47,038 nt of DNA, from NCBI GenBank assembly GCA_022508265.1, contig JAFLVP010000012.1, forward strand, positions 1 through 47,038. The letters are read 5' to 3'. The position numbers were made by a program, and so were the translations under genes. A model generated the notes under the pieces. The model had not been told where the DNA came from, searched no databases, and saw nothing but the letters and a program-made list of their open reading frames with translations. The stretch is from Clostridiales bacterium (GTDB lineage: Bacteria > Bacillota > Clostridia > Christensenellales > Borkfalkiaceae). Of this stretch, positions 1 through 47,038 are shown piece after piece. Position 1 is the first letter of the stretch. The number at the start of each line of letters is the position of its first letter.

Positions 1-76
1 GGGGATATAGCACAGTTGGTAGCGCGATACGTTCGCAACGTATAGGTCACGAGTTCGAGTCTCGTTATCTCCACCA
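1..76 (+). tRNA. tRNA-Ala (anticodon CGC)
   Basis: A complete cloverleaf can be drawn. The acceptor stem 1-7 pairs with 66-72 and includes a G3:U70 wobble, the classical alanine identity element. The anticodon stem is ATACG/CGTAT around a seven-base loop whose anticodon is CGC (positions 34-36), reading GCG codons. The T-arm has the GTTCGA loop. Discriminator A73 and an encoded CCA (74-76) follow. Its promoter lies outside the window. Confidence 0.96.
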
Positions 77-78
77 CG
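58..78 (+). repeat. Direct repeat copy 1: tRNA-Ala 3' end
   Basis: These 21 bases cover the 3' part of the T-arm, the 3' acceptor strand, CCA and two flanking bases. They recur exactly at 264-284. A duplicated tRNA 3' end is the usual footprint of tRNA-targeted site-specific integration, though a decayed tandem tRNA would look similar. Confidence 0.8.
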
Positions 79-81
79 CAG

Positions 82-105
82 AGGAAGGCACAAGCCTTCC
101 TTTTT
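82..105 (+). terminator. Intrinsic terminator of tRNA-Ala
   Basis: An 8-bp perfect stem (82-89 with 94-101) around the tetraloop ACAA is followed by a run of T, six bases after the tRNA CCA end. Confidence 0.85.
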
Positions 106-263
106 GCGTGGAGTAATATCGAATCGATGAACTCGTGCAGTTCGCCCGAGGCAACTTGTTGCCGACAGTTTGCCGTGCGAGCCTTTGGTAACGCTTTGCG
201 CACCTCATTATAATACATTCAGATAATTTGGCGCAAAGGGGTCCCCTTTAGGAGTATCGGCAA

Positions 264-284
264 AGTCTCGTTATCTCCACCACG
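264..284 (+). repeat. Direct repeat copy 2: partial tRNA-Ala 3' end
   Basis: This is an exact 21-bp copy of 58-78. Nothing upstream of it forms the 5' half of a tRNA, so it is a fragment, not a second gene. As in the complete copy, a strong hairpin with a T-run follows directly. Confidence 0.8.
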
Positions 285-319
285 AAAAAGGACAGGTTTT
301 GTACCTGTCCTTTTTCGTG
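281..319. terminator. Strong bidirectional terminator-like hairpin
   Basis: A 17-bp perfect inverted repeat (281-297 with 303-319) surrounds a five-base loop, with A- and T-runs built into the arms. It should terminate transcription in either direction and lies immediately after the tRNA-fragment repeat. Confidence 0.8.
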
Positions 320-404
320 TTTTGGAGTTCGGCGTTCGAACCACGATTCGTGCGAGCGTAGCGACGCTTTGGCGCTTTATTCGCCAAAATCCACATTATC
401 TCAC

Positions 405-433
405 TTGCTTTTGCAATGTCGCCATGCTATAAT
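405..433 (+). promoter_or_regulatory. Promoter of the 459 rhomboid gene
   Basis: TTGCTT (405-410) and TATAAT (428-433) are separated by exactly 17 bp. Transcription would start near 440, leaving a leader of about 18 nt that carries a TTGGAGAA ribosome binding site before the ATG at 459. Confidence 0.75.
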
Positions 434-458
434 TTCACTATCACATTTGGAGAATATT

Positions 459-1109
459 ATGAAATTTTTTGACTACTCTGCAAAAAATGTAAATTGGCGA
501 ACGCGCAATTATTTCTTTGCGGGCACTTTGTTTTTGATTATATTACAAATTGTACTGTTTGCAATATTTGGAGCCGGGTGGTCAACAAAATTGTTTGATT
601 CTTCTGCCAATTATGATAGTTTTAGTATTCAGAATTTTTTTAACGGAATATTTGGCAGCTTTGACCACGTGAATTGGCAACACATTTTGCTGAATATGCT
701 ATGCTTTTTGTTTTGCGGAATTTATATGGAACGAAAACAAGGTACTTTAATATGGATTCCTTTTGTTCTTATAACTTGTATTCTTTCCCGTATGGCGAAT
801 ATGTTGGTCTTGCAGTTTAATTGGATATTTTCATACGGATTTTCAAGCTGTAACTATGCGCTCTATGCAGTAATAATATTGGATATCATTTTTAATTTTG
901 CAAAAATAATCAAGTTGAAATTTGAAACAATATGGTCAATTATCTTTCTTTTGCTGATTTATTTTGCTATGTGTTTCAATGGCGGAACATCAACGGTGTC
1001 TTTTGTTATTTATCCGTATGATTTTATATATAATTCGTGGCACTGGTCAGGATTTTTGACAGGAATTTTAATCTTCTTTCTTACCAAACTACCAAAAGCA
1101 GATTCTTAA
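459..1109 (+). CDS. Rhomboid-family intramembrane serine protease (216 aa)
   Basis: This is a polytopic membrane protein with about six hydrophobic helices. The rhomboid signatures are visible: HxxxN in the second helix (His75-Asn79), a GFSS element with the probable nucleophile Ser129, and HWSGFLTG in the last helix with the probable catalytic His195. The Ser/His dyad therefore looks intact and cleavage of membrane substrates is expected, though no substrate can be named. The ATG at 459 is preferred over the longer frame from 369 because it follows a consensus promoter and a ribosome binding site, and because its MKF start aligns with the paralogue at 21088-21753. The gene is visibly richer in A and T than its neighbours, which may reflect a different origin. 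Confidence 0.8.
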   Translation: MKFFDYSAKNVNWRTRNYFFAGTLFLIILQIVLFAIFGAGWSTKLFDSSANYDSFSIQNFFNGIFGSFDHVNWQHILLNMLCFLFCGIYMERKQGTLIWIPFVLITCILSRMANMLVLQFNWIFSYGFSSCNYALYAVIILDIIFNFAKIIKLKFETIWSIIFLLLIYFAMCFNGGTSTVSFVIYPYDFIYNSWHWSGFLTGILIFFLTKLPKADS

Positions 1110-1155
1110 AAACAACATAATTGAGTATTTGTTTTAGGTTACTACTTTGCCACGC

Positions 1156-1188
1156 AAAAGGCACTGACGGTTAGTCAGTGCCTTTTTT
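1156..1188. terminator. Bidirectional terminator between convergent genes
   Basis: AAAAGGCACTGAC (1156-1168) pairs with GTCAGTGCCTTTT (1174-1186) around a five-base loop, with a T-run on the plus strand. It separates the plus-strand rhomboid from the minus-strand ECF gene and can serve both. Confidence 0.85.
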
Positions 1189-1200
1189 ATTGCATGAAAT

Positions 1201-1722
1201 TTATTTGAATTTAGTCAGGGTATACAGCTTAATGAGTATCGGGAGCAAGAACAGCACCGTTACGAAAGTGCAGATTACCTGCGGAACGACGGCTGTGAGT
1301 GAAAGCAAATAGTACCTCTTTGCCGCCTCCCACGTATACCCGAAGTAAAACGTGGCTATGGTGTTGTCAAGCAGGGTAAAAAATACCGTCATTAACACTG
1401 CCACCGCTATTAAAATGGCGTGACGTTTGAAATTGAGAATCTTTTTGAATTTTTTACCGAGCAGTCCGAACACGACAACGAACAGGTTGTAGTAAATTAA
1501 GTAGAGAATAATTATGTTGAGAAAGAACCCCAATATAAAACAGCGCAGTATTGAAAATGCGGTTGCCACCAAAAGTCCGCGTTTAATGCCGAAGTAAAAC
1601 GAGAAGCTCAAAAGCAGCACGGTTACAACTTCAATACCGGATATTCCCGACAAAACCAATTGTCCGCCTATCAGCAGGGCAGTAAAAATGCTGACAAGCG
1701 CTATCTCCTTTGCGGCTATCAT
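1201..1722 (-). CDS. ECF transporter S component, predicted cobalamin-specific (173 aa)
   Basis: The protein is very hydrophobic with about five or six membrane helices and opens with a short segment before a long helix, typical of substrate-binding S components of energy-coupling factor transporters. Substrate specificity cannot be read from the sequence. It is inferred from context: the gene starts one base after the stop of the DUF4430 lipoprotein gene, so the two are translationally coupled, and the pair follows a cobalamin riboswitch. It would capture B12 or a corrinoid and work with shared EcfA/EcfA'/EcfT subunits, which are not in this window. A generic small membrane protein is the main alternative. 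Confidence 0.7.
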   Translation of the reverse strand: MIAAKEIALVSIFTALLIGGQLVLSGISGIEVVTVLLLSFSFYFGIKRGLLVATAFSILRCFILGFFLNIIILYLIYYNLFVVVFGLLGKKFKKILNFKRHAILIAVAVLMTVFFTLLDNTIATFYFGYTWEAAKRYYLLSLTAVVPQVICTFVTVLFLLPILIKLYTLTKFK

Positions 1723-1723
1723 A

Positions 1724-2140
1724 TCAGATTGAGAACGACTGATAAGCCAATACGTATATGCAGCCCTCTTTTAAAGGTAATTCCTCTACGCCGAGCGTGG
1801 CAGAGCCGTAAATTTTACCCTCGTGCTCAAAAGTGCCCCAAGCCTCGTTGGAATTGTCGCTATCGTCGGTGTAAAGCATCCAGTAACTGCTATTAGCCTG
1901 AGCTTTACCGTTTACCTTAATTACCATACCGTCGCTGACCTCGAAGGTAAGCTCGCCCTTGTCCTGCAGATGGTTCATATAATCTACAAGTTTTTTGTAT
2001 TCAAAATCGAAAGACTCGTCCGAAGCAGTGATAAAAACGGTGTTTTCGTCTGCTGTAACGGGGCTTTTGTCGCACGCGCCTATAAAAAAGCATGCAACGA
2101 TTGCAATAACAGAAATTGCAAGTGATAATAATTTTTTCAT
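1724..2140 (-). CDS. DUF4430 lipoprotein, predicted cobalamin-binding (138 aa)
   Basis: Starting at the ATG at 2140, which has a GGAGGT site at 2144-2149, the protein has a lipoprotein signal peptide ending in a lipobox I-G-A-C with Cys23 as the lipid-modified residue. The mature ~115-residue domain, with Trp-, Tyr- and Gly-rich strands including YWMLYTDD, resembles DUF4430 (Pfam PF14478), which is related to the C-terminal domain of transcobalamin. The inferred role is capture of corrinoids outside the membrane and delivery to the ECF S component encoded directly downstream. The longer frame from 2176 is rejected because it runs into the riboswitch terminator hairpin and lacks a ribosome binding site. 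Confidence 0.75.
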   Translation of the reverse strand: MKKLLSLAISVIAIVACFFIGACDKSPVTADENTVFITASDESFDFEYKKLVDYMNHLQDKGELTFEVSDGMVIKVNGKAQANSSYWMLYTDDSDNSNEAWGTFEHEGKIYGSATLGVEELPLKEGCIYVLAYQSFSI

Positions 2141-2150
2141 AAAACCTCCA

Positions 2151-2175
2151 AAAAAAATTGCCCGTTCTACGGGCA
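2151..2175 (-). terminator. Expression-platform terminator of the cobalamin riboswitch
   Basis: On the minus strand GCCCG-TAGAA-CGGGC forms a short GC-rich hairpin, followed by AA and a run of eight T just before the GGAGG ribosome binding site of the DUF4430 gene. Its placement between the aptamer and the start codon implies transcriptional attenuation when B12 is bound. Confidence 0.8.
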
Positions 2176-2187
2176 AAATAAAATATT

Positions 2188-2325
2188 ACAAACTCCTTCA
2201 CTGCCCAAGAAGAAGTTCGTGAGTCAAAGGGTAGGTAACCGGACTGTAACCGTAATGGCCGTTGCGACGGAATTTCACCGCACTTCCCCTACTTTCAGTA
2301 AATAAATTTACTACTCGCAATGATT
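2188..2325 (-). promoter_or_regulatory. Cobalamin riboswitch aptamer
   Basis: On the minus strand the conserved core GGGAAGTGCGGTGAAATTCC (2269-2288 on the plus strand) is followed by CGCAACGG, then GGTTACAGTCCGGTTACC, matching the GGGAA...GGTGAAA..TCC...CGCAACGG...ACTGTAA pattern of AdoCbl-type riboswitches. A flanking CTACC/GGTAG pairing and a downstream GGGCAGTGAAGGA segment fit the peripheral elements. It lies directly upstream of the DUF4430-ECF pair and should switch off B12 uptake when cobalamin is abundant. Confidence 0.88.
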
Positions 2326-2342
2326 TGGATTCAATTTTCTAT

Positions 2343-2371
2343 AATTTAACATATATCGCCGATTTTGTCAA
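2343..2371 (-). promoter_or_regulatory. Promoter of the riboswitch-controlled transcript
   Basis: On the minus strand TTGACA (2366-2371) and TAAATT (2343-2348) are 17 bp apart, just upstream of the aptamer and after the stop of the adenosyltransferase gene. The uptake pair can therefore be transcribed independently of the large upstream operon. Confidence 0.55.
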
Positions 2372-2395
2372 ACGAATTGATTGAAATCGGTTTAA

Positions 2396-2872
2396 TTATT
2401 TCTCGTCGTAGATGCGCGCAATAGCGTAGAAAAGCGTTGACATTTTATTGAGATATTCGAAAATATATTCGCTTCCGCCGTACTTTTCGAAGAGGCGGGC
2501 GTACGCAAGCTCCGCCCTTCTTGTAATTGTGCGAACTATGTGCACTCTTGCACCCATGAGCGTAGTTCCGGGCAACACGAAGCTTGTAAAAGGCCCCGCC
2601 TGCTCTTCGTACTTTTTAATTACTTCCAAAAGCTCTTCAAGGTGTTTCTGCCCTATATGTCCGTAGCCGCCTGCGACCTCTGCCATCATCGTGGAAAGAA
2701 GTGTCACTATCTTTCTCAATTCCATTTCCAAACGCTTGTCTTCAACGTAGTGCGTGAGCTCCATAATATGCGCGGAAAGCTCGTCCGCAGCGCCGAAAAA
2801 CGCAATACGTTCATCGGTTTTGAGCGTTTTGTCGCCCACCAAATCGGTTAAAAGCGGTTCTTTTTTAAGCAT
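2396..2872 (-). CDS. PduO-like cob(I)alamin adenosyltransferase, short form (158 aa)
   Basis: This is an all-helical protein of the PduO/Cob_adeno_trans family (PF01923). The family blocks are recognisable: FGAADELSAHI near residues 26-36, R-T-I-T-R-R-A-E-L (114-122), and YLNKMSTLFYAIAR (140-153). The family makes adenosylcobalamin from cob(I)alamin and ATP, which is the cofactor of the glutamate mutase encoded in the same operon. It is the last gene of that operon, 20 bp after the hydratase beta gene. Unusually, it begins at about the position where canonical members have already passed their N-terminal TKTGD-type ATP-contacting motif. No upstream start restores it, because the previous gene ends there. 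It may be a divergent enzyme or a corrinoid-handling protein. Confidence 0.75.
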   Translation of the reverse strand: MLKKEPLLTDLVGDKTLKTDERIAFFGAADELSAHIMELTHYVEDKRLEMELRKIVTLLSTMMAEVAGGYGHIGQKHLEELLEVIKKYEEQAGPFTSFVLPGTTLMGARVHIVRTITRRAELAYARLFEKYGGSEYIFEYLNKMSTLFYAIARIYDEK

Positions 2873-2892
2873 AGCAATTCTCCCAAAGAGGC

Positions 2893-3441
2893 TTAAATCT
2901 TTCTGTACTTTTCGATGCCCTGTTCGAATAAATCGTTACCGACGCTGTCGTACGTCACTATTGCGTAAAAATCTTCGACTTCGAGGCGGTGGATTGCCTC
3001 TGCTCCGAGGTCTTCGTAAGTAACAACCTCGCACTTCTTTATAGTTTCCGAAATGGAGGCGGCTGCTCCGCCGATTGCCGAGAGATATACCCCGCCGTAT
3101 TGCTGTAAGAGCTGTTTATACTGACTGCTCCTCGAGCCCTTGCCTATCATTACTTTTAACCCCTGCTTTAAAAGGGGTTCTGCATAGGGGTCCATACGGT
3201 AGCTTGATGTGGGGCCCGCGGAACCTATTGCCCTGCCGGGCTTTGCGGGAGTGGGTCCGACATAGTAAATTATTGAATTTTTAACGTCTATGGGAAGGGG
3301 TTCTCCCCTTTCGAGCAATTCGCAGAGGCGCTTGTGCGCGGCGTCCCTGCCCGTATAAATTACGCCCGTTATACGTACGGTATCGCCTGCACGCAGTGAA
3401 CGCACAAGATTTTCATCTACAGGACTTTTAAGTTCAATCAT
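2893..3441 (-). CDS. Fumarate hydratase-type beta subunit, probable mesaconase beta (182 aa)
   Basis: This is a stand-alone C-terminal-domain subunit of class I (iron-sulfur) fumarases, like TtdB or FumB-type beta chains. Characteristic segments are GDTVRITGVIYTGRDAAHKRL near residues 19-39, GPTSSYRMDPY near 75-85 and GKGSRSSQYKQ near 99-109. With the alpha subunit encoded immediately upstream it should form an [4Fe-4S] hydro-lyase. In this operon, between methylaspartate ammonia-lyase and citramalate lyase functions, the likely reaction is hydration of mesaconate to (S)-citramalate, although activity on fumarate is possible. A GGAGG site precedes the ATG at 3441. Confidence 0.85.
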   Translation of the reverse strand: MIELKSPVDENLVRSLRAGDTVRITGVIYTGRDAAHKRLCELLERGEPLPIDVKNSIIYYVGPTPAKPGRAIGSAGPTSSYRMDPYAEPLLKQGLKVMIGKGSRSSQYKQLLQQYGGVYLSAIGGAAASISETIKKCEVVTYEDLGAEAIHRLEVEDFYAIVTYDSVGNDLFEQGIEKYRKI

Positions 3442-3476
3442 TTATTTTTCCTCCTTAAGTTTAGGAGAGCCGAAAC

Positions 3477-4316
3477 TTAAAGATTACAGCTCTTGTGCCT
3501 TGCCGCGTGGCACTGTATATTTATAGCTACGGGCAGACTTGCTATGTGGCAGGGATATGTATTAACCTTTACCGCGAGGCAGGTAACCGTACCCCCGAAG
3601 CCCATAGGTCCTACGCCGAGCTTGTTGATTTCTTCAAGCAGTTCTTCTTCCAATTTACGGGCAATGGGGTCGGGCGATTTGTCGTCGATTTCCCTGAAGA
3701 GCGCCTCTTTTGCCATCATTGCGCACTTTTCGAAGTTGCCGCCTATGCCCAATCCCACGATTATCGGAGGACAGGGTTTGCCGCCCGCGTTGAATACGGT
3801 GTCGAGCACTAATTTTTTGATGCCTTCAACGCCGTCCGCGGGAATGAGCATTTTGACCACGCTCATATTCTCACTGCCGCCCCCCTTGGGCGCAACATCA
3901 ATGCGGAAGACGTCGCCGGGGACTACCTTTACGTGCACTATTGCGGGGGTATTGTCCTTGGTGTTGACTCTGTCGAGGGGGTGTCTTACTACCGATTTGC
4001 GAAGATATCCCTCGGTATACGCCTGACGGACGCCCTCGTTGACTGCTTCGTAGATATCGCCCTCGAATACCACTTCGGAGCCGATTGTCAACATTACTAC
4101 CGCAACGCCCGTATCCTGACATATGGGCAAGTGCTTATCCCTTGCAAGAAGGTCGTTTTCGACTATCTTTTCAAGCACCTCTCTGCCGAGCGGAGACTGC
4201 TCCTCTGTAGCCGCGTTTTTGAGCGTTTTTAGGACGTTTTCGGGAATGTCCTCACACGCCTTTATAAACATTTCTTTGATTTTTGCCGTAACTTCGGCAA
4301 GCTCTATTTTTCGCAT
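3477..4316 (-). CDS. Fumarate hydratase-type alpha subunit, probable mesaconase alpha (279 aa)
   Basis: This is the N-terminal-domain subunit of a class I fumarase/tartrate dehydratase. The three family cysteines expected to hold the [4Fe-4S] cluster are visible: Cys66 in PICQDTG, Cys198 in GGNFEKCAMMAKEAL and Cys269 in NIQCHAARH. A length near 280 residues is normal for the alpha chain. The beta chain gene follows after 35 bp. Fumarase and mesaconase cannot be told apart by sequence alone; the assignment to mesaconate hydration rests on the surrounding methylaspartate pathway genes. The oxygen-labile cluster fits an anaerobe. GGGAGT serves as ribosome binding site for the ATG at 4316. Confidence 0.87.
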   Translation of the reverse strand: MRKIELAEVTAKIKEMFIKACEDIPENVLKTLKNAATEEQSPLGREVLEKIVENDLLARDKHLPICQDTGVAVVMLTIGSEVVFEGDIYEAVNEGVRQAYTEGYLRKSVVRHPLDRVNTKDNTPAIVHVKVVPGDVFRIDVAPKGGGSENMSVVKMLIPADGVEGIKKLVLDTVFNAGGKPCPPIIVGLGIGGNFEKCAMMAKEALFREIDDKSPDPIARKLEEELLEEINKLGVGPMGFGGTVTCLAVKVNTYPCHIASLPVAINIQCHAARHKSCNL

Positions 4317-4352
4317 AGGTTACTCCCAATCAATATGCTGAACGGGTGGCAT

Positions 4353-5609
4353 TTATTTATCGAAATACCACAGCGTTTTGAGTTTTTTAATAAGAATTGC
4401 GGCTGCAAGCACGTCGGCGCTGCCGCCTATGCTTATTCCGCTTTCCACACACTGCGCATTGAGTAGTTTCAATTGCGTTTCGTCGTTTACGTCAATACAG
4501 CTGATTGCGTTTTTGAAATATAAGTAATTTTCAAGAGTGCCGCTGCGCTTTAAAAGCACGGTGTCCTCTATATCCCCCACTATAAACGCGAGGGTTTTTA
4601 AAAGGCTTTCTTTAGAGAGGTTTTTATCTATTATTTCTTCGGCTTTGCGAACGGCAACGAACCCGCCCTCGGCAAGCCCGCGGACACCTAAAAATCCGTA
4701 AAGCCTGTACGCCTGCATACCGAAGGAGCTGCCGTCGCCCTCGAGCTCGCGCGTTATACCCTTGCAAATGCGCTTGGCGGTAGCGAATATTTGCATATAT
4801 TCGCCGCCCCCCTTTGAGAGCAGGTGTCCTGCCGAGGCAAGCAATATTCCCGCCACGAAAATGAACCCTTTATAAGTATTCGTACCGACGGATTTAAACA
4901 TAGCCTCTTCGGCTTCGAGACCTATGGGGCGCAGTTTTTCAAGTAAACCGTCTGTGCTGTCGGCGTCAAAGCCTACCCAAAACGATTGCACAAGATGGGG
5001 AATTATTGCGCTCTGGGACTTGAGCATAATTGCGTAGTTCATATCGCCGTGCGAGCCCTGCGAAGTGGGCGTGACAAGTCCGAATTTATCTTCAAGATTG
5101 AGCTCCGCCATCAGGCTTTGCTCTATAACTGCATACAGGTGTGCGGAAAAGTATTCCCGTACGCCCTTTTTAAGCGCATTTAAAAGTTCCTGAGGGGTAT
5201 GATTACCCTGTCTTGCGCACACGAACGCCGCATTTTCGCAGAGGTAGCATTTGCGCATATGACCGCGCGAAAGGCTGTGGGTTCCGCCTTGAGGATATAC
5301 GTCCAAATCTGCGTACCTGCCTATCGGACAGTTCTCCTCAATTGCCGTTGTCTTTAGCTTTAAGTCCTCTCCGCAAACGGGCAGAACGGCGCACATTCCG
5401 TCGGCGCCGTCTAAAATGACGGGATTGCCTGTGAACGTTTCTTTCAATCTGTTGGCGAAATATCTTATTATTAAAAAGCTTTCCTTAATTCGCTTATCGC
5501 TGCCCGGAACATTTGCCTTTGCCGTTATTACATCGCTTGTCTGAGCAAGTTTTAAAACGTAATTATTTCTCTGTTCACGGGCGGCAAGAATTTTATCCGC
5601 ACTACACAT
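4353..5609 (-). CDS. citXG: CitX-CitG fusion, citramalate/citrate lyase cofactor synthesis (418 aa)
   Basis: Two domains are joined in one chain. Residues 1-150 match CitX, the holo-ACP synthase that attaches the prosthetic group, with the signature GGTHSLSRGHMRKCYLC and Cys121, Cys124 and Cys131. Residues ~155-418 match CitG, which makes 2'-(5''-triphosphoribosyl)-3'-dephospho-CoA, with GLVTPTSQGSHGDMN (177-191) and a later GGSADVLAA segment. Together they would build the cofactor and load it onto Ser11 of the CitD acyl carrier. The start ATG at 5609 lies inside the end of citC (8-bp overlap), so the two are translationally coupled. Such fusions are known in some anaerobes; elsewhere the domains are separate proteins. 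Confidence 0.9.
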   Translation of the reverse strand: MCSADKILAAREQRNNYVLKLAQTSDVITAKANVPGSDKRIKESFLIIRYFANRLKETFTGNPVILDGADGMCAVLPVCGEDLKLKTTAIEENCPIGRYADLDVYPQGGTHSLSRGHMRKCYLCENAAFVCARQGNHTPQELLNALKKGVREYFSAHLYAVIEQSLMAELNLEDKFGLVTPTSQGSHGDMNYAIMLKSQSAIIPHLVQSFWVGFDADSTDGLLEKLRPIGLEAEEAMFKSVGTNTYKGFIFVAGILLASAGHLLSKGGGEYMQIFATAKRICKGITRELEGDGSSFGMQAYRLYGFLGVRGLAEGGFVAVRKAEEIIDKNLSKESLLKTLAFIVGDIEDTVLLKRSGTLENYLYFKNAISCIDVNDETQLKLLNAQCVESGISIGGSADVLAAAILIKKLKTLWYFDK

Positions 5610-6609
5610 GTCTGCTTAAAATTATGGCTTGTATTACCGAATAATTATTTCTCGGAACAAATTTAAGAGCCTCTTCTGTATTACCCTCTTTTATGAGCGA
5701 GCGCACTCTTTTTGCCGAGATTACTTCGCCGTCTTCATCAAACCTCGGCACGATTTCGAGCTTATCTTTAAGCACGTCCTGCAGGGTTTGGTTGTATATG
5801 CGCATATAGTCGGACGTCTCGGTACCGACGTAGCGTTTACATATTCCCAATTTGGGAATAAAGTATTTTTCGAATATGAGCGCATCGTACTTTGCGTACT
5901 CTTCGGTAGTTTCGTCCGCCGTCTTTAAAAAGTATCCGGGGAACGTAGCTTTTGAAACTATATACTCCGAAGATGGCAAAACAAGCACGTTGCTCATCGG
6001 CTTTAAGGCGAGATACGCCATGGCGTACCTTTCCTTGAAAGTGAAGTACGAACAATCTTCCTGTACCACGAACACGAGCACGAATTTGTGCCTTGACGCG
6101 GCGTATTCAACGAGCTTTAAGTGTCCGTTGGTAAACGGGTCGCCGTTTATTACCGCACAGGCGATATCGCTCTCTCCGCTGACGCTGTCCATGCCGAGAC
6201 TATACTTCATCTGCACGCGCATCTTTTCGATACAGGAATTTATATCGCCCTCTCCGCCCTCCATCACGGCAACCTTGTCGGTTTCGAGAATGAGTTTAAA
6301 GCCGAGGCTTAAAAATACCTCTCGGTATTCGGGTTTTGTGAATATCTGAAAGTAATAAATTCCCGCCGCATGCAGGCGCTTAATCATTTCGCCCACGAGC
6401 GTAACCGCAAGATTTTCACTGCGGTATTCGGGCTTTACCGCCAGACATTTTAAAATATATTTACTTGCGGACAGCGTGGCGATTATTCCGCTCTCGTCCT
6501 CCATATAGATAGTCTGGTCTACGTTGCTTTCAAAGCGCAAACCGAACTGCTCCAAAAAGGACGCTATCCGCTCTTTTTCGGTAGGTAAAACTACCTCCTT
6601 GATAGTCAT
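5602..6609 (-). CDS. citC: [Citrate/citramalate lyase] ligase CitC (335 aa)
   Basis: CitC acetylates the thiol of the lyase prosthetic group using acetate and ATP, converting the inactive HS-form of the lyase to the active acetyl form. Residues 1-~118 form the family's N-terminal GNAT-like domain, with VKPEYRSENLAVTLV. The C-terminal nucleotidyltransferase domain starts with GDPFTNGHLKL (Thr160-Asn161-Gly162-His163 is the HxGH-like ATP motif). The length of 335 is typical. It lies 32 bp after the alpha-subunit gene and overlaps citXG. Context points to citramalate lyase as its target instead of citrate lyase. Confidence 0.93.
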   Translation of the reverse strand: MTIKEVVLPTEKERIASFLEQFGLRFESNVDQTIYMEDESGIIATLSASKYILKCLAVKPEYRSENLAVTLVGEMIKRLHAAGIYYFQIFTKPEYREVFLSLGFKLILETDKVAVMEGGEGDINSCIEKMRVQMKYSLGMDSVSGESDIACAVINGDPFTNGHLKLVEYAASRHKFVLVFVVQEDCSYFTFKERYAMAYLALKPMSNVLVLPSSEYIVSKATFPGYFLKTADETTEEYAKYDALIFEKYFIPKLGICKRYVGTETSDYMRIYNQTLQDVLKDKLEIVPRFDEDGEVISAKRVRSLIKEGNTEEALKFVPRNNYSVIQAIILSRHV

Positions 6610-6641
6610 ATCTTCTCTCTTTTTTAAATATTATTATGCTT

Positions 6642-8150
6642 TCAATTAATTTTATAAACTGTATCTATTACGGTGCCGTCCCTGTAAACCACTACGCCTA
6701 CGGGTTTATCCGATTGCTTCACCTTTTCGGGAACGCCCGTAATTTTGTGGGCAGTCTCCAAAAGCTTTTCTATGGGAACTATGGGCAATCTGCTGCCCTC
6801 TAATTTTTTAAGCAAATCCTTGCGGACAGGGTTGATGGCAATTCCCCTCTCCGTGACGAGCACGTCGATATCCTCGCCGGGGGTGGTAACCGTCGTGACG
6901 CGGTCTTTGATTATAGGCAGACGGGACTTTACGAGGTTGGTGGTAATTACCGTCACTTTCGCGCCGTACGCTGTGTCGCTGTGACCTCCCGAACCGCCCA
7001 TAATAACGCCGTGCGAATCGGTAGTTACGTTTACGTTGAAGTCTAAATCTATTTCGGTTGCTCCGAGGATAACGAAGTCGAGCCTGTCGACAATATTGTC
7101 GTCAAATGGGTTGGCATACCGCGAGCCGCTCATTGCATGGTGATTGGGGTTTTTGGCTATCGACTGCACAGCCTTCAAATCGAAACACTGCACATCGTAG
7201 AGCTCGTCAAACAGCCCCTCCTCGAGCATATCGGTAAAGTATCCCGTTATTCCGCCCGAGGCAAAACTGCCCTTTATGCCCATTTCAAGCATGCGGGAAC
7301 GCACGTAATGCGCAACTGCAAGGCTTGTTCCGCCTGCGCCCGTCTGCATCGAAAGCCCGTCTTCGATAAGTCCCAGCTCCTCCAAAAGTTTTACGGTGTT
7401 GCGGGCTATTTTAAGACCTACGGGGTCCTTGGTTATTCTCGTCGTGCCCGAAACTATTCCCTTGGGGTCGCCGATTGCGTCGACCTTGAGCACGTAGTCT
7501 ACGTACCTGCCGTCGAGCTGGGCGTTTTCGGCTCTTTCAATAAGCGTATCCGTGACGAATACTACTTTGTCCGCATACTCCAAATCGCTGACTGCATACC
7601 CGAGGCTTCCGCATGCACCCGTGCCCTCTGCTCCCGTTCCGTTGCCGCATTTATCTACGGCGGGAACGGCGAGAATTGCAACGTCTATGTGCAGTAAACC
7701 GCTCTCTATTGCCATGGGTCTGCCGCCGTGAGTGTGCATTACGCACATACCCTTAAGCTTGCCGCGGCTTATTGCCTCGGCAACGGGACCGTTTACGTAG
7801 TCCGTATAAATTTGGGTTACGTTGCCCTTTTCGATAAGCTCGACGAGTATTGCGTTCGCGGGGAATATCGAGCTGGGGGCAAGCTTCATATCCTTGAGGT
7901 TGCGGCGCTTTATCTCTTCCGCAACCATATTAAGTACGAAGTCGCCGTTTCTCAAGTGATGATGAAAAGACAGGGTCATTCCGTCGGTTATGCCGAGTTT
8001 ATCGAACATTTCGGAGACGCTTGAAAGAAGTTCAAAACCCTCCGAGACGCTTTTTTTTGATACCTGTATGCGATTTTTATTCTTAAACGCACCGCTCCCT
8101 TCAAAAGGCGTAAAACCTTCGGGAACAAAGCGGCCGAGCGAATTTTTCAT
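6642..8150 (-). CDS. citF: Citramalate/citrate lyase alpha subunit CitF (502 aa)
   Basis: The alpha subunit is the acyl-ACP transferase that exchanges the acetyl group on the carrier protein for the substrate acyl group. The full family length (about 500 residues) and conserved blocks are present, including the N-terminal SLGRFVPEGFTPF segment, the DVAILAVPAVD strand and a glycine-rich GGSGGHSDTAYGAK segment. It works with CitE and CitD from the two genes just upstream. No citrate transporter or CitA/CitB regulator is in the window, and the operon makes mesaconate, so (S)-citramalate is the likely natural substrate. A GGGGCA site precedes the ATG at 8150. Confidence 0.93.
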   Translation of the reverse strand: MKNSLGRFVPEGFTPFEGSGAFKNKNRIQVSKKSVSEGFELLSSVSEMFDKLGITDGMTLSFHHHLRNGDFVLNMVAEEIKRRNLKDMKLAPSSIFPANAILVELIEKGNVTQIYTDYVNGPVAEAISRGKLKGMCVMHTHGGRPMAIESGLLHIDVAILAVPAVDKCGNGTGAEGTGACGSLGYAVSDLEYADKVVFVTDTLIERAENAQLDGRYVDYVLKVDAIGDPKGIVSGTTRITKDPVGLKIARNTVKLLEELGLIEDGLSMQTGAGGTSLAVAHYVRSRMLEMGIKGSFASGGITGYFTDMLEEGLFDELYDVQCFDLKAVQSIAKNPNHHAMSGSRYANPFDDNIVDRLDFVILGATEIDLDFNVNVTTDSHGVIMGGSGGHSDTAYGAKVTVITTNLVKSRLPIIKDRVTTVTTPGEDIDVLVTERGIAINPVRKDLLKKLEGSRLPIVPIEKLLETAHKITGVPEKVKQSDKPVGVVVYRDGTVIDTVYKIN

Positions 8151-8160
8151 TGTATGCCCC

Positions 8161-9021
8161 TTAAATCAATTTGTATTTGCGCGCTTTTTCAAGTATATTC
8201 TGCGCACGCGTAATGACGGGTTTATCTACCATTTTGCCGTCCAAACCGAACACGCCCAGCCCCTTTAAGCTTGCCTGACGCGCCGCCTCTTCCACGCGCA
8301 GCGCCCACTCTATAGACTTGCGTTCGGGAACGAATACCTCGTTTATGACGGGTACCTGATTGGGGTGTATGGCAGCCTTTGCATTAAAGCCGAGGTTGTT
8401 TACAAAACGGCAATCTTCTTTAAGCCCTTGGTTGTCGTTCGTGTCGGTAAAGGGCGTATCTATCGCGTCGATTTTATACGCCGCACAGGCATACGCGAGC
8501 CTCATTCGGGGGTACAGTATTTCGTTGCCCTGCTTGGTGCGCATAACTCCGAGGTCGCCGGATAAATCCTCTGCGCCGAGCAGTACGCCGTTTACGCGGG
8601 GGCACTTTACGATTTCTTCTATCTGAAGAACGGATACGGCAAGCTCCACTATGGGAATTACCGATATGCGCTTTTGCATATCTTTCGCTTTCTCTGCCTT
8701 TGAAAGAAGTTTATCAAGCACATTAAGATACTCAACGGTTGCCTTGGGCAGCATTACCGTATCTATTTTATCGCTTACTATCGCCTCTAAATCGTGTTCG
8801 TAATACTCGGTATCAAGTCCGTTTATGCGCACTATTATTTCCATAGGCGGAACTTCGGTAAGCGACTTAAGATATCCTGAAACGAGAGCGCGTGCGGCGT
8901 CCTTTTCGGTTACGCTGACCGCGTCCTCGAGGTCGAGTATTACCGCGTCGCTCTCGAATACGTCGCAATTTTGCAGCATTGCGGGATTATTGCCGGGGAT
9001 AAACAGAAGACTTCTTCTCAT
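8161..9021 (-). CDS. citE: Citramalate/citrate lyase beta subunit CitE (286 aa)
   Basis: This is a HpcH/HpaI-type TIM-barrel lyase. MRRSLLFIPGNNPAML at the N-terminus and the LDLEDAV metal/CoA-site block (near residues 30-36), IPIVE and the later GAEDLSGDLG block are characteristic of CitE. In the complex it cleaves the citramalyl-ACP or citryl-ACP thioester, here giving pyruvate and acetyl-ACP if citramalate is the substrate. Its ATG overlaps the citD stop codon (ATGA), and the upstream GGAGGCG in the end of citD acts as the ribosome binding site, so synthesis of the two subunits is coupled. Confidence 0.94.
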   Translation of the reverse strand: MRRSLLFIPGNNPAMLQNCDVFESDAVILDLEDAVSVTEKDAARALVSGYLKSLTEVPPMEIIVRINGLDTEYYEHDLEAIVSDKIDTVMLPKATVEYLNVLDKLLSKAEKAKDMQKRISVIPIVELAVSVLQIEEIVKCPRVNGVLLGAEDLSGDLGVMRTKQGNEILYPRMRLAYACAAYKIDAIDTPFTDTNDNQGLKEDCRFVNNLGFNAKAAIHPNQVPVINEVFVPERKSIEWALRVEEAARQASLKGLGVFGLDGKMVDKPVITRAQNILEKARKYKLI

Positions 9022-9275
9022 TCCGACGCCTCCATTCTCGCTATAGCGACCGTAAGGCGGGCTTTAATGGTATAGTCAAGCGCGCCCTTATCCTCGCACA
9101 CCACTTCGATTTTGTCGTAGCCGAGCTCTTGTAAGGTGTCGAGAATAACTTTTTCTATCTGTTTGTGAAAGAAATCGTAAACGATGCTCTTTACGGTTAT
9201 TTTGAGCGCGTCGCTCTCCTTGACCGTTATCAGAGCGTCGTTGGATTCAAGCGAACCTGCAATTCCTCTTTTCAT
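9018..9275 (-). CDS. citD: Citramalate/citrate lyase acyl carrier subunit CitD (85 aa)
   Basis: This is the small gamma subunit that carries the phosphoribosyl-dephospho-CoA arm. The N-terminal AGSLESNDALITV block is diagnostic, and Ser11 corresponds to the family's modified serine (Ser14 in the better-known homologues). A length of 85 residues is close to the usual 95. The gene sits between the methylaspartate ammonia-lyase gene (19 bp upstream) and citE (4-bp overlap). Confidence 0.92.
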   Translation of the reverse strand: MKRGIAGSLESNDALITVKESDALKITVKSIVYDFFHKQIEKVILDTLQELGYDKIEVVCEDKGALDYTIKARLTVAIARMEASE

Positions 9276-9294
9276 TATAAATTCCCGTAATTTT

Positions 9295-10551
9295 TTACTT
9301 TTTTGCGTTATATCTCTTGTTTGCCGCCGAAAGAACGCGGTTCATTTCGTTTTTAACAATCATATAGCCCTCGTCCACTCCCATACCGGGTTTGGCAAGG
9401 CACTGAATAGCACGGCAGGCGATTGCGATATTGGTTGTTGTCTTGGAGGAGACGTCCGTTTCGTTGCAAGTGCCGCCGCAGTAGCTGCCCACGCCCTTTT
9501 CGTTGCAGTAGAGTATGGCTTCGGCAACGTTGTTTACACCGCCGAGGTCGGGGGTCTTTATCTGAAGAACGTGACCCGCACGGTTGTCTGCGAAGTACTT
9601 GATATCCTCAAGCGTGTTGCACCATTCGTCGGCAACTATTTCGAGCTTGGAGCCTACCTCGTCAAGCTTTGCGGTGAGGATTTTTTCAAAATTCATCGTA
9701 CCCTCTCTGTCGCCCGTGTCGATGGGTCCCTCTATGCGGATTTTAAACGGTGCCGCCTGTTTTTCACATTCGAGCAGGTACTCAAACATTTTGTCTACGT
9801 CGTAGTTGAACGCAATGCCGATAGTTCCGTATACGTCGATATGGAATACGGGGCTGTAATTTTCGTCCGTGCGGTACTTTAAAACGCGGTCGCGCAGCCA
9901 GCCGATATACTGAAGAAGTATTTCGCCGTGCTCGCCGAGCTTTGTGCCCACGTGGTTGATGAGTGCGTGAGGCATTACGTCCGCCCTCTTAATAATCATT
10001 TTGTCGGAGTTGTCGTATCTGTCATCGCCCGACTGCGTGAATACGGGAATGGGCAGGTATTCGCCCGGTTCCACGTCGTACTCCTCGCGGATAACTTCGG
10101 CCATAGTGATGCGCCTCGAATTGGCGGTAGCGTTCAAAAGAGCCTGGGTTATGCCGTAGCGGATTGCGGTGTGCAATCTCTTGCCGTTGACTGTCATTCT
10201 GTCGTATTTCTCGGCAACGGGACGGAACTTTGAAACGTCCTCCCCTATGAGCTTGGGCACTATTTCCTTCTCGAGGAAGGGAATGAAGTCTTCGGCAAGG
10301 AAAAGAGGGTCTCGGCCGCCTGCGCCCGAATACTGCACGGCTGCGCAGTCGCCGTAGCCTATCGTGCCGTCCTCCAAAATAAGCTGAACGGAGATAGCCT
10401 CGCCTGCCTGACGAATGCTTTTAAAGCCTTCGGTTACGGGCTCGCCGACGTACATAAAGCCGTCGTGACCTGCGCCGCCTTTAATTGCCCTTTGGTCGTC
10501 GAAATAGAAACCTGTATAAGATTTTGTAAGTAAAACGTCTACGATTTTCAT
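9295..10551 (-). CDS. mal: Methylaspartate ammonia-lyase (418 aa)
   Basis: This enolase-superfamily enzyme removes ammonia from (2S,3S)-3-methylaspartate to give mesaconate. Expected active-site residues appear at positions one higher than those known for the characterised Citrobacter/Clostridium enzymes: His195 in VMPHALINH, metal ligands Asp239 (HIDVYGTIG), Glu274 (IEGPID) and Asp308 (VADEW), and the catalytic base Lys332 (QIKTPDLGG). The length of 418 is typical. It lies between the glutamate mutase epsilon gene and the lyase genes, in pathway order, with a GAGGT ribosome binding site. Confidence 0.96.
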   Translation of the reverse strand: MKIVDVLLTKSYTGFYFDDQRAIKGGAGHDGFMYVGEPVTEGFKSIRQAGEAISVQLILEDGTIGYGDCAAVQYSGAGGRDPLFLAEDFIPFLEKEIVPKLIGEDVSKFRPVAEKYDRMTVNGKRLHTAIRYGITQALLNATANSRRITMAEVIREEYDVEPGEYLPIPVFTQSGDDRYDNSDKMIIKRADVMPHALINHVGTKLGEHGEILLQYIGWLRDRVLKYRTDENYSPVFHIDVYGTIGIAFNYDVDKMFEYLLECEKQAAPFKIRIEGPIDTGDREGTMNFEKILTAKLDEVGSKLEIVADEWCNTLEDIKYFADNRAGHVLQIKTPDLGGVNNVAEAILYCNEKGVGSYCGGTCNETDVSSKTTTNIAIACRAIQCLAKPGMGVDEGYMIVKNEMNRVLSAANKRYNAKK

Positions 10552-10621
10552 AATTAAACCTCGATAAAATATTATTTAACGCTACACGGGGCGGTATTGA
10601 AAAATACCGCCTCCCGTAATT

Positions 10622-12085
10622 TTAATCTTTATAGGTGGGATGTCCGACGAGGTGACCCATACTTACTGCGTACACGTCGTCGACAGTGAACTGGAAGGAA
10701 ACCTCACGCCCCTCGAATGCGGCGCGCTCGGCAATTTTCTGCCTGTGGAATTCCTTGATTTCTTCGGTAAACGCGAGATTGCCGAATTCAAGAATTCTTA
10801 TGCAGCCCGAGTCGTCACGGGCGGGAAGAATCAAGCCTGCGTTGAATTTGCTGGGCGCGAAGGGAACGTCTATCATACCCAGCTCGAACGCCTTTACAAC
10901 GCCTTGAGCTATATCGCCGTCGCCGACCTTGAGCACGGCGTCCATAAGGCAGTTTACTTCCTTCTTTATCTGGTTCATTTCGTCGGTAAGTACCTGACAT
11001 TCGGGGAATTTCTGGTCGCTTAAAAGGCGCGTAACGATTTTTGACGCCTTGATGCCCTGTCCGTTCGCCTCCTTGGTGGGAACGCCGATTGATTCGTGAG
11101 GCGACTTGGTAATCATCTTGGTTGCGCCGGAGAGCGCACCGTATGTCGAGCTCAACGCTATTAAGCCCATAGCCTCTGCCTCGTCTTTAGGGAAACCGCC
11201 CATCCACTGGTGGAACACCGTGGTTACTATAACGTCTTTATAGCCGAACCTGTTAAGATATTCCTCGGTCTGCTCCTGAAGGGAACGGATTGCGGCTACG
11301 TCCTGAACGATATTGCCGCCCATTCCGTATCCGACCGTTATGTTTTTAACGCCCTGCTCTGCGGCGAGCAACGCCTCGATTATAGCGACAGTGTTGGATA
11401 TCGAAGGAGGTACGAGCGTACCCGTCAAGGGTCCGAACGGTTCGCGGTTGATAGTCACGCCGTGTTCCTCGTAATAGCCTACGAGCCTGTCGCAATACTG
11501 CCAGTACTTTATTGTATCCTCAATTGAAACACTCTTTGCATAGGGCACGTTGTAGGAAATCGCACCGCCCTCGTTCGAAGTCCAGCCTGCCGCGTGAATT
11601 ATTTCGGAAAGGAGGCGGGCGTCGGGGGTGCCGTGACGTGCCTGCATGGGTACGTTTACAGCTTCAAACACTTTTTTGCAGCCCGTTACGCCGTGGTTGA
11701 CCGGAGGGAAACCGTTTAAAAACGCCCTGCCCTCTCTCATACTCTCCTGTATGCCTATGTCCGCTTCCCTATAGCGGTTTTGACGCGTATAGCTGTCGAT
11801 AGTCGTGGGAAGGAAGTCGGCTCCGCACTGTTCGAGATATTGCATAAGCTCTATGTGGCGGTGCACAACGGGTACGCCGGCGCGGGGCTGAACCAGAGTG
11901 CGGTAATCGTTTGCCTTTGCCATTGCAAGTTTTTTGGCAAAGTTTTTATGATCGGGAATATTCTTTAAATATTCGATAGCCTCATCGAAATTAAGCTGGT
12001 GATCGCTGCCGGTATGCCAGCTTGCAAGTACTTCTTTTCTCTCTTCAAGAAATTCTTTTTCCGTCAGTTTTTTGTTTTGAACCAT
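10622..12085 (-). CDS. glmE: Glutamate mutase epsilon subunit GlmE (487 aa)
   Basis: The epsilon subunit is the TIM-barrel, substrate-binding part of adenosylcobalamin-dependent glutamate mutase, which rearranges L-glutamate to (2S,3S)-3-methylaspartate by a radical mechanism. The length matches the family (about 483). Arg68 (QPRAG), Arg101 (DSYTRQ) and Arg150 (MQARHG) appear to correspond to the three arginines that clamp the glutamate carboxylates in the Clostridium cochlearium enzyme; this mapping is by inspection. The blocks [14 protein letters not shown] and [13 protein letters not shown] are also conserved. It pairs with GlmS, encoded two genes upstream, with the reactivase gene between them. 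Confidence 0.96.
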
Positions 12086-12127
12086 CTGATGTCACCTTAA
12101 ATTATTTTTTTATATTTTGATAGCCGT

Positions 12128-13528
12128 TTAATTGTTTTGCGGCTGAATTTCCGTTATGTGTTTTTTCATTATTTTCAGAGCAAGCAAGGGGTCTATTTCG
12201 CTCAAAAGTCCCATTGCGGCAAGAATGTAGTCCTTATCCAGCAAATACTGCGGGTGCTGCGGGCGAAGCTCCAAGGGCTTGTCTGAACTGTATTCGACTT
12301 TTTTCAAAATCTCCGTCGGGTTTTTACTGCTTACCAGCACTCCGCCCGTTCCGATTACGTAGCGGATTTGAGTTAAATCTTTGCCGAACTGATAGTAAAC
12401 AAGCCCCATAGGAGTGTACATTTCTTCCATTTTGCCGACGTGCCTTTGGGTTGACTTATCCACGCAAATCTGACCCATAATGCGGTCGATTTTTTCTTCG
12501 TGTTCGTCGGAAGGAATGTTTTCCACGTGTTCGTGCCTGAAGAGCAGTTCTTTTTTGAGGTCTACTCCCTCGTCCTCATTGTAAACTTTTATTTCCTCTT
12601 CGGAAAGTGAGGCGAGAACGCCGAGGGCAGAATATCTCATTCCGAGGTCGCCTTCCACCGTGCGCTTTGCGTAAGGCTCCTGCAAGCCCTTTAATATTAC
12701 GTCGCTGCGCTTTGCGGAGGCGGAGCTCATAGAGTAAAAATCGGTTGTGGCGCCGCCGATATCCACGAGAATTATTTCACCCAAACCGCGCTCGTGCATA
12801 TATCCTTTGGATAAAAGCTCCGCAGCTCTAAGTACCGCCTCGGGAGTCGGCAGAATTACCTTGTCGATTGCCTTCTCTACTTTTTTGATGCCCTTTGCCT
12901 CGATGATATTTTTAAGGAAGATTTCCCTTATTTTATCTCTCGCCTCGTCTACCTTGAGTTCGTTGAGTTTAGGCATTACGTTACCGCAGACGTATTCGTT
13001 CATACCGTATTCTCGGGCTATTGCACGGATTTCGTCTGCACAGTTCTTGTTGCCGGCGTAAATTACGGGAATTTTAATCGAGCTTTCGGCGAGCTTTCTT
13101 TGGTTGAACAGCACACACTCTGTGTTACCGCCGTCCGTTCCGCCTGCCAACAGAATTATATCGATTTTACTGTCGATTATCCGCTGTATATCCGAGTCGG
13201 TCAAATGGTGCGAAAAAGCAAGTTCTACCTTTGCTCCCGCTCCAAGACACACGCGCTTTGCCGCCTCGAGGGTAAGCTCTTCGACAAGTCCTATTGCCGC
13301 CATTTTGAGCCCGCCCGCCGCCGAGGAACAGCCTATAATTTTATCGAACCGAACCTTATCGCCGATTTTTTTATACAACTTATCGAGGGCGTTTTGGTAG
13401 CCGACTGTAATATCGGTTTCCACGGTGGTAAAGCTGTTTGCCGTAGCTATGATATCTTCGGTTTGAGTATCGACTGCGGTCAGCTTTGTAAAAGTGGAAC
13501 CGAAGTCGATCATCAGATAGCGGCTCAT
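12128..13528 (-). CDS. glmL: Glutamate mutase reactivating factor GlmL (466 aa)
   Basis: This is an ASKHA-fold (actin/Hsp70-like) ATPase that replaces damaged cobalamin in glutamate mutase. The N-terminal phosphate-binding loop IDFGSTFTKLTAVD, the ILLAGGTDGG block and the VDIGGATTDFYS second phosphate loop are visible. It is encoded between the two mutase subunits, the order known from other glutamate-fermenting clostridia. I choose the ATG at 13528, because GGAG lies seven bases upstream of it inside the end of glmS. A GTG at 13534 overlapping the glmS stop would add two residues but has no ribosome binding site. Confidence 0.93.
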   Translation of the reverse strand: MSRYLMIDFGSTFTKLTAVDTQTEDIIATANSFTTVETDITVGYQNALDKLYKKIGDKVRFDKIIGCSSAAGGLKMAAIGLVEELTLEAAKRVCLGAGAKVELAFSHHLTDSDIQRIIDSKIDIILLAGGTDGGNTECVLFNQRKLAESSIKIPVIYAGNKNCADEIRAIAREYGMNEYVCGNVMPKLNELKVDEARDKIREIFLKNIIEAKGIKKVEKAIDKVILPTPEAVLRAAELLSKGYMHERGLGEIILVDIGGATTDFYSMSSASAKRSDVILKGLQEPYAKRTVEGDLGMRYSALGVLASLSEEEIKVYNEDEGVDLKKELLFRHEHVENIPSDEHEEKIDRIMGQICVDKSTQRHVGKMEEMYTPMGLVYYQFGKDLTQIRYVIGTGGVLVSSKNPTEILKKVEYSSDKPLELRPQHPQYLLDKDYILAAMGLLSEIDPLLALKIMKKHITEIQPQNN

Positions 13529-13530
13529 CG

Positions 13531-13935
13531 TCACTCTCCGAGGATTTCTTTAATGTCGGGCAGAGTCTTTTCGATGGGGGTTCCGGGAGGATATGCCCTG
13601 TTGAAGCCCATTTTGTAGAAGCGCTCTTTGACTTCGTCAAAATCCTGCTTGCCTACCACTATGTTGCCGCCGACAAACATAGGAATATCGCCTATACCCG
13701 CTTCAATGCACTTTTCGCGCATTCCGCGGCAGTCGATTTCGCCGTGGCCGTACAGCGAAGAAACGAGTATAAGGTCGGCGTTGGTTTCAATAGCCGCATT
13801 GATAAAATCTTCCTGCGAAGAGAGCACGCCTATGTTGACTACGTTGTACCCTTGCTGTTTAAGCACGTATTCGATAATCTTGTTGCCTACCGCATGAACG
13901 TCGGCGCCGATTACCCCGATTACAATGGTTTTCAT
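13531..13935 (-). CDS. glmS: Glutamate mutase sigma (B12-binding) subunit GlmS (134 aa)
   Basis: This is the cobalamin-binding Rossmann-like subunit of glutamate mutase. The base-off/His-on motif DxHxxG is present as Asp12-Val-His14-Ala-Val-Gly17, with His14 the cobalt ligand. The later SSLYGHGE and GGNIVVG blocks also fit the family. The symbol is that of the mutase subunit (also called mutS or mamA) and must not be confused with glucosamine-6-phosphate synthase. It is the first gene of the twelve-gene operon, with an AAGGAGA site before the ATG and a consensus promoter about 80 bp upstream. No B12 riboswitch fits in that short leader. Confidence 0.96.
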
Positions 13936-14015
13936 TATGTCTCCTTAGAATTTTATAGTCGTATTTAGAGTGTACCGCACCGAAATTAACAGTTCGCCGC
14001 AATTCCACCTATAAC

Positions 14016-14044
14016 ATTATACCTTATTAAATTTATAAATTCAA
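14016..14044 (-). promoter_or_regulatory. Promoter of the glutamate fermentation operon
   Basis: On the minus strand TTGAAT (14039-14044) and TATAAT (14016-14021) are 17 bp apart. Transcription from about 14009 gives a leader of roughly 75 nt before glmS. No other promoter of this quality was noticed between the operon genes. Confidence 0.72.
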
Positions 14045-14141
14045 TCAACGGCGGGGTATATTTTTATGAATTTGTTCAAAATTTGTTGTATCTTATCGGG
14101 TTTTACGAAAATTAAACACTCATTCGGCAAATCGCGGCACA

Positions 14142-14168
14142 AAAAAAGCACCTTGCGGGTGCTTTTTT
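14142..14168. terminator. Intrinsic terminator after the YwaF-like pair
   Basis: AAAAAAGCACC (14142-14152) pairs with GGTGCTTTTTT (14158-14168) around a five-base loop. Read on the minus strand it follows the stop at 14195 and ends in T7, separating this unit from the glmS promoter. Confidence 0.85.
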
Positions 14169-14194
14169 GCGATAAACGAATTTAATATTTACTA

Positions 14195-14986
14195 TTACTC
14201 TGCCGTGGCGTTAGTTTGCTTTTTTTTCTTTATTATCTCAATGACATAGTTAATAAGATAGAAGCAGGCAATAACGCCGTAAATTGCGGTGATGACGGCG
14301 AGAGGCATTAAGTAAACGGGAACAAACGGGAAGGACGTACCCGTTAAGAAGAACCAATCGTAGTGACGGGCACTGCCTTCGCCGAGATAGCTTACGTTGT
14401 AGCAAAGATTTCCCACCGTTGCCCAGACAGCAATACAGCACAGCCCGACGAGGGGCATCCACATATTTTTGTAGTGCAGCTTGACCTGCCCCGTAAAGAG
14501 GGATAAAAAGCCCCAAGTGAAGAGCGCCGAGTGATAGATTACCGTTTCGATGACCTTAAAGCTCCAAGGCGCCGCTCCGCCGAACGCCGTGGCGGGGTAA
14601 GTTAAATACATAAGCGCGCCCGCCATAGCCAAGACTACGGAGACTTCTTTGAACCAATCTTTTTTGCTGAACTGCGCAAACACCCCGACAATGCCCATGA
14701 GCGTGCAAATGTGAAAGGGCAGTTTGTCAATATTCAACTCGTTGTCTCCGCAGACGAAGGGTTGTAAAAAGAAGTTTGTGATATACCAGCACAGTATACC
14801 GATTGAAAGCTTGTCCAAAATCTTTTTGTGCGTCTCCGCGCTCCTGCCTTTAACGGCAAAGCATATACCCGTAATTGCGCCGGCTATTATAATCAAATAC
14901 AAAAAGTGCCATATATTGAACGCTTCTATGGCGATACCGCCGTCCTCGCCCGTCCAACTTAATACGTTGATTAAAAACTCATTCAT
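14195..14986 (-). CDS. YwaF-like (TIGR02206/TMEM164-type) membrane protein (263 aa)
   Basis: This is a polytopic protein with about seven hydrophobic helices. The block LPFHICTLMGIVGVFAQF (near residues 88-105) followed by a helix, then IYHSALFTWGFLSLF, matches the family's conserved His motifs in adjacent helices. The function of the family in bacteria is not established; eukaryotic TMEM164 is an acyltransferase, so a lipid-related role is possible but unproven. The C-terminus is short and lysine-rich. The start overlaps the end of the upstream paralogue by 8 bp, so the two are translationally coupled. Confidence 0.65.
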   Translation of the reverse strand: MNEFLINVLSWTGEDGGIAIEAFNIWHFLYLIIIAGAITGICFAVKGRSAETHKKILDKLSIGILCWYITNFFLQPFVCGDNELNIDKLPFHICTLMGIVGVFAQFSKKDWFKEVSVVLAMAGALMYLTYPATAFGGAAPWSFKVIETVIYHSALFTWGFLSLFTGQVKLHYKNMWMPLVGLCCIAVWATVGNLCYNVSYLGEGSARHYDWFFLTGTSFPFVPVYLMPLAVITAIYGVIACFYLINYVIEIIKKKKQTNATAE

Positions 14987-15761
14987 TGTCTAATCCTCTT
15001 TTTTTCTCTTTTATGGTATTTATTTTCTCTTTTAATATCGTAAACCAACGCTCTTCCTTTTTTAACGCAAAATGCTCGTAGAGCGCGGTTATCGCGAATA
15101 CGAGAACGAGCCCCGTTATTCCCATAAGCCAAGGGGTAAGCCAAGGCAGAGAATCTATCGGCGAGCTTTGCAAATACATTGAGTTACATTCTCCCAAGCC
15201 GAACGCCGAATATAATCCGTTTATAATAAGCCCGTCTATTATAAATATCCACAGTCCCAAAAAGACCGAAATGCAATTTGAAACTCTGATTTTTATGAAT
15301 TTAGCCACTAAAATATAGATACAGCCGAGGAGCATTGTCGAATGGCTTAGCATTCCCTTTAAAATACCCCAATCGGCAAGCGTCGGATTGTTGCCGTAAT
15401 TTACGTTGAGTACAATTCCGAAAATTCCGCAGACGACACCGGCATAAAACGTAAATACAAAAAGCGCCTTAGAGGCTTTTGCGTCTCTGTTTTTTAAGAA
15501 TGCGCATATGAGCAACAGCCACATAACGACGTTGCAGGGATGTATCGGGAGAATATGCGGTTCGGAAACGGATACATTACCCGTCTTGAAAAAATTAACG
15601 TATATATCGCTGAAATGCAGAGCAACCGTAACTAAAGCTATAATTTTTAAAATAAGTTTTTTGTACTTTTCTTCCTTTATAAATAATCCCGCAGGCACTA
15701 ATAACGCTACCGTTATGACGGCGGAAATTACCATATAAAGAATGTGTGCAAGATTAAACAT
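14979..15761 (-). CDS. YwaF-like (TIGR02206/TMEM164-type) membrane protein, paralogue (260 aa)
   Basis: About seven membrane helices. LPIHPCNVVMWLLLICAF (near residues 72-89) and LSHSTMLLGCIYIL (near 138-151) align with the equivalent His-containing blocks of the downstream gene, so the two are distant tandem paralogues and may form a heterodimer. A GAGAGAGA ribosome binding site lies before the ATG at 15761 and a promoter is visible about 40 bp further upstream. Function unknown. Confidence 0.62.
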   Translation of the reverse strand: MFNLAHILYMVISAVITVALLVPAGLFIKEEKYKKLILKIIALVTVALHFSDIYVNFFKTGNVSVSEPHILPIHPCNVVMWLLLICAFLKNRDAKASKALFVFTFYAGVVCGIFGIVLNVNYGNNPTLADWGILKGMLSHSTMLLGCIYILVAKFIKIRVSNCISVFLGLWIFIIDGLIINGLYSAFGLGECNSMYLQSSPIDSLPWLTPWLMGITGLVLVFAITALYEHFALKKEERWFTILKEKINTIKEKKRGLDNE

Positions 15762-15789
15762 TTCTCTCTCTCAAGTGATTTGTAAGTTA

Positions 15790-15819
15790 AGTATAAACAT
15801 ATTTCGACAAAAAGTCCAA
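15790..15819 (-). promoter_or_regulatory. Promoter of the YwaF-like pair
   Basis: On the minus strand TTGGAC (15814-15819) and TATACT (15790-15795) are 18 bp apart, upstream of the gene starting at 15761. Confidence 0.55.
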
Positions 15820-15858
15820 TAAAATGACATAAAATTTAATTTTACTATTTTATAACAG

Positions 15859-15886
15859 TAAAGGACACCTTGCGGTGTCCTTTTTT
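15859..15886. terminator. Terminator after the mgtC-family gene
   Basis: AAAGGACACC pairs with GGTGTCCTTT around TTGC. It lies 22 bp beyond the stop at 15908. The T-run is longer on the plus strand (six) than on the minus strand (three), so termination of the minus-strand operon may be incomplete. Confidence 0.7.
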
Positions 15887-15907
15887 ATGTATTGAGATTT
15901 TGCTTAA

Positions 15908-16624
15908 TCAGCCGATTTCTTCTATGAAGTACACGCAATCGAGGGCGGAGAGCGCCTCTATTATGTCGGCGTGCTTTTTGTTTTTGAGCTCTGCCCCCAC
16001 TACCGTTAGCTTTACCGAATACACACCGAGCCCCGAATTCGCGTACGCCGGGTTAGACTCCATATCGTCAATCTTTAAGCCGAATTTACGTATAGTGCCC
16101 ATAAACTCCTGCAAGCTGTTGCGCGTTTTGAGTTCCAAATGCACTTCGAGGTGGTTCGACCGTGATTTAATGAAGGTTTCGAGCTTTGTGAAGGCGAGAA
16201 AGCCTATCATAAGCGCGGCGAAGCCAATGAGCGAGGCGGTATAGAGCCCGAAGCCGAGCGCCGCCGCGATAATGGACATAGCCCATACGCCTACGGAAGT
16301 CGTCAAACCCTTAATTTGGTTTTTAGACGAGAAAATTATAGTATTTGCCGAGATTACGGCAATTCCTATTATTACCGCCGCCGACAAAAACGCAAAGGTT
16401 GCGCCCAGCTCTTTTACAAAGTAAATATCTGCAATTCCCGCAAGCGTTGAGCCTATTGCCAGAACGATTAGCGTTCGGAGTCCCGCGGCGTGGCGGTTTT
16501 TGGCGCGCTCGCAGCCGAGTATTACCGCCATTATGATTGACATAGCCGTTTTAAGCGCGCAAGATGCGATATTGACCTCCGAAGCCCAATCGCCGAGTAA
16601 TTTTGCAATAGCGTCTGCTGACAT
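15908..16624 (-). CDS. MgtC/SapB-family membrane protein (238 aa)
   Basis: The N-terminal half has about four or five helices with the family block GCERAKNRHAAGLRTLIVLAIGS (near residues 38-60), which is characteristic of MgtC/SapB proteins. Residues ~150-238 form a soluble ACT-like regulatory domain (the EVHLELKTRNSLQEFM segment and the terminal CVYFIEEIG strand). Family members have been tied to magnesium limitation, membrane potential and inhibition of ATP synthase. It follows the antiporter gene with its ATG six bases beyond that stop, suggesting joint ion-homeostasis control. Confidence 0.85.
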   Translation of the reverse strand: MSADAIAKLLGDWASEVNIASCALKTAMSIIMAVILGCERAKNRHAAGLRTLIVLAIGSTLAGIADIYFVKELGATFAFLSAAVIIGIAVISANTIIFSSKNQIKGLTTSVGVWAMSIIAAALGFGLYTASLIGFAALMIGFLAFTKLETFIKSRSNHLEVHLELKTRNSLQEFMGTIRKFGLKIDDMESNPAYANSGLGVYSVKLTVVGAELKNKKHADIIEALSALDCVYFIEEIG

Positions 16625-16629
16625 ATGAT

Positions 16630-18078
16630 TTACCTCTTATTGATGAATTTTCTGCGGTTGTATTCCGTAGCCGCCGACAGGTCGGTAGCCTCTAAAAATG
16701 CCTCTTCTTCGGGCGAGCGGGCGTATTCCTTTACGGAAATTGCGTTCTGAATTTCGCAAAGTTTTTGCTTTAAGGCGGCAACCTCCTCCTCGTGGGTTGG
16801 CTTTGCGATAGGAACAACTTGCTTCTCGGGATTGTCTTCCGCCTCTTCTTTTCCGTACGAACCCGAAAGATACAGCGAAAGCTTGGCAAGGGCAGGACCC
16901 ACGAGTTCGTACAGTATGCTTGACGACAGAATAATTGTCTGCAACATACTGCCCGTATCGCCGCCGAGTATTCTTGCACCGAGCGCCGCAAGTCCTATTG
17001 CAACGCCCGCCTGCGGCACGAGCGCAAACCCCAAGAAGTTTCGCACGGGCTTGGGCTTTTTAGTGACGAGACAGCCCAAGAACGCGCCGCCGTATTTTCC
17101 CAAAATTCTGACCACAAAGTACAGAATACCTATGACAAGTAGCGGAATTCCGCCTATCGAGCTTTGCATATTGACGAGTGCGTCGAGTCTGAACCCAAGT
17201 CCCGATTTAACGAAGAATAATAGCAATATGGGCGGACTGAAATAGTTTAGCTGTTTAAACAGCTTGTCGTCGCCCGTGACGTTGATGTACACCGTTCCCA
17301 TTGCCATACAGCCGAGAAGGGGCGATACGTCCACCGCCGCGCCTATTCCGCAGATTGCAAAAAGTAGCGCGATGGAAACAATCAATCTGTTGTCGTTGGA
17401 ACGCTTTGCCATAAGGAACTTTAAGAGGAACCCGCCCCCTATTCCTATGCCTATCATCATAATATTGAAGGCTATAGGGATAAGCACATCGCCAGCCGAG
17501 AACCCGCCGCCGAGCGAGGCAAGCGCAATGGAGATTGCAACGCTGAACGCGACAAGACTCAAAACGTCGTCGAGCGCGACCACAGAAAAGAGAGTATCTA
17601 CAAAGTCGCCCTTTGCCCCCGTCTGGCGTATCGTCATCATCGTGGAGGCGGGCGCCGTTGCGGACGCCAACGCCGCGAGTATTATTGAAAACGGCAGCCC
17701 GAGCCCCAAAATAAAAAATGTGAGAACAAACACCAACACGGATGCGGCAAGCCCTTCGAAAAGAGTTATTAGGGCCACCTTTGCCCCGTTCTTTTTTATT
17801 GTGGAAAAGCGGAAAAACTCGCCCATGCCGAACGCAATGAACGCAAGGGCGATATCCGAGATGAAGTCCATGCCCGAGATAACGTAATCGGGCACCACGT
17901 TTAAACAGAAGGGGCCTAAAAGTATTCCTACTAATATGTACGCCGTGACGTTGGGCAGTTTTAAAAGCTTTGTAATCCGGGTTGCTAAAAAGCCCGCAAG
18001 CAGCATTATCGCAACCGCAATAACGACTACCGGCACGGTTGAGGTCCCGCTTAAATGTTTATATAAATTATCAAGCAT
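16630..18078 (-). CDS. Cation:proton antiporter, CPA2/KefB-type (482 aa)
   Basis: About twelve membrane helices cover residues ~15-400. The blocks KLLKLPNVTAYILVGILLGP (near 38-57), LAFIAFGMGEFFRF and a SATAPASTMMTIRQ segment followed by ALDDVLSL match Na+/H+ exchanger-domain proteins. The DD pair in ALDDVLSL is at the position of the ion-binding aspartates. The C-terminal ~80 residues are cytoplasmic, charged and probably coiled-coil (HEEEVAALKQKLCEIQNAI), with no TrkA-N or TrkA-C domain. The exported cation (Na+ or K+) cannot be decided. GGAGGT precedes the ATG and a consensus promoter is present. Confidence 0.85.
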   Translation of the reverse strand: MLDNLYKHLSGTSTVPVVVIAVAIMLLAGFLATRITKLLKLPNVTAYILVGILLGPFCLNVVPDYVISGMDFISDIALAFIAFGMGEFFRFSTIKKNGAKVALITLFEGLAASVLVFVLTFFILGLGLPFSIILAALASATAPASTMMTIRQTGAKGDFVDTLFSVVALDDVLSLVAFSVAISIALASLGGGFSAGDVLIPIAFNIMMIGIGIGGGFLLKFLMAKRSNDNRLIVSIALLFAICGIGAAVDVSPLLGCMAMGTVYINVTGDDKLFKQLNYFSPPILLLFFVKSGLGFRLDALVNMQSSIGGIPLLVIGILYFVVRILGKYGGAFLGCLVTKKPKPVRNFLGFALVPQAGVAIGLAALGARILGGDTGSMLQTIILSSSILYELVGPALAKLSLYLSGSYGKEEAEDNPEKQVVPIAKPTHEEEVAALKQKLCEIQNAISVKEYARSPEEEAFLEATDLSAATEYNRRKFINKR

Positions 18079-18109
18079 ATCAAGACCTCCCTCCCCTTTT
18101 TATCAATAC

Positions 18110-18138
18110 ATTATATCACAATATTTTTCAGATTTCAA
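18110..18138 (-). promoter_or_regulatory. Promoter of the antiporter-mgtC operon
   Basis: On the minus strand TTGAAA (18133-18138) and TATAAT (18110-18115) are exactly 17 bp apart, followed by a short leader with GGGAGGGAGGT. Confidence 0.75.
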
Positions 18139-18233
18139 GACCCATATTTAAAAAAACTGCCCCCATTATTAACCATTTTATGTGTTTTGGGGGTCATCTG
18201 TTATCCAATAAAACTACTGCACCACTCAACGGC

Positions 18234-18262
18234 TTGATTTTAACCTGTTTTCGTGATACAAT
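18234..18262 (+). promoter_or_regulatory. Promoter directly abutting the HAD gene start
   Basis: TTGATT (18234-18239) and TACAAT (18257-18262) are 17 bp apart. The -10 box ends only six bases before the ATG at 18269, so transcription should begin at or next to the start codon. Confidence 0.65.
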
Positions 18263-18268
18263 TTTTAT

Positions 18269-18946
18269 ATGAAAGATATATTTTTACTCGATATGGACGA
18301 TACGCTGTTTGATTTCAGGCGCACCGAAGAAATCAATTTTTGTCAAACGCTTGCAAAGTTCGGCATAAGTGCAGAAAAGCAGGCATTCGAGCGCTTCCGC
18401 GACATAAATATAGGGCTGTGGCAAGAGTTTGAGCGCGGCGAAACCACTAAAGAGCAAATAAAACTTATGCGGTTTTCAAAGCTGTTTAATGAACTCGGAA
18501 TAATTGCCGATGTCCCCAAAGTTGCTTACAGCTACGTTGAAAACTTTAAAGAAATATGTATTCCTTTCGACGGCGCGGACGCGTTTTTGAAAGAGCTTTT
18601 AAGCCTGGGTAAAATTTACATAGTAACGAACGGCAACACCGATATTCAGATGAGGCACCTCACCGACGCAGGGTTTCTCCCCTTTATCGAGCAGACCTTT
18701 ATCTCCGACGAGATAGGCTCTGCAAAGCCCTCCAAAGAGTTTGCCGAGCACTTAAAGACGCATATAGAGAGCTTTGAGAGCGGGCGCGCTGTCTGGATTG
18801 GCGACAGCCTTACCTCCGATAAGGCGTGCGCCGAAGTTGCGGGCGTAGACTTTATACTCTTTGCCCCCCACTCTATCCCGCAGGGCTATAAAGGACTTTG
18901 CGCCTCTAACTTCGCCGAGGCTTTGCAAATTATTAAAAGGATTTAA
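18269..18946 (+). CDS. HAD-superfamily hydrolase, YjjG-like nucleotidase (225 aa)
   Basis: HAD motif I is LLDMDDTLF with nucleophile Asp8 and acid Asp10, motif II is IVTNG, motif III lysine is in GSAKPSKE, and motif IV is GDSLTSD. The helical cap (residues ~15-95) and the length fit the YjjG/YfnB subgroup, which dephosphorylates pyrimidine and non-canonical nucleoside 5'-monophosphates. The substrate remains inferred. The ATG at 18269 has no Shine-Dalgarno sequence and lies six bases from the -10 element, which suggests a leaderless mRNA. The gene is monocistronic and faces the antiporter operon. Confidence 0.85.
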   Translation: MKDIFLLDMDDTLFDFRRTEEINFCQTLAKFGISAEKQAFERFRDINIGLWQEFERGETTKEQIKLMRFSKLFNELGIIADVPKVAYSYVENFKEICIPFDGADAFLKELLSLGKIYIVTNGNTDIQMRHLTDAGFLPFIEQTFISDEIGSAKPSKEFAEHLKTHIESFESGRAVWIGDSLTSDKACAEVAGVDFILFAPHSIPQGYKGLCASNFAEALQIIKRI

Positions 18947-18956
18947 TTTTTTGCAT

Positions 18957-18987
18957 AAAAAAAGAGCCGACTCGTCGGCTCTTTTTG
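18957..18987. terminator. Bidirectional terminator between HAD and M28 genes
   Basis: AAAAAGAGCCGAC pairs with GTCGGCTCTTTTT (about 18959-18986) around a very short loop. It serves the plus-strand HAD gene and the convergent minus-strand peptidase gene. Confidence 0.87.
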
Positions 18988-19000
18988 CGTTTTATTTAAT

Positions 19001-20254
19001 TCAGAAGCTTACTTTGGGCTGAATGAGAAGTGAATACAACAGGGGCGCAAAGGTTGAAAGGTGGCTTTGAATACGGCCGGGGAAGTAGGTTTCGATGTAT
19101 TCAAGGTAGTCGTTTTTGGTGTTCATAAGCATGCCGACGAGTTGCGTTTCGCCGTAGCCGTCGTACTCGTTGTAGGGGCCGGGGATTTCCCAGTTGGTAG
19201 CTTCCATATACAGGTACTTAATTCCCCTGTTCTTAAAGCCCTTGTGGTCGCTCCAATCGCCTGTTGAGGGCGAAGCGTAGTCGGGAGTATCGTATCCGGG
19301 AGCGGGGTTATCCCAAGTCCAGGGGTTGCTGTGGAGGTCAAGTCCGAGTGACTTGCCGATTGCCATAGCGTTGTCGTACGCTTCGGTCTGCGTTACAACC
19401 TTTTCATCATCGTTCTGAACGCCGCCGTAGATGTAGCAGTAGTCGCCGCATACGAGCGAGTCTAAATTTATCATATAGAGCGTGTTTGCTACTTCCTCGT
19501 CCGTCATAGCGTTTGCGTATGCGGTGGAGCCGTAGCAGCCGTACTCCTCTGCGGTGAAGAACACGAATACAATGGTGTACGAGGTTTCGATATTTACAAA
19601 CTTTTCAGCCGTGGTAAGTGCAAGTGCAATACCCGAACCGTTGTCACCCGTGCCGTCGCCGTCGTAGTGTGCGCCGACGATAATCTGCTTTTCGCTCTTG
19701 CCGGGTTTGGTAATAATGATATTAGGGGTAACTGCGTCAACCTTTACGTACTCGCCGTCTGCTGCCTCAACGTAGTTCCTGCCCGAACGGTTATAGAACT
19801 TGCCGTCCGTCGTGTAGCTGGTTACTGCCGACAACGCCGTGTCTACCTCGTCCTTTTTAACGTAAGTAGAGGTCGTTACGCCCTGCGTTGTAACTGCGCT
19901 CTCTGCGTAGCCTGCTGCAAGTGCCTTCTCTTTAATCCAGCTTTGCGTTGCCTTAAACTGTTCGCCGCTGTAGCAATCGCGGTCGGAAAGGTTTGCGTCT
20001 ATGTACTTGATTTTGTCGTAGCTGATATCCGCAATCGTCTTGCTTGCTTTGAGCTGAGCAATTTCGTCCTGAAGCTCCTCTACGGTCTTGTCGGCGTCCG
20101 CCTTGCTGCCTTTAAGGTCTTCAAGCTCCTGCTGAAGCTGTTCGAGTTGGCTCTTTAACGAGTCCACGTCCGCCTCGTTTACGCATCCGACAAGCGTGAA
20201 TAATATTACACACACAAGCATTATCGGAAGAATAATTTTCTTAAAAATTTTCAT
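19001..20254 (-). CDS. M28-family metallopeptidase lipoprotein (417 aa)
   Basis: The protein begins with a lipoprotein signal peptide (lipobox L-V-G-C, Cys24), so it is anchored outside the membrane. Residues ~28-72 are a heptad-rich coiled coil (SQLEQLQQELEDLKG). The peptidase domain has the M28 two-zinc ligands: His196 in GAHYDGD, Asp204 in DNGSG, the Glu236-Glu237 pair in TAEEYG, Asp265 in INLDS and His337 in WSDHKGF. It should act as an aminopeptidase on peptides outside the cell, matching an amino-acid-fermenting lifestyle. The ATG at 20254 is chosen because GAAAGGAGA precedes it and the signal peptide starts there; the frame extends upstream without support. Confidence 0.88.
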   Translation of the reverse strand: MKIFKKIILPIMLVCVILFTLVGCVNEADVDSLKSQLEQLQQELEDLKGSKADADKTVEELQDEIAQLKASKTIADISYDKIKYIDANLSDRDCYSGEQFKATQSWIKEKALAAGYAESAVTTQGVTTSTYVKKDEVDTALSAVTSYTTDGKFYNRSGRNYVEAADGEYVKVDAVTPNIIITKPGKSEKQIIVGAHYDGDGTGDNGSGIALALTTAEKFVNIETSYTIVFVFFTAEEYGCYGSTAYANAMTDEEVANTLYMINLDSLVCGDYCYIYGGVQNDDEKVVTQTEAYDNAMAIGKSLGLDLHSNPWTWDNPAPGYDTPDYASPSTGDWSDHKGFKNRGIKYLYMEATNWEIPGPYNEYDGYGETQLVGMLMNTKNDYLEYIETYFPGRIQSHLSTFAPLLYSLLIQPKVSF

Positions 20255-20288
20255 AATTTTTTCTCCTTTCAAATTCACAACGAAAACT

Positions 20289-20317
20289 ATTTTATTCACT
20301 CATTATTCAATAGTCAA
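20289..20317 (-). promoter_or_regulatory. Promoter of the M28 lipoprotein gene
   Basis: On the minus strand TTGACT (20312-20317) and TAAAAT (20289-20294) are 17 bp apart, leaving a leader of about 30 nt with a good ribosome binding site. Confidence 0.65.
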
Positions 20318-20364
20318 GCGTTTTAGAGGGGTTTTTATAAATTTTTATTAAAATTTTTTTATAA

Positions 20365-20405
20365 TTATTCGATACCATACATTTATTCGCATAAAAAACG
20401 AATAA
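20365..20405. repeat. Three TTATTCG boxes between divergent promoters
   Basis: TTATTCG occurs at 20365-20371 and 20383-20389, 18 bp apart, and in reverse at 20399-20405, where the last two boxes form an inverted repeat. The cluster lies between the divergent promoters of the peptidase and the GNAT gene. It is a candidate operator, though the region is AT-rich and chance occurrence is possible. Confidence 0.35.
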
Positions 20406-20446
20406 TCGCGTTTTAGTGAATATTTATACAAAATTATTTTTAATTA

Positions 20447-20475
20447 TTGACATTTTTTGTTAAAAACGGTATAAT
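20447..20475 (+). promoter_or_regulatory. Perfect-consensus promoter of the GNAT gene
   Basis: TTGACA (20447-20452) and TATAAT (20470-20475) are separated by exactly 17 bp, a full match to the sigma-70/SigA consensus. The -10 box ends ten bases before the ATG at 20486, so the mRNA leader would be only about three bases. Confidence 0.85.
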
Positions 20476-20485
20476 GGATTTTGCA

Positions 20486-20902
20486 ATGGAAATTAAAATT
20501 TACGAGAGTCTGCCTGCGGAGGCGAAAAAAATCAGAACTGCGGTATTTATAGAGGAGCAAAAATTTAAAACCGAGTTCGACGGCGTTGACGGGCACGCAA
20601 AGCACCTTATAGCTTTCGACGGCGACGCTCCCGTTGCCACCTGCCGCTTTTATATTGACGGCGGCGAGTATATAATAGGCAGACTTGCCGTTATAAAGGA
20701 GTATCGCGGGAAAGATATAGGTTCGCTTATATTGAAGGCGGCGGAGAGCCAAATTATCGAGGAGGGCGGAAAGCAAGTCCTGCTCCACTCGCAGTACGCC
20801 GCAAAAGAGTTCTACGAAAAAAACGGATATTCGGCGTGCAGTAAAGTTGATTTTGACGAAGACTGCCCGCATATATGGATGAGTAAAAAGCTTGTCTTAT
20901 AG
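20486..20902 (+). CDS. GNAT-family N-acetyltransferase (138 aa)
   Basis: This small acetyltransferase resembles ElaA-type GNATs: an N-terminal RTAVFIEEQKF segment, the acetyl-CoA-binding motif A in RLAVIKEYRGKDIGSLIL and the C-terminal AKEFYEKNGY block. The substrate is unknown. Start choice matters here: an ATG within the -10 box region (20474) would lie upstream of any transcript from the perfect promoter, so the ATG at 20486 is taken. No Shine-Dalgarno sequence precedes it, so it is probably translated as a leaderless message. Confidence 0.82.
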   Translation: MEIKIYESLPAEAKKIRTAVFIEEQKFKTEFDGVDGHAKHLIAFDGDAPVATCRFYIDGGEYIIGRLAVIKEYRGKDIGSLILKAAESQIIEEGGKQVLLHSQYAAKEFYEKNGYSACSKVDFDEDCPHIWMSKKLVL

Positions 20903-20943
20903 CCTTCGAAATACGGCGTTGCGCTGTGGCAACCTTCGGTCAT

Positions 20944-21024
20944 TTACGACACAGTAAACTTCCTCAGGTTTTCCTCGCGCGCCTTGTCTTTCTCGGCTCT
21001 AAACCAAGCAAAATGATGTAACAC
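20944..21024 (-). other. Small open frame or intergenic-repeat remnant
   Basis: Between the GNAT gene and the terminator there is a short minus-strand frame of 26 codons (GTG start, TAA stop) encoding a basic, charged peptide beginning VLHHFAWFRAEKDKAREE. It has no ribosome binding site or promoter. It may be a decayed gene end or part of a dispersed intergenic repeat. I do not claim it is expressed. Confidence 0.25.
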
Positions 21025-21045
21025 TTTTAAGTCACGAAAAACAAA

Positions 21046-21077
21046 AGGGCGCCCGCCGTTTTCGGCGGGCGCTTTTA
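21046..21077. terminator. Terminator after the second rhomboid gene
   Basis: GCGCCCGCCG (21049-21058) pairs with CGGCGGGCGC (21063-21072) around TTTT, flanked by A- and T-rich runs on both sides. It closes the minus-strand rimK-like/rhomboid unit and can also stop transcripts from the GNAT gene. Confidence 0.88.
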
Positions 21078-21087
21078 TTATTGACTA

Positions 21088-21753
21088 TTATTTCTTTTCT
21101 TTGACGGCTATAAATCTTGTAAGCTGCAGGGCTAAGCCGACGACGGCGCCGCCGAAGAAACCCGAATAGTGACCCATATTGTGCATAAAATCGTACGGAT
21201 ACCACTGAAAACTTACGGTTTGCGTACCGCCGTCAAAGCAGGCGGCAAAGTATATTAGCGCCATTAAAATTCCGCCCGAGATGACGTTAATCTTAGTGCG
21301 TGTCGTCTTGCGGAACAACAGAACACAGTAGTCAATGATTGCATATGCGTAAAAGGCATAGTTCACGCCCGAATAACCGACGTGATAGGTACTTAAATGA
21401 TTTGCCCCAACAAATGCACCTGAAACCCAAGCCATAACGAATACCAAGCCTAAAAGTTCAAGCGTGCCCTTCCGTCTTTCAAGCCAAGCTCCGCAAATCA
21501 GAAAACAGAGCATATTCAAAAGAACGTGTTGCCAATTTGCGTGAATAAACGAGCTTACAAACTGCTTGTTAAGATTGTTAAACGACAGTTCGGAGTACCA
21601 ATCCCCCGATTCACGCCACTTATCATACCAAAGACTACCCGGCGAGATTGCATGTATCAGAATATTTATAAAAACAACCAAAATTGTGCCCGCAAAGAAA
21701 TAATTGCGGTTCCACCAACGGATTTTCTTCGTATCATCGTCAATGAACTTCAT
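21088..21753 (-). CDS. Rhomboid-family intramembrane serine protease (221 aa)
   Basis: This is a paralogue of the protein at 459-1109, with the same architecture: an amphipathic N-terminus, six helices, HxxxN (His76-Asn80), GYSG with the catalytic Ser128, and HYSGFFGGAVVG with the catalytic His195. All dyad elements are canonical, more so than in the first copy. The ATG at 21753 is chosen because GGGGG lies ahead of it, within the end of the ATP-grasp gene, which ends four bases upstream. The two genes share a promoter and terminator, but a functional link with an ATP-grasp ligase is not obvious. Confidence 0.84.
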   Translation of the reverse strand: MKFIDDDTKKIRWWNRNYFFAGTILVVFINILIHAISPGSLWYDKWRESGDWYSELSFNNLNKQFVSSFIHANWQHVLLNMLCFLICGAWLERRKGTLELLGLVFVMAWVSGAFVGANHLSTYHVGYSGVNYAFYAYAIIDYCVLLFRKTTRTKINVISGGILMALIYFAACFDGGTQTVSFQWYPYDFMHNMGHYSGFFGGAVVGLALQLTRFIAVKEKK

Positions 21754-21757
21754 AGTT

Positions 21758-22645
21758 TTATTCCCCCTTATACACCGAGTTGTAAATATACTCTGCATAG
21801 GCTTTGGCGATATTTATGTTTGTGACTTTTTCTATTCCGCCGAAAAAGGCGTTGGAATTGACCTCGCAGATACAGTACCCCTCCCCGCCGAACAGCACGT
21901 CTATTCCGCAGTAGTCGAGCTTTAAGAGCTTTGCCGTCCTTTCGCATAGGGAAATTACCTCCTTGGGCGGGGTAAACGCCTGCGCCCTGCCGCCGAGCTC
22001 CAAATTGGAGCGGAAATCGCCGTTTGACGAACGAATCATTGAGGCAACAAATTTTCCGCCTATCACGATTACCCTTATATCCATTCCGCTGCTCGATTTT
22101 ACAAACTGCTGAAAAAGGTGCGGAGTGCACTTCAAGTTGTTTGCAATTTCCACAAGCTCTGCCCTGTTGTCCGCCTTGAACACACCCTTTCCGAGCGAGC
22201 CAAAGCTGGTCTTGACTACAACGGGATAGCCGAGCTCGTTTTCTATTCGTTTAAAGGTTTCCTCGGCAATCTCAGCGCCCTCGTCATAGCATAAAAGTCC
22301 CGCAAGCGTCTTGGGCATGGGAATTTTGCTGTCTGCAAGGGTTATGGAAGTCAGCATTTTATCGTCGCAAAGCCTTATTGCCTCGTGAGAATTGAAAAGA
22401 CGAAGTCCGCTCTTTTCAAGCATATGTGAGATATATTTGTCCTTATCGAGGTAGATGCAGAAATCGTACTCCTGCGTTTTGGTCTGAATATTGCCCAAGC
22501 AATCTATTTGCGCCGCGAAAAAGTCGTTTGGAAGAATATCGACGGTAACTCCCAACTTTTCAAGCTCCTCTTTGAGCCTTTCGGATTGATTTAAACTGCT
22601 TTTAAGCCTTGAATATGCGTTTATGAGTATCAAGCACTTTTTCAT
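21758..22645 (-). CDS. RimK-like ATP-grasp ligase (295 aa)
   Basis: The ATP-grasp fold is recognisable. The central VVVKTSFGSLGKGV segment (near residues 151-164) is the glycine-rich ATP loop, FQQFVKSSSGMDIRVIVIGG is the RimK/LysX-type strand and Arg block, and CEVNSNAFFGGIEK near the C-terminus contains the metal-binding Glu/Asn. Relatives ligate amino acids, often glutamate, to a protein or peptide carboxylate. The acceptor cannot be inferred. GGAGG precedes the ATG and a TTGCAA-17-TATAAT promoter lies directly upstream. Confidence 0.85.
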   Translation of the reverse strand: MKKCLILINAYSRLKSSLNQSERLKEELEKLGVTVDILPNDFFAAQIDCLGNIQTKTQEYDFCIYLDKDKYISHMLEKSGLRLFNSHEAIRLCDDKMLTSITLADSKIPMPKTLAGLLCYDEGAEIAEETFKRIENELGYPVVVKTSFGSLGKGVFKADNRAELVEIANNLKCTPHLFQQFVKSSSGMDIRVIVIGGKFVASMIRSSNGDFRSNLELGGRAQAFTPPKEVISLCERTAKLLKLDYCGIDVLFGGEGYCICEVNSNAFFGGIEKVTNINIAKAYAEYIYNSVYKGE

Positions 22646-22662
22646 TTGCCGCCTCCACCCGT

Positions 22663-22691
22663 ATTATACCTTGCGCCCGCAATTTTTGCAA
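22663..22691 (-). promoter_or_regulatory. Promoter of the rimK-like/rhomboid operon
   Basis: On the minus strand TTGCAA (22686-22691) and TATAAT (22663-22668) are 17 bp apart, about 20 bp from the start codon at 22645. Confidence 0.72.
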
Positions 22692-22700
22692 CTTAATTTA

Positions 22701-22730
22701 AAAATCCGCACGCTTCCGCGTGCGGATTTT
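22701..22730. terminator. Terminator of the 24-kb surface operon
   Basis: AAAATCCGCACGC (22701-22713) pairs perfectly with GCGTGCGGATTTT (22718-22730) around TTCC, seven bases after the stop codon at 22737. This marks the downstream end of the six-gene minus-strand block. Confidence 0.88.
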
Positions 22731-22736
22731 CAACTG

Positions 22737-25700
22737 TTAAAACTGCTGCATAGCTTTGATATATTCATAGGCACCTAATATGGTGTTACGGGAAATAACC
22801 TCTATGTTCTCTTCCACAAAACCGCCCGTACTCAAATCTATCGGTCTTTTCTCTTCGGGCAGTATACCGTAAGCGGACAGGTACGTTAAAACCATACGTT
22901 CTTTGAGCATACATTCGCTGATTTTGTAGGATAAAATATCAGATTGAAGCAGCTTTTCGAGCGTATCCTTGTCGTAGCCCAAAATATCGTCGATTGTGAA
23001 CTTAGGTATTTCGAACACCGACTCCGCCTCGTCGTTCTGTATATAGTCGAGAGCTTCGACAAGAGATTTTAATTCGTCATAAGTAATTATCCATCTCGTT
23101 ATTCCGTTAGTATCGACGGCGGTTCTAATGTACCGGTATTCGTTGGTAATATAAACGCTCTGCCCACTGCTTTGCTCGCCCAAGTCGTAGGTTATGCGGG
23201 CACGCAGAATTTCGCTTGAATACAGATCTTCACGCACCTTTTCGTCTTGGGGAATTTCGGTAATTTCAAAATTTTCCAAATCGTCGATATCCTGACCGTC
23301 ACTCAATACCACAAACACGTTGAGAACGCGCGCTAATTCCTGAGGCAGAATACACTCGTATTCATCGAGTACGCTGACGGGAATTATAAAATCTTCGTTA
23401 TCTAATAAGACTACCGAAATTGTAACAGCTATTAGATATGAGTGCGTATCCCCGTTTTCGTCGTACAGACGCTCGCTGGCTTTGACGAGGTCGACCGAAT
23501 TTATGTCAAACTCGTAGTCTTCATCAATATCTCCGATATTTTCGAACAATGAGAATATGCTCTCTATTTCGTCAATTCTATAAATTGCCACGTCTGTTTC
23601 GTAGGCTTTGGGATGGTCTATCTCCTTGTCGGAAATACTGCCCGAATTGAGACCGTCGTAGAGGTTTTTAGTGATAACTCCGGCGATAATGAGCGAGTTG
23701 TAAATTACGTCAAGGCGAGTCTTTTCGGGGTCGAGGCTCGACTCGTCGTTCAGATTGCCTATATCGGAGAGGCTGAAGCCTTCCATATTGCTGAAGTCCT
23801 CTATTCCCAACTCTTTGATAGCGTCTATAAAGGCGGCGACGTCATTTAACGCGTAGTTGCGGCTGCCTTTCTTTATGTAGCCGAGAACGGACGAATCGAT
23901 ATTGCCGTCGAGCGCCGTATCTATCTGATTGCTGAAGATATATTGTATTATCTGCGAGCGGTAAATGACCTCGAGCGCCGTATCGCCGTCGTATTTTTCA
24001 AGAGGGTCGTTGAGCTTGAGCGCCATGCCGGTAACCGATTCGACTATAGCGTCGCTGTCGGCGTTAAGCAAGTCGTCCAATCCGAAGATGTCGAGCGCGC
24101 TCGAGAGCGCCTGAATCTCTTCGAGCTTGTAGCTGCCGCGCACTTTTACCTCGGCTATGACATCTTCGGGGACTATTCCGTTGCCCAAAAGAATTTCGTC
24201 AAGGCGGATATTGATTTCGTGCCATACGATATCCGAACGGTAGCAAAGTTCCAATTTCGTGATTTCGGGGTTGACAGACGAACTCTCGTTGAGCTCGGTC
24301 AAAAAGCCCGAAAGGTTCTCTATTATGCTGTCGGGGTCGAACACAAAATCCTCGCCCGCTTTGCTTATGCCGAGAATTTCGTCGAGCGCGTCTATAAATC
24401 TGGGAAGCTCTGCTTTCCATACGTTGGATGAGTTGTAGTCCAAAAGCGAAGATTTGCTTCCCGCCTTCGAATATGCCTCGGGAATGGTAATCGCGCTTGA
24501 TATATCTTCATTGTTTACTATCGTATAAACTATGGAGGCGGCAATTATCCTGCTCGAGTCGAAAATATCCTTGTTTACTATCAGCTTGTAGAGTATGTCG
24601 GAGATGTCCGCTTCGCCCGAGAGCTCAATACGGCCTATTACGTCAAACAGGCTTAAAATTTCGCTCTTTTTGACGAGATATTCAAGGCTGTCGCCCTCTT
24701 TGGTCAGCTCCCTTGCGCTGTAGGGCACGATAATTTCGAAACCGCCCGTTTCCAAGCCGTTAATGAGAAAATTAGAAATTGTGTAGTGCAGAACTTGGGA
24801 ATCGAGTATGTTCTGTATAGCCGAGCCGTCCATTGACAGGAAAGCGTCCAAAAGACTGTTCGTGTCGAATTCGCCCTGCACGATTTGTGCAAAGTCCAAG
24901 CTCGTGGCATTTAGCGCGCTTAAGAGATTTCTGAGTTCTCCCTTTTTGCCGTTTACCGTAACCCAACCGTCTATACTTTCGGCAAGGGATGTGGGAATTA
25001 CGGTAAATTCGTTGTCGCTTAAGAAATCCATTAAGAAGTGCGCAACGGTACCCTCGCAAATGCGGCTGTTCGCCAAAAGATTGTCAAATTCCTCGGTCTG
25101 AATATATTCGACGATTTCACCTATATTTTCTGTGATGTCGCCGCCCTCTAAAATGGGTTTGACAAATTCAATGAGTCCCCCGAGATTGTCGAACAGGCTT
25201 TTAAGCTCGCTCTTGGTTATCATATTGACGCTTTCGCCGTTTGCAAGCTTTTCAAGCGCAACATTCGGAACATATATCATTCCCGAACCCATATCTATCA
25301 TTACGCTTGAGATTAGACTTCTCAAAAGCTGGGACTCGGTCAAATAGTACGAAAGATTTTTGCCGTCGTTATCCACGCTTGAAAGTGCGTCCGAAAGGGA
25401 AGAGAGAATTGCGCCGATATCGACTTCGTTCTCGCCGCCTGCGATGCTTAAAATCTCGTCTAAAAAGCTTCCGTCCTGCGCCGAAGCCAAAAGCATAAAT
25501 CCGCTGAACAGCTTGTGCAGCTCGCCCTCGTCAACGACGTTTCCGTCGGCATCTACCTTTCTTGTGTACGCAATATTTTCGGGTATGTATACGTTCTCGG
25601 AAATCGCCGCCAACGCGTCTTTCATCATACCGGTCATAAAGCTCGTAGACATAACGGTGCCGATAATTTCCGACCGCTCCAACGCCGAACGGATATTTTT

Positions 25701-27608
25701 AAAGTACTGCGAGTTTTTCTCGTAGTTGGGGTCGTTCGCGTCGAATAAGGAGATAAGTATATCGAGGGGCTGTTTGCCCGATTTGTAGATATTTCCCCAT
25801 AGAGTGAGCGCGTCGCCCGTAATATCCATAAGGATATTCAGCTCGTCGAGCCACTTTATATTCTTGCCTGCCACCGACGAGTAGGTTATTCCCGCCTCGC
25901 CCTCTGCGGTCAGGTACTTGTTGCCGTAGTAACAGTAAAGTCGCGCCAAAACGGGGTCAAGCTCTCCCGCATTCGAGCTTTTGAAGATTGAAAGCTGTTT
26001 TATTTCGGGCAAAATCGACTTAATAAGCCCCAGAGTGTCCTTCGTCTCCTGATCGCCAGAAAGGATAGAGAACGTAACCTCCAAAGCTATACTTATATCT
26101 TCCTTGCTCAAAATGTGGTTAACTTTAAGTCGGGGACGGGACACCTCGCTCGGGGAGATAATGCCCGCCTCAAGTTGCTGTTTGAGCTCCGATTCGTCGG
26201 GAATAGTGTCGGACAGGTAGTCCTTTTTAAAGAGAATTTTGAGTAATTCCTTGTTGTCATTGTCAAGCGACGAGGTAAAGGAAATTTCGTCCAGGTTTTC
26301 AACCACGGTGGTTATTAGCGACATACCGAGGTTTACTATGTAGGTTTGAGTATCGAATTCCTTAATAAGCGCGTTAAATTCCGCTCGGAATTCGGGGATA
26401 GACATTATATTTACTATCTTATCGAACGAGTTGCTCCCGCCATTGCCGTTTAAGATATCAGCCATGTCGGCTTCGCCGTATTTCATCAAAAGGTTCAGAG
26501 CGTCCTTTGCAAAGCCTACGTAGGCGGCTATTTCCTCGCGGAACTTGATTGTTTGGTCGTTGATACCGTTGTCCTCGTCATCAAGGTTGCCCGAAAGCAC
26601 CATATCCGCCGCAAACAGATAGAAAGGCGTATCGCTTGGATCGGTCATGGAGTTGAGCACCTTGAAAATGCCCTGCGAGCCGTAGCTTTCCACCGAGCGG
26701 TAAATCGAATAATAGAAATTGTAGTCGTCGTTTTCAAAATCGTAGTCGCCCAAAGTGCCCTGACCGAGTCCTCCGGCAACCATAAACAGGGCGCTGCCCA
26801 TAAACGAGAGGGTCAAAAGCCCCACGGTAACGCCGCGCACGAGCCCTACGGCTCCTCCGCCTACGTGGTGTTTTTTGTAGGTTCTGTCCGTTTGGTTCTT
26901 CTCTACCGCCTTCTTAATCTTCTTTTTATACCTTCTTTCGGGATACGCAAAGAAATAGACGATATAAAGAAGGAATACGAGCAAAAAGTACAATATAACC
27001 GTAATTACCGAGAATATTATGCGGAATACCATATCCACGAGCGTCACTATGTACTCCGGATTTGCGGCGAGCAGAATTTTCATATCCCCGCCGATGACGT
27101 TCGGCAGCCACTCGGCAATGATTTCCCTTATGGTCTTGCAATTTTCGCTAACGCCGAGCATGCCTTGAAGAGTACTGCCCCCAAGCATCTGATTTACAAT
27201 GCTCAAAATGGCTTTGTCCACCTCTTCGGAGGTTACGCAAACGTAGAAGAAAACGGTGCAGACTATGCACGCACCCACCGCCTGCGCAAGCAAAATCAAG
27301 CTTTTACGAAGCCCTCTCTTTGCGTTTACGAGCGTGGATACGGTTAATATCGTTACGAATAAAATCGTAGGTCCCCATTTGATTGCAAAATCTATTAAAA
27401 GGAGAATATCCCACGATATTAGCATAACAACGAACGCCGCAAGCACCGCAATACCGGCAACAACGGCGGCTATCGATACAAGCAATATGCCCACTTTCAA
27501 ACCCTTGAAAAGTACGGCAAGCAATATAAGGATTGCAAAAAATATGAAAAGTGCAATCGCCCAATCTGTAAATATGCCGGTAATGCCGTTTGTTTCAAGC
27601 AAATTCAT
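22737..27608 (-). CDS. Large membrane protein with ~11 novel repeats (1623 aa)
   Basis: I do not recognise a named family for the whole protein. Residues 15-36, 40-64, 66-93 and 102-125 are hydrophobic helices; the stretch LVNAKRGLRKSLILLAQAVG (93-112) recalls the GxxRG helix start of CvpA-type proteins. Further helices lie at 195-221 and 256-281, separated by a basic loop (ERRYKKKIKKAVEK) that places it inside the cell, so residues ~285-1623 should be outside. This ectodomain is acidic and helical, with periodic motifs: S-x-I-[IL]-x3-[IV] at 646, 759, 848, 937, 1019, 1125, 1218, 1305, 1390, 1465 and 1556, and an ELxxLxxAL-like motif between consecutive copies. No C-terminal anchor or enzyme motif is seen. 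A GGAGGGAG site precedes the ATG. It is the last gene of the surface operon. Confidence 0.8.
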   Translation of the reverse strand: MNLLETNGITGIFTDWAIALFIFFAILILLAVLFKGLKVGILLVSIAAVVAGIAVLAAFVVMLISWDILLLIDFAIKWGPTILFVTILTVSTLVNAKRGLRKSLILLAQAVGACIVCTVFFYVCVTSEEVDKAILSIVNQMLGGSTLQGMLGVSENCKTIREIIAEWLPNVIGGDMKILLAANPEYIVTLVDMVFRIIFSVITVILYFLLVFLLYIVYFFAYPERRYKKKIKKAVEKNQTDRTYKKHHVGGGAVGLVRGVTVGLLTLSFMGSALFMVAGGLGQGTLGDYDFENDDYNFYYSIYRSVESYGSQGIFKVLNSMTDPSDTPFYLFAADMVLSGNLDDEDNGINDQTIKFREEIAAYVGFAKDALNLLMKYGEADMADILNGNGGSNSFDKIVNIMSIPEFRAEFNALIKEFDTQTYIVNLGMSLITTVVENLDEISFTSSLDNDNKELLKILFKKDYLSDTIPDESELKQQLEAGIISPSEVSRPRLKVNHILSKEDISIALEVTFSILSGDQETKDTLGLIKSILPEIKQLSIFKSSNAGELDPVLARLYCYYGNKYLTAEGEAGITYSSVAGKNIKWLDELNILMDITGDALTLWGNIYKSGKQPLDILISLFDANDPNYEKNSQYFKNIRSALERSEIIGTVMSTSFMTGMMKDALAAISENVYIPENIAYTRKVDADGNVVDEGELHKLFSGFMLLASAQDGSFLDEILSIAGGENEVDIGAILSSLSDALSSVDNDGKNLSYYLTESQLLRSLISSVMIDMGSGMIYVPNVALEKLANGESVNMITKSELKSLFDNLGGLIEFVKPILEGGDITENIGEIVEYIQTEEFDNLLANSRICEGTVAHFLMDFLSDNEFTVIPTSLAESIDGWVTVNGKKGELRNLLSALNATSLDFAQIVQGEFDTNSLLDAFLSMDGSAIQNILDSQVLHYTISNFLINGLETGGFEIIVPYSARELTKEGDSLEYLVKKSEILSLFDVIGRIELSGEADISDILYKLIVNKDIFDSSRIIAASIVYTIVNNEDISSAITIPEAYSKAGSKSSLLDYNSSNVWKAELPRFIDALDEILGISKAGEDFVFDPDSIIENLSGFLTELNESSSVNPEITKLELCYRSDIVWHEINIRLDEILLGNGIVPEDVIAEVKVRGSYKLEEIQALSSALDIFGLDDLLNADSDAIVESVTGMALKLNDPLEKYDGDTALEVIYRSQIIQYIFSNQIDTALDGNIDSSVLGYIKKGSRNYALNDVAAFIDAIKELGIEDFSNMEGFSLSDIGNLNDESSLDPEKTRLDVIYNSLIIAGVITKNLYDGLNSGSISDKEIDHPKAYETDVAIYRIDEIESIFSLFENIGDIDEDYEFDINSVDLVKASERLYDENGDTHSYLIAVTISVVLLDNEDFIIPVSVLDEYECILPQELARVLNVFVVLSDGQDIDDLENFEITEIPQDEKVREDLYSSEILRARITYDLGEQSSGQSVYITNEYRYIRTAVDTNGITRWIITYDELKSLVEALDYIQNDEAESVFEIPKFTIDDILGYDKDTLEKLLQSDILSYKISECMLKERMVLTYLSAYGILPEEKRPIDLSTGGFVEENIEVISRNTILGAYEYIKAMQQF
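22871..25673 (-). repeat. Degenerate ~91-residue protein repeats inside the 1623-aa gene
   Basis: Eleven units begin at residues 646 to 1556 at intervals of 75-113 residues (mean 91). Each has an S-x-hydrophobic-hydrophobic amphipathic helix, often a VxIP-like strand about 20-30 residues on, then an ELxxLxxAL helix (for example at 800, 890, 982, 1066, 1163, 1346 and 1511). The DNA is not detectably repetitive, so the units are old. Confidence 0.65.
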
Positions 27609-27655
27609 ATTTTTACACTCCCTCCTTATTTATATTATTTATCGGGTTGTTTTAG

Positions 27656-28600
27656 CTAAATTATATTTAACAGCAACTCCGGAGAACAGCCCTTGCAGAT
27701 ATCCGCAGGGTCACCCACACCGCCAATCCTGATTTTTACATCTTCGGACGAATAGATTACCTTAAGTTTTTTACAGTTTACAAAGGCGCGCGGTTCTATC
27801 GTTAAGCTGGCGTTTATTTCGACTCTTTCCATCTTGCAGTCGGTAAACGCACCGCTTTCAATCGTAATTACGTAGTATTCGCCCAGCGTTTGAGGTATTT
27901 CAACCACTTTATCGTTGCCCACGTAGCCGTAGATACTTACGTTTTTTCCGTAAGCTATGCAAAGCTTAAAGCCGTCAATAGTAAATCTTTTGGAGTCTCT
28001 TTCAAATAAGTACAGCGACACGCCCACGAACGCACTGACGGCGATAAAGATGAGCGCAAGAAAGAACGCGGGAAAACGGGCAATATTTTTCCTGGTCTGC
28101 TGTTTGAGCTCGAACTTTTTGCCTATTTTCTTCTTTTTCTCTTTTTTGGGCTTCTCTTCCTGCTGTACGGGCGCGGGAGCGGGTGCGGGCTTTTGCGCAT
28201 GCTCGTCGCGGTAATAGTGGTCGAACTTATAGCTGTTGTCCTCGTACTCGCCCTCGTTCCACAAAAATTTGTCGAACGCCGCCTTTAAAAGCCTTACGGA
28301 GATGGTCTTACAGCCGTAATTTACCTTAAGCTTGGCGTTGGGTACGAAATCCTCGTTCGCCTTTGCAAGTACCTTGTCGTATATGACTATCGAAGTTTCA
28401 ATAAGCGCGCCGTCCAAATTGTATTGGCTTACCTCGAACTCCATGCCGAGGAGCTGTTGGTTTACCTCGTTTGAAAACTTAAATACTATATACTTGATTT
28501 CCTCGCGCTCGTTTTCGAACAGGATGTATTCTTTTAAATTTACCACTTCGGAAGTGTTTTTTGAATACTTGATTTTCTCGATATTGTTATACAAACTCAT
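27656..28600 (-). CDS. Single-pass membrane protein with BspA-like leucine-rich ectodomain (314 aa)
   Basis: Residues ~35-110 form a cytoplasmic beta-rich domain (VFKFSNEV...FEVSQYN...VPNAKLKVNYGCKTISVRLLKA). A Pro/Ala stretch (137-146) and a Lys cluster (151-162) lead to one membrane helix at ~176-197, giving an N-in topology. The external part (~215-290) has BspA/LRR_5-type signatures such as VVEIPQTLGEYYVITIESGAFTDCKMERVEI and IEPRAFVNCKKLKVIY, a fold common in surface adhesins. The ATG at 28600 is preferred to a GTG twelve bases upstream because GGAGGT lies ten bases before it. It overlaps the end of the preceding gene by 14 bp. The cytoplasmic domain resembles that of the upstream gene product. 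Confidence 0.75.
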   Translation of the reverse strand: MSLYNNIEKIKYSKNTSEVVNLKEYILFENEREEIKYIVFKFSNEVNQQLLGMEFEVSQYNLDGALIETSIVIYDKVLAKANEDFVPNAKLKVNYGCKTISVRLLKAAFDKFLWNEGEYEDNSYKFDHYYRDEHAQKPAPAPAPVQQEEKPKKEKKKKIGKKFELKQQTRKNIARFPAFFLALIFIAVSAFVGVSLYLFERDSKRFTIDGFKLCIAYGKNVSIYGYVGNDKVVEIPQTLGEYYVITIESGAFTDCKMERVEINASLTIEPRAFVNCKKLKVIYSSEDVKIRIGGVGDPADICKGCSPELLLNII

Positions 28601-29300
28601 ATTCGATAGCACCTCCGTTGGTCTGACTTAAGTTTTTACGGCGGAAGCAGAGCACGTCCACTAAATAGTACATTACGCACAGCGCGAACGACCCGCCTAC
28701 TGCCGAGTAGTTTAAGAAGTTTTCAAGATATTGCAGGGTGTAAATTCCGCCGAAAAGCTCGATTACGGTTTGGCGCACCACAAACAGCGCCAAAAAGAGC
28801 ATAAAACCCTTTATTGCAGCGTGAATATGCACCTTCGTCATAGAGAGAGGGCGAATTGCGTTGTGATTGATTTCGTTTTCGTCCGCCTTGCAAATTATTA
28901 TGTTCACGAATTGACATCTCGGGGAAAGCGCAATTACTCTCGAGGCGTACTCTGCGCCGCACTGGGTAGCTTTGAGCACCTGAATGGGCTTTTTGTGCTT
29001 GTTGTACTGCACTACGAAGAAAGAAATTTCTTCAAAGCTCTTTGTAAAGTTGCAGACAAGGAACTTGTCGTAGAGCGTCTTGCAGATTACGTACTTCTTC
29101 ACGAATTTAGCCGTTTCGCCCGTCGTCAAATAGATAGAGTTTTTAGAGTTGGTCGTTTTAACCGTCTTTAAAAGCTCGTCCTCGTGAAAGTCGTGATAGT
29201 ATTTGTTTTTCAAAAGCCGCATGCAAAGCAGGGCTATAACTCCCGCAACGAAGAGTACTGCCGACACAGCGCTTAAAAATCTCCAAATAAATAAAGTCAT
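28587..29300 (-). CDS. Three-helix membrane protein with cytoplasmic beta domain (237 aa)
   Basis: I do not recognise a named family. Membrane helices lie at ~6-28, 164-184 and 197-219. Residues ~55-140 are soluble and beta-rich; the basic residues after helix 1 (RLLKNK) put this domain in the cytoplasm. The segment FLVCNFTKSFEEISFFVVQYN...FVNIIICKA parallels the N-terminal domain of the next gene product. The ATG at 29300 has a GAGGAT ribosome binding site and lies 13 bp after the previous stop. A longer frame reaching 29465 is rejected because it runs through the tail of the 475-aa gene and yields a low-complexity basic extension. It probably partners the LRR protein in the surface complex. 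Confidence 0.72.
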   Translation of the reverse strand: MTLFIWRFLSAVSAVLFVAGVIALLCMRLLKNKYYHDFHEDELLKTVKTTNSKNSIYLTTGETAKFVKKYVICKTLYDKFLVCNFTKSFEEISFFVVQYNKHKKPIQVLKATQCGAEYASRVIALSPRCQFVNIIICKADENEINHNAIRPLSMTKVHIHAAIKGFMLFLALFVVRQTVIELFGGIYTLQYLENFLNYSAVGGSFALCVMYYLVDVLCFRRKNLSQTNGGAIEYEFV

Positions 29301-29313
29301 ATTATCCTCTTGC

Positions 29314-30741
29314 TTATTCGCTTGTTTTCTTGGTTGTCGTCCTCGTCCGCTTGGGCTTCTCTTCCCCGCCGTCCTCGGTCTTGGGTTTTGTCGTCCTCGT
29401 CCGCTTGGGCTTTTCCGCGACAGGCTCTGCGGGCTGTTCGGCTGCCGGCTCTGCGGATTGCTCAACGGCAGGTTCGGCGGACTGCCCTGTTGCAGCTGCG
29501 GCAGGCTCTGTAGGCGGCACGTACTGTGCCTCGGCTACCTGCGAGTCTATAAACTTGTCTAAATCGAACTTTTCGGGTACGAATTTATCCAAGTCGAACT
29601 CCTCCGATTCCCCGCCTACGGGCTCGTCAAGCTGCTCTATTACCGACCGTACGGATACGGGCTCCGTCGGTTCAGTCGTCTGGACTTCTTCGGGTTGAGG
29701 CTGAACGGGTTGCGCGGGTTGAACGGGTTGTGCTGCGCCGTTTTGCTTAACTTCCGCCTTTACCTCTCTGTGCATTTCTCTGCTCAAAGCCGCCTTTTCG
29801 GCTTTTTCCTTAAGCTTTTTGCGGGCGGGACTGTCGGGCGCGGGGATGCTGTCAGACTGCGTATCGTCAAACAGCGCAACCAAATTGCCCTTAATTTCCG
29901 ACTTTTCGAACTTCATGCCGTTGCACGCTTTAATGTTTATTCCCGCAGTGCGCTTGCCTGCGTTGGTAGGGTCTGAAACGATATCTTCGAACAACTCCCT
30001 TTGCGCAAGCTTTTTGGCAAGGTCGAACATAGGGATTGTGAGAAGTATAAGCACGGCAGAAACTATTATTCCGCATGCGCACGCCAACAGCTTGAATTTC
30101 AAGGGCACGAACAGCCAGAGAAAGTATAACGCTCCGCCGCAAATGCCCAACACACCCGCTTCTAAAAGCGTGGGTATGAAAAAGTTCAAAAATGCGGTTG
30201 TCTTGCCCTTGCTTTTCATAGTGTCGAAACAAATTTTAATCGTTTCGGCAACGCTCAAGTCGGGGTTTGTCTCGATTATGTAGGGCGTGGGCGAAAGAAT
30301 GAGTATCATTACGACCGCGTACGCCAAAAGTACAAGTCCGCCGGGGATGCAGAACAGCCAAGGCGTGTACCAGGGCACGGCTACGAGTTCGGACACAATA
30401 AAGCCTATAAAATAGAGTATGACCGTAGCAACCGCTATAATAAGCGCACCGCCGAGGAAGATAAACGCCTCCGTAATTATGGTCAGCACCATAGTCCCGA
30501 GGGGTTTACCCTTGGTTGCAACTTTCAGCGTTTCGGGAAAATCCGTTTTACCGCTTTCCCGTACCACTTTCGCTTGACGTATATTTGCAAGGTCGAAAAT
30601 CGCGCTGAATATTATCGTCAGTCTTGCAGCGAGTTCGGCAAGAAAATACGCCCATACTTGCAGTATATTCTTATTCTTCCAAATAGTCGACGCCGAAGAT
30701 TTTATTGCGTTTTTAAAATAAAATGCAAATCCTCTGTTCAT
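29314..30741 (-). CDS. Polytopic membrane protein with Pro/Glu-rich charged tail (475 aa)
   Basis: About six hydrophobic helices occupy residues ~31-53, 82-122 (two), 128-150 and 185-245 (two), with the conserved-looking loop LSPTPYIIETNPDLSVAETIKICFDTMK between the fourth and fifth; this arrangement resembles DUF975/GlpQ-type membrane domains. From ~260 the protein is soluble and disordered: a cytoplasmic-looking segment, then Pro/Gln/Glu/Ala-rich tandem runs (SAEPA-type units near 425-445) and two copies of EKPKRTRTT near the end. The basic tail suggests interaction with nucleic acid, polyphosphate or acidic protein, but this is inference. It is third in the surface operon, with GAGAGGT before the ATG. 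Function unknown. Confidence 0.7.
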   Translation of the reverse strand: MNRGFAFYFKNAIKSSASTIWKNKNILQVWAYFLAELAARLTIIFSAIFDLANIRQAKVVRESGKTDFPETLKVATKGKPLGTMVLTIITEAFIFLGGALIIAVATVILYFIGFIVSELVAVPWYTPWLFCIPGGLVLLAYAVVMILILSPTPYIIETNPDLSVAETIKICFDTMKSKGKTTAFLNFFIPTLLEAGVLGICGGALYFLWLFVPLKFKLLACACGIIVSAVLILLTIPMFDLAKKLAQRELFEDIVSDPTNAGKRTAGINIKACNGMKFEKSEIKGNLVALFDDTQSDSIPAPDSPARKKLKEKAEKAALSREMHREVKAEVKQNGAAQPVQPAQPVQPQPEEVQTTEPTEPVSVRSVIEQLDEPVGGESEEFDLDKFVPEKFDLDKFIDSQVAEAQYVPPTEPAAAATGQSAEPAVEQSAEPAAEQPAEPVAEKPKRTRTTKPKTEDGGEEKPKRTRTTTKKTSE

Positions 30742-30765
30742 ATTATACCTCTCTAAAGTTCCGAG

Positions 30766-33700
30766 TTAATTTAATCCTGCATCGCCGAGGTCGGCAGTGT
30801 TTATATACTCCACGGTTATACCGCTTTGAACGTTTTCGACATTTACGCTATAAAGATAGCTTCTGTCGCTACGCTTGCCCGAAGACGAAAGCTGATACAC
30901 AACCACGTAGAGATTGAAGTTATTGCCCTCTCTTTCCACCACTATTTCCACGTAATGGCCGGAAGCAAGCGGGCTTACGCCGAAGTAATTTTCAAGCGTG
31001 AACATACTGCTGTCGAGCACGTTTCTTCCGTCTATTGCGGAGGTTGTCACGCCCGCACCGTTTTTAAGGTTTGCAGCCGTAACTGCGGCGTTCAGCGTTA
31101 TCTTGATATCAGTTTTCAAGTCGTTGAGCGAGGAGACGAGCACCACGTCCGCACCTGACGGAGCGCTTTTTACCACGAGGTTGTAAAGATAACTTCTGTC
31201 GCTCCTTCCGCTCATCACGCCGTTTGTCAATTTCGCTTCGAATATGAGCACCGCAAGCGTGACTTTGCCGCCCGACATCATGGGGATAACCTGCGCGGTA
31301 TGACCGGGTAAAAGTCCTTCCACGGTGTACGCGCCGCTTAAAGCAAGCTTGCCGTCAAAGGTCTCTGCAAGCCCTTTTCCCGCTTTGATATCGTCCAACT
31401 TTGCCGTTATGGAGATTGTAGCGTCCTGCCTTACCTCCATAATGGACGAAACGAGCACGATATTTACTTCGCCGTCGGGGAATCCTGCGGGGAGTATACA
31501 GCTGTTGAGATAGTAATAATAGCTTCTGTCGCTCCTGCCGTTCGTTATTAAGATAGCAAGCGTAATATAACCGTTTAAGGGAACCACGACGACTTGAGTA
31601 TTCAATGCGTGGTCGGGTAAAAGTCCATCTATCTTATACTGCGCGGATGTGAGCGCCGGTCTGTCGTCATAGGTCGTCAAGCCCTTACCCGAGACTATGT
31701 CCTCATAGCTTATTTTAAGAGTAAAGGTTATATCGCTTTGAATACTCGTAAGCGAATGACATTCAACTGTAAAGCATCGGATATTCAAAGTATCCTCTTT
31801 TACAACCTTGAGATTGACGCAGTCCGACCTGTCGGTAAGCGAACCGCTTGCTTTAATTTCGTATATAACTACCGCAAAATTCCACACGCCGTGCGATTTT
31901 ATTGCGATAATGTCGAGCTCGTGTCCGTCAACAAGTCCGTCCACGGAGTAGTAAATCTTATTGAGCGCATATCTGTTCTCAAACCGCGTTGAGGTATAGA
32001 ACACGCTCTTGTTTTCAATCTTTTCGTCGGTGACCGTGGAGAAGATTTCAAGCGTGATATTTACAGCTTTTATGATTACGGTCGACGTGTCCGCGTTCTC
32101 CAAAATGAGATTGTAGACCCTGGAAACGTCTACGCCGTAGCTGTTGTAAACCTTGAGCTTAAGCCAGTTGCTATACTCTCCTACCTGCGGTCCAACGGTT
32201 GCGCTGCTGATTTCTATTCTGTCCGACTTATACAAGCCCTCGCCCTTGCCCTGAACGATTTCGTACAGACTGCCCTCAATCGTTTTAGCCGTGCCGTCGT
32301 AGACGAAAAGCTTCTGGTCTTCGGAAACTATCTGTCTGTAGTAAATGTTGCGGATAAGGTATTCGAGCTTGCCTTTGAAATCGCTCGAGGAGTAGTCCGA
32401 GCCCATAACGCTTCTGTCGTAAGAGTAGTAAAGCTTGTAGTTGCCCGTCATATCGCCGTTCGTGGCTATATCTATAACTCTTGCGCTTCTTATAGAAACG
32501 GTTACGTAAGTTTTAGAGGGGTCGAGCGAAGCCGAAGGTTCGATTATTATTTTGTCGCCCGCTACGAGCTTGCTGTGCTCTTCGTCTACAAACTCGAAAT
32601 CGCTTTCGCCGAGCGTGATGTTCCTGCCCTGATAGTACTCCTCCCTGCTCTGGGGTCTTAAATACAGCACTATGGGATTTACAATCACCGTGCCCGTTGC
32701 GTTGACGCCATAAACTATATTGTAATTTTTGGCAATGCTTTCGATATCTATTTTAGCTTGTATAACGTACGTTCCTGCGTTTATCGCGGTCGCCACTTGA
32801 CCGTTAGCGTCAATATAGAGCGGAATTATGCTGCAAACTTTCACGTCGGGTTCGCAAATGCCGCTGTACTCTATTCTTATACCCTCGGGAGCTTTCTTGT
32901 CGTACGCCTTTTCCAAGCTCGATATGCTCGTTATATTGACGTCTTTTCTCCTGATTATCAGGAAGTACGGCATAATTGCCGTCTCGACCGTATATCTTTC
33001 TTCATCGTAGCCCGAAACCTTGACGGAGACGTAGTAGTTGCCGGCATCCTTGGGAGCCGCGCCGTTTTCATAGAGATTTCCGCTCTCGGCGTCCATAAAC
33101 TCATAGACAAGGGTAAGCATTTCCAAATCTTCGGGAGCAAAGCCGTACCTGTCGTCCTCGGGAAGTCCGTGCAGATTGTGTATATGCGTGATGCCGAGCT
33201 TGCCCTGACGGATAAGCTCTTGCACGTCAAGCTCGTAGCCGTTGTAAACCAACTCTTCGCCCGTATAATAGGGAGTTACGAGCACCTTTCTTCCCGTTAT
33301 CGTAAGCGTTCCCGGAAGTGCGGTTACGTCGTAGTTTTTCATTACCTCTTCGTTCAGGAATCTGACAGTTACCTCGTAAATGCCCACACCCGAAGGCAGG
33401 TTTGTCGTGCCGTCGTAATAATAGGTCGCCCCTGCGTTTTCCTCGTCGTCGACGACGAACGCCGCACCGCTTAACACCTGTCCGTGGGCAGTGAACGACG
33501 CACTGTAGCTCTCGTCCCCGGGGTCGACTTCAACCGTATACTCTATCTCTCTGTCGTTGACTTGGACGAGTATAGAGCGCCTGGTTATTTCAAGCTCGCA
33601 GGAATATACGCTTTTTGAGTAGTCAAACTCGTAGTTGGACGCCTTGCCGTTGATAAATTCTATATTGTCCGTGTCGAATACGACCCTGTAAATGCCTGCG

Positions 33701-36700
33701 TTTAAAGCGGTGGTCTCTTCGCCGTCCAGATAATATTTAACGTTGCATTGAAGTTCGTCCTCGCCGAAAAGTCCTCCGACGGTGAAGGCGCCCGACATAC
33801 CGTAGTCGAACTCACGCCCGTTGTAGATGCTTTCTACGTCCGTGAACGTTACTGTAAATTTTGCCGGAGTAATTATGTATTCGAGCTCGCTCTCGCACAC
33901 GATACCGTAGTTGATATTTGCCGGCATAAAGCCGTCGTCTTTACGGATGAGACTGTTTTCATAATCAAACACTATAGTATAATTGCCCGCATCCGAAGGC
34001 GCCTCGTTGTACTCGTTGCCGTCCTCGTCGAAGTATTTGACTACAACAAATAAAGTTTCCCCGTCCAAGGTGCTGCCGTCGACTATTGTGTACGCGTTGC
34101 TGTCGTAGCTTTTCGATTTGCCGTTGTAGCTGAAATTAGAGCTTTGGGTAAGCACTATTTTTAAAGCAATCTTTTGTATTTCGGCAGTCTTATATTCGTA
34201 GTCCAACTCATAGTTGCCAAGACCGCTTACGCCCGAAATCAAGCTGTTTTCCCAGTCGATGTATATACTGTATACGCCTGCGTTTACGGGGGAAACCTTC
34301 GTTCCGTTTTCATCGGTATAGTATACGACTACCTCGAGCGTCTGGTCGCCTATAAGTCCCTCTGCGCTGACGTAGTTGCCTTCGCCCGCGGGATAGAAAA
34401 GGGTCTGCCCGTAGGGCACGCTTGCCACGTCGTGGAGGACGACTTTAAGAGGTGCGGGGTTGATTGTAAGCGTACCGTAACGGATTTCCACCAAATAATA
34501 TATATCGCTTGGAAGCTCGAAGGTACATTCATTGTCCGTCCGACCTACTCCGCCCGAAGAAGTGCGCACAACGTCTGTTATGGAAGTCCAGCTCGTAACC
34601 TCGAGAGTATCCCCATCGAGCATACCATCGCCGTCCTCGCCTTCGAGAATGACGGTGTAGTCGGTATAGTTCTCCAAGGGAGTTCCGTCGTAGGTCTTGC
34701 TGTCCGTTGCGGTTATTATGATGATGCGACGCTGAATTATGACGAGTTCGCCGTAGACATAGCCGTCTATTTCATAATTTTCGCTTGCGATAGAGAAGAC
34801 AAGCCTGTTGACTTTGTTCTCGCCGATTTCGGTTACGTAGACGATGCTGTCCTCGTCGAGAATGAGTTTGTCGTTGCCTATGAGTCCCGGCGACGACTTA
34901 TCGTCTGTAAGATAGGTTTTATAGCCCGTCTCACACATAGGATTGCCGTCGTACATTTTGGTCTTACTCAAGGTTTCGACCGTTATATGACGCTTTGTAA
35001 TGGAGATTGTACCGTATTCGTAGTACCCGTCCATAATCATATAGTTGCTTGAGTTGGGTCTGTATTCGCAGGCGTTCAATATGCTACCGAAATCGGTTAT
35101 AGACACGCTGCTGACAACGGAGAGAGAGTCGCCGTTTAAAAGTCCTTCCTCCTCGGGGTGTTCGAAGTGATAGGTTTTATATCCCGAAACCTTTCTTAAG
35201 GGGGTGCCGTCGTAGACCTTGCTGTCGTCGGCGGTTATTACGACTATCCGACGGGGCGAAACGGTAAGCGTACCGTACACGTACTCTATTGCATAGTTGT
35301 CGGTAACAATCTCGTTATCCAAGCTGATTATGGTGATTTCAAGAACATTGTTTCCCTGTGAAGTTTGGGCTGCGTTGGTTATCGTGGGGAAATACGATAC
35401 AAAAAATATCTGATCTTTTGCAATCTCGCCCTTGGTGACTTCCGCCGAGTAATTATACAGCTCGTCGCCGTCGTATTCCTTTTCCGCACTGCCCGTGGTT
35501 ATTGTAATCCTGCGAGGGGTAATTGTGAGAATACCGCTGTCCGCCATCGATACTATTTCGTAATTTGCCGTAACGATATTGCGGTCGCTGTCAAAAATGT
35601 CGCCGCCGTAGCAGGTATTGTATTTCCAGCCGGCTTCCTTTATAGTGGGATATTCGCCTGCCTCGAACTCGTGTCCCTCTACGAGCGCCGTACCGGCATT
35701 TTCGCCGTCCACGTTGAGATAGTAGCTCTTTTCGGGGTCGCCGTAAGGGTGCGAATGTTCTTCGCCGTCGTATTCCCAAGTGCGGCTTTCGGTGGTTATT
35801 ACAATTCGGCGCACGCTTATAGTAAGCACACCGCTTATATAGGTTATGTAGTAGTTTGTAGGTTCGCCGCCGTTTACAAGCGTTTTATCCGCGTACGCCT
35901 TGATTTCGTATTCGCCTATATCGGGAACGTCCTTGTCTGCAACGAGATATGCGTAAATTTCAAGCTGTTCGCCGTATACGAGGTTTTCGGCATAGAGATA
36001 GTTGCCCTCGTACACGGGATAGCCGAATTCTTCGCCGTAGATTATCTCGTAGCGGTTGAGCTCGACCGTCAACTCTCTCGGGGTTACGGAAATTTTGCCG
36101 TAGCCGATTTCGCCGACAATTTCGTAGTTTCGGCTGACTTCGAATTCAAACCTGTTTTCGATTTCGCCCTCGATTACGTCCTTGACCTTGGGAACGCTGT
36201 TCCACAGTATATCGGGCTGGTAGCCGCCGACAAAGCCTTCCGTGCTCTCGTCGTTGTAATAGTGCGAGTTGACGTAAACGTTGCTGTAGTAAGTGCCGTC
36301 GTAAACATGGCTGGAGGTTGCCGTTTCAACCACAATCTGCCTTCTGTGAATAGTCAAAGTTGCAGAATGGGCACCGACTATAATATAGTTTGCAACACCC
36401 TCCCGCTCTCCGTTTATGTACGCTAAACTCGGAACGGTGTAAATTACGTATTCGCCCGCATCATCCGGCGTGACGTTGCTGAAAGTGCCTTGCATATAAA
36501 GGAAGTCAAATGTAAGAACTTCGCCGAAAGGAAGCTCTGTTTCTTCCATTGTATAATAATCTAATATACTGAAAGTTATTTCGGGAGCTTCGAAGCCGTA
36601 GATATACTCGCTGTCGTCTATCTCGATATGCAGACTCGGACGTTTAACGGTAAGCTCAACCGAGGCGCTTTGGACATCTTCGACATAGTAATTGTTGCCT

Positions 36701-39700
36701 CCGTCCCGAATAAATCTTCCCGACTCGTCGTAGGCTATAAGCTCGCTGATAATTAAAGTGTAAGTGCCGGCATTTTTGGGCGCTTCGTAATATTCGCCGT
36801 TCAGATAATACAATACGACAACTTCGAGCTGTTCGCCGTAGGCAAGATTTTCGGCATAGAGATAGTTGCCTATGCCTGTTTCATAGGTGTAAATTTCGCC
36901 GTAGGTATATTCCGCTTCTGGCTCGTTGAGCTTGACGGATATACCCCTCTGTTTAACGATAAGGTCAGCGGAAATATAGTTGAATATATAATTCGAGGTG
37001 TCGCGTTCGCCGTTAACGAGCGTTTTAGCCCCGTCTATCATTATGTAACCGTAGTAGGTGCCTGCGTTGAATTTTTCTTCCGAAAGAGCTGTTAAAAATA
37101 CTTCAAAAGTATCGTCGTAGACAAGCTCGACGGGATAGATGGCATCAGCGCCTTCGGGAAGCTCAATCTCTTCGCCGTAGGTGACCTCTTTGTTTTTGAG
37201 GACTATATTAACCGTCCTCGGAATTACCAAGAGCGTTCCGTCAACGAAATTGAACTCGTAGTTGAAGGGTTTTTCGCCGTTTACAAGCGCCGTGTCCTTG
37301 TGGGCGTGGATAACGTATTCTCCCGCTTTCGCTCTGTCGGGAAGTAATACGAGCTCGCCGTTTTCGTCCATATAATAATAGCCGTAACTGAAGGTCAGCG
37401 CGTCCTGAATACCGTTGTAGTACGGAATATTTTCGCCGCCCTGATAGCCCTTATACTCTATTGCGTCGCCGTAAACCGACTCGATATCGTTTTGGGTTAT
37501 GGTGACCTTTTTTGGAGTTACGGTAAGGGTTGCGCCCTTACAGAAAACAGAATAGTTTTCTATTCCGCGGGTCAAAATCTCTCCGTCCCTGTAAATTAAG
37601 CAGTTTTTCGTATCGAGCACAATGCCGTAGGTGCCCACGCTGAACCTGCGCGTAGAGGCATATGCTTTGCCGTCCGCATCGGTGTAGGTTACTTCGATAT
37701 GCAGTTTTTCGCCGTAAATCAATTCGCAGTTAAGGAAATTTTCGTAGTTGTCGACCTCTGTGCCGAAATTATAGGGCTTGACGTTGTACTGCATCGTCTT
37801 GTCGCCGATTTCGACCGTAATTTCGCGAGGGGTAACCCGCAAAGTGCCGTTTATTATAGTGGTTATAAAGTAATTGCGGTGGGTGTATCTGTTATCGTTT
37901 TTAACAGCTCCTTCCCAGACGTTGGTAACGGATTTCGCATCTCCGACCAGTGCAAGCTCGTCGCCCTGAAGAACTCCGGGCTGGTCCGCTTTGTCCGTAT
38001 GGCGGCTTGTGTAACCGCTATCGGAGAGCGGTGTGCCGTCGTACTCGCGCGTCGCACTGTTGGTTGTTAAGATAATACGCCTTTGGGTTATAGTCAAAGT
38101 GCCCGTGCTTTCTTCGGCTATTAAATAGTTTTCCGTAACGTCTTCGCCGTTTTCGCCGTTAAAAATTCTGTTGTTTTTCAAATCGGCGTTGGGTATAGTT
38201 CCGGCATTCCTTATCGAAGTCGGCTCGCCTATTACGAAGTAGTGACCCGAAACAAGCGCAGGCTCCCTTTCGCCGTCTTTGTTGATGTGGAAGCTGTGCT
38301 CCTCGTCCAAAGCCGTCTTGGGACTATGGTACTCCCCGTCATACTCTATAACTTCGTTCTCCGAGGATATATAAATAACTCTCGGAGTAATTATGAGCAT
38401 TCCGTCTTCGTAATCGACAATCTCGTAGTTGTCCGTACCGAAGTATCTGTTCGAGTTGGGAGTTCCCTCGCTTACGTCGAGTATGCTAACGTAGCTTGCG
38501 GACGGTTCGAGCTCTGTTCCGTCAACAATTCCCTTTCCGCCGTCTTCCGCACGGTATGTATAATACGTGCGGTTTTCAAGCGGTTTGCCGTCATAAATCT
38601 TTTCGGCGCCTTCGTTAATGACTACGATTTTTCTCTTGATTATTTCAAGTTCGCCGTCTATATACGTAATTATGTAGTCCGAGGTGTCGGCAACGCCGTT
38701 TATAAGCGTTTTTTCTTCGTCCGCTTTAATTGCGTAAATGCCGACGTTAATGTATAGCCCTTCGTACTCGGGCAGAATAGCGCAGACTGTGAGCGTATCG
38801 CCGTAAGGAAGGTCTAACACGTTCTTATAGTTGCCCTCGTCTGCCGGGTATGAATAACTTTCGCCGTACTCAACGCCCAAAATATCGTTAAGTTCAACGG
38901 TTATCTCTTTGGGAATTACCGTAACGGTTGAATTTTCGCCTAACAGCGAATAGTTATAGAGCCCGTCAATAACTTCAATGCCGTCTGCATAAACGGCAGA
39001 TTTAGACAGACTTATCGAAATTTCATATTCGCCGACATGATAGGGACTGTCATATGTCCTTCCGTACATACCCTCACTGATTAAATAACGGAAACCGAGT
39101 CTGATTTCCTCGCCGTAGGGCATATCTTCGGGAGCGACGTCAAAGCTGTATTCGGGTTTGAAATTTCTACCCTCGCCGTATATTATTTCCGCAGGCTCGA
39201 ACGTAATCCAAACAGTTTTTTGGTAGATTGTCGCCGTGAACGTTACAACCGTTATATTGTAGTTGTATATACCGTCCTCTATCTCATCGAGGTCTTTATT
39301 ATAGACCGAAGTCTTTTCGATATCGAGCGTAATCACGTATTCGCCTGCGTTTTTGGGCTCTACGCGAACGCCTTTTTGCATATAGCAGACGGCTATTTGA
39401 ATCTGTTCGCCGTTGGCAAGATTACAGGTGTCCGCATTTGCAAAGTTGCCCAAATACGAAGGGTATTCTTCAAAGCTTTCGCCGTAAGTTACGTCATTGA
39501 CCTCGCTTATCTCTATTGTGATTGCTCTGGGTTTGATTGTAAGGGTGCCGTATTCGTAATCCGCAATTACGTAGTTATTGCTCGGCACTTCGAACGTGCA
39601 GACGTTATCCTGCGAGCCTGCAACTATTCTGCTTGATAAAAAGGTGGGATTTAACAGCCCGTCGCCCGATATTAAACCGACCTGACCGGGGTCGCCGTAT

Positions 39701-42700
39701 AAATAAGTTTTATAATCATTACAGCCAAGCGGCGTACCGTCGTATTCCTTTTCGGCGCTGCCCGTCACAACGACTATTTCGCGCGGCGTAATTTTAAGCG
39801 TGCCGTAAACGGTATCGTACAGCGCGTAGTTTGAGTTGGGCATTTCGAATTCGAATATATTTTCAATGCCCGTGCCGTCGCCCACTTCGGTTATGGAAGC
39901 AAGCTCGCCAATAATTTTAAGACTGTCGCCGTTTAAAAGTCCCTCTTCGTCTTCGTGAGCGTATTTGGTCGTGTAGGTGGCGCAGGTCAGAGGAGTTTTG
40001 TCGTAAATCTTTTCGGCGGAATCGGTATAGACAATAATTTCTCTTGCCGTGATTTTTAATGTGCCGTATTCGTAGCTCTTTATTTCGTAGTTGGAGTTGG
40101 GAACCTCGAACACGCACTCGTTTTTGACGCCGTTACCGTCGCCTACGTCGGTAATCGACGCCGCGCTTACGAGAATGAGTCCGTCGTCGCCGAGAAGTCC
40201 TTCGATGCCCTCGGCTTCGAAGTAATAGGTTTCGTATTCAGTATTTACGAGCGGCGTGCTGTCGTACACCTTGCTGTCGCTTGCCGTTTTGACCGTGATA
40301 GGCCTTGCGGTTATCCAGAGATAGCCGTAATCGTAAATTATAATATAGTTGTCGGTTACGTCCTGTTTACTTAATGTATCCCTTATTCCGTACACCGTAC
40401 GGTCCCGACCGCTTTCGTCTACGTTTATAATGCTGTAGGGCACTTGCTCGTAAACTTCCTGACCCACGAGCACTCCGGTTGCGCTGTAACCGTTATTCTG
40501 AAGCGGCGTGCCGTCGTAAATTTTGGTACTATCCTTGGTCGTTACAGTGACGGTGCGAGCTTCGATAACGAGCGTGGAATTCACGTAGGTTATGTCATAG
40601 TTCGAAGTAGTTTCGGCGCCGCTCGCGTTGGTTATTCTGGTTCTTTGCTCGTCGGCAATTATCGTATATTTGCCGACGGGGTTGAGCGCATTGATGTCGG
40701 CATTCTCGAGAGCAACGAATACCTCGATTTCTTCGCCCGAAGCGAGCCTGCAGGTATTGGCGTTTACAATGTTGCCCGTGCCCGAAGGATATTTAATCTC
40801 TTCGCCGTAGACGGCGGTAACGTCGTAAAGCACGACGTTGATTGAGCGCTCGTACACCTTCAGCTCGCCCGTGACAACGGCTGCTATTACATAGTTATTG
40901 TTGGGAACCTTATAGGGACATTCGTTCCGTACCGTGCCGACGTTGGTAATCGAAGAGGGCGTACCGTCAAGTATAAGCTCGTCTCCCTCCACAAGCCCGA
41001 ACTCCGTTTCCGAACCGTTTAAATTGGTTCTGTACGAAAGATTTGTGAGCGGCGTGCCGTCGTATTCCTTATACGCGTCGGCCATAATTACCCTTATGCT
41101 TCTTGTGGTTATGACAAGTAGGCCGTAGGTTACGGACTTAATATCGTAGTTGCCGCTTTCGTCAACCAAATCGAATTTATTTTCCACCGCGCCGGCGTCC
41201 CTCCGTTCGGTAAGATTGGAGATAGTGAGCTTGTCGTTTTCACTGATAAGCCCAACTTTGTTTTCGCCGTAGTAGTGCGTTTCGTAGGCGCCGTAAGAAT
41301 GATAGAGTCCGTCGAAAGTATAAAGGGTCGTGCCCGTAGTTACCGATATGGGGCGCTTTTCCACGGTAAGAGTACCGTATACGGTACTGATATCGTAGTT
41401 TACGGTTACCTTTTCGTTGCTGTTTATAATTTCAAACCCGATTGCGTTGCTTATGCTGCCTGCGTTTGTTATAGACACGGAGTCGGTCGGTGTGATTTTG
41501 TGTCCGAAAGCGAGACTGCCGTAAACCATAAAAGTGGAGTTTGACAACGGGTCGCCGTCGTAAACCTTTCTGGACGTGCCCGTCCCTACGGTAATTTTCC
41601 GCTTGAATAAGGTCAGTGTGCCGTATTCGTAGGTTATTTCGTAGTTAATATCGGTTATATCTCTGCCCGAGCGGTCCAATATGGAAATTGCAAGCAGGTT
41701 TTTACCGCTTTCCGCCACGGTGTAGATGCCGTAATCGTTGTTTACAAAGTGGTTCTCCCATTCCACTATCTTCGTCTCGGTTATAACCTCGTAATTGTGG
41801 TTGTAGAACTTTTGTCCGTCGTATTCCTTTTCGCCCGTGGCAGTCAGAATTGTAATTTTACGCTTTGATATTGCGAGCTTGCCGTACGTTGTGGTTATAA
41901 CGTAGTTATCGCTTACGTCAACGCCCGCGCTGTCGTATATGCTGTAAGAGTTTATATTGACGATCGAGCCCACGTCCGTCAGAGTGGGATATGCACTCTG
42001 TTCGGCAATTCTATGACCCGCCGCAAGCTCTTCTGCTTTGTGGGTAAATGTAGCGCTTTCGAGCTTGTTGCCGTCGTAGACCTTTTCCGCGCTGCCCGTG
42101 GTTATCGTAATCGCGCGAGCGTTTATAACCACGTCTGCGGTAAGCTTTTTAACGTCGTAAAGGTGGGTTACGTCTACATTGCCCTTCATTATCTTAAAGG
42201 ACTTAACCTCTATTCCGTAGCGTCCCTTGTCTTTGGGCGCGGGAATGGGTTCGCCGTCTTCGCTGACCGCACCGTTTACAACGGTTAATGTATCGCCGTC
42301 GGCGAGCTGAGAAAGCGACTTTTCCGAAACCTCGTTTTTAATTTCTAACGCGCTGCCCGAATAGGTTTGAGTAACGCTGTCCGCCTGCAAAGTGATTGCA
42401 CGGGGGAGAATTTCAAGCTCCTTGCCCTCGTAGGTTATGCTAAAACAGGAAGTATAGTCGTCACCGTATGCGTCAATGATTTTTACGGTGTCTTTAATTA
42501 CGTTGACCTGCGTCTTGTTCCCTGAATAGCTTGCATAGTTGAACCGAAGTTCCTCCGTTTCGAGCTTTAGTCCCGATACAAGGTTGGTTACGGTACATTC
42601 TTCGGGAATTTCCCCGTAAATTACGCTGTCCGAGCCTATGCTGAACACTGCCTCGCGCGGCAGAATTTCAAAGTGAACGGGTTCGCTGTAGTTCTTGCCG

Positions 42701-43029
42701 AACGCCTTATCCGTGACGGTGCGCGCAAGGTATTTTCCTGCCTTTACGGGCTTTTTACTGCTCCACTCGTCGCTACCCTCCAAGGAGTACTCGTATCTTA
42801 CGGAGCTCAAAAATGCCGATGCCTGCGTGGGAGAATAGTTGTCGCCGAAGGTAATTTTGGCAGGCAAATACATCGCAGTCGTCACCGTTCCCTTTGCAAC
42901 GAGCAAACCCGTGGTGGCTGCGATTATAAGCAAAAATGCGCCAATCAACAAAAATCTGAATCTATGTACGAAATTTTTGGCTTTGGCCACTTTCTGTATT
43001 CGGTTTAAATAATCATCGTATGATATCAT
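30766..43029 (-). CDS. Giant MBG-repeat surface protein (4087 aa)
   Basis: This single uninterrupted frame of 12.3 kb encodes an N-terminal basic segment, one membrane helix at ~25-47 without a signal-peptidase-like site (a signal anchor), and an enormous ectodomain. Roughly 35 tandem beta domains of about 80-110 residues follow, of the MBG/MBG_2 type found in bacterial adhesins. One kind carries K-x-YDGTPL at its start, GDxLxI, SITDVG and NYxIxxxYGTLTIxxR; another carries a YGExxxYP element (for example near residues 750, 1220 and 2270). Residues ~3656-4087 hold four different ~110-residue repeats with GLLPGH and SDRSYLY motifs. There is no LPXTG signal, C-terminal helix or S-layer homology domain. 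It is expected to reach far from the cell and act in adhesion or as a scaffold; the ligand is unknown. Confidence 0.85.
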   Translation of the reverse strand: MISYDDYLNRIQKVAKAKNFVHRFRFLLIGAFLLIIAATTGLLVAKGTVTTAMYLPAKITFGDNYSPTQASAFLSSVRYEYSLEGSDEWSSKKPVKAGKYLARTVTDKAFGKNYSEPVHFEILPREAVFSIGSDSVIYGEIPEECTVTNLVSGLKLETEELRFNYASYSGNKTQVNVIKDTVKIIDAYGDDYTSCFSITYEGKELEILPRAITLQADSVTQTYSGSALEIKNEVSEKSLSQLADGDTLTVVNGAVSEDGEPIPAPKDKGRYGIEVKSFKIMKGNVDVTHLYDVKKLTADVVINARAITITTGSAEKVYDGNKLESATFTHKAEELAAGHRIAEQSAYPTLTDVGSIVNINSYSIYDSAGVDVSDNYVITTTYGKLAISKRKITILTATGEKEYDGQKFYNHNYEVITETKIVEWENHFVNNDYGIYTVAESGKNLLAISILDRSGRDITDINYEITYEYGTLTLFKRKITVGTGTSRKVYDGDPLSNSTFMVYGSLAFGHKITPTDSVSITNAGSISNAIGFEIINSNEKVTVNYDISTVYGTLTVEKRPISVTTGTTLYTFDGLYHSYGAYETHYYGENKVGLISENDKLTISNLTERRDAGAVENKFDLVDESGNYDIKSVTYGLLVITTRSIRVIMADAYKEYDGTPLTNLSYRTNLNGSETEFGLVEGDELILDGTPSSITNVGTVRNECPYKVPNNNYVIAAVVTGELKVYERSINVVLYDVTAVYGEEIKYPSGTGNIVNANTCRLASGEEIEVFVALENADINALNPVGKYTIIADEQRTRITNASGAETTSNYDITYVNSTLVIEARTVTVTTKDSTKIYDGTPLQNNGYSATGVLVGQEVYEQVPYSIINVDESGRDRTVYGIRDTLSKQDVTDNYIIIYDYGYLWITARPITVKTASDSKVYDSTPLVNTEYETYYFEAEGIEGLLGDDGLILVSAASITDVGDGNGVKNECVFEVPNSNYEIKSYEYGTLKITAREIIVYTDSAEKIYDKTPLTCATYTTKYAHEDEEGLLNGDSLKIIGELASITEVGDGTGIENIFEFEMPNSNYALYDTVYGTLKITPREIVVVTGSAEKEYDGTPLGCNDYKTYLYGDPGQVGLISGDGLLNPTFLSSRIVAGSQDNVCTFEVPSNNYVIADYEYGTLTIKPRAITIEISEVNDVTYGESFEEYPSYLGNFANADTCNLANGEQIQIAVCYMQKGVRVEPKNAGEYVITLDIEKTSVYNKDLDEIEDGIYNYNITVVTFTATIYQKTVWITFEPAEIIYGEGRNFKPEYSFDVAPEDMPYGEEIRLGFRYLISEGMYGRTYDSPYHVGEYEISISLSKSAVYADGIEVIDGLYNYSLLGENSTVTVIPKEITVELNDILGVEYGESYSYPADEGNYKNVLDLPYGDTLTVCAILPEYEGLYINVGIYAIKADEEKTLINGVADTSDYIITYIDGELEIIKRKIVVINEGAEKIYDGKPLENRTYYTYRAEDGGKGIVDGTELEPSASYVSILDVSEGTPNSNRYFGTDNYEIVDYEDGMLIITPRVIYISSENEVIEYDGEYHSPKTALDEEHSFHINKDGEREPALVSGHYFVIGEPTSIRNAGTIPNADLKNNRIFNGENGEDVTENYLIAEESTGTLTITQRRIILTTNSATREYDGTPLSDSGYTSRHTDKADQPGVLQGDELALVGDAKSVTNVWEGAVKNDNRYTHRNYFITTIINGTLRVTPREITVEIGDKTMQYNVKPYNFGTEVDNYENFLNCELIYGEKLHIEVTYTDADGKAYASTRRFSVGTYGIVLDTKNCLIYRDGEILTRGIENYSVFCKGATLTVTPKKVTITQNDIESVYGDAIEYKGYQGGENIPYYNGIQDALTFSYGYYYMDENGELVLLPDRAKAGEYVIHAHKDTALVNGEKPFNYEFNFVDGTLLVIPRTVNIVLKNKEVTYGEEIELPEGADAIYPVELVYDDTFEVFLTALSEEKFNAGTYYGYIMIDGAKTLVNGERDTSNYIFNYISADLIVKQRGISVKLNEPEAEYTYGEIYTYETGIGNYLYAENLAYGEQLEVVVLYYLNGEYYEAPKNAGTYTLIISELIAYDESGRFIRDGGNNYYVEDVQSASVELTVKRPSLHIEIDDSEYIYGFEAPEITFSILDYYTMEETELPFGEVLTFDFLYMQGTFSNVTPDDAGEYVIYTVPSLAYINGEREGVANYIIVGAHSATLTIHRRQIVVETATSSHVYDGTYYSNVYVNSHYYNDESTEGFVGGYQPDILWNSVPKVKDVIEGEIENRFEFEVSRNYEIVGEIGYGKISVTPRELTVELNRYEIIYGEEFGYPVYEGNYLYAENLVYGEQLEIYAYLVADKDVPDIGEYEIKAYADKTLVNGGEPTNYYITYISGVLTISVRRIVITTESRTWEYDGEEHSHPYGDPEKSYYLNVDGENAGTALVEGHEFEAGEYPTIKEAGWKYNTCYGGDIFDSDRNIVTANYEIVSMADSGILTITPRRITITTGSAEKEYDGDELYNYSAEVTKGEIAKDQIFFVSYFPTITNAAQTSQGNNVLEITIISLDNEIVTDNYAIEYVYGTLTVSPRRIVVITADDSKVYDGTPLRKVSGYKTYHFEHPEEEGLLNGDSLSVVSSVSITDFGSILNACEYRPNSSNYMIMDGYYEYGTISITKRHITVETLSKTKMYDGNPMCETGYKTYLTDDKSSPGLIGNDKLILDEDSIVYVTEIGENKVNRLVFSIASENYEIDGYVYGELVIIQRRIIIITATDSKTYDGTPLENYTDYTVILEGEDGDGMLDGDTLEVTSWTSITDVVRTSSGGVGRTDNECTFELPSDIYYLVEIRYGTLTINPAPLKVVLHDVASVPYGQTLFYPAGEGNYVSAEGLIGDQTLEVVVYYTDENGTKVSPVNAGVYSIYIDWENSLISGVSGLGNYELDYEYKTAEIQKIALKIVLTQSSNFSYNGKSKSYDSNAYTIVDGSTLDGETLFVVVKYFDEDGNEYNEAPSDAGNYTIVFDYENSLIRKDDGFMPANINYGIVCESELEYIITPAKFTVTFTDVESIYNGREFDYGMSGAFTVGGLFGEDELQCNVKYYLDGEETTALNAGIYRVVFDTDNIEFINGKASNYEFDYSKSVYSCELEITRRSILVQVNDREIEYTVEVDPGDESYSASFTAHGQVLSGAAFVVDDEENAGATYYYDGTTNLPSGVGIYEVTVRFLNEEVMKNYDVTALPGTLTITGRKVLVTPYYTGEELVYNGYELDVQELIRQGKLGITHIHNLHGLPEDDRYGFAPEDLEMLTLVYEFMDAESGNLYENGAAPKDAGNYYVSVKVSGYDEERYTVETAIMPYFLIIRRKDVNITSISSLEKAYDKKAPEGIRIEYSGICEPDVKVCSIIPLYIDANGQVATAINAGTYVIQAKIDIESIAKNYNIVYGVNATGTVIVNPIVLYLRPQSREEYYQGRNITLGESDFEFVDEEHSKLVAGDKIIIEPSASLDPSKTYVTVSIRSARVIDIATNGDMTGNYKLYYSYDRSVMGSDYSSSDFKGKLEYLIRNIYYRQIVSEDQKLFVYDGTAKTIEGSLYEIVQGKGEGLYKSDRIEISSATVGPQVGEYSNWLKLKVYNSYGVDVSRVYNLILENADTSTVIIKAVNITLEIFSTVTDEKIENKSVFYTSTRFENRYALNKIYYSVDGLVDGHELDIIAIKSHGVWNFAVVIYEIKASGSLTDRSDCVNLKVVKEDTLNIRCFTVECHSLTSIQSDITFTLKISYEDIVSGKGLTTYDDRPALTSAQYKIDGLLPDHALNTQVVVVPLNGYITLAILITNGRSDRSYYYYLNSCILPAGFPDGEVNIVLVSSIMEVRQDATISITAKLDDIKAGKGLAETFDGKLALSGAYTVEGLLPGHTAQVIPMMSGGKVTLAVLIFEAKLTNGVMSGRSDRSYLYNLVVKSAPSGADVVLVSSLNDLKTDIKITLNAAVTAANLKNGAGVTTSAIDGRNVLDSSMFTLENYFGVSPLASGHYVEIVVEREGNNFNLYVVVYQLSSSGKRSDRSYLYSVNVENVQSGITVEYINTADLGDAGLN
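30790..32060 (-). repeat. Four C-terminal SDRSYLY/GLLPGH repeats of the giant protein
   Basis: A TTCTGTCGCT-type DNA motif (encoding SDRS on the minus strand) recurs near 30861, 31193 and 31523, with a diverged copy near 31828, that is every 305-332 bp. Each unit contains a G-L-[LV]-x-[GD]-H motif, a valine-rich strand pair and the terminal [ST]DRS[YD] motif. The units are more alike than the MBG domains, suggesting more recent duplication. Confidence 0.7.
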
Positions 43030-43062
43030 AAAACCTTTGCTTTGCCTTAATTTATTTCTTAC

Positions 43063-46000
43063 TTATCCTATTACTATTACCGACGCCGATAAATCGTCTA
43101 TATTGGTTACGTTGAAGTTCTCCGTAACGTCTACGCCGTCATTGTTATAAATTTCGATTGTAAATAAATCGTCTGCAAAAACCGTGAGAGTGCCTCTCGC
43201 GGGATTGTACTCTATAATGTCGTTAAATCTTATATAAAAACCTTCCAACAGGGGCGTGAAATTGGATACGCGCAGACATTCTTTTATCCCGTCGGTAACC
43301 TCATAGGGTTTTGAGACTTCAGTGCAGAGATAGTTGTCGAGTGTGAAGGTTATATCTCTCGGAATTATCTCTACGCTGATTGCATATCTGTTTGTGATAT
43401 TGATATTGCGCGTAATATCCTCGCCGTAGACGTTGTAAACGCGCACGTTGTCCTTACTGATACTTATGTCGTACGTATCTACCAAGGAGTCTGAGCTTTC
43501 GCAGGTTACGGAAATGTAGTGTGCGAAGGGTATTTCGCCTCCCGCTGCGGAAAGAGTTATACTTCCCTTTTTGACTGCGCTTGCGGTATCGAGTGTAAAT
43601 ACCTTTCCGTCATAGGTCTTTTCGTGCGTTTGTTTAACCGTACTTTCAATATTCGCGTCGAGTTGCGTGACGACGAATTCCGCCTCTCCGCCCTCGGCTC
43701 CGTTCACAACGAGCTTAAAGTTTTCCGTATCGTCCTTGTAACGGAACCTTATGCCGTAATAATAGGTCTTTACGTCTTTTATGGTTTCCCAAGTGTACAT
43801 TTCGAAATAATTCTTGAGAATATTTGCGTTGTTTGTGATAAGCGGCGACCTTACTACCGAACCGGTGGCGCTGTCTCTGCAGGTTACGGACGCAACTTCC
43901 GCAAACGAAATCAAAAACTCCTCGGCTTTGTAGGTCTGTCTTTCGTTTATAAGCGTTATTTCAACCGTACACCTGTTTACGGTTACTCTTCCCGTGTTGT
44001 TTTCCAATTCGTAATTTACGTAGTCTGTGCCGTTTTTGAACTCTACGGAGTACTCGTACTCGCCTGCGTTTTTCATATCGCCACGCGCACTGACTGCCAA
44101 TCTGTCCAAGGTAAGGTGCGGGGGCAGAGAGTTCTGACTTACGACGTCGGTAATCGAGGGAATATGTGATTGAGCGTCATAGACGTAAGAGTTATTCGGA
44201 AGAGCAAACGAAACCGGATACTTTAAAACCGTAACGCTTCCCTGCTCGACGAATAAATCGTAATTCTCCGCCTCGAGCGCGTTAACTAACTGCACGGTGT
44301 AATAATAGGGCTTTGCGCTTGCATTTATTGCGCTGCCGCTTTCGCATACGATCTTGTAGTCTTCCGCTCTCAAATTGTTGCGCAACCAATCCTGCGATAT
44401 AACGTCCTGCACCGTGGGAATATGGGACTGTCCGTCGTAGTATTCCTCGGTGTTGGGCAGGTTGATATTAGATATAATGCATTTGTCAACGTTTATTTCT
44501 CCGCCGTTTATATAAAGAACGTGGTTGTTTTCGTCGACGCTGTTATTGAATTTTATCGTATAGGTGTATCTCCCTACGTTCTTTATCGTGCCGCTTGTAA
44601 CAATGCTGAAAAAGTCCTCTAAAGTATAGCCTTCGGGATTGTCTACGAGATGAAATACGTCGCCGTTTACTCCAAAAAATTCCATTATATCTCTATACCT
44701 GTTGGGCACCCAGACCTCGCCCGTATACTCAAAGCTATCGGACGCAAGCATTACGTTGACGATGCATCTTTCGATTTCTATTGCGCCGCCCGTAATAATT
44801 ATGTTGAAGTTTATGGGGTTAAAGTTTTCGTGGAGAACTGCGGTGTAGGAATACGAACCCGCGTTTTTGATTTCGTTTTTGGAGGGTTTCAGGTCGAAAC
44901 ATTCCCTGACCAGAATTCCGTCGAACACGTTGCTCTCGTCAAAGGGGTCGTACGGCGCATTGTTTATATCGAATGCCTCGCCGTTATAGACGAATTCGTA
45001 ATCTCTCAACTTCAGGTGGAAATTATAGGGCGTGATTTTAAGTGAGCCGTACTGATATTCGAAGCTGTAGTTGCTTTCGTCTACCGCATACCCGTCGCGT
45101 TCCAATCTGAAAGTAACTTCGTTTATAATTTCGCCTACGTTCTCCAACACGGGATAATCACTGTCGGCAAGTACCGCTCTGAAGCCCGCAGGCATATTTA
45201 CAAAGTCGGTATCGTCTCTTCTGAGAATATCGCCGTTATACACCCTCGTTTCGCTCTTGGTTCTAACCTTAATATTTAAGGGAGTAATTTCAAGATAACC
45301 GTACTGATAGCTTATGTCGTAGTTTTCCGTAACGTCATTACCTTCGTCGTAGACCGTCACCTCGAAGGAGTTGAGTATTCTGTCCGCATTGATTATGTTG
45401 GGGCTGTCGTCTATCATGGGCGCCTCAACCGTGTGCCACTCTACGAAATTGTATTTGCCGATATCGCTTTCCTCGACGTGACCGTAGAGCGTCACTCCGT
45501 CGTACGGCTTGGAACAGTTGAGCGTGACGACTCTTGCGGCGCGCTTTAATACGGTCAGCGTGCCGTATACGTAGGTTATATTATAGTTTGCCGCCAAGTC
45601 CGTCTCGAGTTCGCTCTCGTCTACTATAGTGCACAGGAATTCGTTGCGCACAAAGCCGTACCCCGTTATCGAAATCATGTTCTCGGTATCGTACTTCAAT
45701 ATCTGATTTGGCGCAATGTTCATAGCCGTGGGCGCGTTTTCTTCAGAGGCTCCCTCCAAAGGTAAGCCGTCGTAGGTTTTGGAAACGGTAGGGGTGACTA
45801 TTGTCAAATCGCGCTTGAGGACCGTCAGCGTTCCGGGAATGCTGATTACCTCGTAATTGCTCAAGGAGGCGTTGTCGGAAAGCCTGATATTCGTAACGTA
45901 GTGCTGCTTTTCGCCAGCATCTCTGATGGTATCGGTCTGATTTACGCTCAAGAGCAGTTCTCCGGGCGCAAGTCCCTCGCACGAGAGAGGGTAATCGCCG

Positions 46001-46971
46001 TTGGTTACGGTGTGGTCGGTGCCGTCATAAAGCCAGCTCTGGCTCTTTGCGGTTATCGTGAGTATACGTTTTTCTATGCGCACTACTCCCGTTTCGGAGA
46101 TGTAATCCAGAATATAATTTTCGGTTACGTCCACTTCTTCGGTGCCGATCAGCTGATAAATAGCTATCTTGGTTATGCGCGTAACGGCTTCGCAGACGTC
46201 GATATAGCTCGTATCGCCGTAGTTTATCTCTACTCCTTTGAAGTACTGCCCCTCTGCAAGCGAACCCTCATAAATTTCGAGCTCGCCCGGCGTCACTTCG
46301 ACGCCGTCGTAAACTTTAATCACGTCCGCGGGCTTTACCGAAAGCGGACGGGGCACTACCTTTATTTCGCCCATAGTAAAGGTTACGTTGTAGTTTTTGG
46401 TAACGTCGTTTCCGACCGCGTCGAAAACTACGGGCCTCAAATCGGAGGGAAGCTCGTCGTTCACGTTTATGAGCTGCACGTTCTGCGAACCGGCAATTTT
46501 ATGTCCCGTAACGAGTTCGCCCTCGGTTACGGTATAATCGTCGAAACTGACTTTCGTGCCGTCGTACATAACCTCGGCATCATTCAAAGTGACGGAAATA
46601 TTCCTGCACGTAACCTTTAAGCGTCCTCTCGCTACGCCTATTTTGTAGCCGTCGGTGACGTCGTAGCCGTCTTTGTCGCAAATCTTAATTGTAAGACTGC
46701 TTTTGCTTTCGCCCACTTCGGTCTGCGAACCCGTAATCTCGATGACGGCGCGGTGCCCCTCTCGAAGCTCGCCGTCAATGAGCTCGTATTCGTCGGCGAC
46801 AAGCGGAGTACCGTCGTAAACTTTTTCCGCATCGTGAACGGCGTAGTAAAGCTCTATCCGCTCGGTTACTACTACCCCCGTTGCGAATAGCGCAAAAACC
46901 GTTAGCAGCGCCGCCGCTACGATAATTACAAGCATACCTACTATTAAAATGGATGTTCTGAATCTTGACAT
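43063..46971 (-). CDS. MBG-repeat surface protein (1302 aa)
   Basis: The architecture matches the neighbouring giant protein: a short basic N-terminus, a membrane helix at ~7-32 acting as signal anchor, then about thirteen MBG-like domains recognisable by a YDG-type element at each start (KVYDGTPL, VMYDGTKV, WLYDGTDH, KPYDGVTL, YYDGQSHIP) and a YGTLTVLKR-type closing strand. Two adjacent domains carry a YxxQSHIPxxxDV variant. The C-terminus ends in an ordinary domain strand with no cell-wall sorting motif. It is the first complete gene of the surface operon, 33 bp ahead of the 4087-aa gene. The two probably form parallel or interacting fibres. Ligand and role are unknown. Confidence 0.83.
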   Translation of the reverse strand: MSRFRTSILIVGMLVIIVAAALLTVFALFATGVVVTERIELYYAVHDAEKVYDGTPLVADEYELIDGELREGHRAVIEITGSQTEVGESKSSLTIKICDKDGYDVTDGYKIGVARGRLKVTCRNISVTLNDAEVMYDGTKVSFDDYTVTEGELVTGHKIAGSQNVQLINVNDELPSDLRPVVFDAVGNDVTKNYNVTFTMGEIKVVPRPLSVKPADVIKVYDGVEVTPGELEIYEGSLAEGQYFKGVEINYGDTSYIDVCEAVTRITKIAIYQLIGTEEVDVTENYILDYISETGVVRIEKRILTITAKSQSWLYDGTDHTVTNGDYPLSCEGLAPGELLLSVNQTDTIRDAGEKQHYVTNIRLSDNASLSNYEVISIPGTLTVLKRDLTIVTPTVSKTYDGLPLEGASEENAPTAMNIAPNQILKYDTENMISITGYGFVRNEFLCTIVDESELETDLAANYNITYVYGTLTVLKRAARVVTLNCSKPYDGVTLYGHVEESDIGKYNFVEWHTVEAPMIDDSPNIINADRILNSFEVTVYDEGNDVTENYDISYQYGYLEITPLNIKVRTKSETRVYNGDILRRDDTDFVNMPAGFRAVLADSDYPVLENVGEIINEVTFRLERDGYAVDESNYSFEYQYGSLKITPYNFHLKLRDYEFVYNGEAFDINNAPYDPFDESNVFDGILVRECFDLKPSKNEIKNAGSYSYTAVLHENFNPINFNIIITGGAIEIERCIVNVMLASDSFEYTGEVWVPNRYRDIMEFFGVNGDVFHLVDNPEGYTLEDFFSIVTSGTIKNVGRYTYTIKFNNSVDENNHVLYINGGEINVDKCIISNINLPNTEEYYDGQSHIPTVQDVISQDWLRNNLRAEDYKIVCESGSAINASAKPYYYTVQLVNALEAENYDLFVEQGSVTVLKYPVSFALPNNSYVYDAQSHIPSITDVVSQNSLPPHLTLDRLAVSARGDMKNAGEYEYSVEFKNGTDYVNYELENNTGRVTVNRCTVEITLINERQTYKAEEFLISFAEVASVTCRDSATGSVVRSPLITNNANILKNYFEMYTWETIKDVKTYYYGIRFRYKDDTENFKLVVNGAEGGEAEFVVTQLDANIESTVKQTHEKTYDGKVFTLDTASAVKKGSITLSAAGGEIPFAHYISVTCESSDSLVDTYDISISKDNVRVYNVYGEDITRNINITNRYAISVEIIPRDITFTLDNYLCTEVSKPYEVTDGIKECLRVSNFTPLLEGFYIRFNDIIEYNPARGTLTVFADDLFTIEIYNNDGVDVTENFNVTNIDDLSASVIVIG

Positions 46972-46993
46972 AATTCTTTACCGTAATTTTTAA

Positions 46994-47038
46994 TTATACG
47001 TTCTGTTCTATAAGTTTAATGGTCTCCTTGCAGAGCGC
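46994..47038 (-). CDS. Possible 3' end of a gene continuing beyond the window
   Basis: A minus-strand frame entering from the right edge reads ALCKETIKLIEQNV and stops with TAA at 46996-46994, 22 bp ahead of the 1302-aa gene. Fourteen codons are too few to identify it. If real, the surface operon extends further upstream than this window. Confidence 0.35.
   Translation of the reverse strand, partial: ALCKETIKLIEQNV

Follow-up and report, generated by a model that had tools for sequence, protein, structure and literature searches.

A probable ten-gene operon joining McrBC-type NTPases to giant surface proteins, a candidate NTP-driven surface apparatus

The locus raises the question of what a run of closely spaced genes for membrane-anchored proteins, one of them 4087 aa in length, may be doing together, and whether the genes at hand are the complete system. 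The window (the whole stretch of DNA that was analysed, 47038 bp) is an entire contig, C4, and its end falls inside the operon.

Six genes at a contig end

ORF calls place six genes on the minus strand (1302, 4087, 475, 237, 314 and 1623 aa), separated in operon order by 33, 24 and 13 bases, an overlap of 14 bases, and 47 bases (Table 1), so that the consecutive arrangement, sizes and tight spacing given in the initial annotation are borne out. Hydropathy analysis finds at least one transmembrane (TM) segment in every product (1, 1 plus one weak, 6, 3, 1 and 4, in the same order) and none of the six carries an LPxTG-type sortase motif, both as first described. The hairpin that had been proposed as terminator is also present; it begins 6 bases past the last stop, that of p1623, and was read from the sequence, being absent from the output of the mechanical terminator scan. 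A ribosome binding site had been claimed for each gene, but a 4-base Shine-Dalgarno-like match precedes only four of the six starts, with none at the 1302 and 4087 aa genes. As to internal signals, which would speak against a single unit, two scans gave no excess of terminator-like sites (19 vs 24.2 expected; 6 vs 11.7 expected), whereas promoter-like sites within the region exceeded expectation (30 vs 21.4; 22 vs 12.4), an excess that leaves room for internal promoters and hence for separate transcripts.

The operon does not consist of six genes, as originally proposed. Positions 46994–47038 translate as ALCKETIKLIEQNV*, resembling the U4 tails of six relatives, and the stop lies 22 bases ahead of the ATG of MBG1, such that an upstream AAA NTPase gene ends within the last 67 bases of the window. 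In relatives, where the MBG1 orthologue is found immediately downstream of U4, at least four more genes precede it, forming a McrB/McrC-type NTPase module. We interpret the six window genes as the 3' portion of a probable ten-gene operon found in a group of Clostridia, U1-U2-U3-U4-MBG1-MBG2-p475-p237-p314-p1623, an anatomy that is well supported in relatives.

Table 1. Features of the operon within the window, listed from its upstream to its downstream end
Feature	Length	Position	Strand	Description
U4, 3' end	last 14 codons + stop	46994..47038	-	second TM-anchored McrB-like AAA NTPase; truncated by contig end
MBG1	1302 aa	43063..46971	-	N-terminal TM anchor, MBG/YDG-repeat ectodomain
MBG2	4087 aa	30766..43029	-	N-terminal tail of ~20 aa (predicted cytoplasmic), one TM and one weak segment, giant repeat ectodomain
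p475	475 aa	29314..30741	-	polytopic DUF975-like membrane protein, 6 TM; charged, Pro-containing tail
p237	237 aa	28587..29300	-	3 TM; best conserved among the four small/medium genes aligned
p314	314 aa	27656..28600	-	N-terminal domain (predicted cytoplasmic), one TM (178-196), BspA-type LRR C-terminus
p1623	1623 aa	22737..27608	-	4 TM segments within first 280 residues, then ~1340 aa
Terminator-like hairpin (rho-independent)		22701..22730	-	after p1623; perfect 13-bp stem, 4-base loop

The MBG designation of the two largest proteins holds weakly. Residues 1-500 of MBG1 pass the Pfam YDG cut-off (27.2 bits, cut-off 25) and the proteins of some relatives exceed that for MBG, whereas whole MBG1, whole MBG2 and a 501-aa piece of MBG2 stay below the MBG/YDG cut-offs. 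MBG2 was compared across loci drawn from 26 candidates, with G254 (a false match), G457 and P. muris left out and G048 added, while G160, G078 and G173 yielded no MBG2 candidate. Its N-terminal tail was at first taken to be the most conserved part everywhere; this is true of the 12 near relatives (68% identity over residues 1-27, 43% over residues 60-400) but fails in 11 distant loci, where tail and ectodomain show 29% each. Conservation of YxxY in the tail is no evidence, as the pattern used to locate the tail required it; the BLAST matches that begin at query residue 4, which do not depend on that pattern, do count as evidence.

Downstream, p475 falls just short of Pfam DUF975 (33.3 bits, cut-off 34.8), with seven of ten members matching at E<=0.01. 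For p237, scanned against Pfam in an N-terminally extended version, nothing came near the cut-offs, and PADLOC and NCBIfam gave no match. LRR_5 matches all 21 p314 members at E<=0.1 (25.7 bits for the one in the window, against a cut-off of 27.7); p314 was scanned against Pfam first as a C-terminal piece and later whole, and 24 of 26 rows of weak matches begin at residue 148 or beyond, thus mostly in the LRR part. No known family in Pfam matches p1623. Its N-terminus looks by eye like CvpA, but none of 21 members matches Pfam Colicin_V at E<=0.1; a search of G000 for a Colicin_V gene found none, the same search being positive in 6 of 14 control genomes.

The upstream module and its duplicated motor

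Among the genomes with a strong 237-aa match, U1 to U4 lie upstream in all five whose contigs reach that far (G004, G048, G038 with U1 cut, G121 and G117). U1 combines a GH3-like ectodomain and TM segments with a degenerate AAA tail (hhalign probability 99.6 against AAA). In these relatives U2 and U4 each combine a TM anchor with a McrB-like AAA NTPase domain, which matches McrB with E 3e-5. Walker A is found in 43 of 44 AAA sequences, a Walker B pattern is in place in 37, and NNDD occurs in all 44; in the alignment A7 both Walker motifs are present in 6/6 domains. The alignment to McrB is gapless at that site. As NNDD fits NxD(D) as well as NxxD, an earlier reading of the motif as "not NxD" was dropped.

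U3 is a McrC-type DUF2357 protein with a coiled coil. DUF2357 is detected in six of six U3 N-termini at E<=0.1, the first at 31 bits against a cut-off of 23.3; of the full-length proteins, that of G049 scores 26.1 bits and that of G004 does not match, though its N-terminal 330 aa do. The coiled coil is indicated by matches of residues 311-570 to SMC-type models among the PADLOC/NCBIfam profiles. Searches of U3 by Pfam, PADLOC and PDB sequence found no PD-(D/E)xK nuclease, and Pfam found no DNA-binding specificity domain in U1 to U4.

The motor domains of U2 and U4 share 96–100% nucleotide identity in 12 of 21 loci and 60–82% in the other nine; 24 loci had been submitted, of which L155 showed a single AAA copy and neither L158 nor L159 showed any (antisense frames were called). 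In contrast to the near-identical motors, the N-terminal parts share only 34–49% aa identity. The near-identity is consistent with gene conversion, and also with the way assemblies appear to break at this point.

In the window's own assembly U3 was not found, and an AAA profile search came back empty, so that no whole motor domain was detected; another of its contigs, C33, ends with U1 and the first ~145 codons of U2, from which we infer a C33-C4 join. Contigs end at the motor domain also in G052 and in both Pumilibacter genomes, and in the latter two U3 was likewise not found, while MBG2 to p1623 are present and pieces of the motor domain lie at contig ends. We ascribe the missing U3 and motor domains to an assembly break within the duplicated motor domain, an explanation that falls short of proof. 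The practical consequence would be that a duplicated motor breaks assemblies and U3 drops out, so that the system can pass for a plain adhesin operon.

Conservation, spread and two forms of the core

Scattered homologues would have argued against one dedicated unit, but all 16 genus genomes in which the 237-aa protein has a strong match, that of the window among them, keep the order 475-237-314-1623, with a 4087-type gene upstream in 15/15 and a 1302-type gene in 11/11 genomes where the contig reaches. Presence is patchy (21 of 93 genus genomes) and the flanks differ between genomes, so the conserved neighbourhood between variable flanks agrees with the dedicated unit first proposed. Divergent loci have p237-p314 ahead of U1, with p475 and p1623 undetected, and in one contiguous divergent locus (L107, in G102) U2 leads directly to MBG1 without U3 or U4, though it may be collapsed at the motor repeat. 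The neighbourhood recurs across many genera. A U3 query was positive in 87 of 396 genomes, and 40 of these 87 neighbourhoods were inspected; with that result as positive control, the same query found U3 in none of 398 genomes of a wider phylum draw, G000 included.

Within the order the core occurs in two forms, one with a single motor and SipW-type secreted proteins, the other, that of the window, with two motors and MBG/YDG giants. Both the AAA tree and the U3 tree separate them by surface partner; type A, defined before the trees, comprised everything other than two-motor/MBG (L165 included), and L168, in which no U3 or AAA ORF was called, belongs to neither type. TxAWF proteins occur in 15 of 21 one-motor slices and a signal-peptidase motif in 7 of 21, vs none of either in the 26 two-motor/MBG slices (type B, which contains L107 and L050 with one AAA copy each). 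A SipW-like peptidase was found in the one-motor locus L166 (E 2e-27). The one-motor form points to the same general plan, with the motor inside and the filament outside, and the two forms together provide a paired natural experiment on membrane McrBC machines.

The initial annotation could match the locus to no described system, but near relatives exist in the CoCoPALM systems (PMC11090510), the nearest that have been described. According to the brief description there, these fuse a McrB-type NTPase to a TM (FtsB-like) segment and have a coiled-coil McrC homologue and signal peptidase/pilus-assembly neighbours. U2 and U4 likewise carry a TM segment on a McrB-type NTPase, U3 is a McrC-type partner with a coiled coil, and the tie to extracellular structures is shared; the one-motor relatives, with their SipW-like peptidase and TxAWF proteins, fit the description. 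As far as that account goes, the window's form differs in its two motors, in the GH3/degenerate-AAA protein U1, in the membrane-anchored MBG/LRR giants and p475, p237, p314 and p1623, and in lacking signal-peptidase motif and TxAWF proteins. The CoCoNuT systems of the same paper are similar in the coiled coil on the McrC-like protein, and NNDD is compatible with their NxD motif as it is with NxxD; they differ in that here no associated nuclease was found and the proteins are membrane-anchored. Canonical McrBC type IV restriction shares the McrB-type AAA domain and DUF2357; here, however, no PD-(D/E)xK nuclease was detected and TM anchors take the place of the DNA-binding specificity domain. 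MBG/YDG-repeat adhesins and BspA-type LRR surface proteins have comparable repeat ectodomains, but the proteins described here are anchored N-terminally, lack LPxTG and belong to an NTPase operon. A literature search, with bioRxiv and most subscription papers outside its scope, found no account of the two-motor MBG type. Judged by its sequences, the cluster appears to be a novel form of the McrBC-type machines that is anchored in the membrane and has no detected nuclease, and is most likely an NTP-driven surface apparatus.

A proposed powered apparatus and its alternatives

On balance, we favour the view that the ten-gene operon encodes an NTPase machine that is embedded in the membrane and bears giant rods on the surface, and the gene content suggests a powered machine rather than a passive adhesin. 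U2, U4 and possibly U1 would form a mixed ring beneath the membrane, which U3 would stimulate in the way that McrC acts on McrB. That the U2 and U4 motors are nearly identical in the window's clade would fit interchangeable places in one ring. By way of the TM segments and MBG2's predicted cytoplasmic tail, NTP hydrolysis would power the assembly, positioning, extension or release of the MBG rods, and the LRR and p1623 ectodomains may be binding or gating parts. The small proteins may export or tether the giants, as first proposed. A defence-type NTPase family would then be tied to the cell surface, with no nuclease detected and a protein of ~4000 aa outside. Tentatively, and as something possible rather than probable, we propose further that an McrBC NTPase became a membrane-anchored mechanical engine driving the extension, retraction or release of giant rods, its two motors kept identical by gene conversion to share a ring, which would make it a powered surface apparatus of an undescribed kind.

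An anti-phage or other conflict system would use the ectodomains as sensors of adsorption or contact and the McrBC-type module to set off protection, for example by membrane damage or growth arrest. This seems unlikely to us, though it is the alternative to be taken most seriously. It would account for the McrBC lineage, the variable ectodomains, the patchy presence with differing flanks, and the PADLOC matches of U2 to the candidate-defence model PDC-M26A (E 3e-44) and, weakly, of U1 to an "Effector 2TM" model (E 0.023). However, no nuclease, HEPN or other, turned up among the ten products with Pfam or among the seven scanned with PADLOC/NCBIfam. Moreover, ectodomains take up a large share of the operon, and secreted fibre-type proteins occur in the sister form.

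More doubtful still is a passive adhesin or envelope locus, where MBG and LRR proteins would be simple binders and the NTPase module a separate neighbour or just a chaperone or quality-control factor in inserting them. The MBG/YDG and LRR_5 repeats are indeed adhesin-like, and the promoter-like excess would allow separate transcripts, but the same neighbourhood occurs in many genera, U1, U2 and U4 have TM segments of their own, and surface partner and motor type switch together in the AAA and U3 trees. That the genes are chance neighbours on a mis-binned or chimeric draft contig is suggested by the breaks at the motor repeat and the perhaps collapsed L107, and can hardly be entertained, being already contradicted by the same order in the assemblies of many species, including two named Pumilibacter strains, P. 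muris CLA-AA-M08 and P. intestinalis CLA-AA-M10. These strains, if they are in culture, could presumably serve as test hosts.

Extent of the operon and conservation of gene order

The six consecutive minus-strand ORFs of the initial annotation, here called MBG1, MBG2, p475, p237, p314 and p1623, are present as claimed, with intergenic gaps of 33, 24, 13, -14 and 47 bases; all six products possess at least one TM segment, in agreement with the proposed membrane anchoring, and none carries LPxTG, so that the reported absence of a sortase motif also holds. A ribosome binding site had been assigned to every gene, and a Shine-Dalgarno-like match is seen at four of the six starts and not at the other two. 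The MBG repeats are weakly supported by Pfam (YDG/MBG) in the 1302-aa protein, some relatives passing the cut-off. BspA-type leucine-rich repeats are found in p314 (21/21 members at E<=0.1, Pfam) and p475 matches DUF975 slightly below the Pfam cut-off; for p237 and p1623 a credible family match was sought and none was found.

What cannot be maintained is that these six genes form a complete operon, as the contig end cuts it and the end of an upstream gene lies in the window. The terminal bases, 22 ahead of the first listed gene, code for ALCKETIKLIEQNV and a stop, and a similar tail closes U4, the last of four genes (U1–U4) preceding MBG1 in relatives, in G052, G104, G050, G041, G107 and G004. 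The window spans contig C4 from end to end, in a genome of 43 contigs and 1.55 Mb. Contig C33 (4251 bp) of the same genome carries U1 and then U2 up to about 145 codons, where it stops, and we infer that it joins C4. This assembly was searched for U3 and gave none. Contig ends carry pieces of the motor domain (the AAA domain of U2 and U4) in G052 and in both Pumilibacter genomes. In the latter two U3 was likewise not found, an absence that is expected, though not proof, if the motor repeat breaks assembly. Contigs ending in or beside the duplicated motor domain are L114 (C33), L190 and L193 (G052), L191 (P. muris), and L189 and L192 (P. intestinalis).

Among near relatives the gene order is conserved, as supposed for a dedicated system. 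A p237 search over 93 genomes of the genus gave matches in 21, of which 16 are strong (E below 1e-100, including the window's own) and five weak. The order p475-p237-p314-p1623 is kept in 16/16 strong-match genomes; where contigs extend that far, MBG2 lies upstream in 15/15, MBG1 in 11/11 and U1–U4 in 5/5 (U1 being cut in G038). The genes flanking the cluster vary from one genome group to another. Pumilibacter muris and P. intestinalis are among the named relatives.

At a divergent locus (L108, G049) the order is p237-p314-U1-U2-U3-U4-MBG1-MBG2, and L050 (G015) starts likewise before its contig ends; p475 and p1623 were not detected at either, gene content at distant loci being taken from a simple ORF caller and profiles built in this analysis. 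These orders indicate that p475, p1623 and the position of p237-p314 are traits of the window's clade rather than family-wide. A single contig of G102 (L107) reads p237-p314-U1-U2-MBG1-MBG2; U3 and U4, lacking there, may have been lost when the two motor copies recombined, or the assembly may have collapsed.

Positions of features in the window and in compared loci
Source	Positions	Feature	Remark
Window	9295-13935	Genes resembling a glutamate mutase / methylaspartate fermentation cluster	Presumed
Window	19001-20872	M28-type peptidase gene and 142-aa ORF between HAD and rhomboid genes	Missing from same place in sister genome G052 (L036)
Window	22701-22730	13-bp hairpin	
Window	46994-47038	End of upstream gene	
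L040 (G050)	2557-13008	MBG2 gene as two ORFs	Frameshift, assembly error or true split
L096 (G121)	2185-10483	MBG2 gene as two ORFs	Frameshift, assembly error or true split
L107 (G102)	6071-12464	MBG1 directly after U2	
L108	12850-15711	Transglutaminase-core domain in MBG-type giant	Divergent two-motor locus
L187	2896-6303	Transglutaminase-core domain in MBG-type giant	Divergent two-motor locus
L106	14627-16541	Response-regulator gene adjoining divergent two-motor cluster	With histidine kinase
L050	14111-14785	Response-regulator gene adjoining divergent two-motor cluster	Assigned from sequence only

The upstream module and its duplicated motor

U2 and U4 differ in their N-terminal membrane parts and have the same AAA_5 domain, whose alignment with E. 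coli McrB has an E of 3e-5. Walker A is present in 43 of 44 AAA sequences, the remaining one being a truncated copy, and the Walker B pattern in 37/44 (and in 6/6 rows of alignment A7). The McrC-type U3 matches DUF2357 in 6/6 N-terminal 330-aa parts (the G004 protein, scanned at full length, did not match) and coiled-coil models in its C-terminal half; a nuclease was sought in U3 with Pfam, PADLOC and PDB sequences and none was found. U1 combines GH3_C and Fn3-like domains with TM segments, and its tail shows homology to the AAA domain at a probability of 99.6, Walker A being absent from the aligned stretch.

Motor-domain DNA of U2 and U4 is 96-100% identical in 12 of 21 loci and 60-82% in nine; pooled over the 12 near-identical loci, codon differences are 91 synonymous and 5 non-synonymous. 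Between five window-clade genomes the motor domains are 76-83% identical. In the AAA tree the two copies of a locus often group together, and one branch of 17 rows contains separate groups of upstream-type and downstream-type copies, so that the duplication looks old. The near-identity elsewhere points to gene conversion; repeated fresh duplication is less likely, as the membrane parts of U2 and U4 have remained different from each other (34-49% identity in the 12 near-identical loci, shared linker included).

Two forms of the core and a proposed function

Within the order, 87 of 396 genomes (31/142 genera) have a relative of U3, and none of 398 in a wider phylum draw does. Forty neighbourhoods comprise 18 with two motors and/or MBG giants, 21 with one motor and one (L168) left unplaced; eight more from the genus bring the first group to 26 slices. 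TxAWF proteins were found in 15/21 one-motor vs 0/26 two-motor/MBG slices; for a signal-peptidase motif the counts are 7/21 vs 0/26. The L166 peptidase matches SipW at E 2e-27, which is under the cut-off of that model, while its match to a general signal peptidase model exceeds the cut-off of the latter; the secreted protein there matches the SipW-signal model slightly below cut-off. Downstream of the motor module an MBG-type gene is present in 23 of the 26 slices or in adjoining ones, and is not seen in L050, L160 and L161. AAA and U3 trees each split the two forms on a single branch (support 100 and 99), in trees made by a quick method with form labels and root assigned by us and several long branches flagged.

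CoCoPALM, outlined in one paragraph with details left for a later paper, has an McrB GTPase with an FtsB-like TM/coiled-coil domain fused to it, coiled coils in both McrB and McrC, and signal-peptidase neighbours considered to be pilus assembly factors (PMC11090510). The one-motor loci fit the description, whereas the window's system has the core in common but not the peptidase, and we therefore call it a CoCoPALM variant rather than a member.

Both forms would follow a common plan, motor inside and filament outside, from which we propose that the window's system may be an NTP-driven surface apparatus. The main rival is a role in defence, for which McrBC ancestry and PADLOC matches speak.

In five genomes (G013, G309, G338, G418 and G445) a strong U3 match is accompanied by a weaker one, so that both forms may coexist in one cell.
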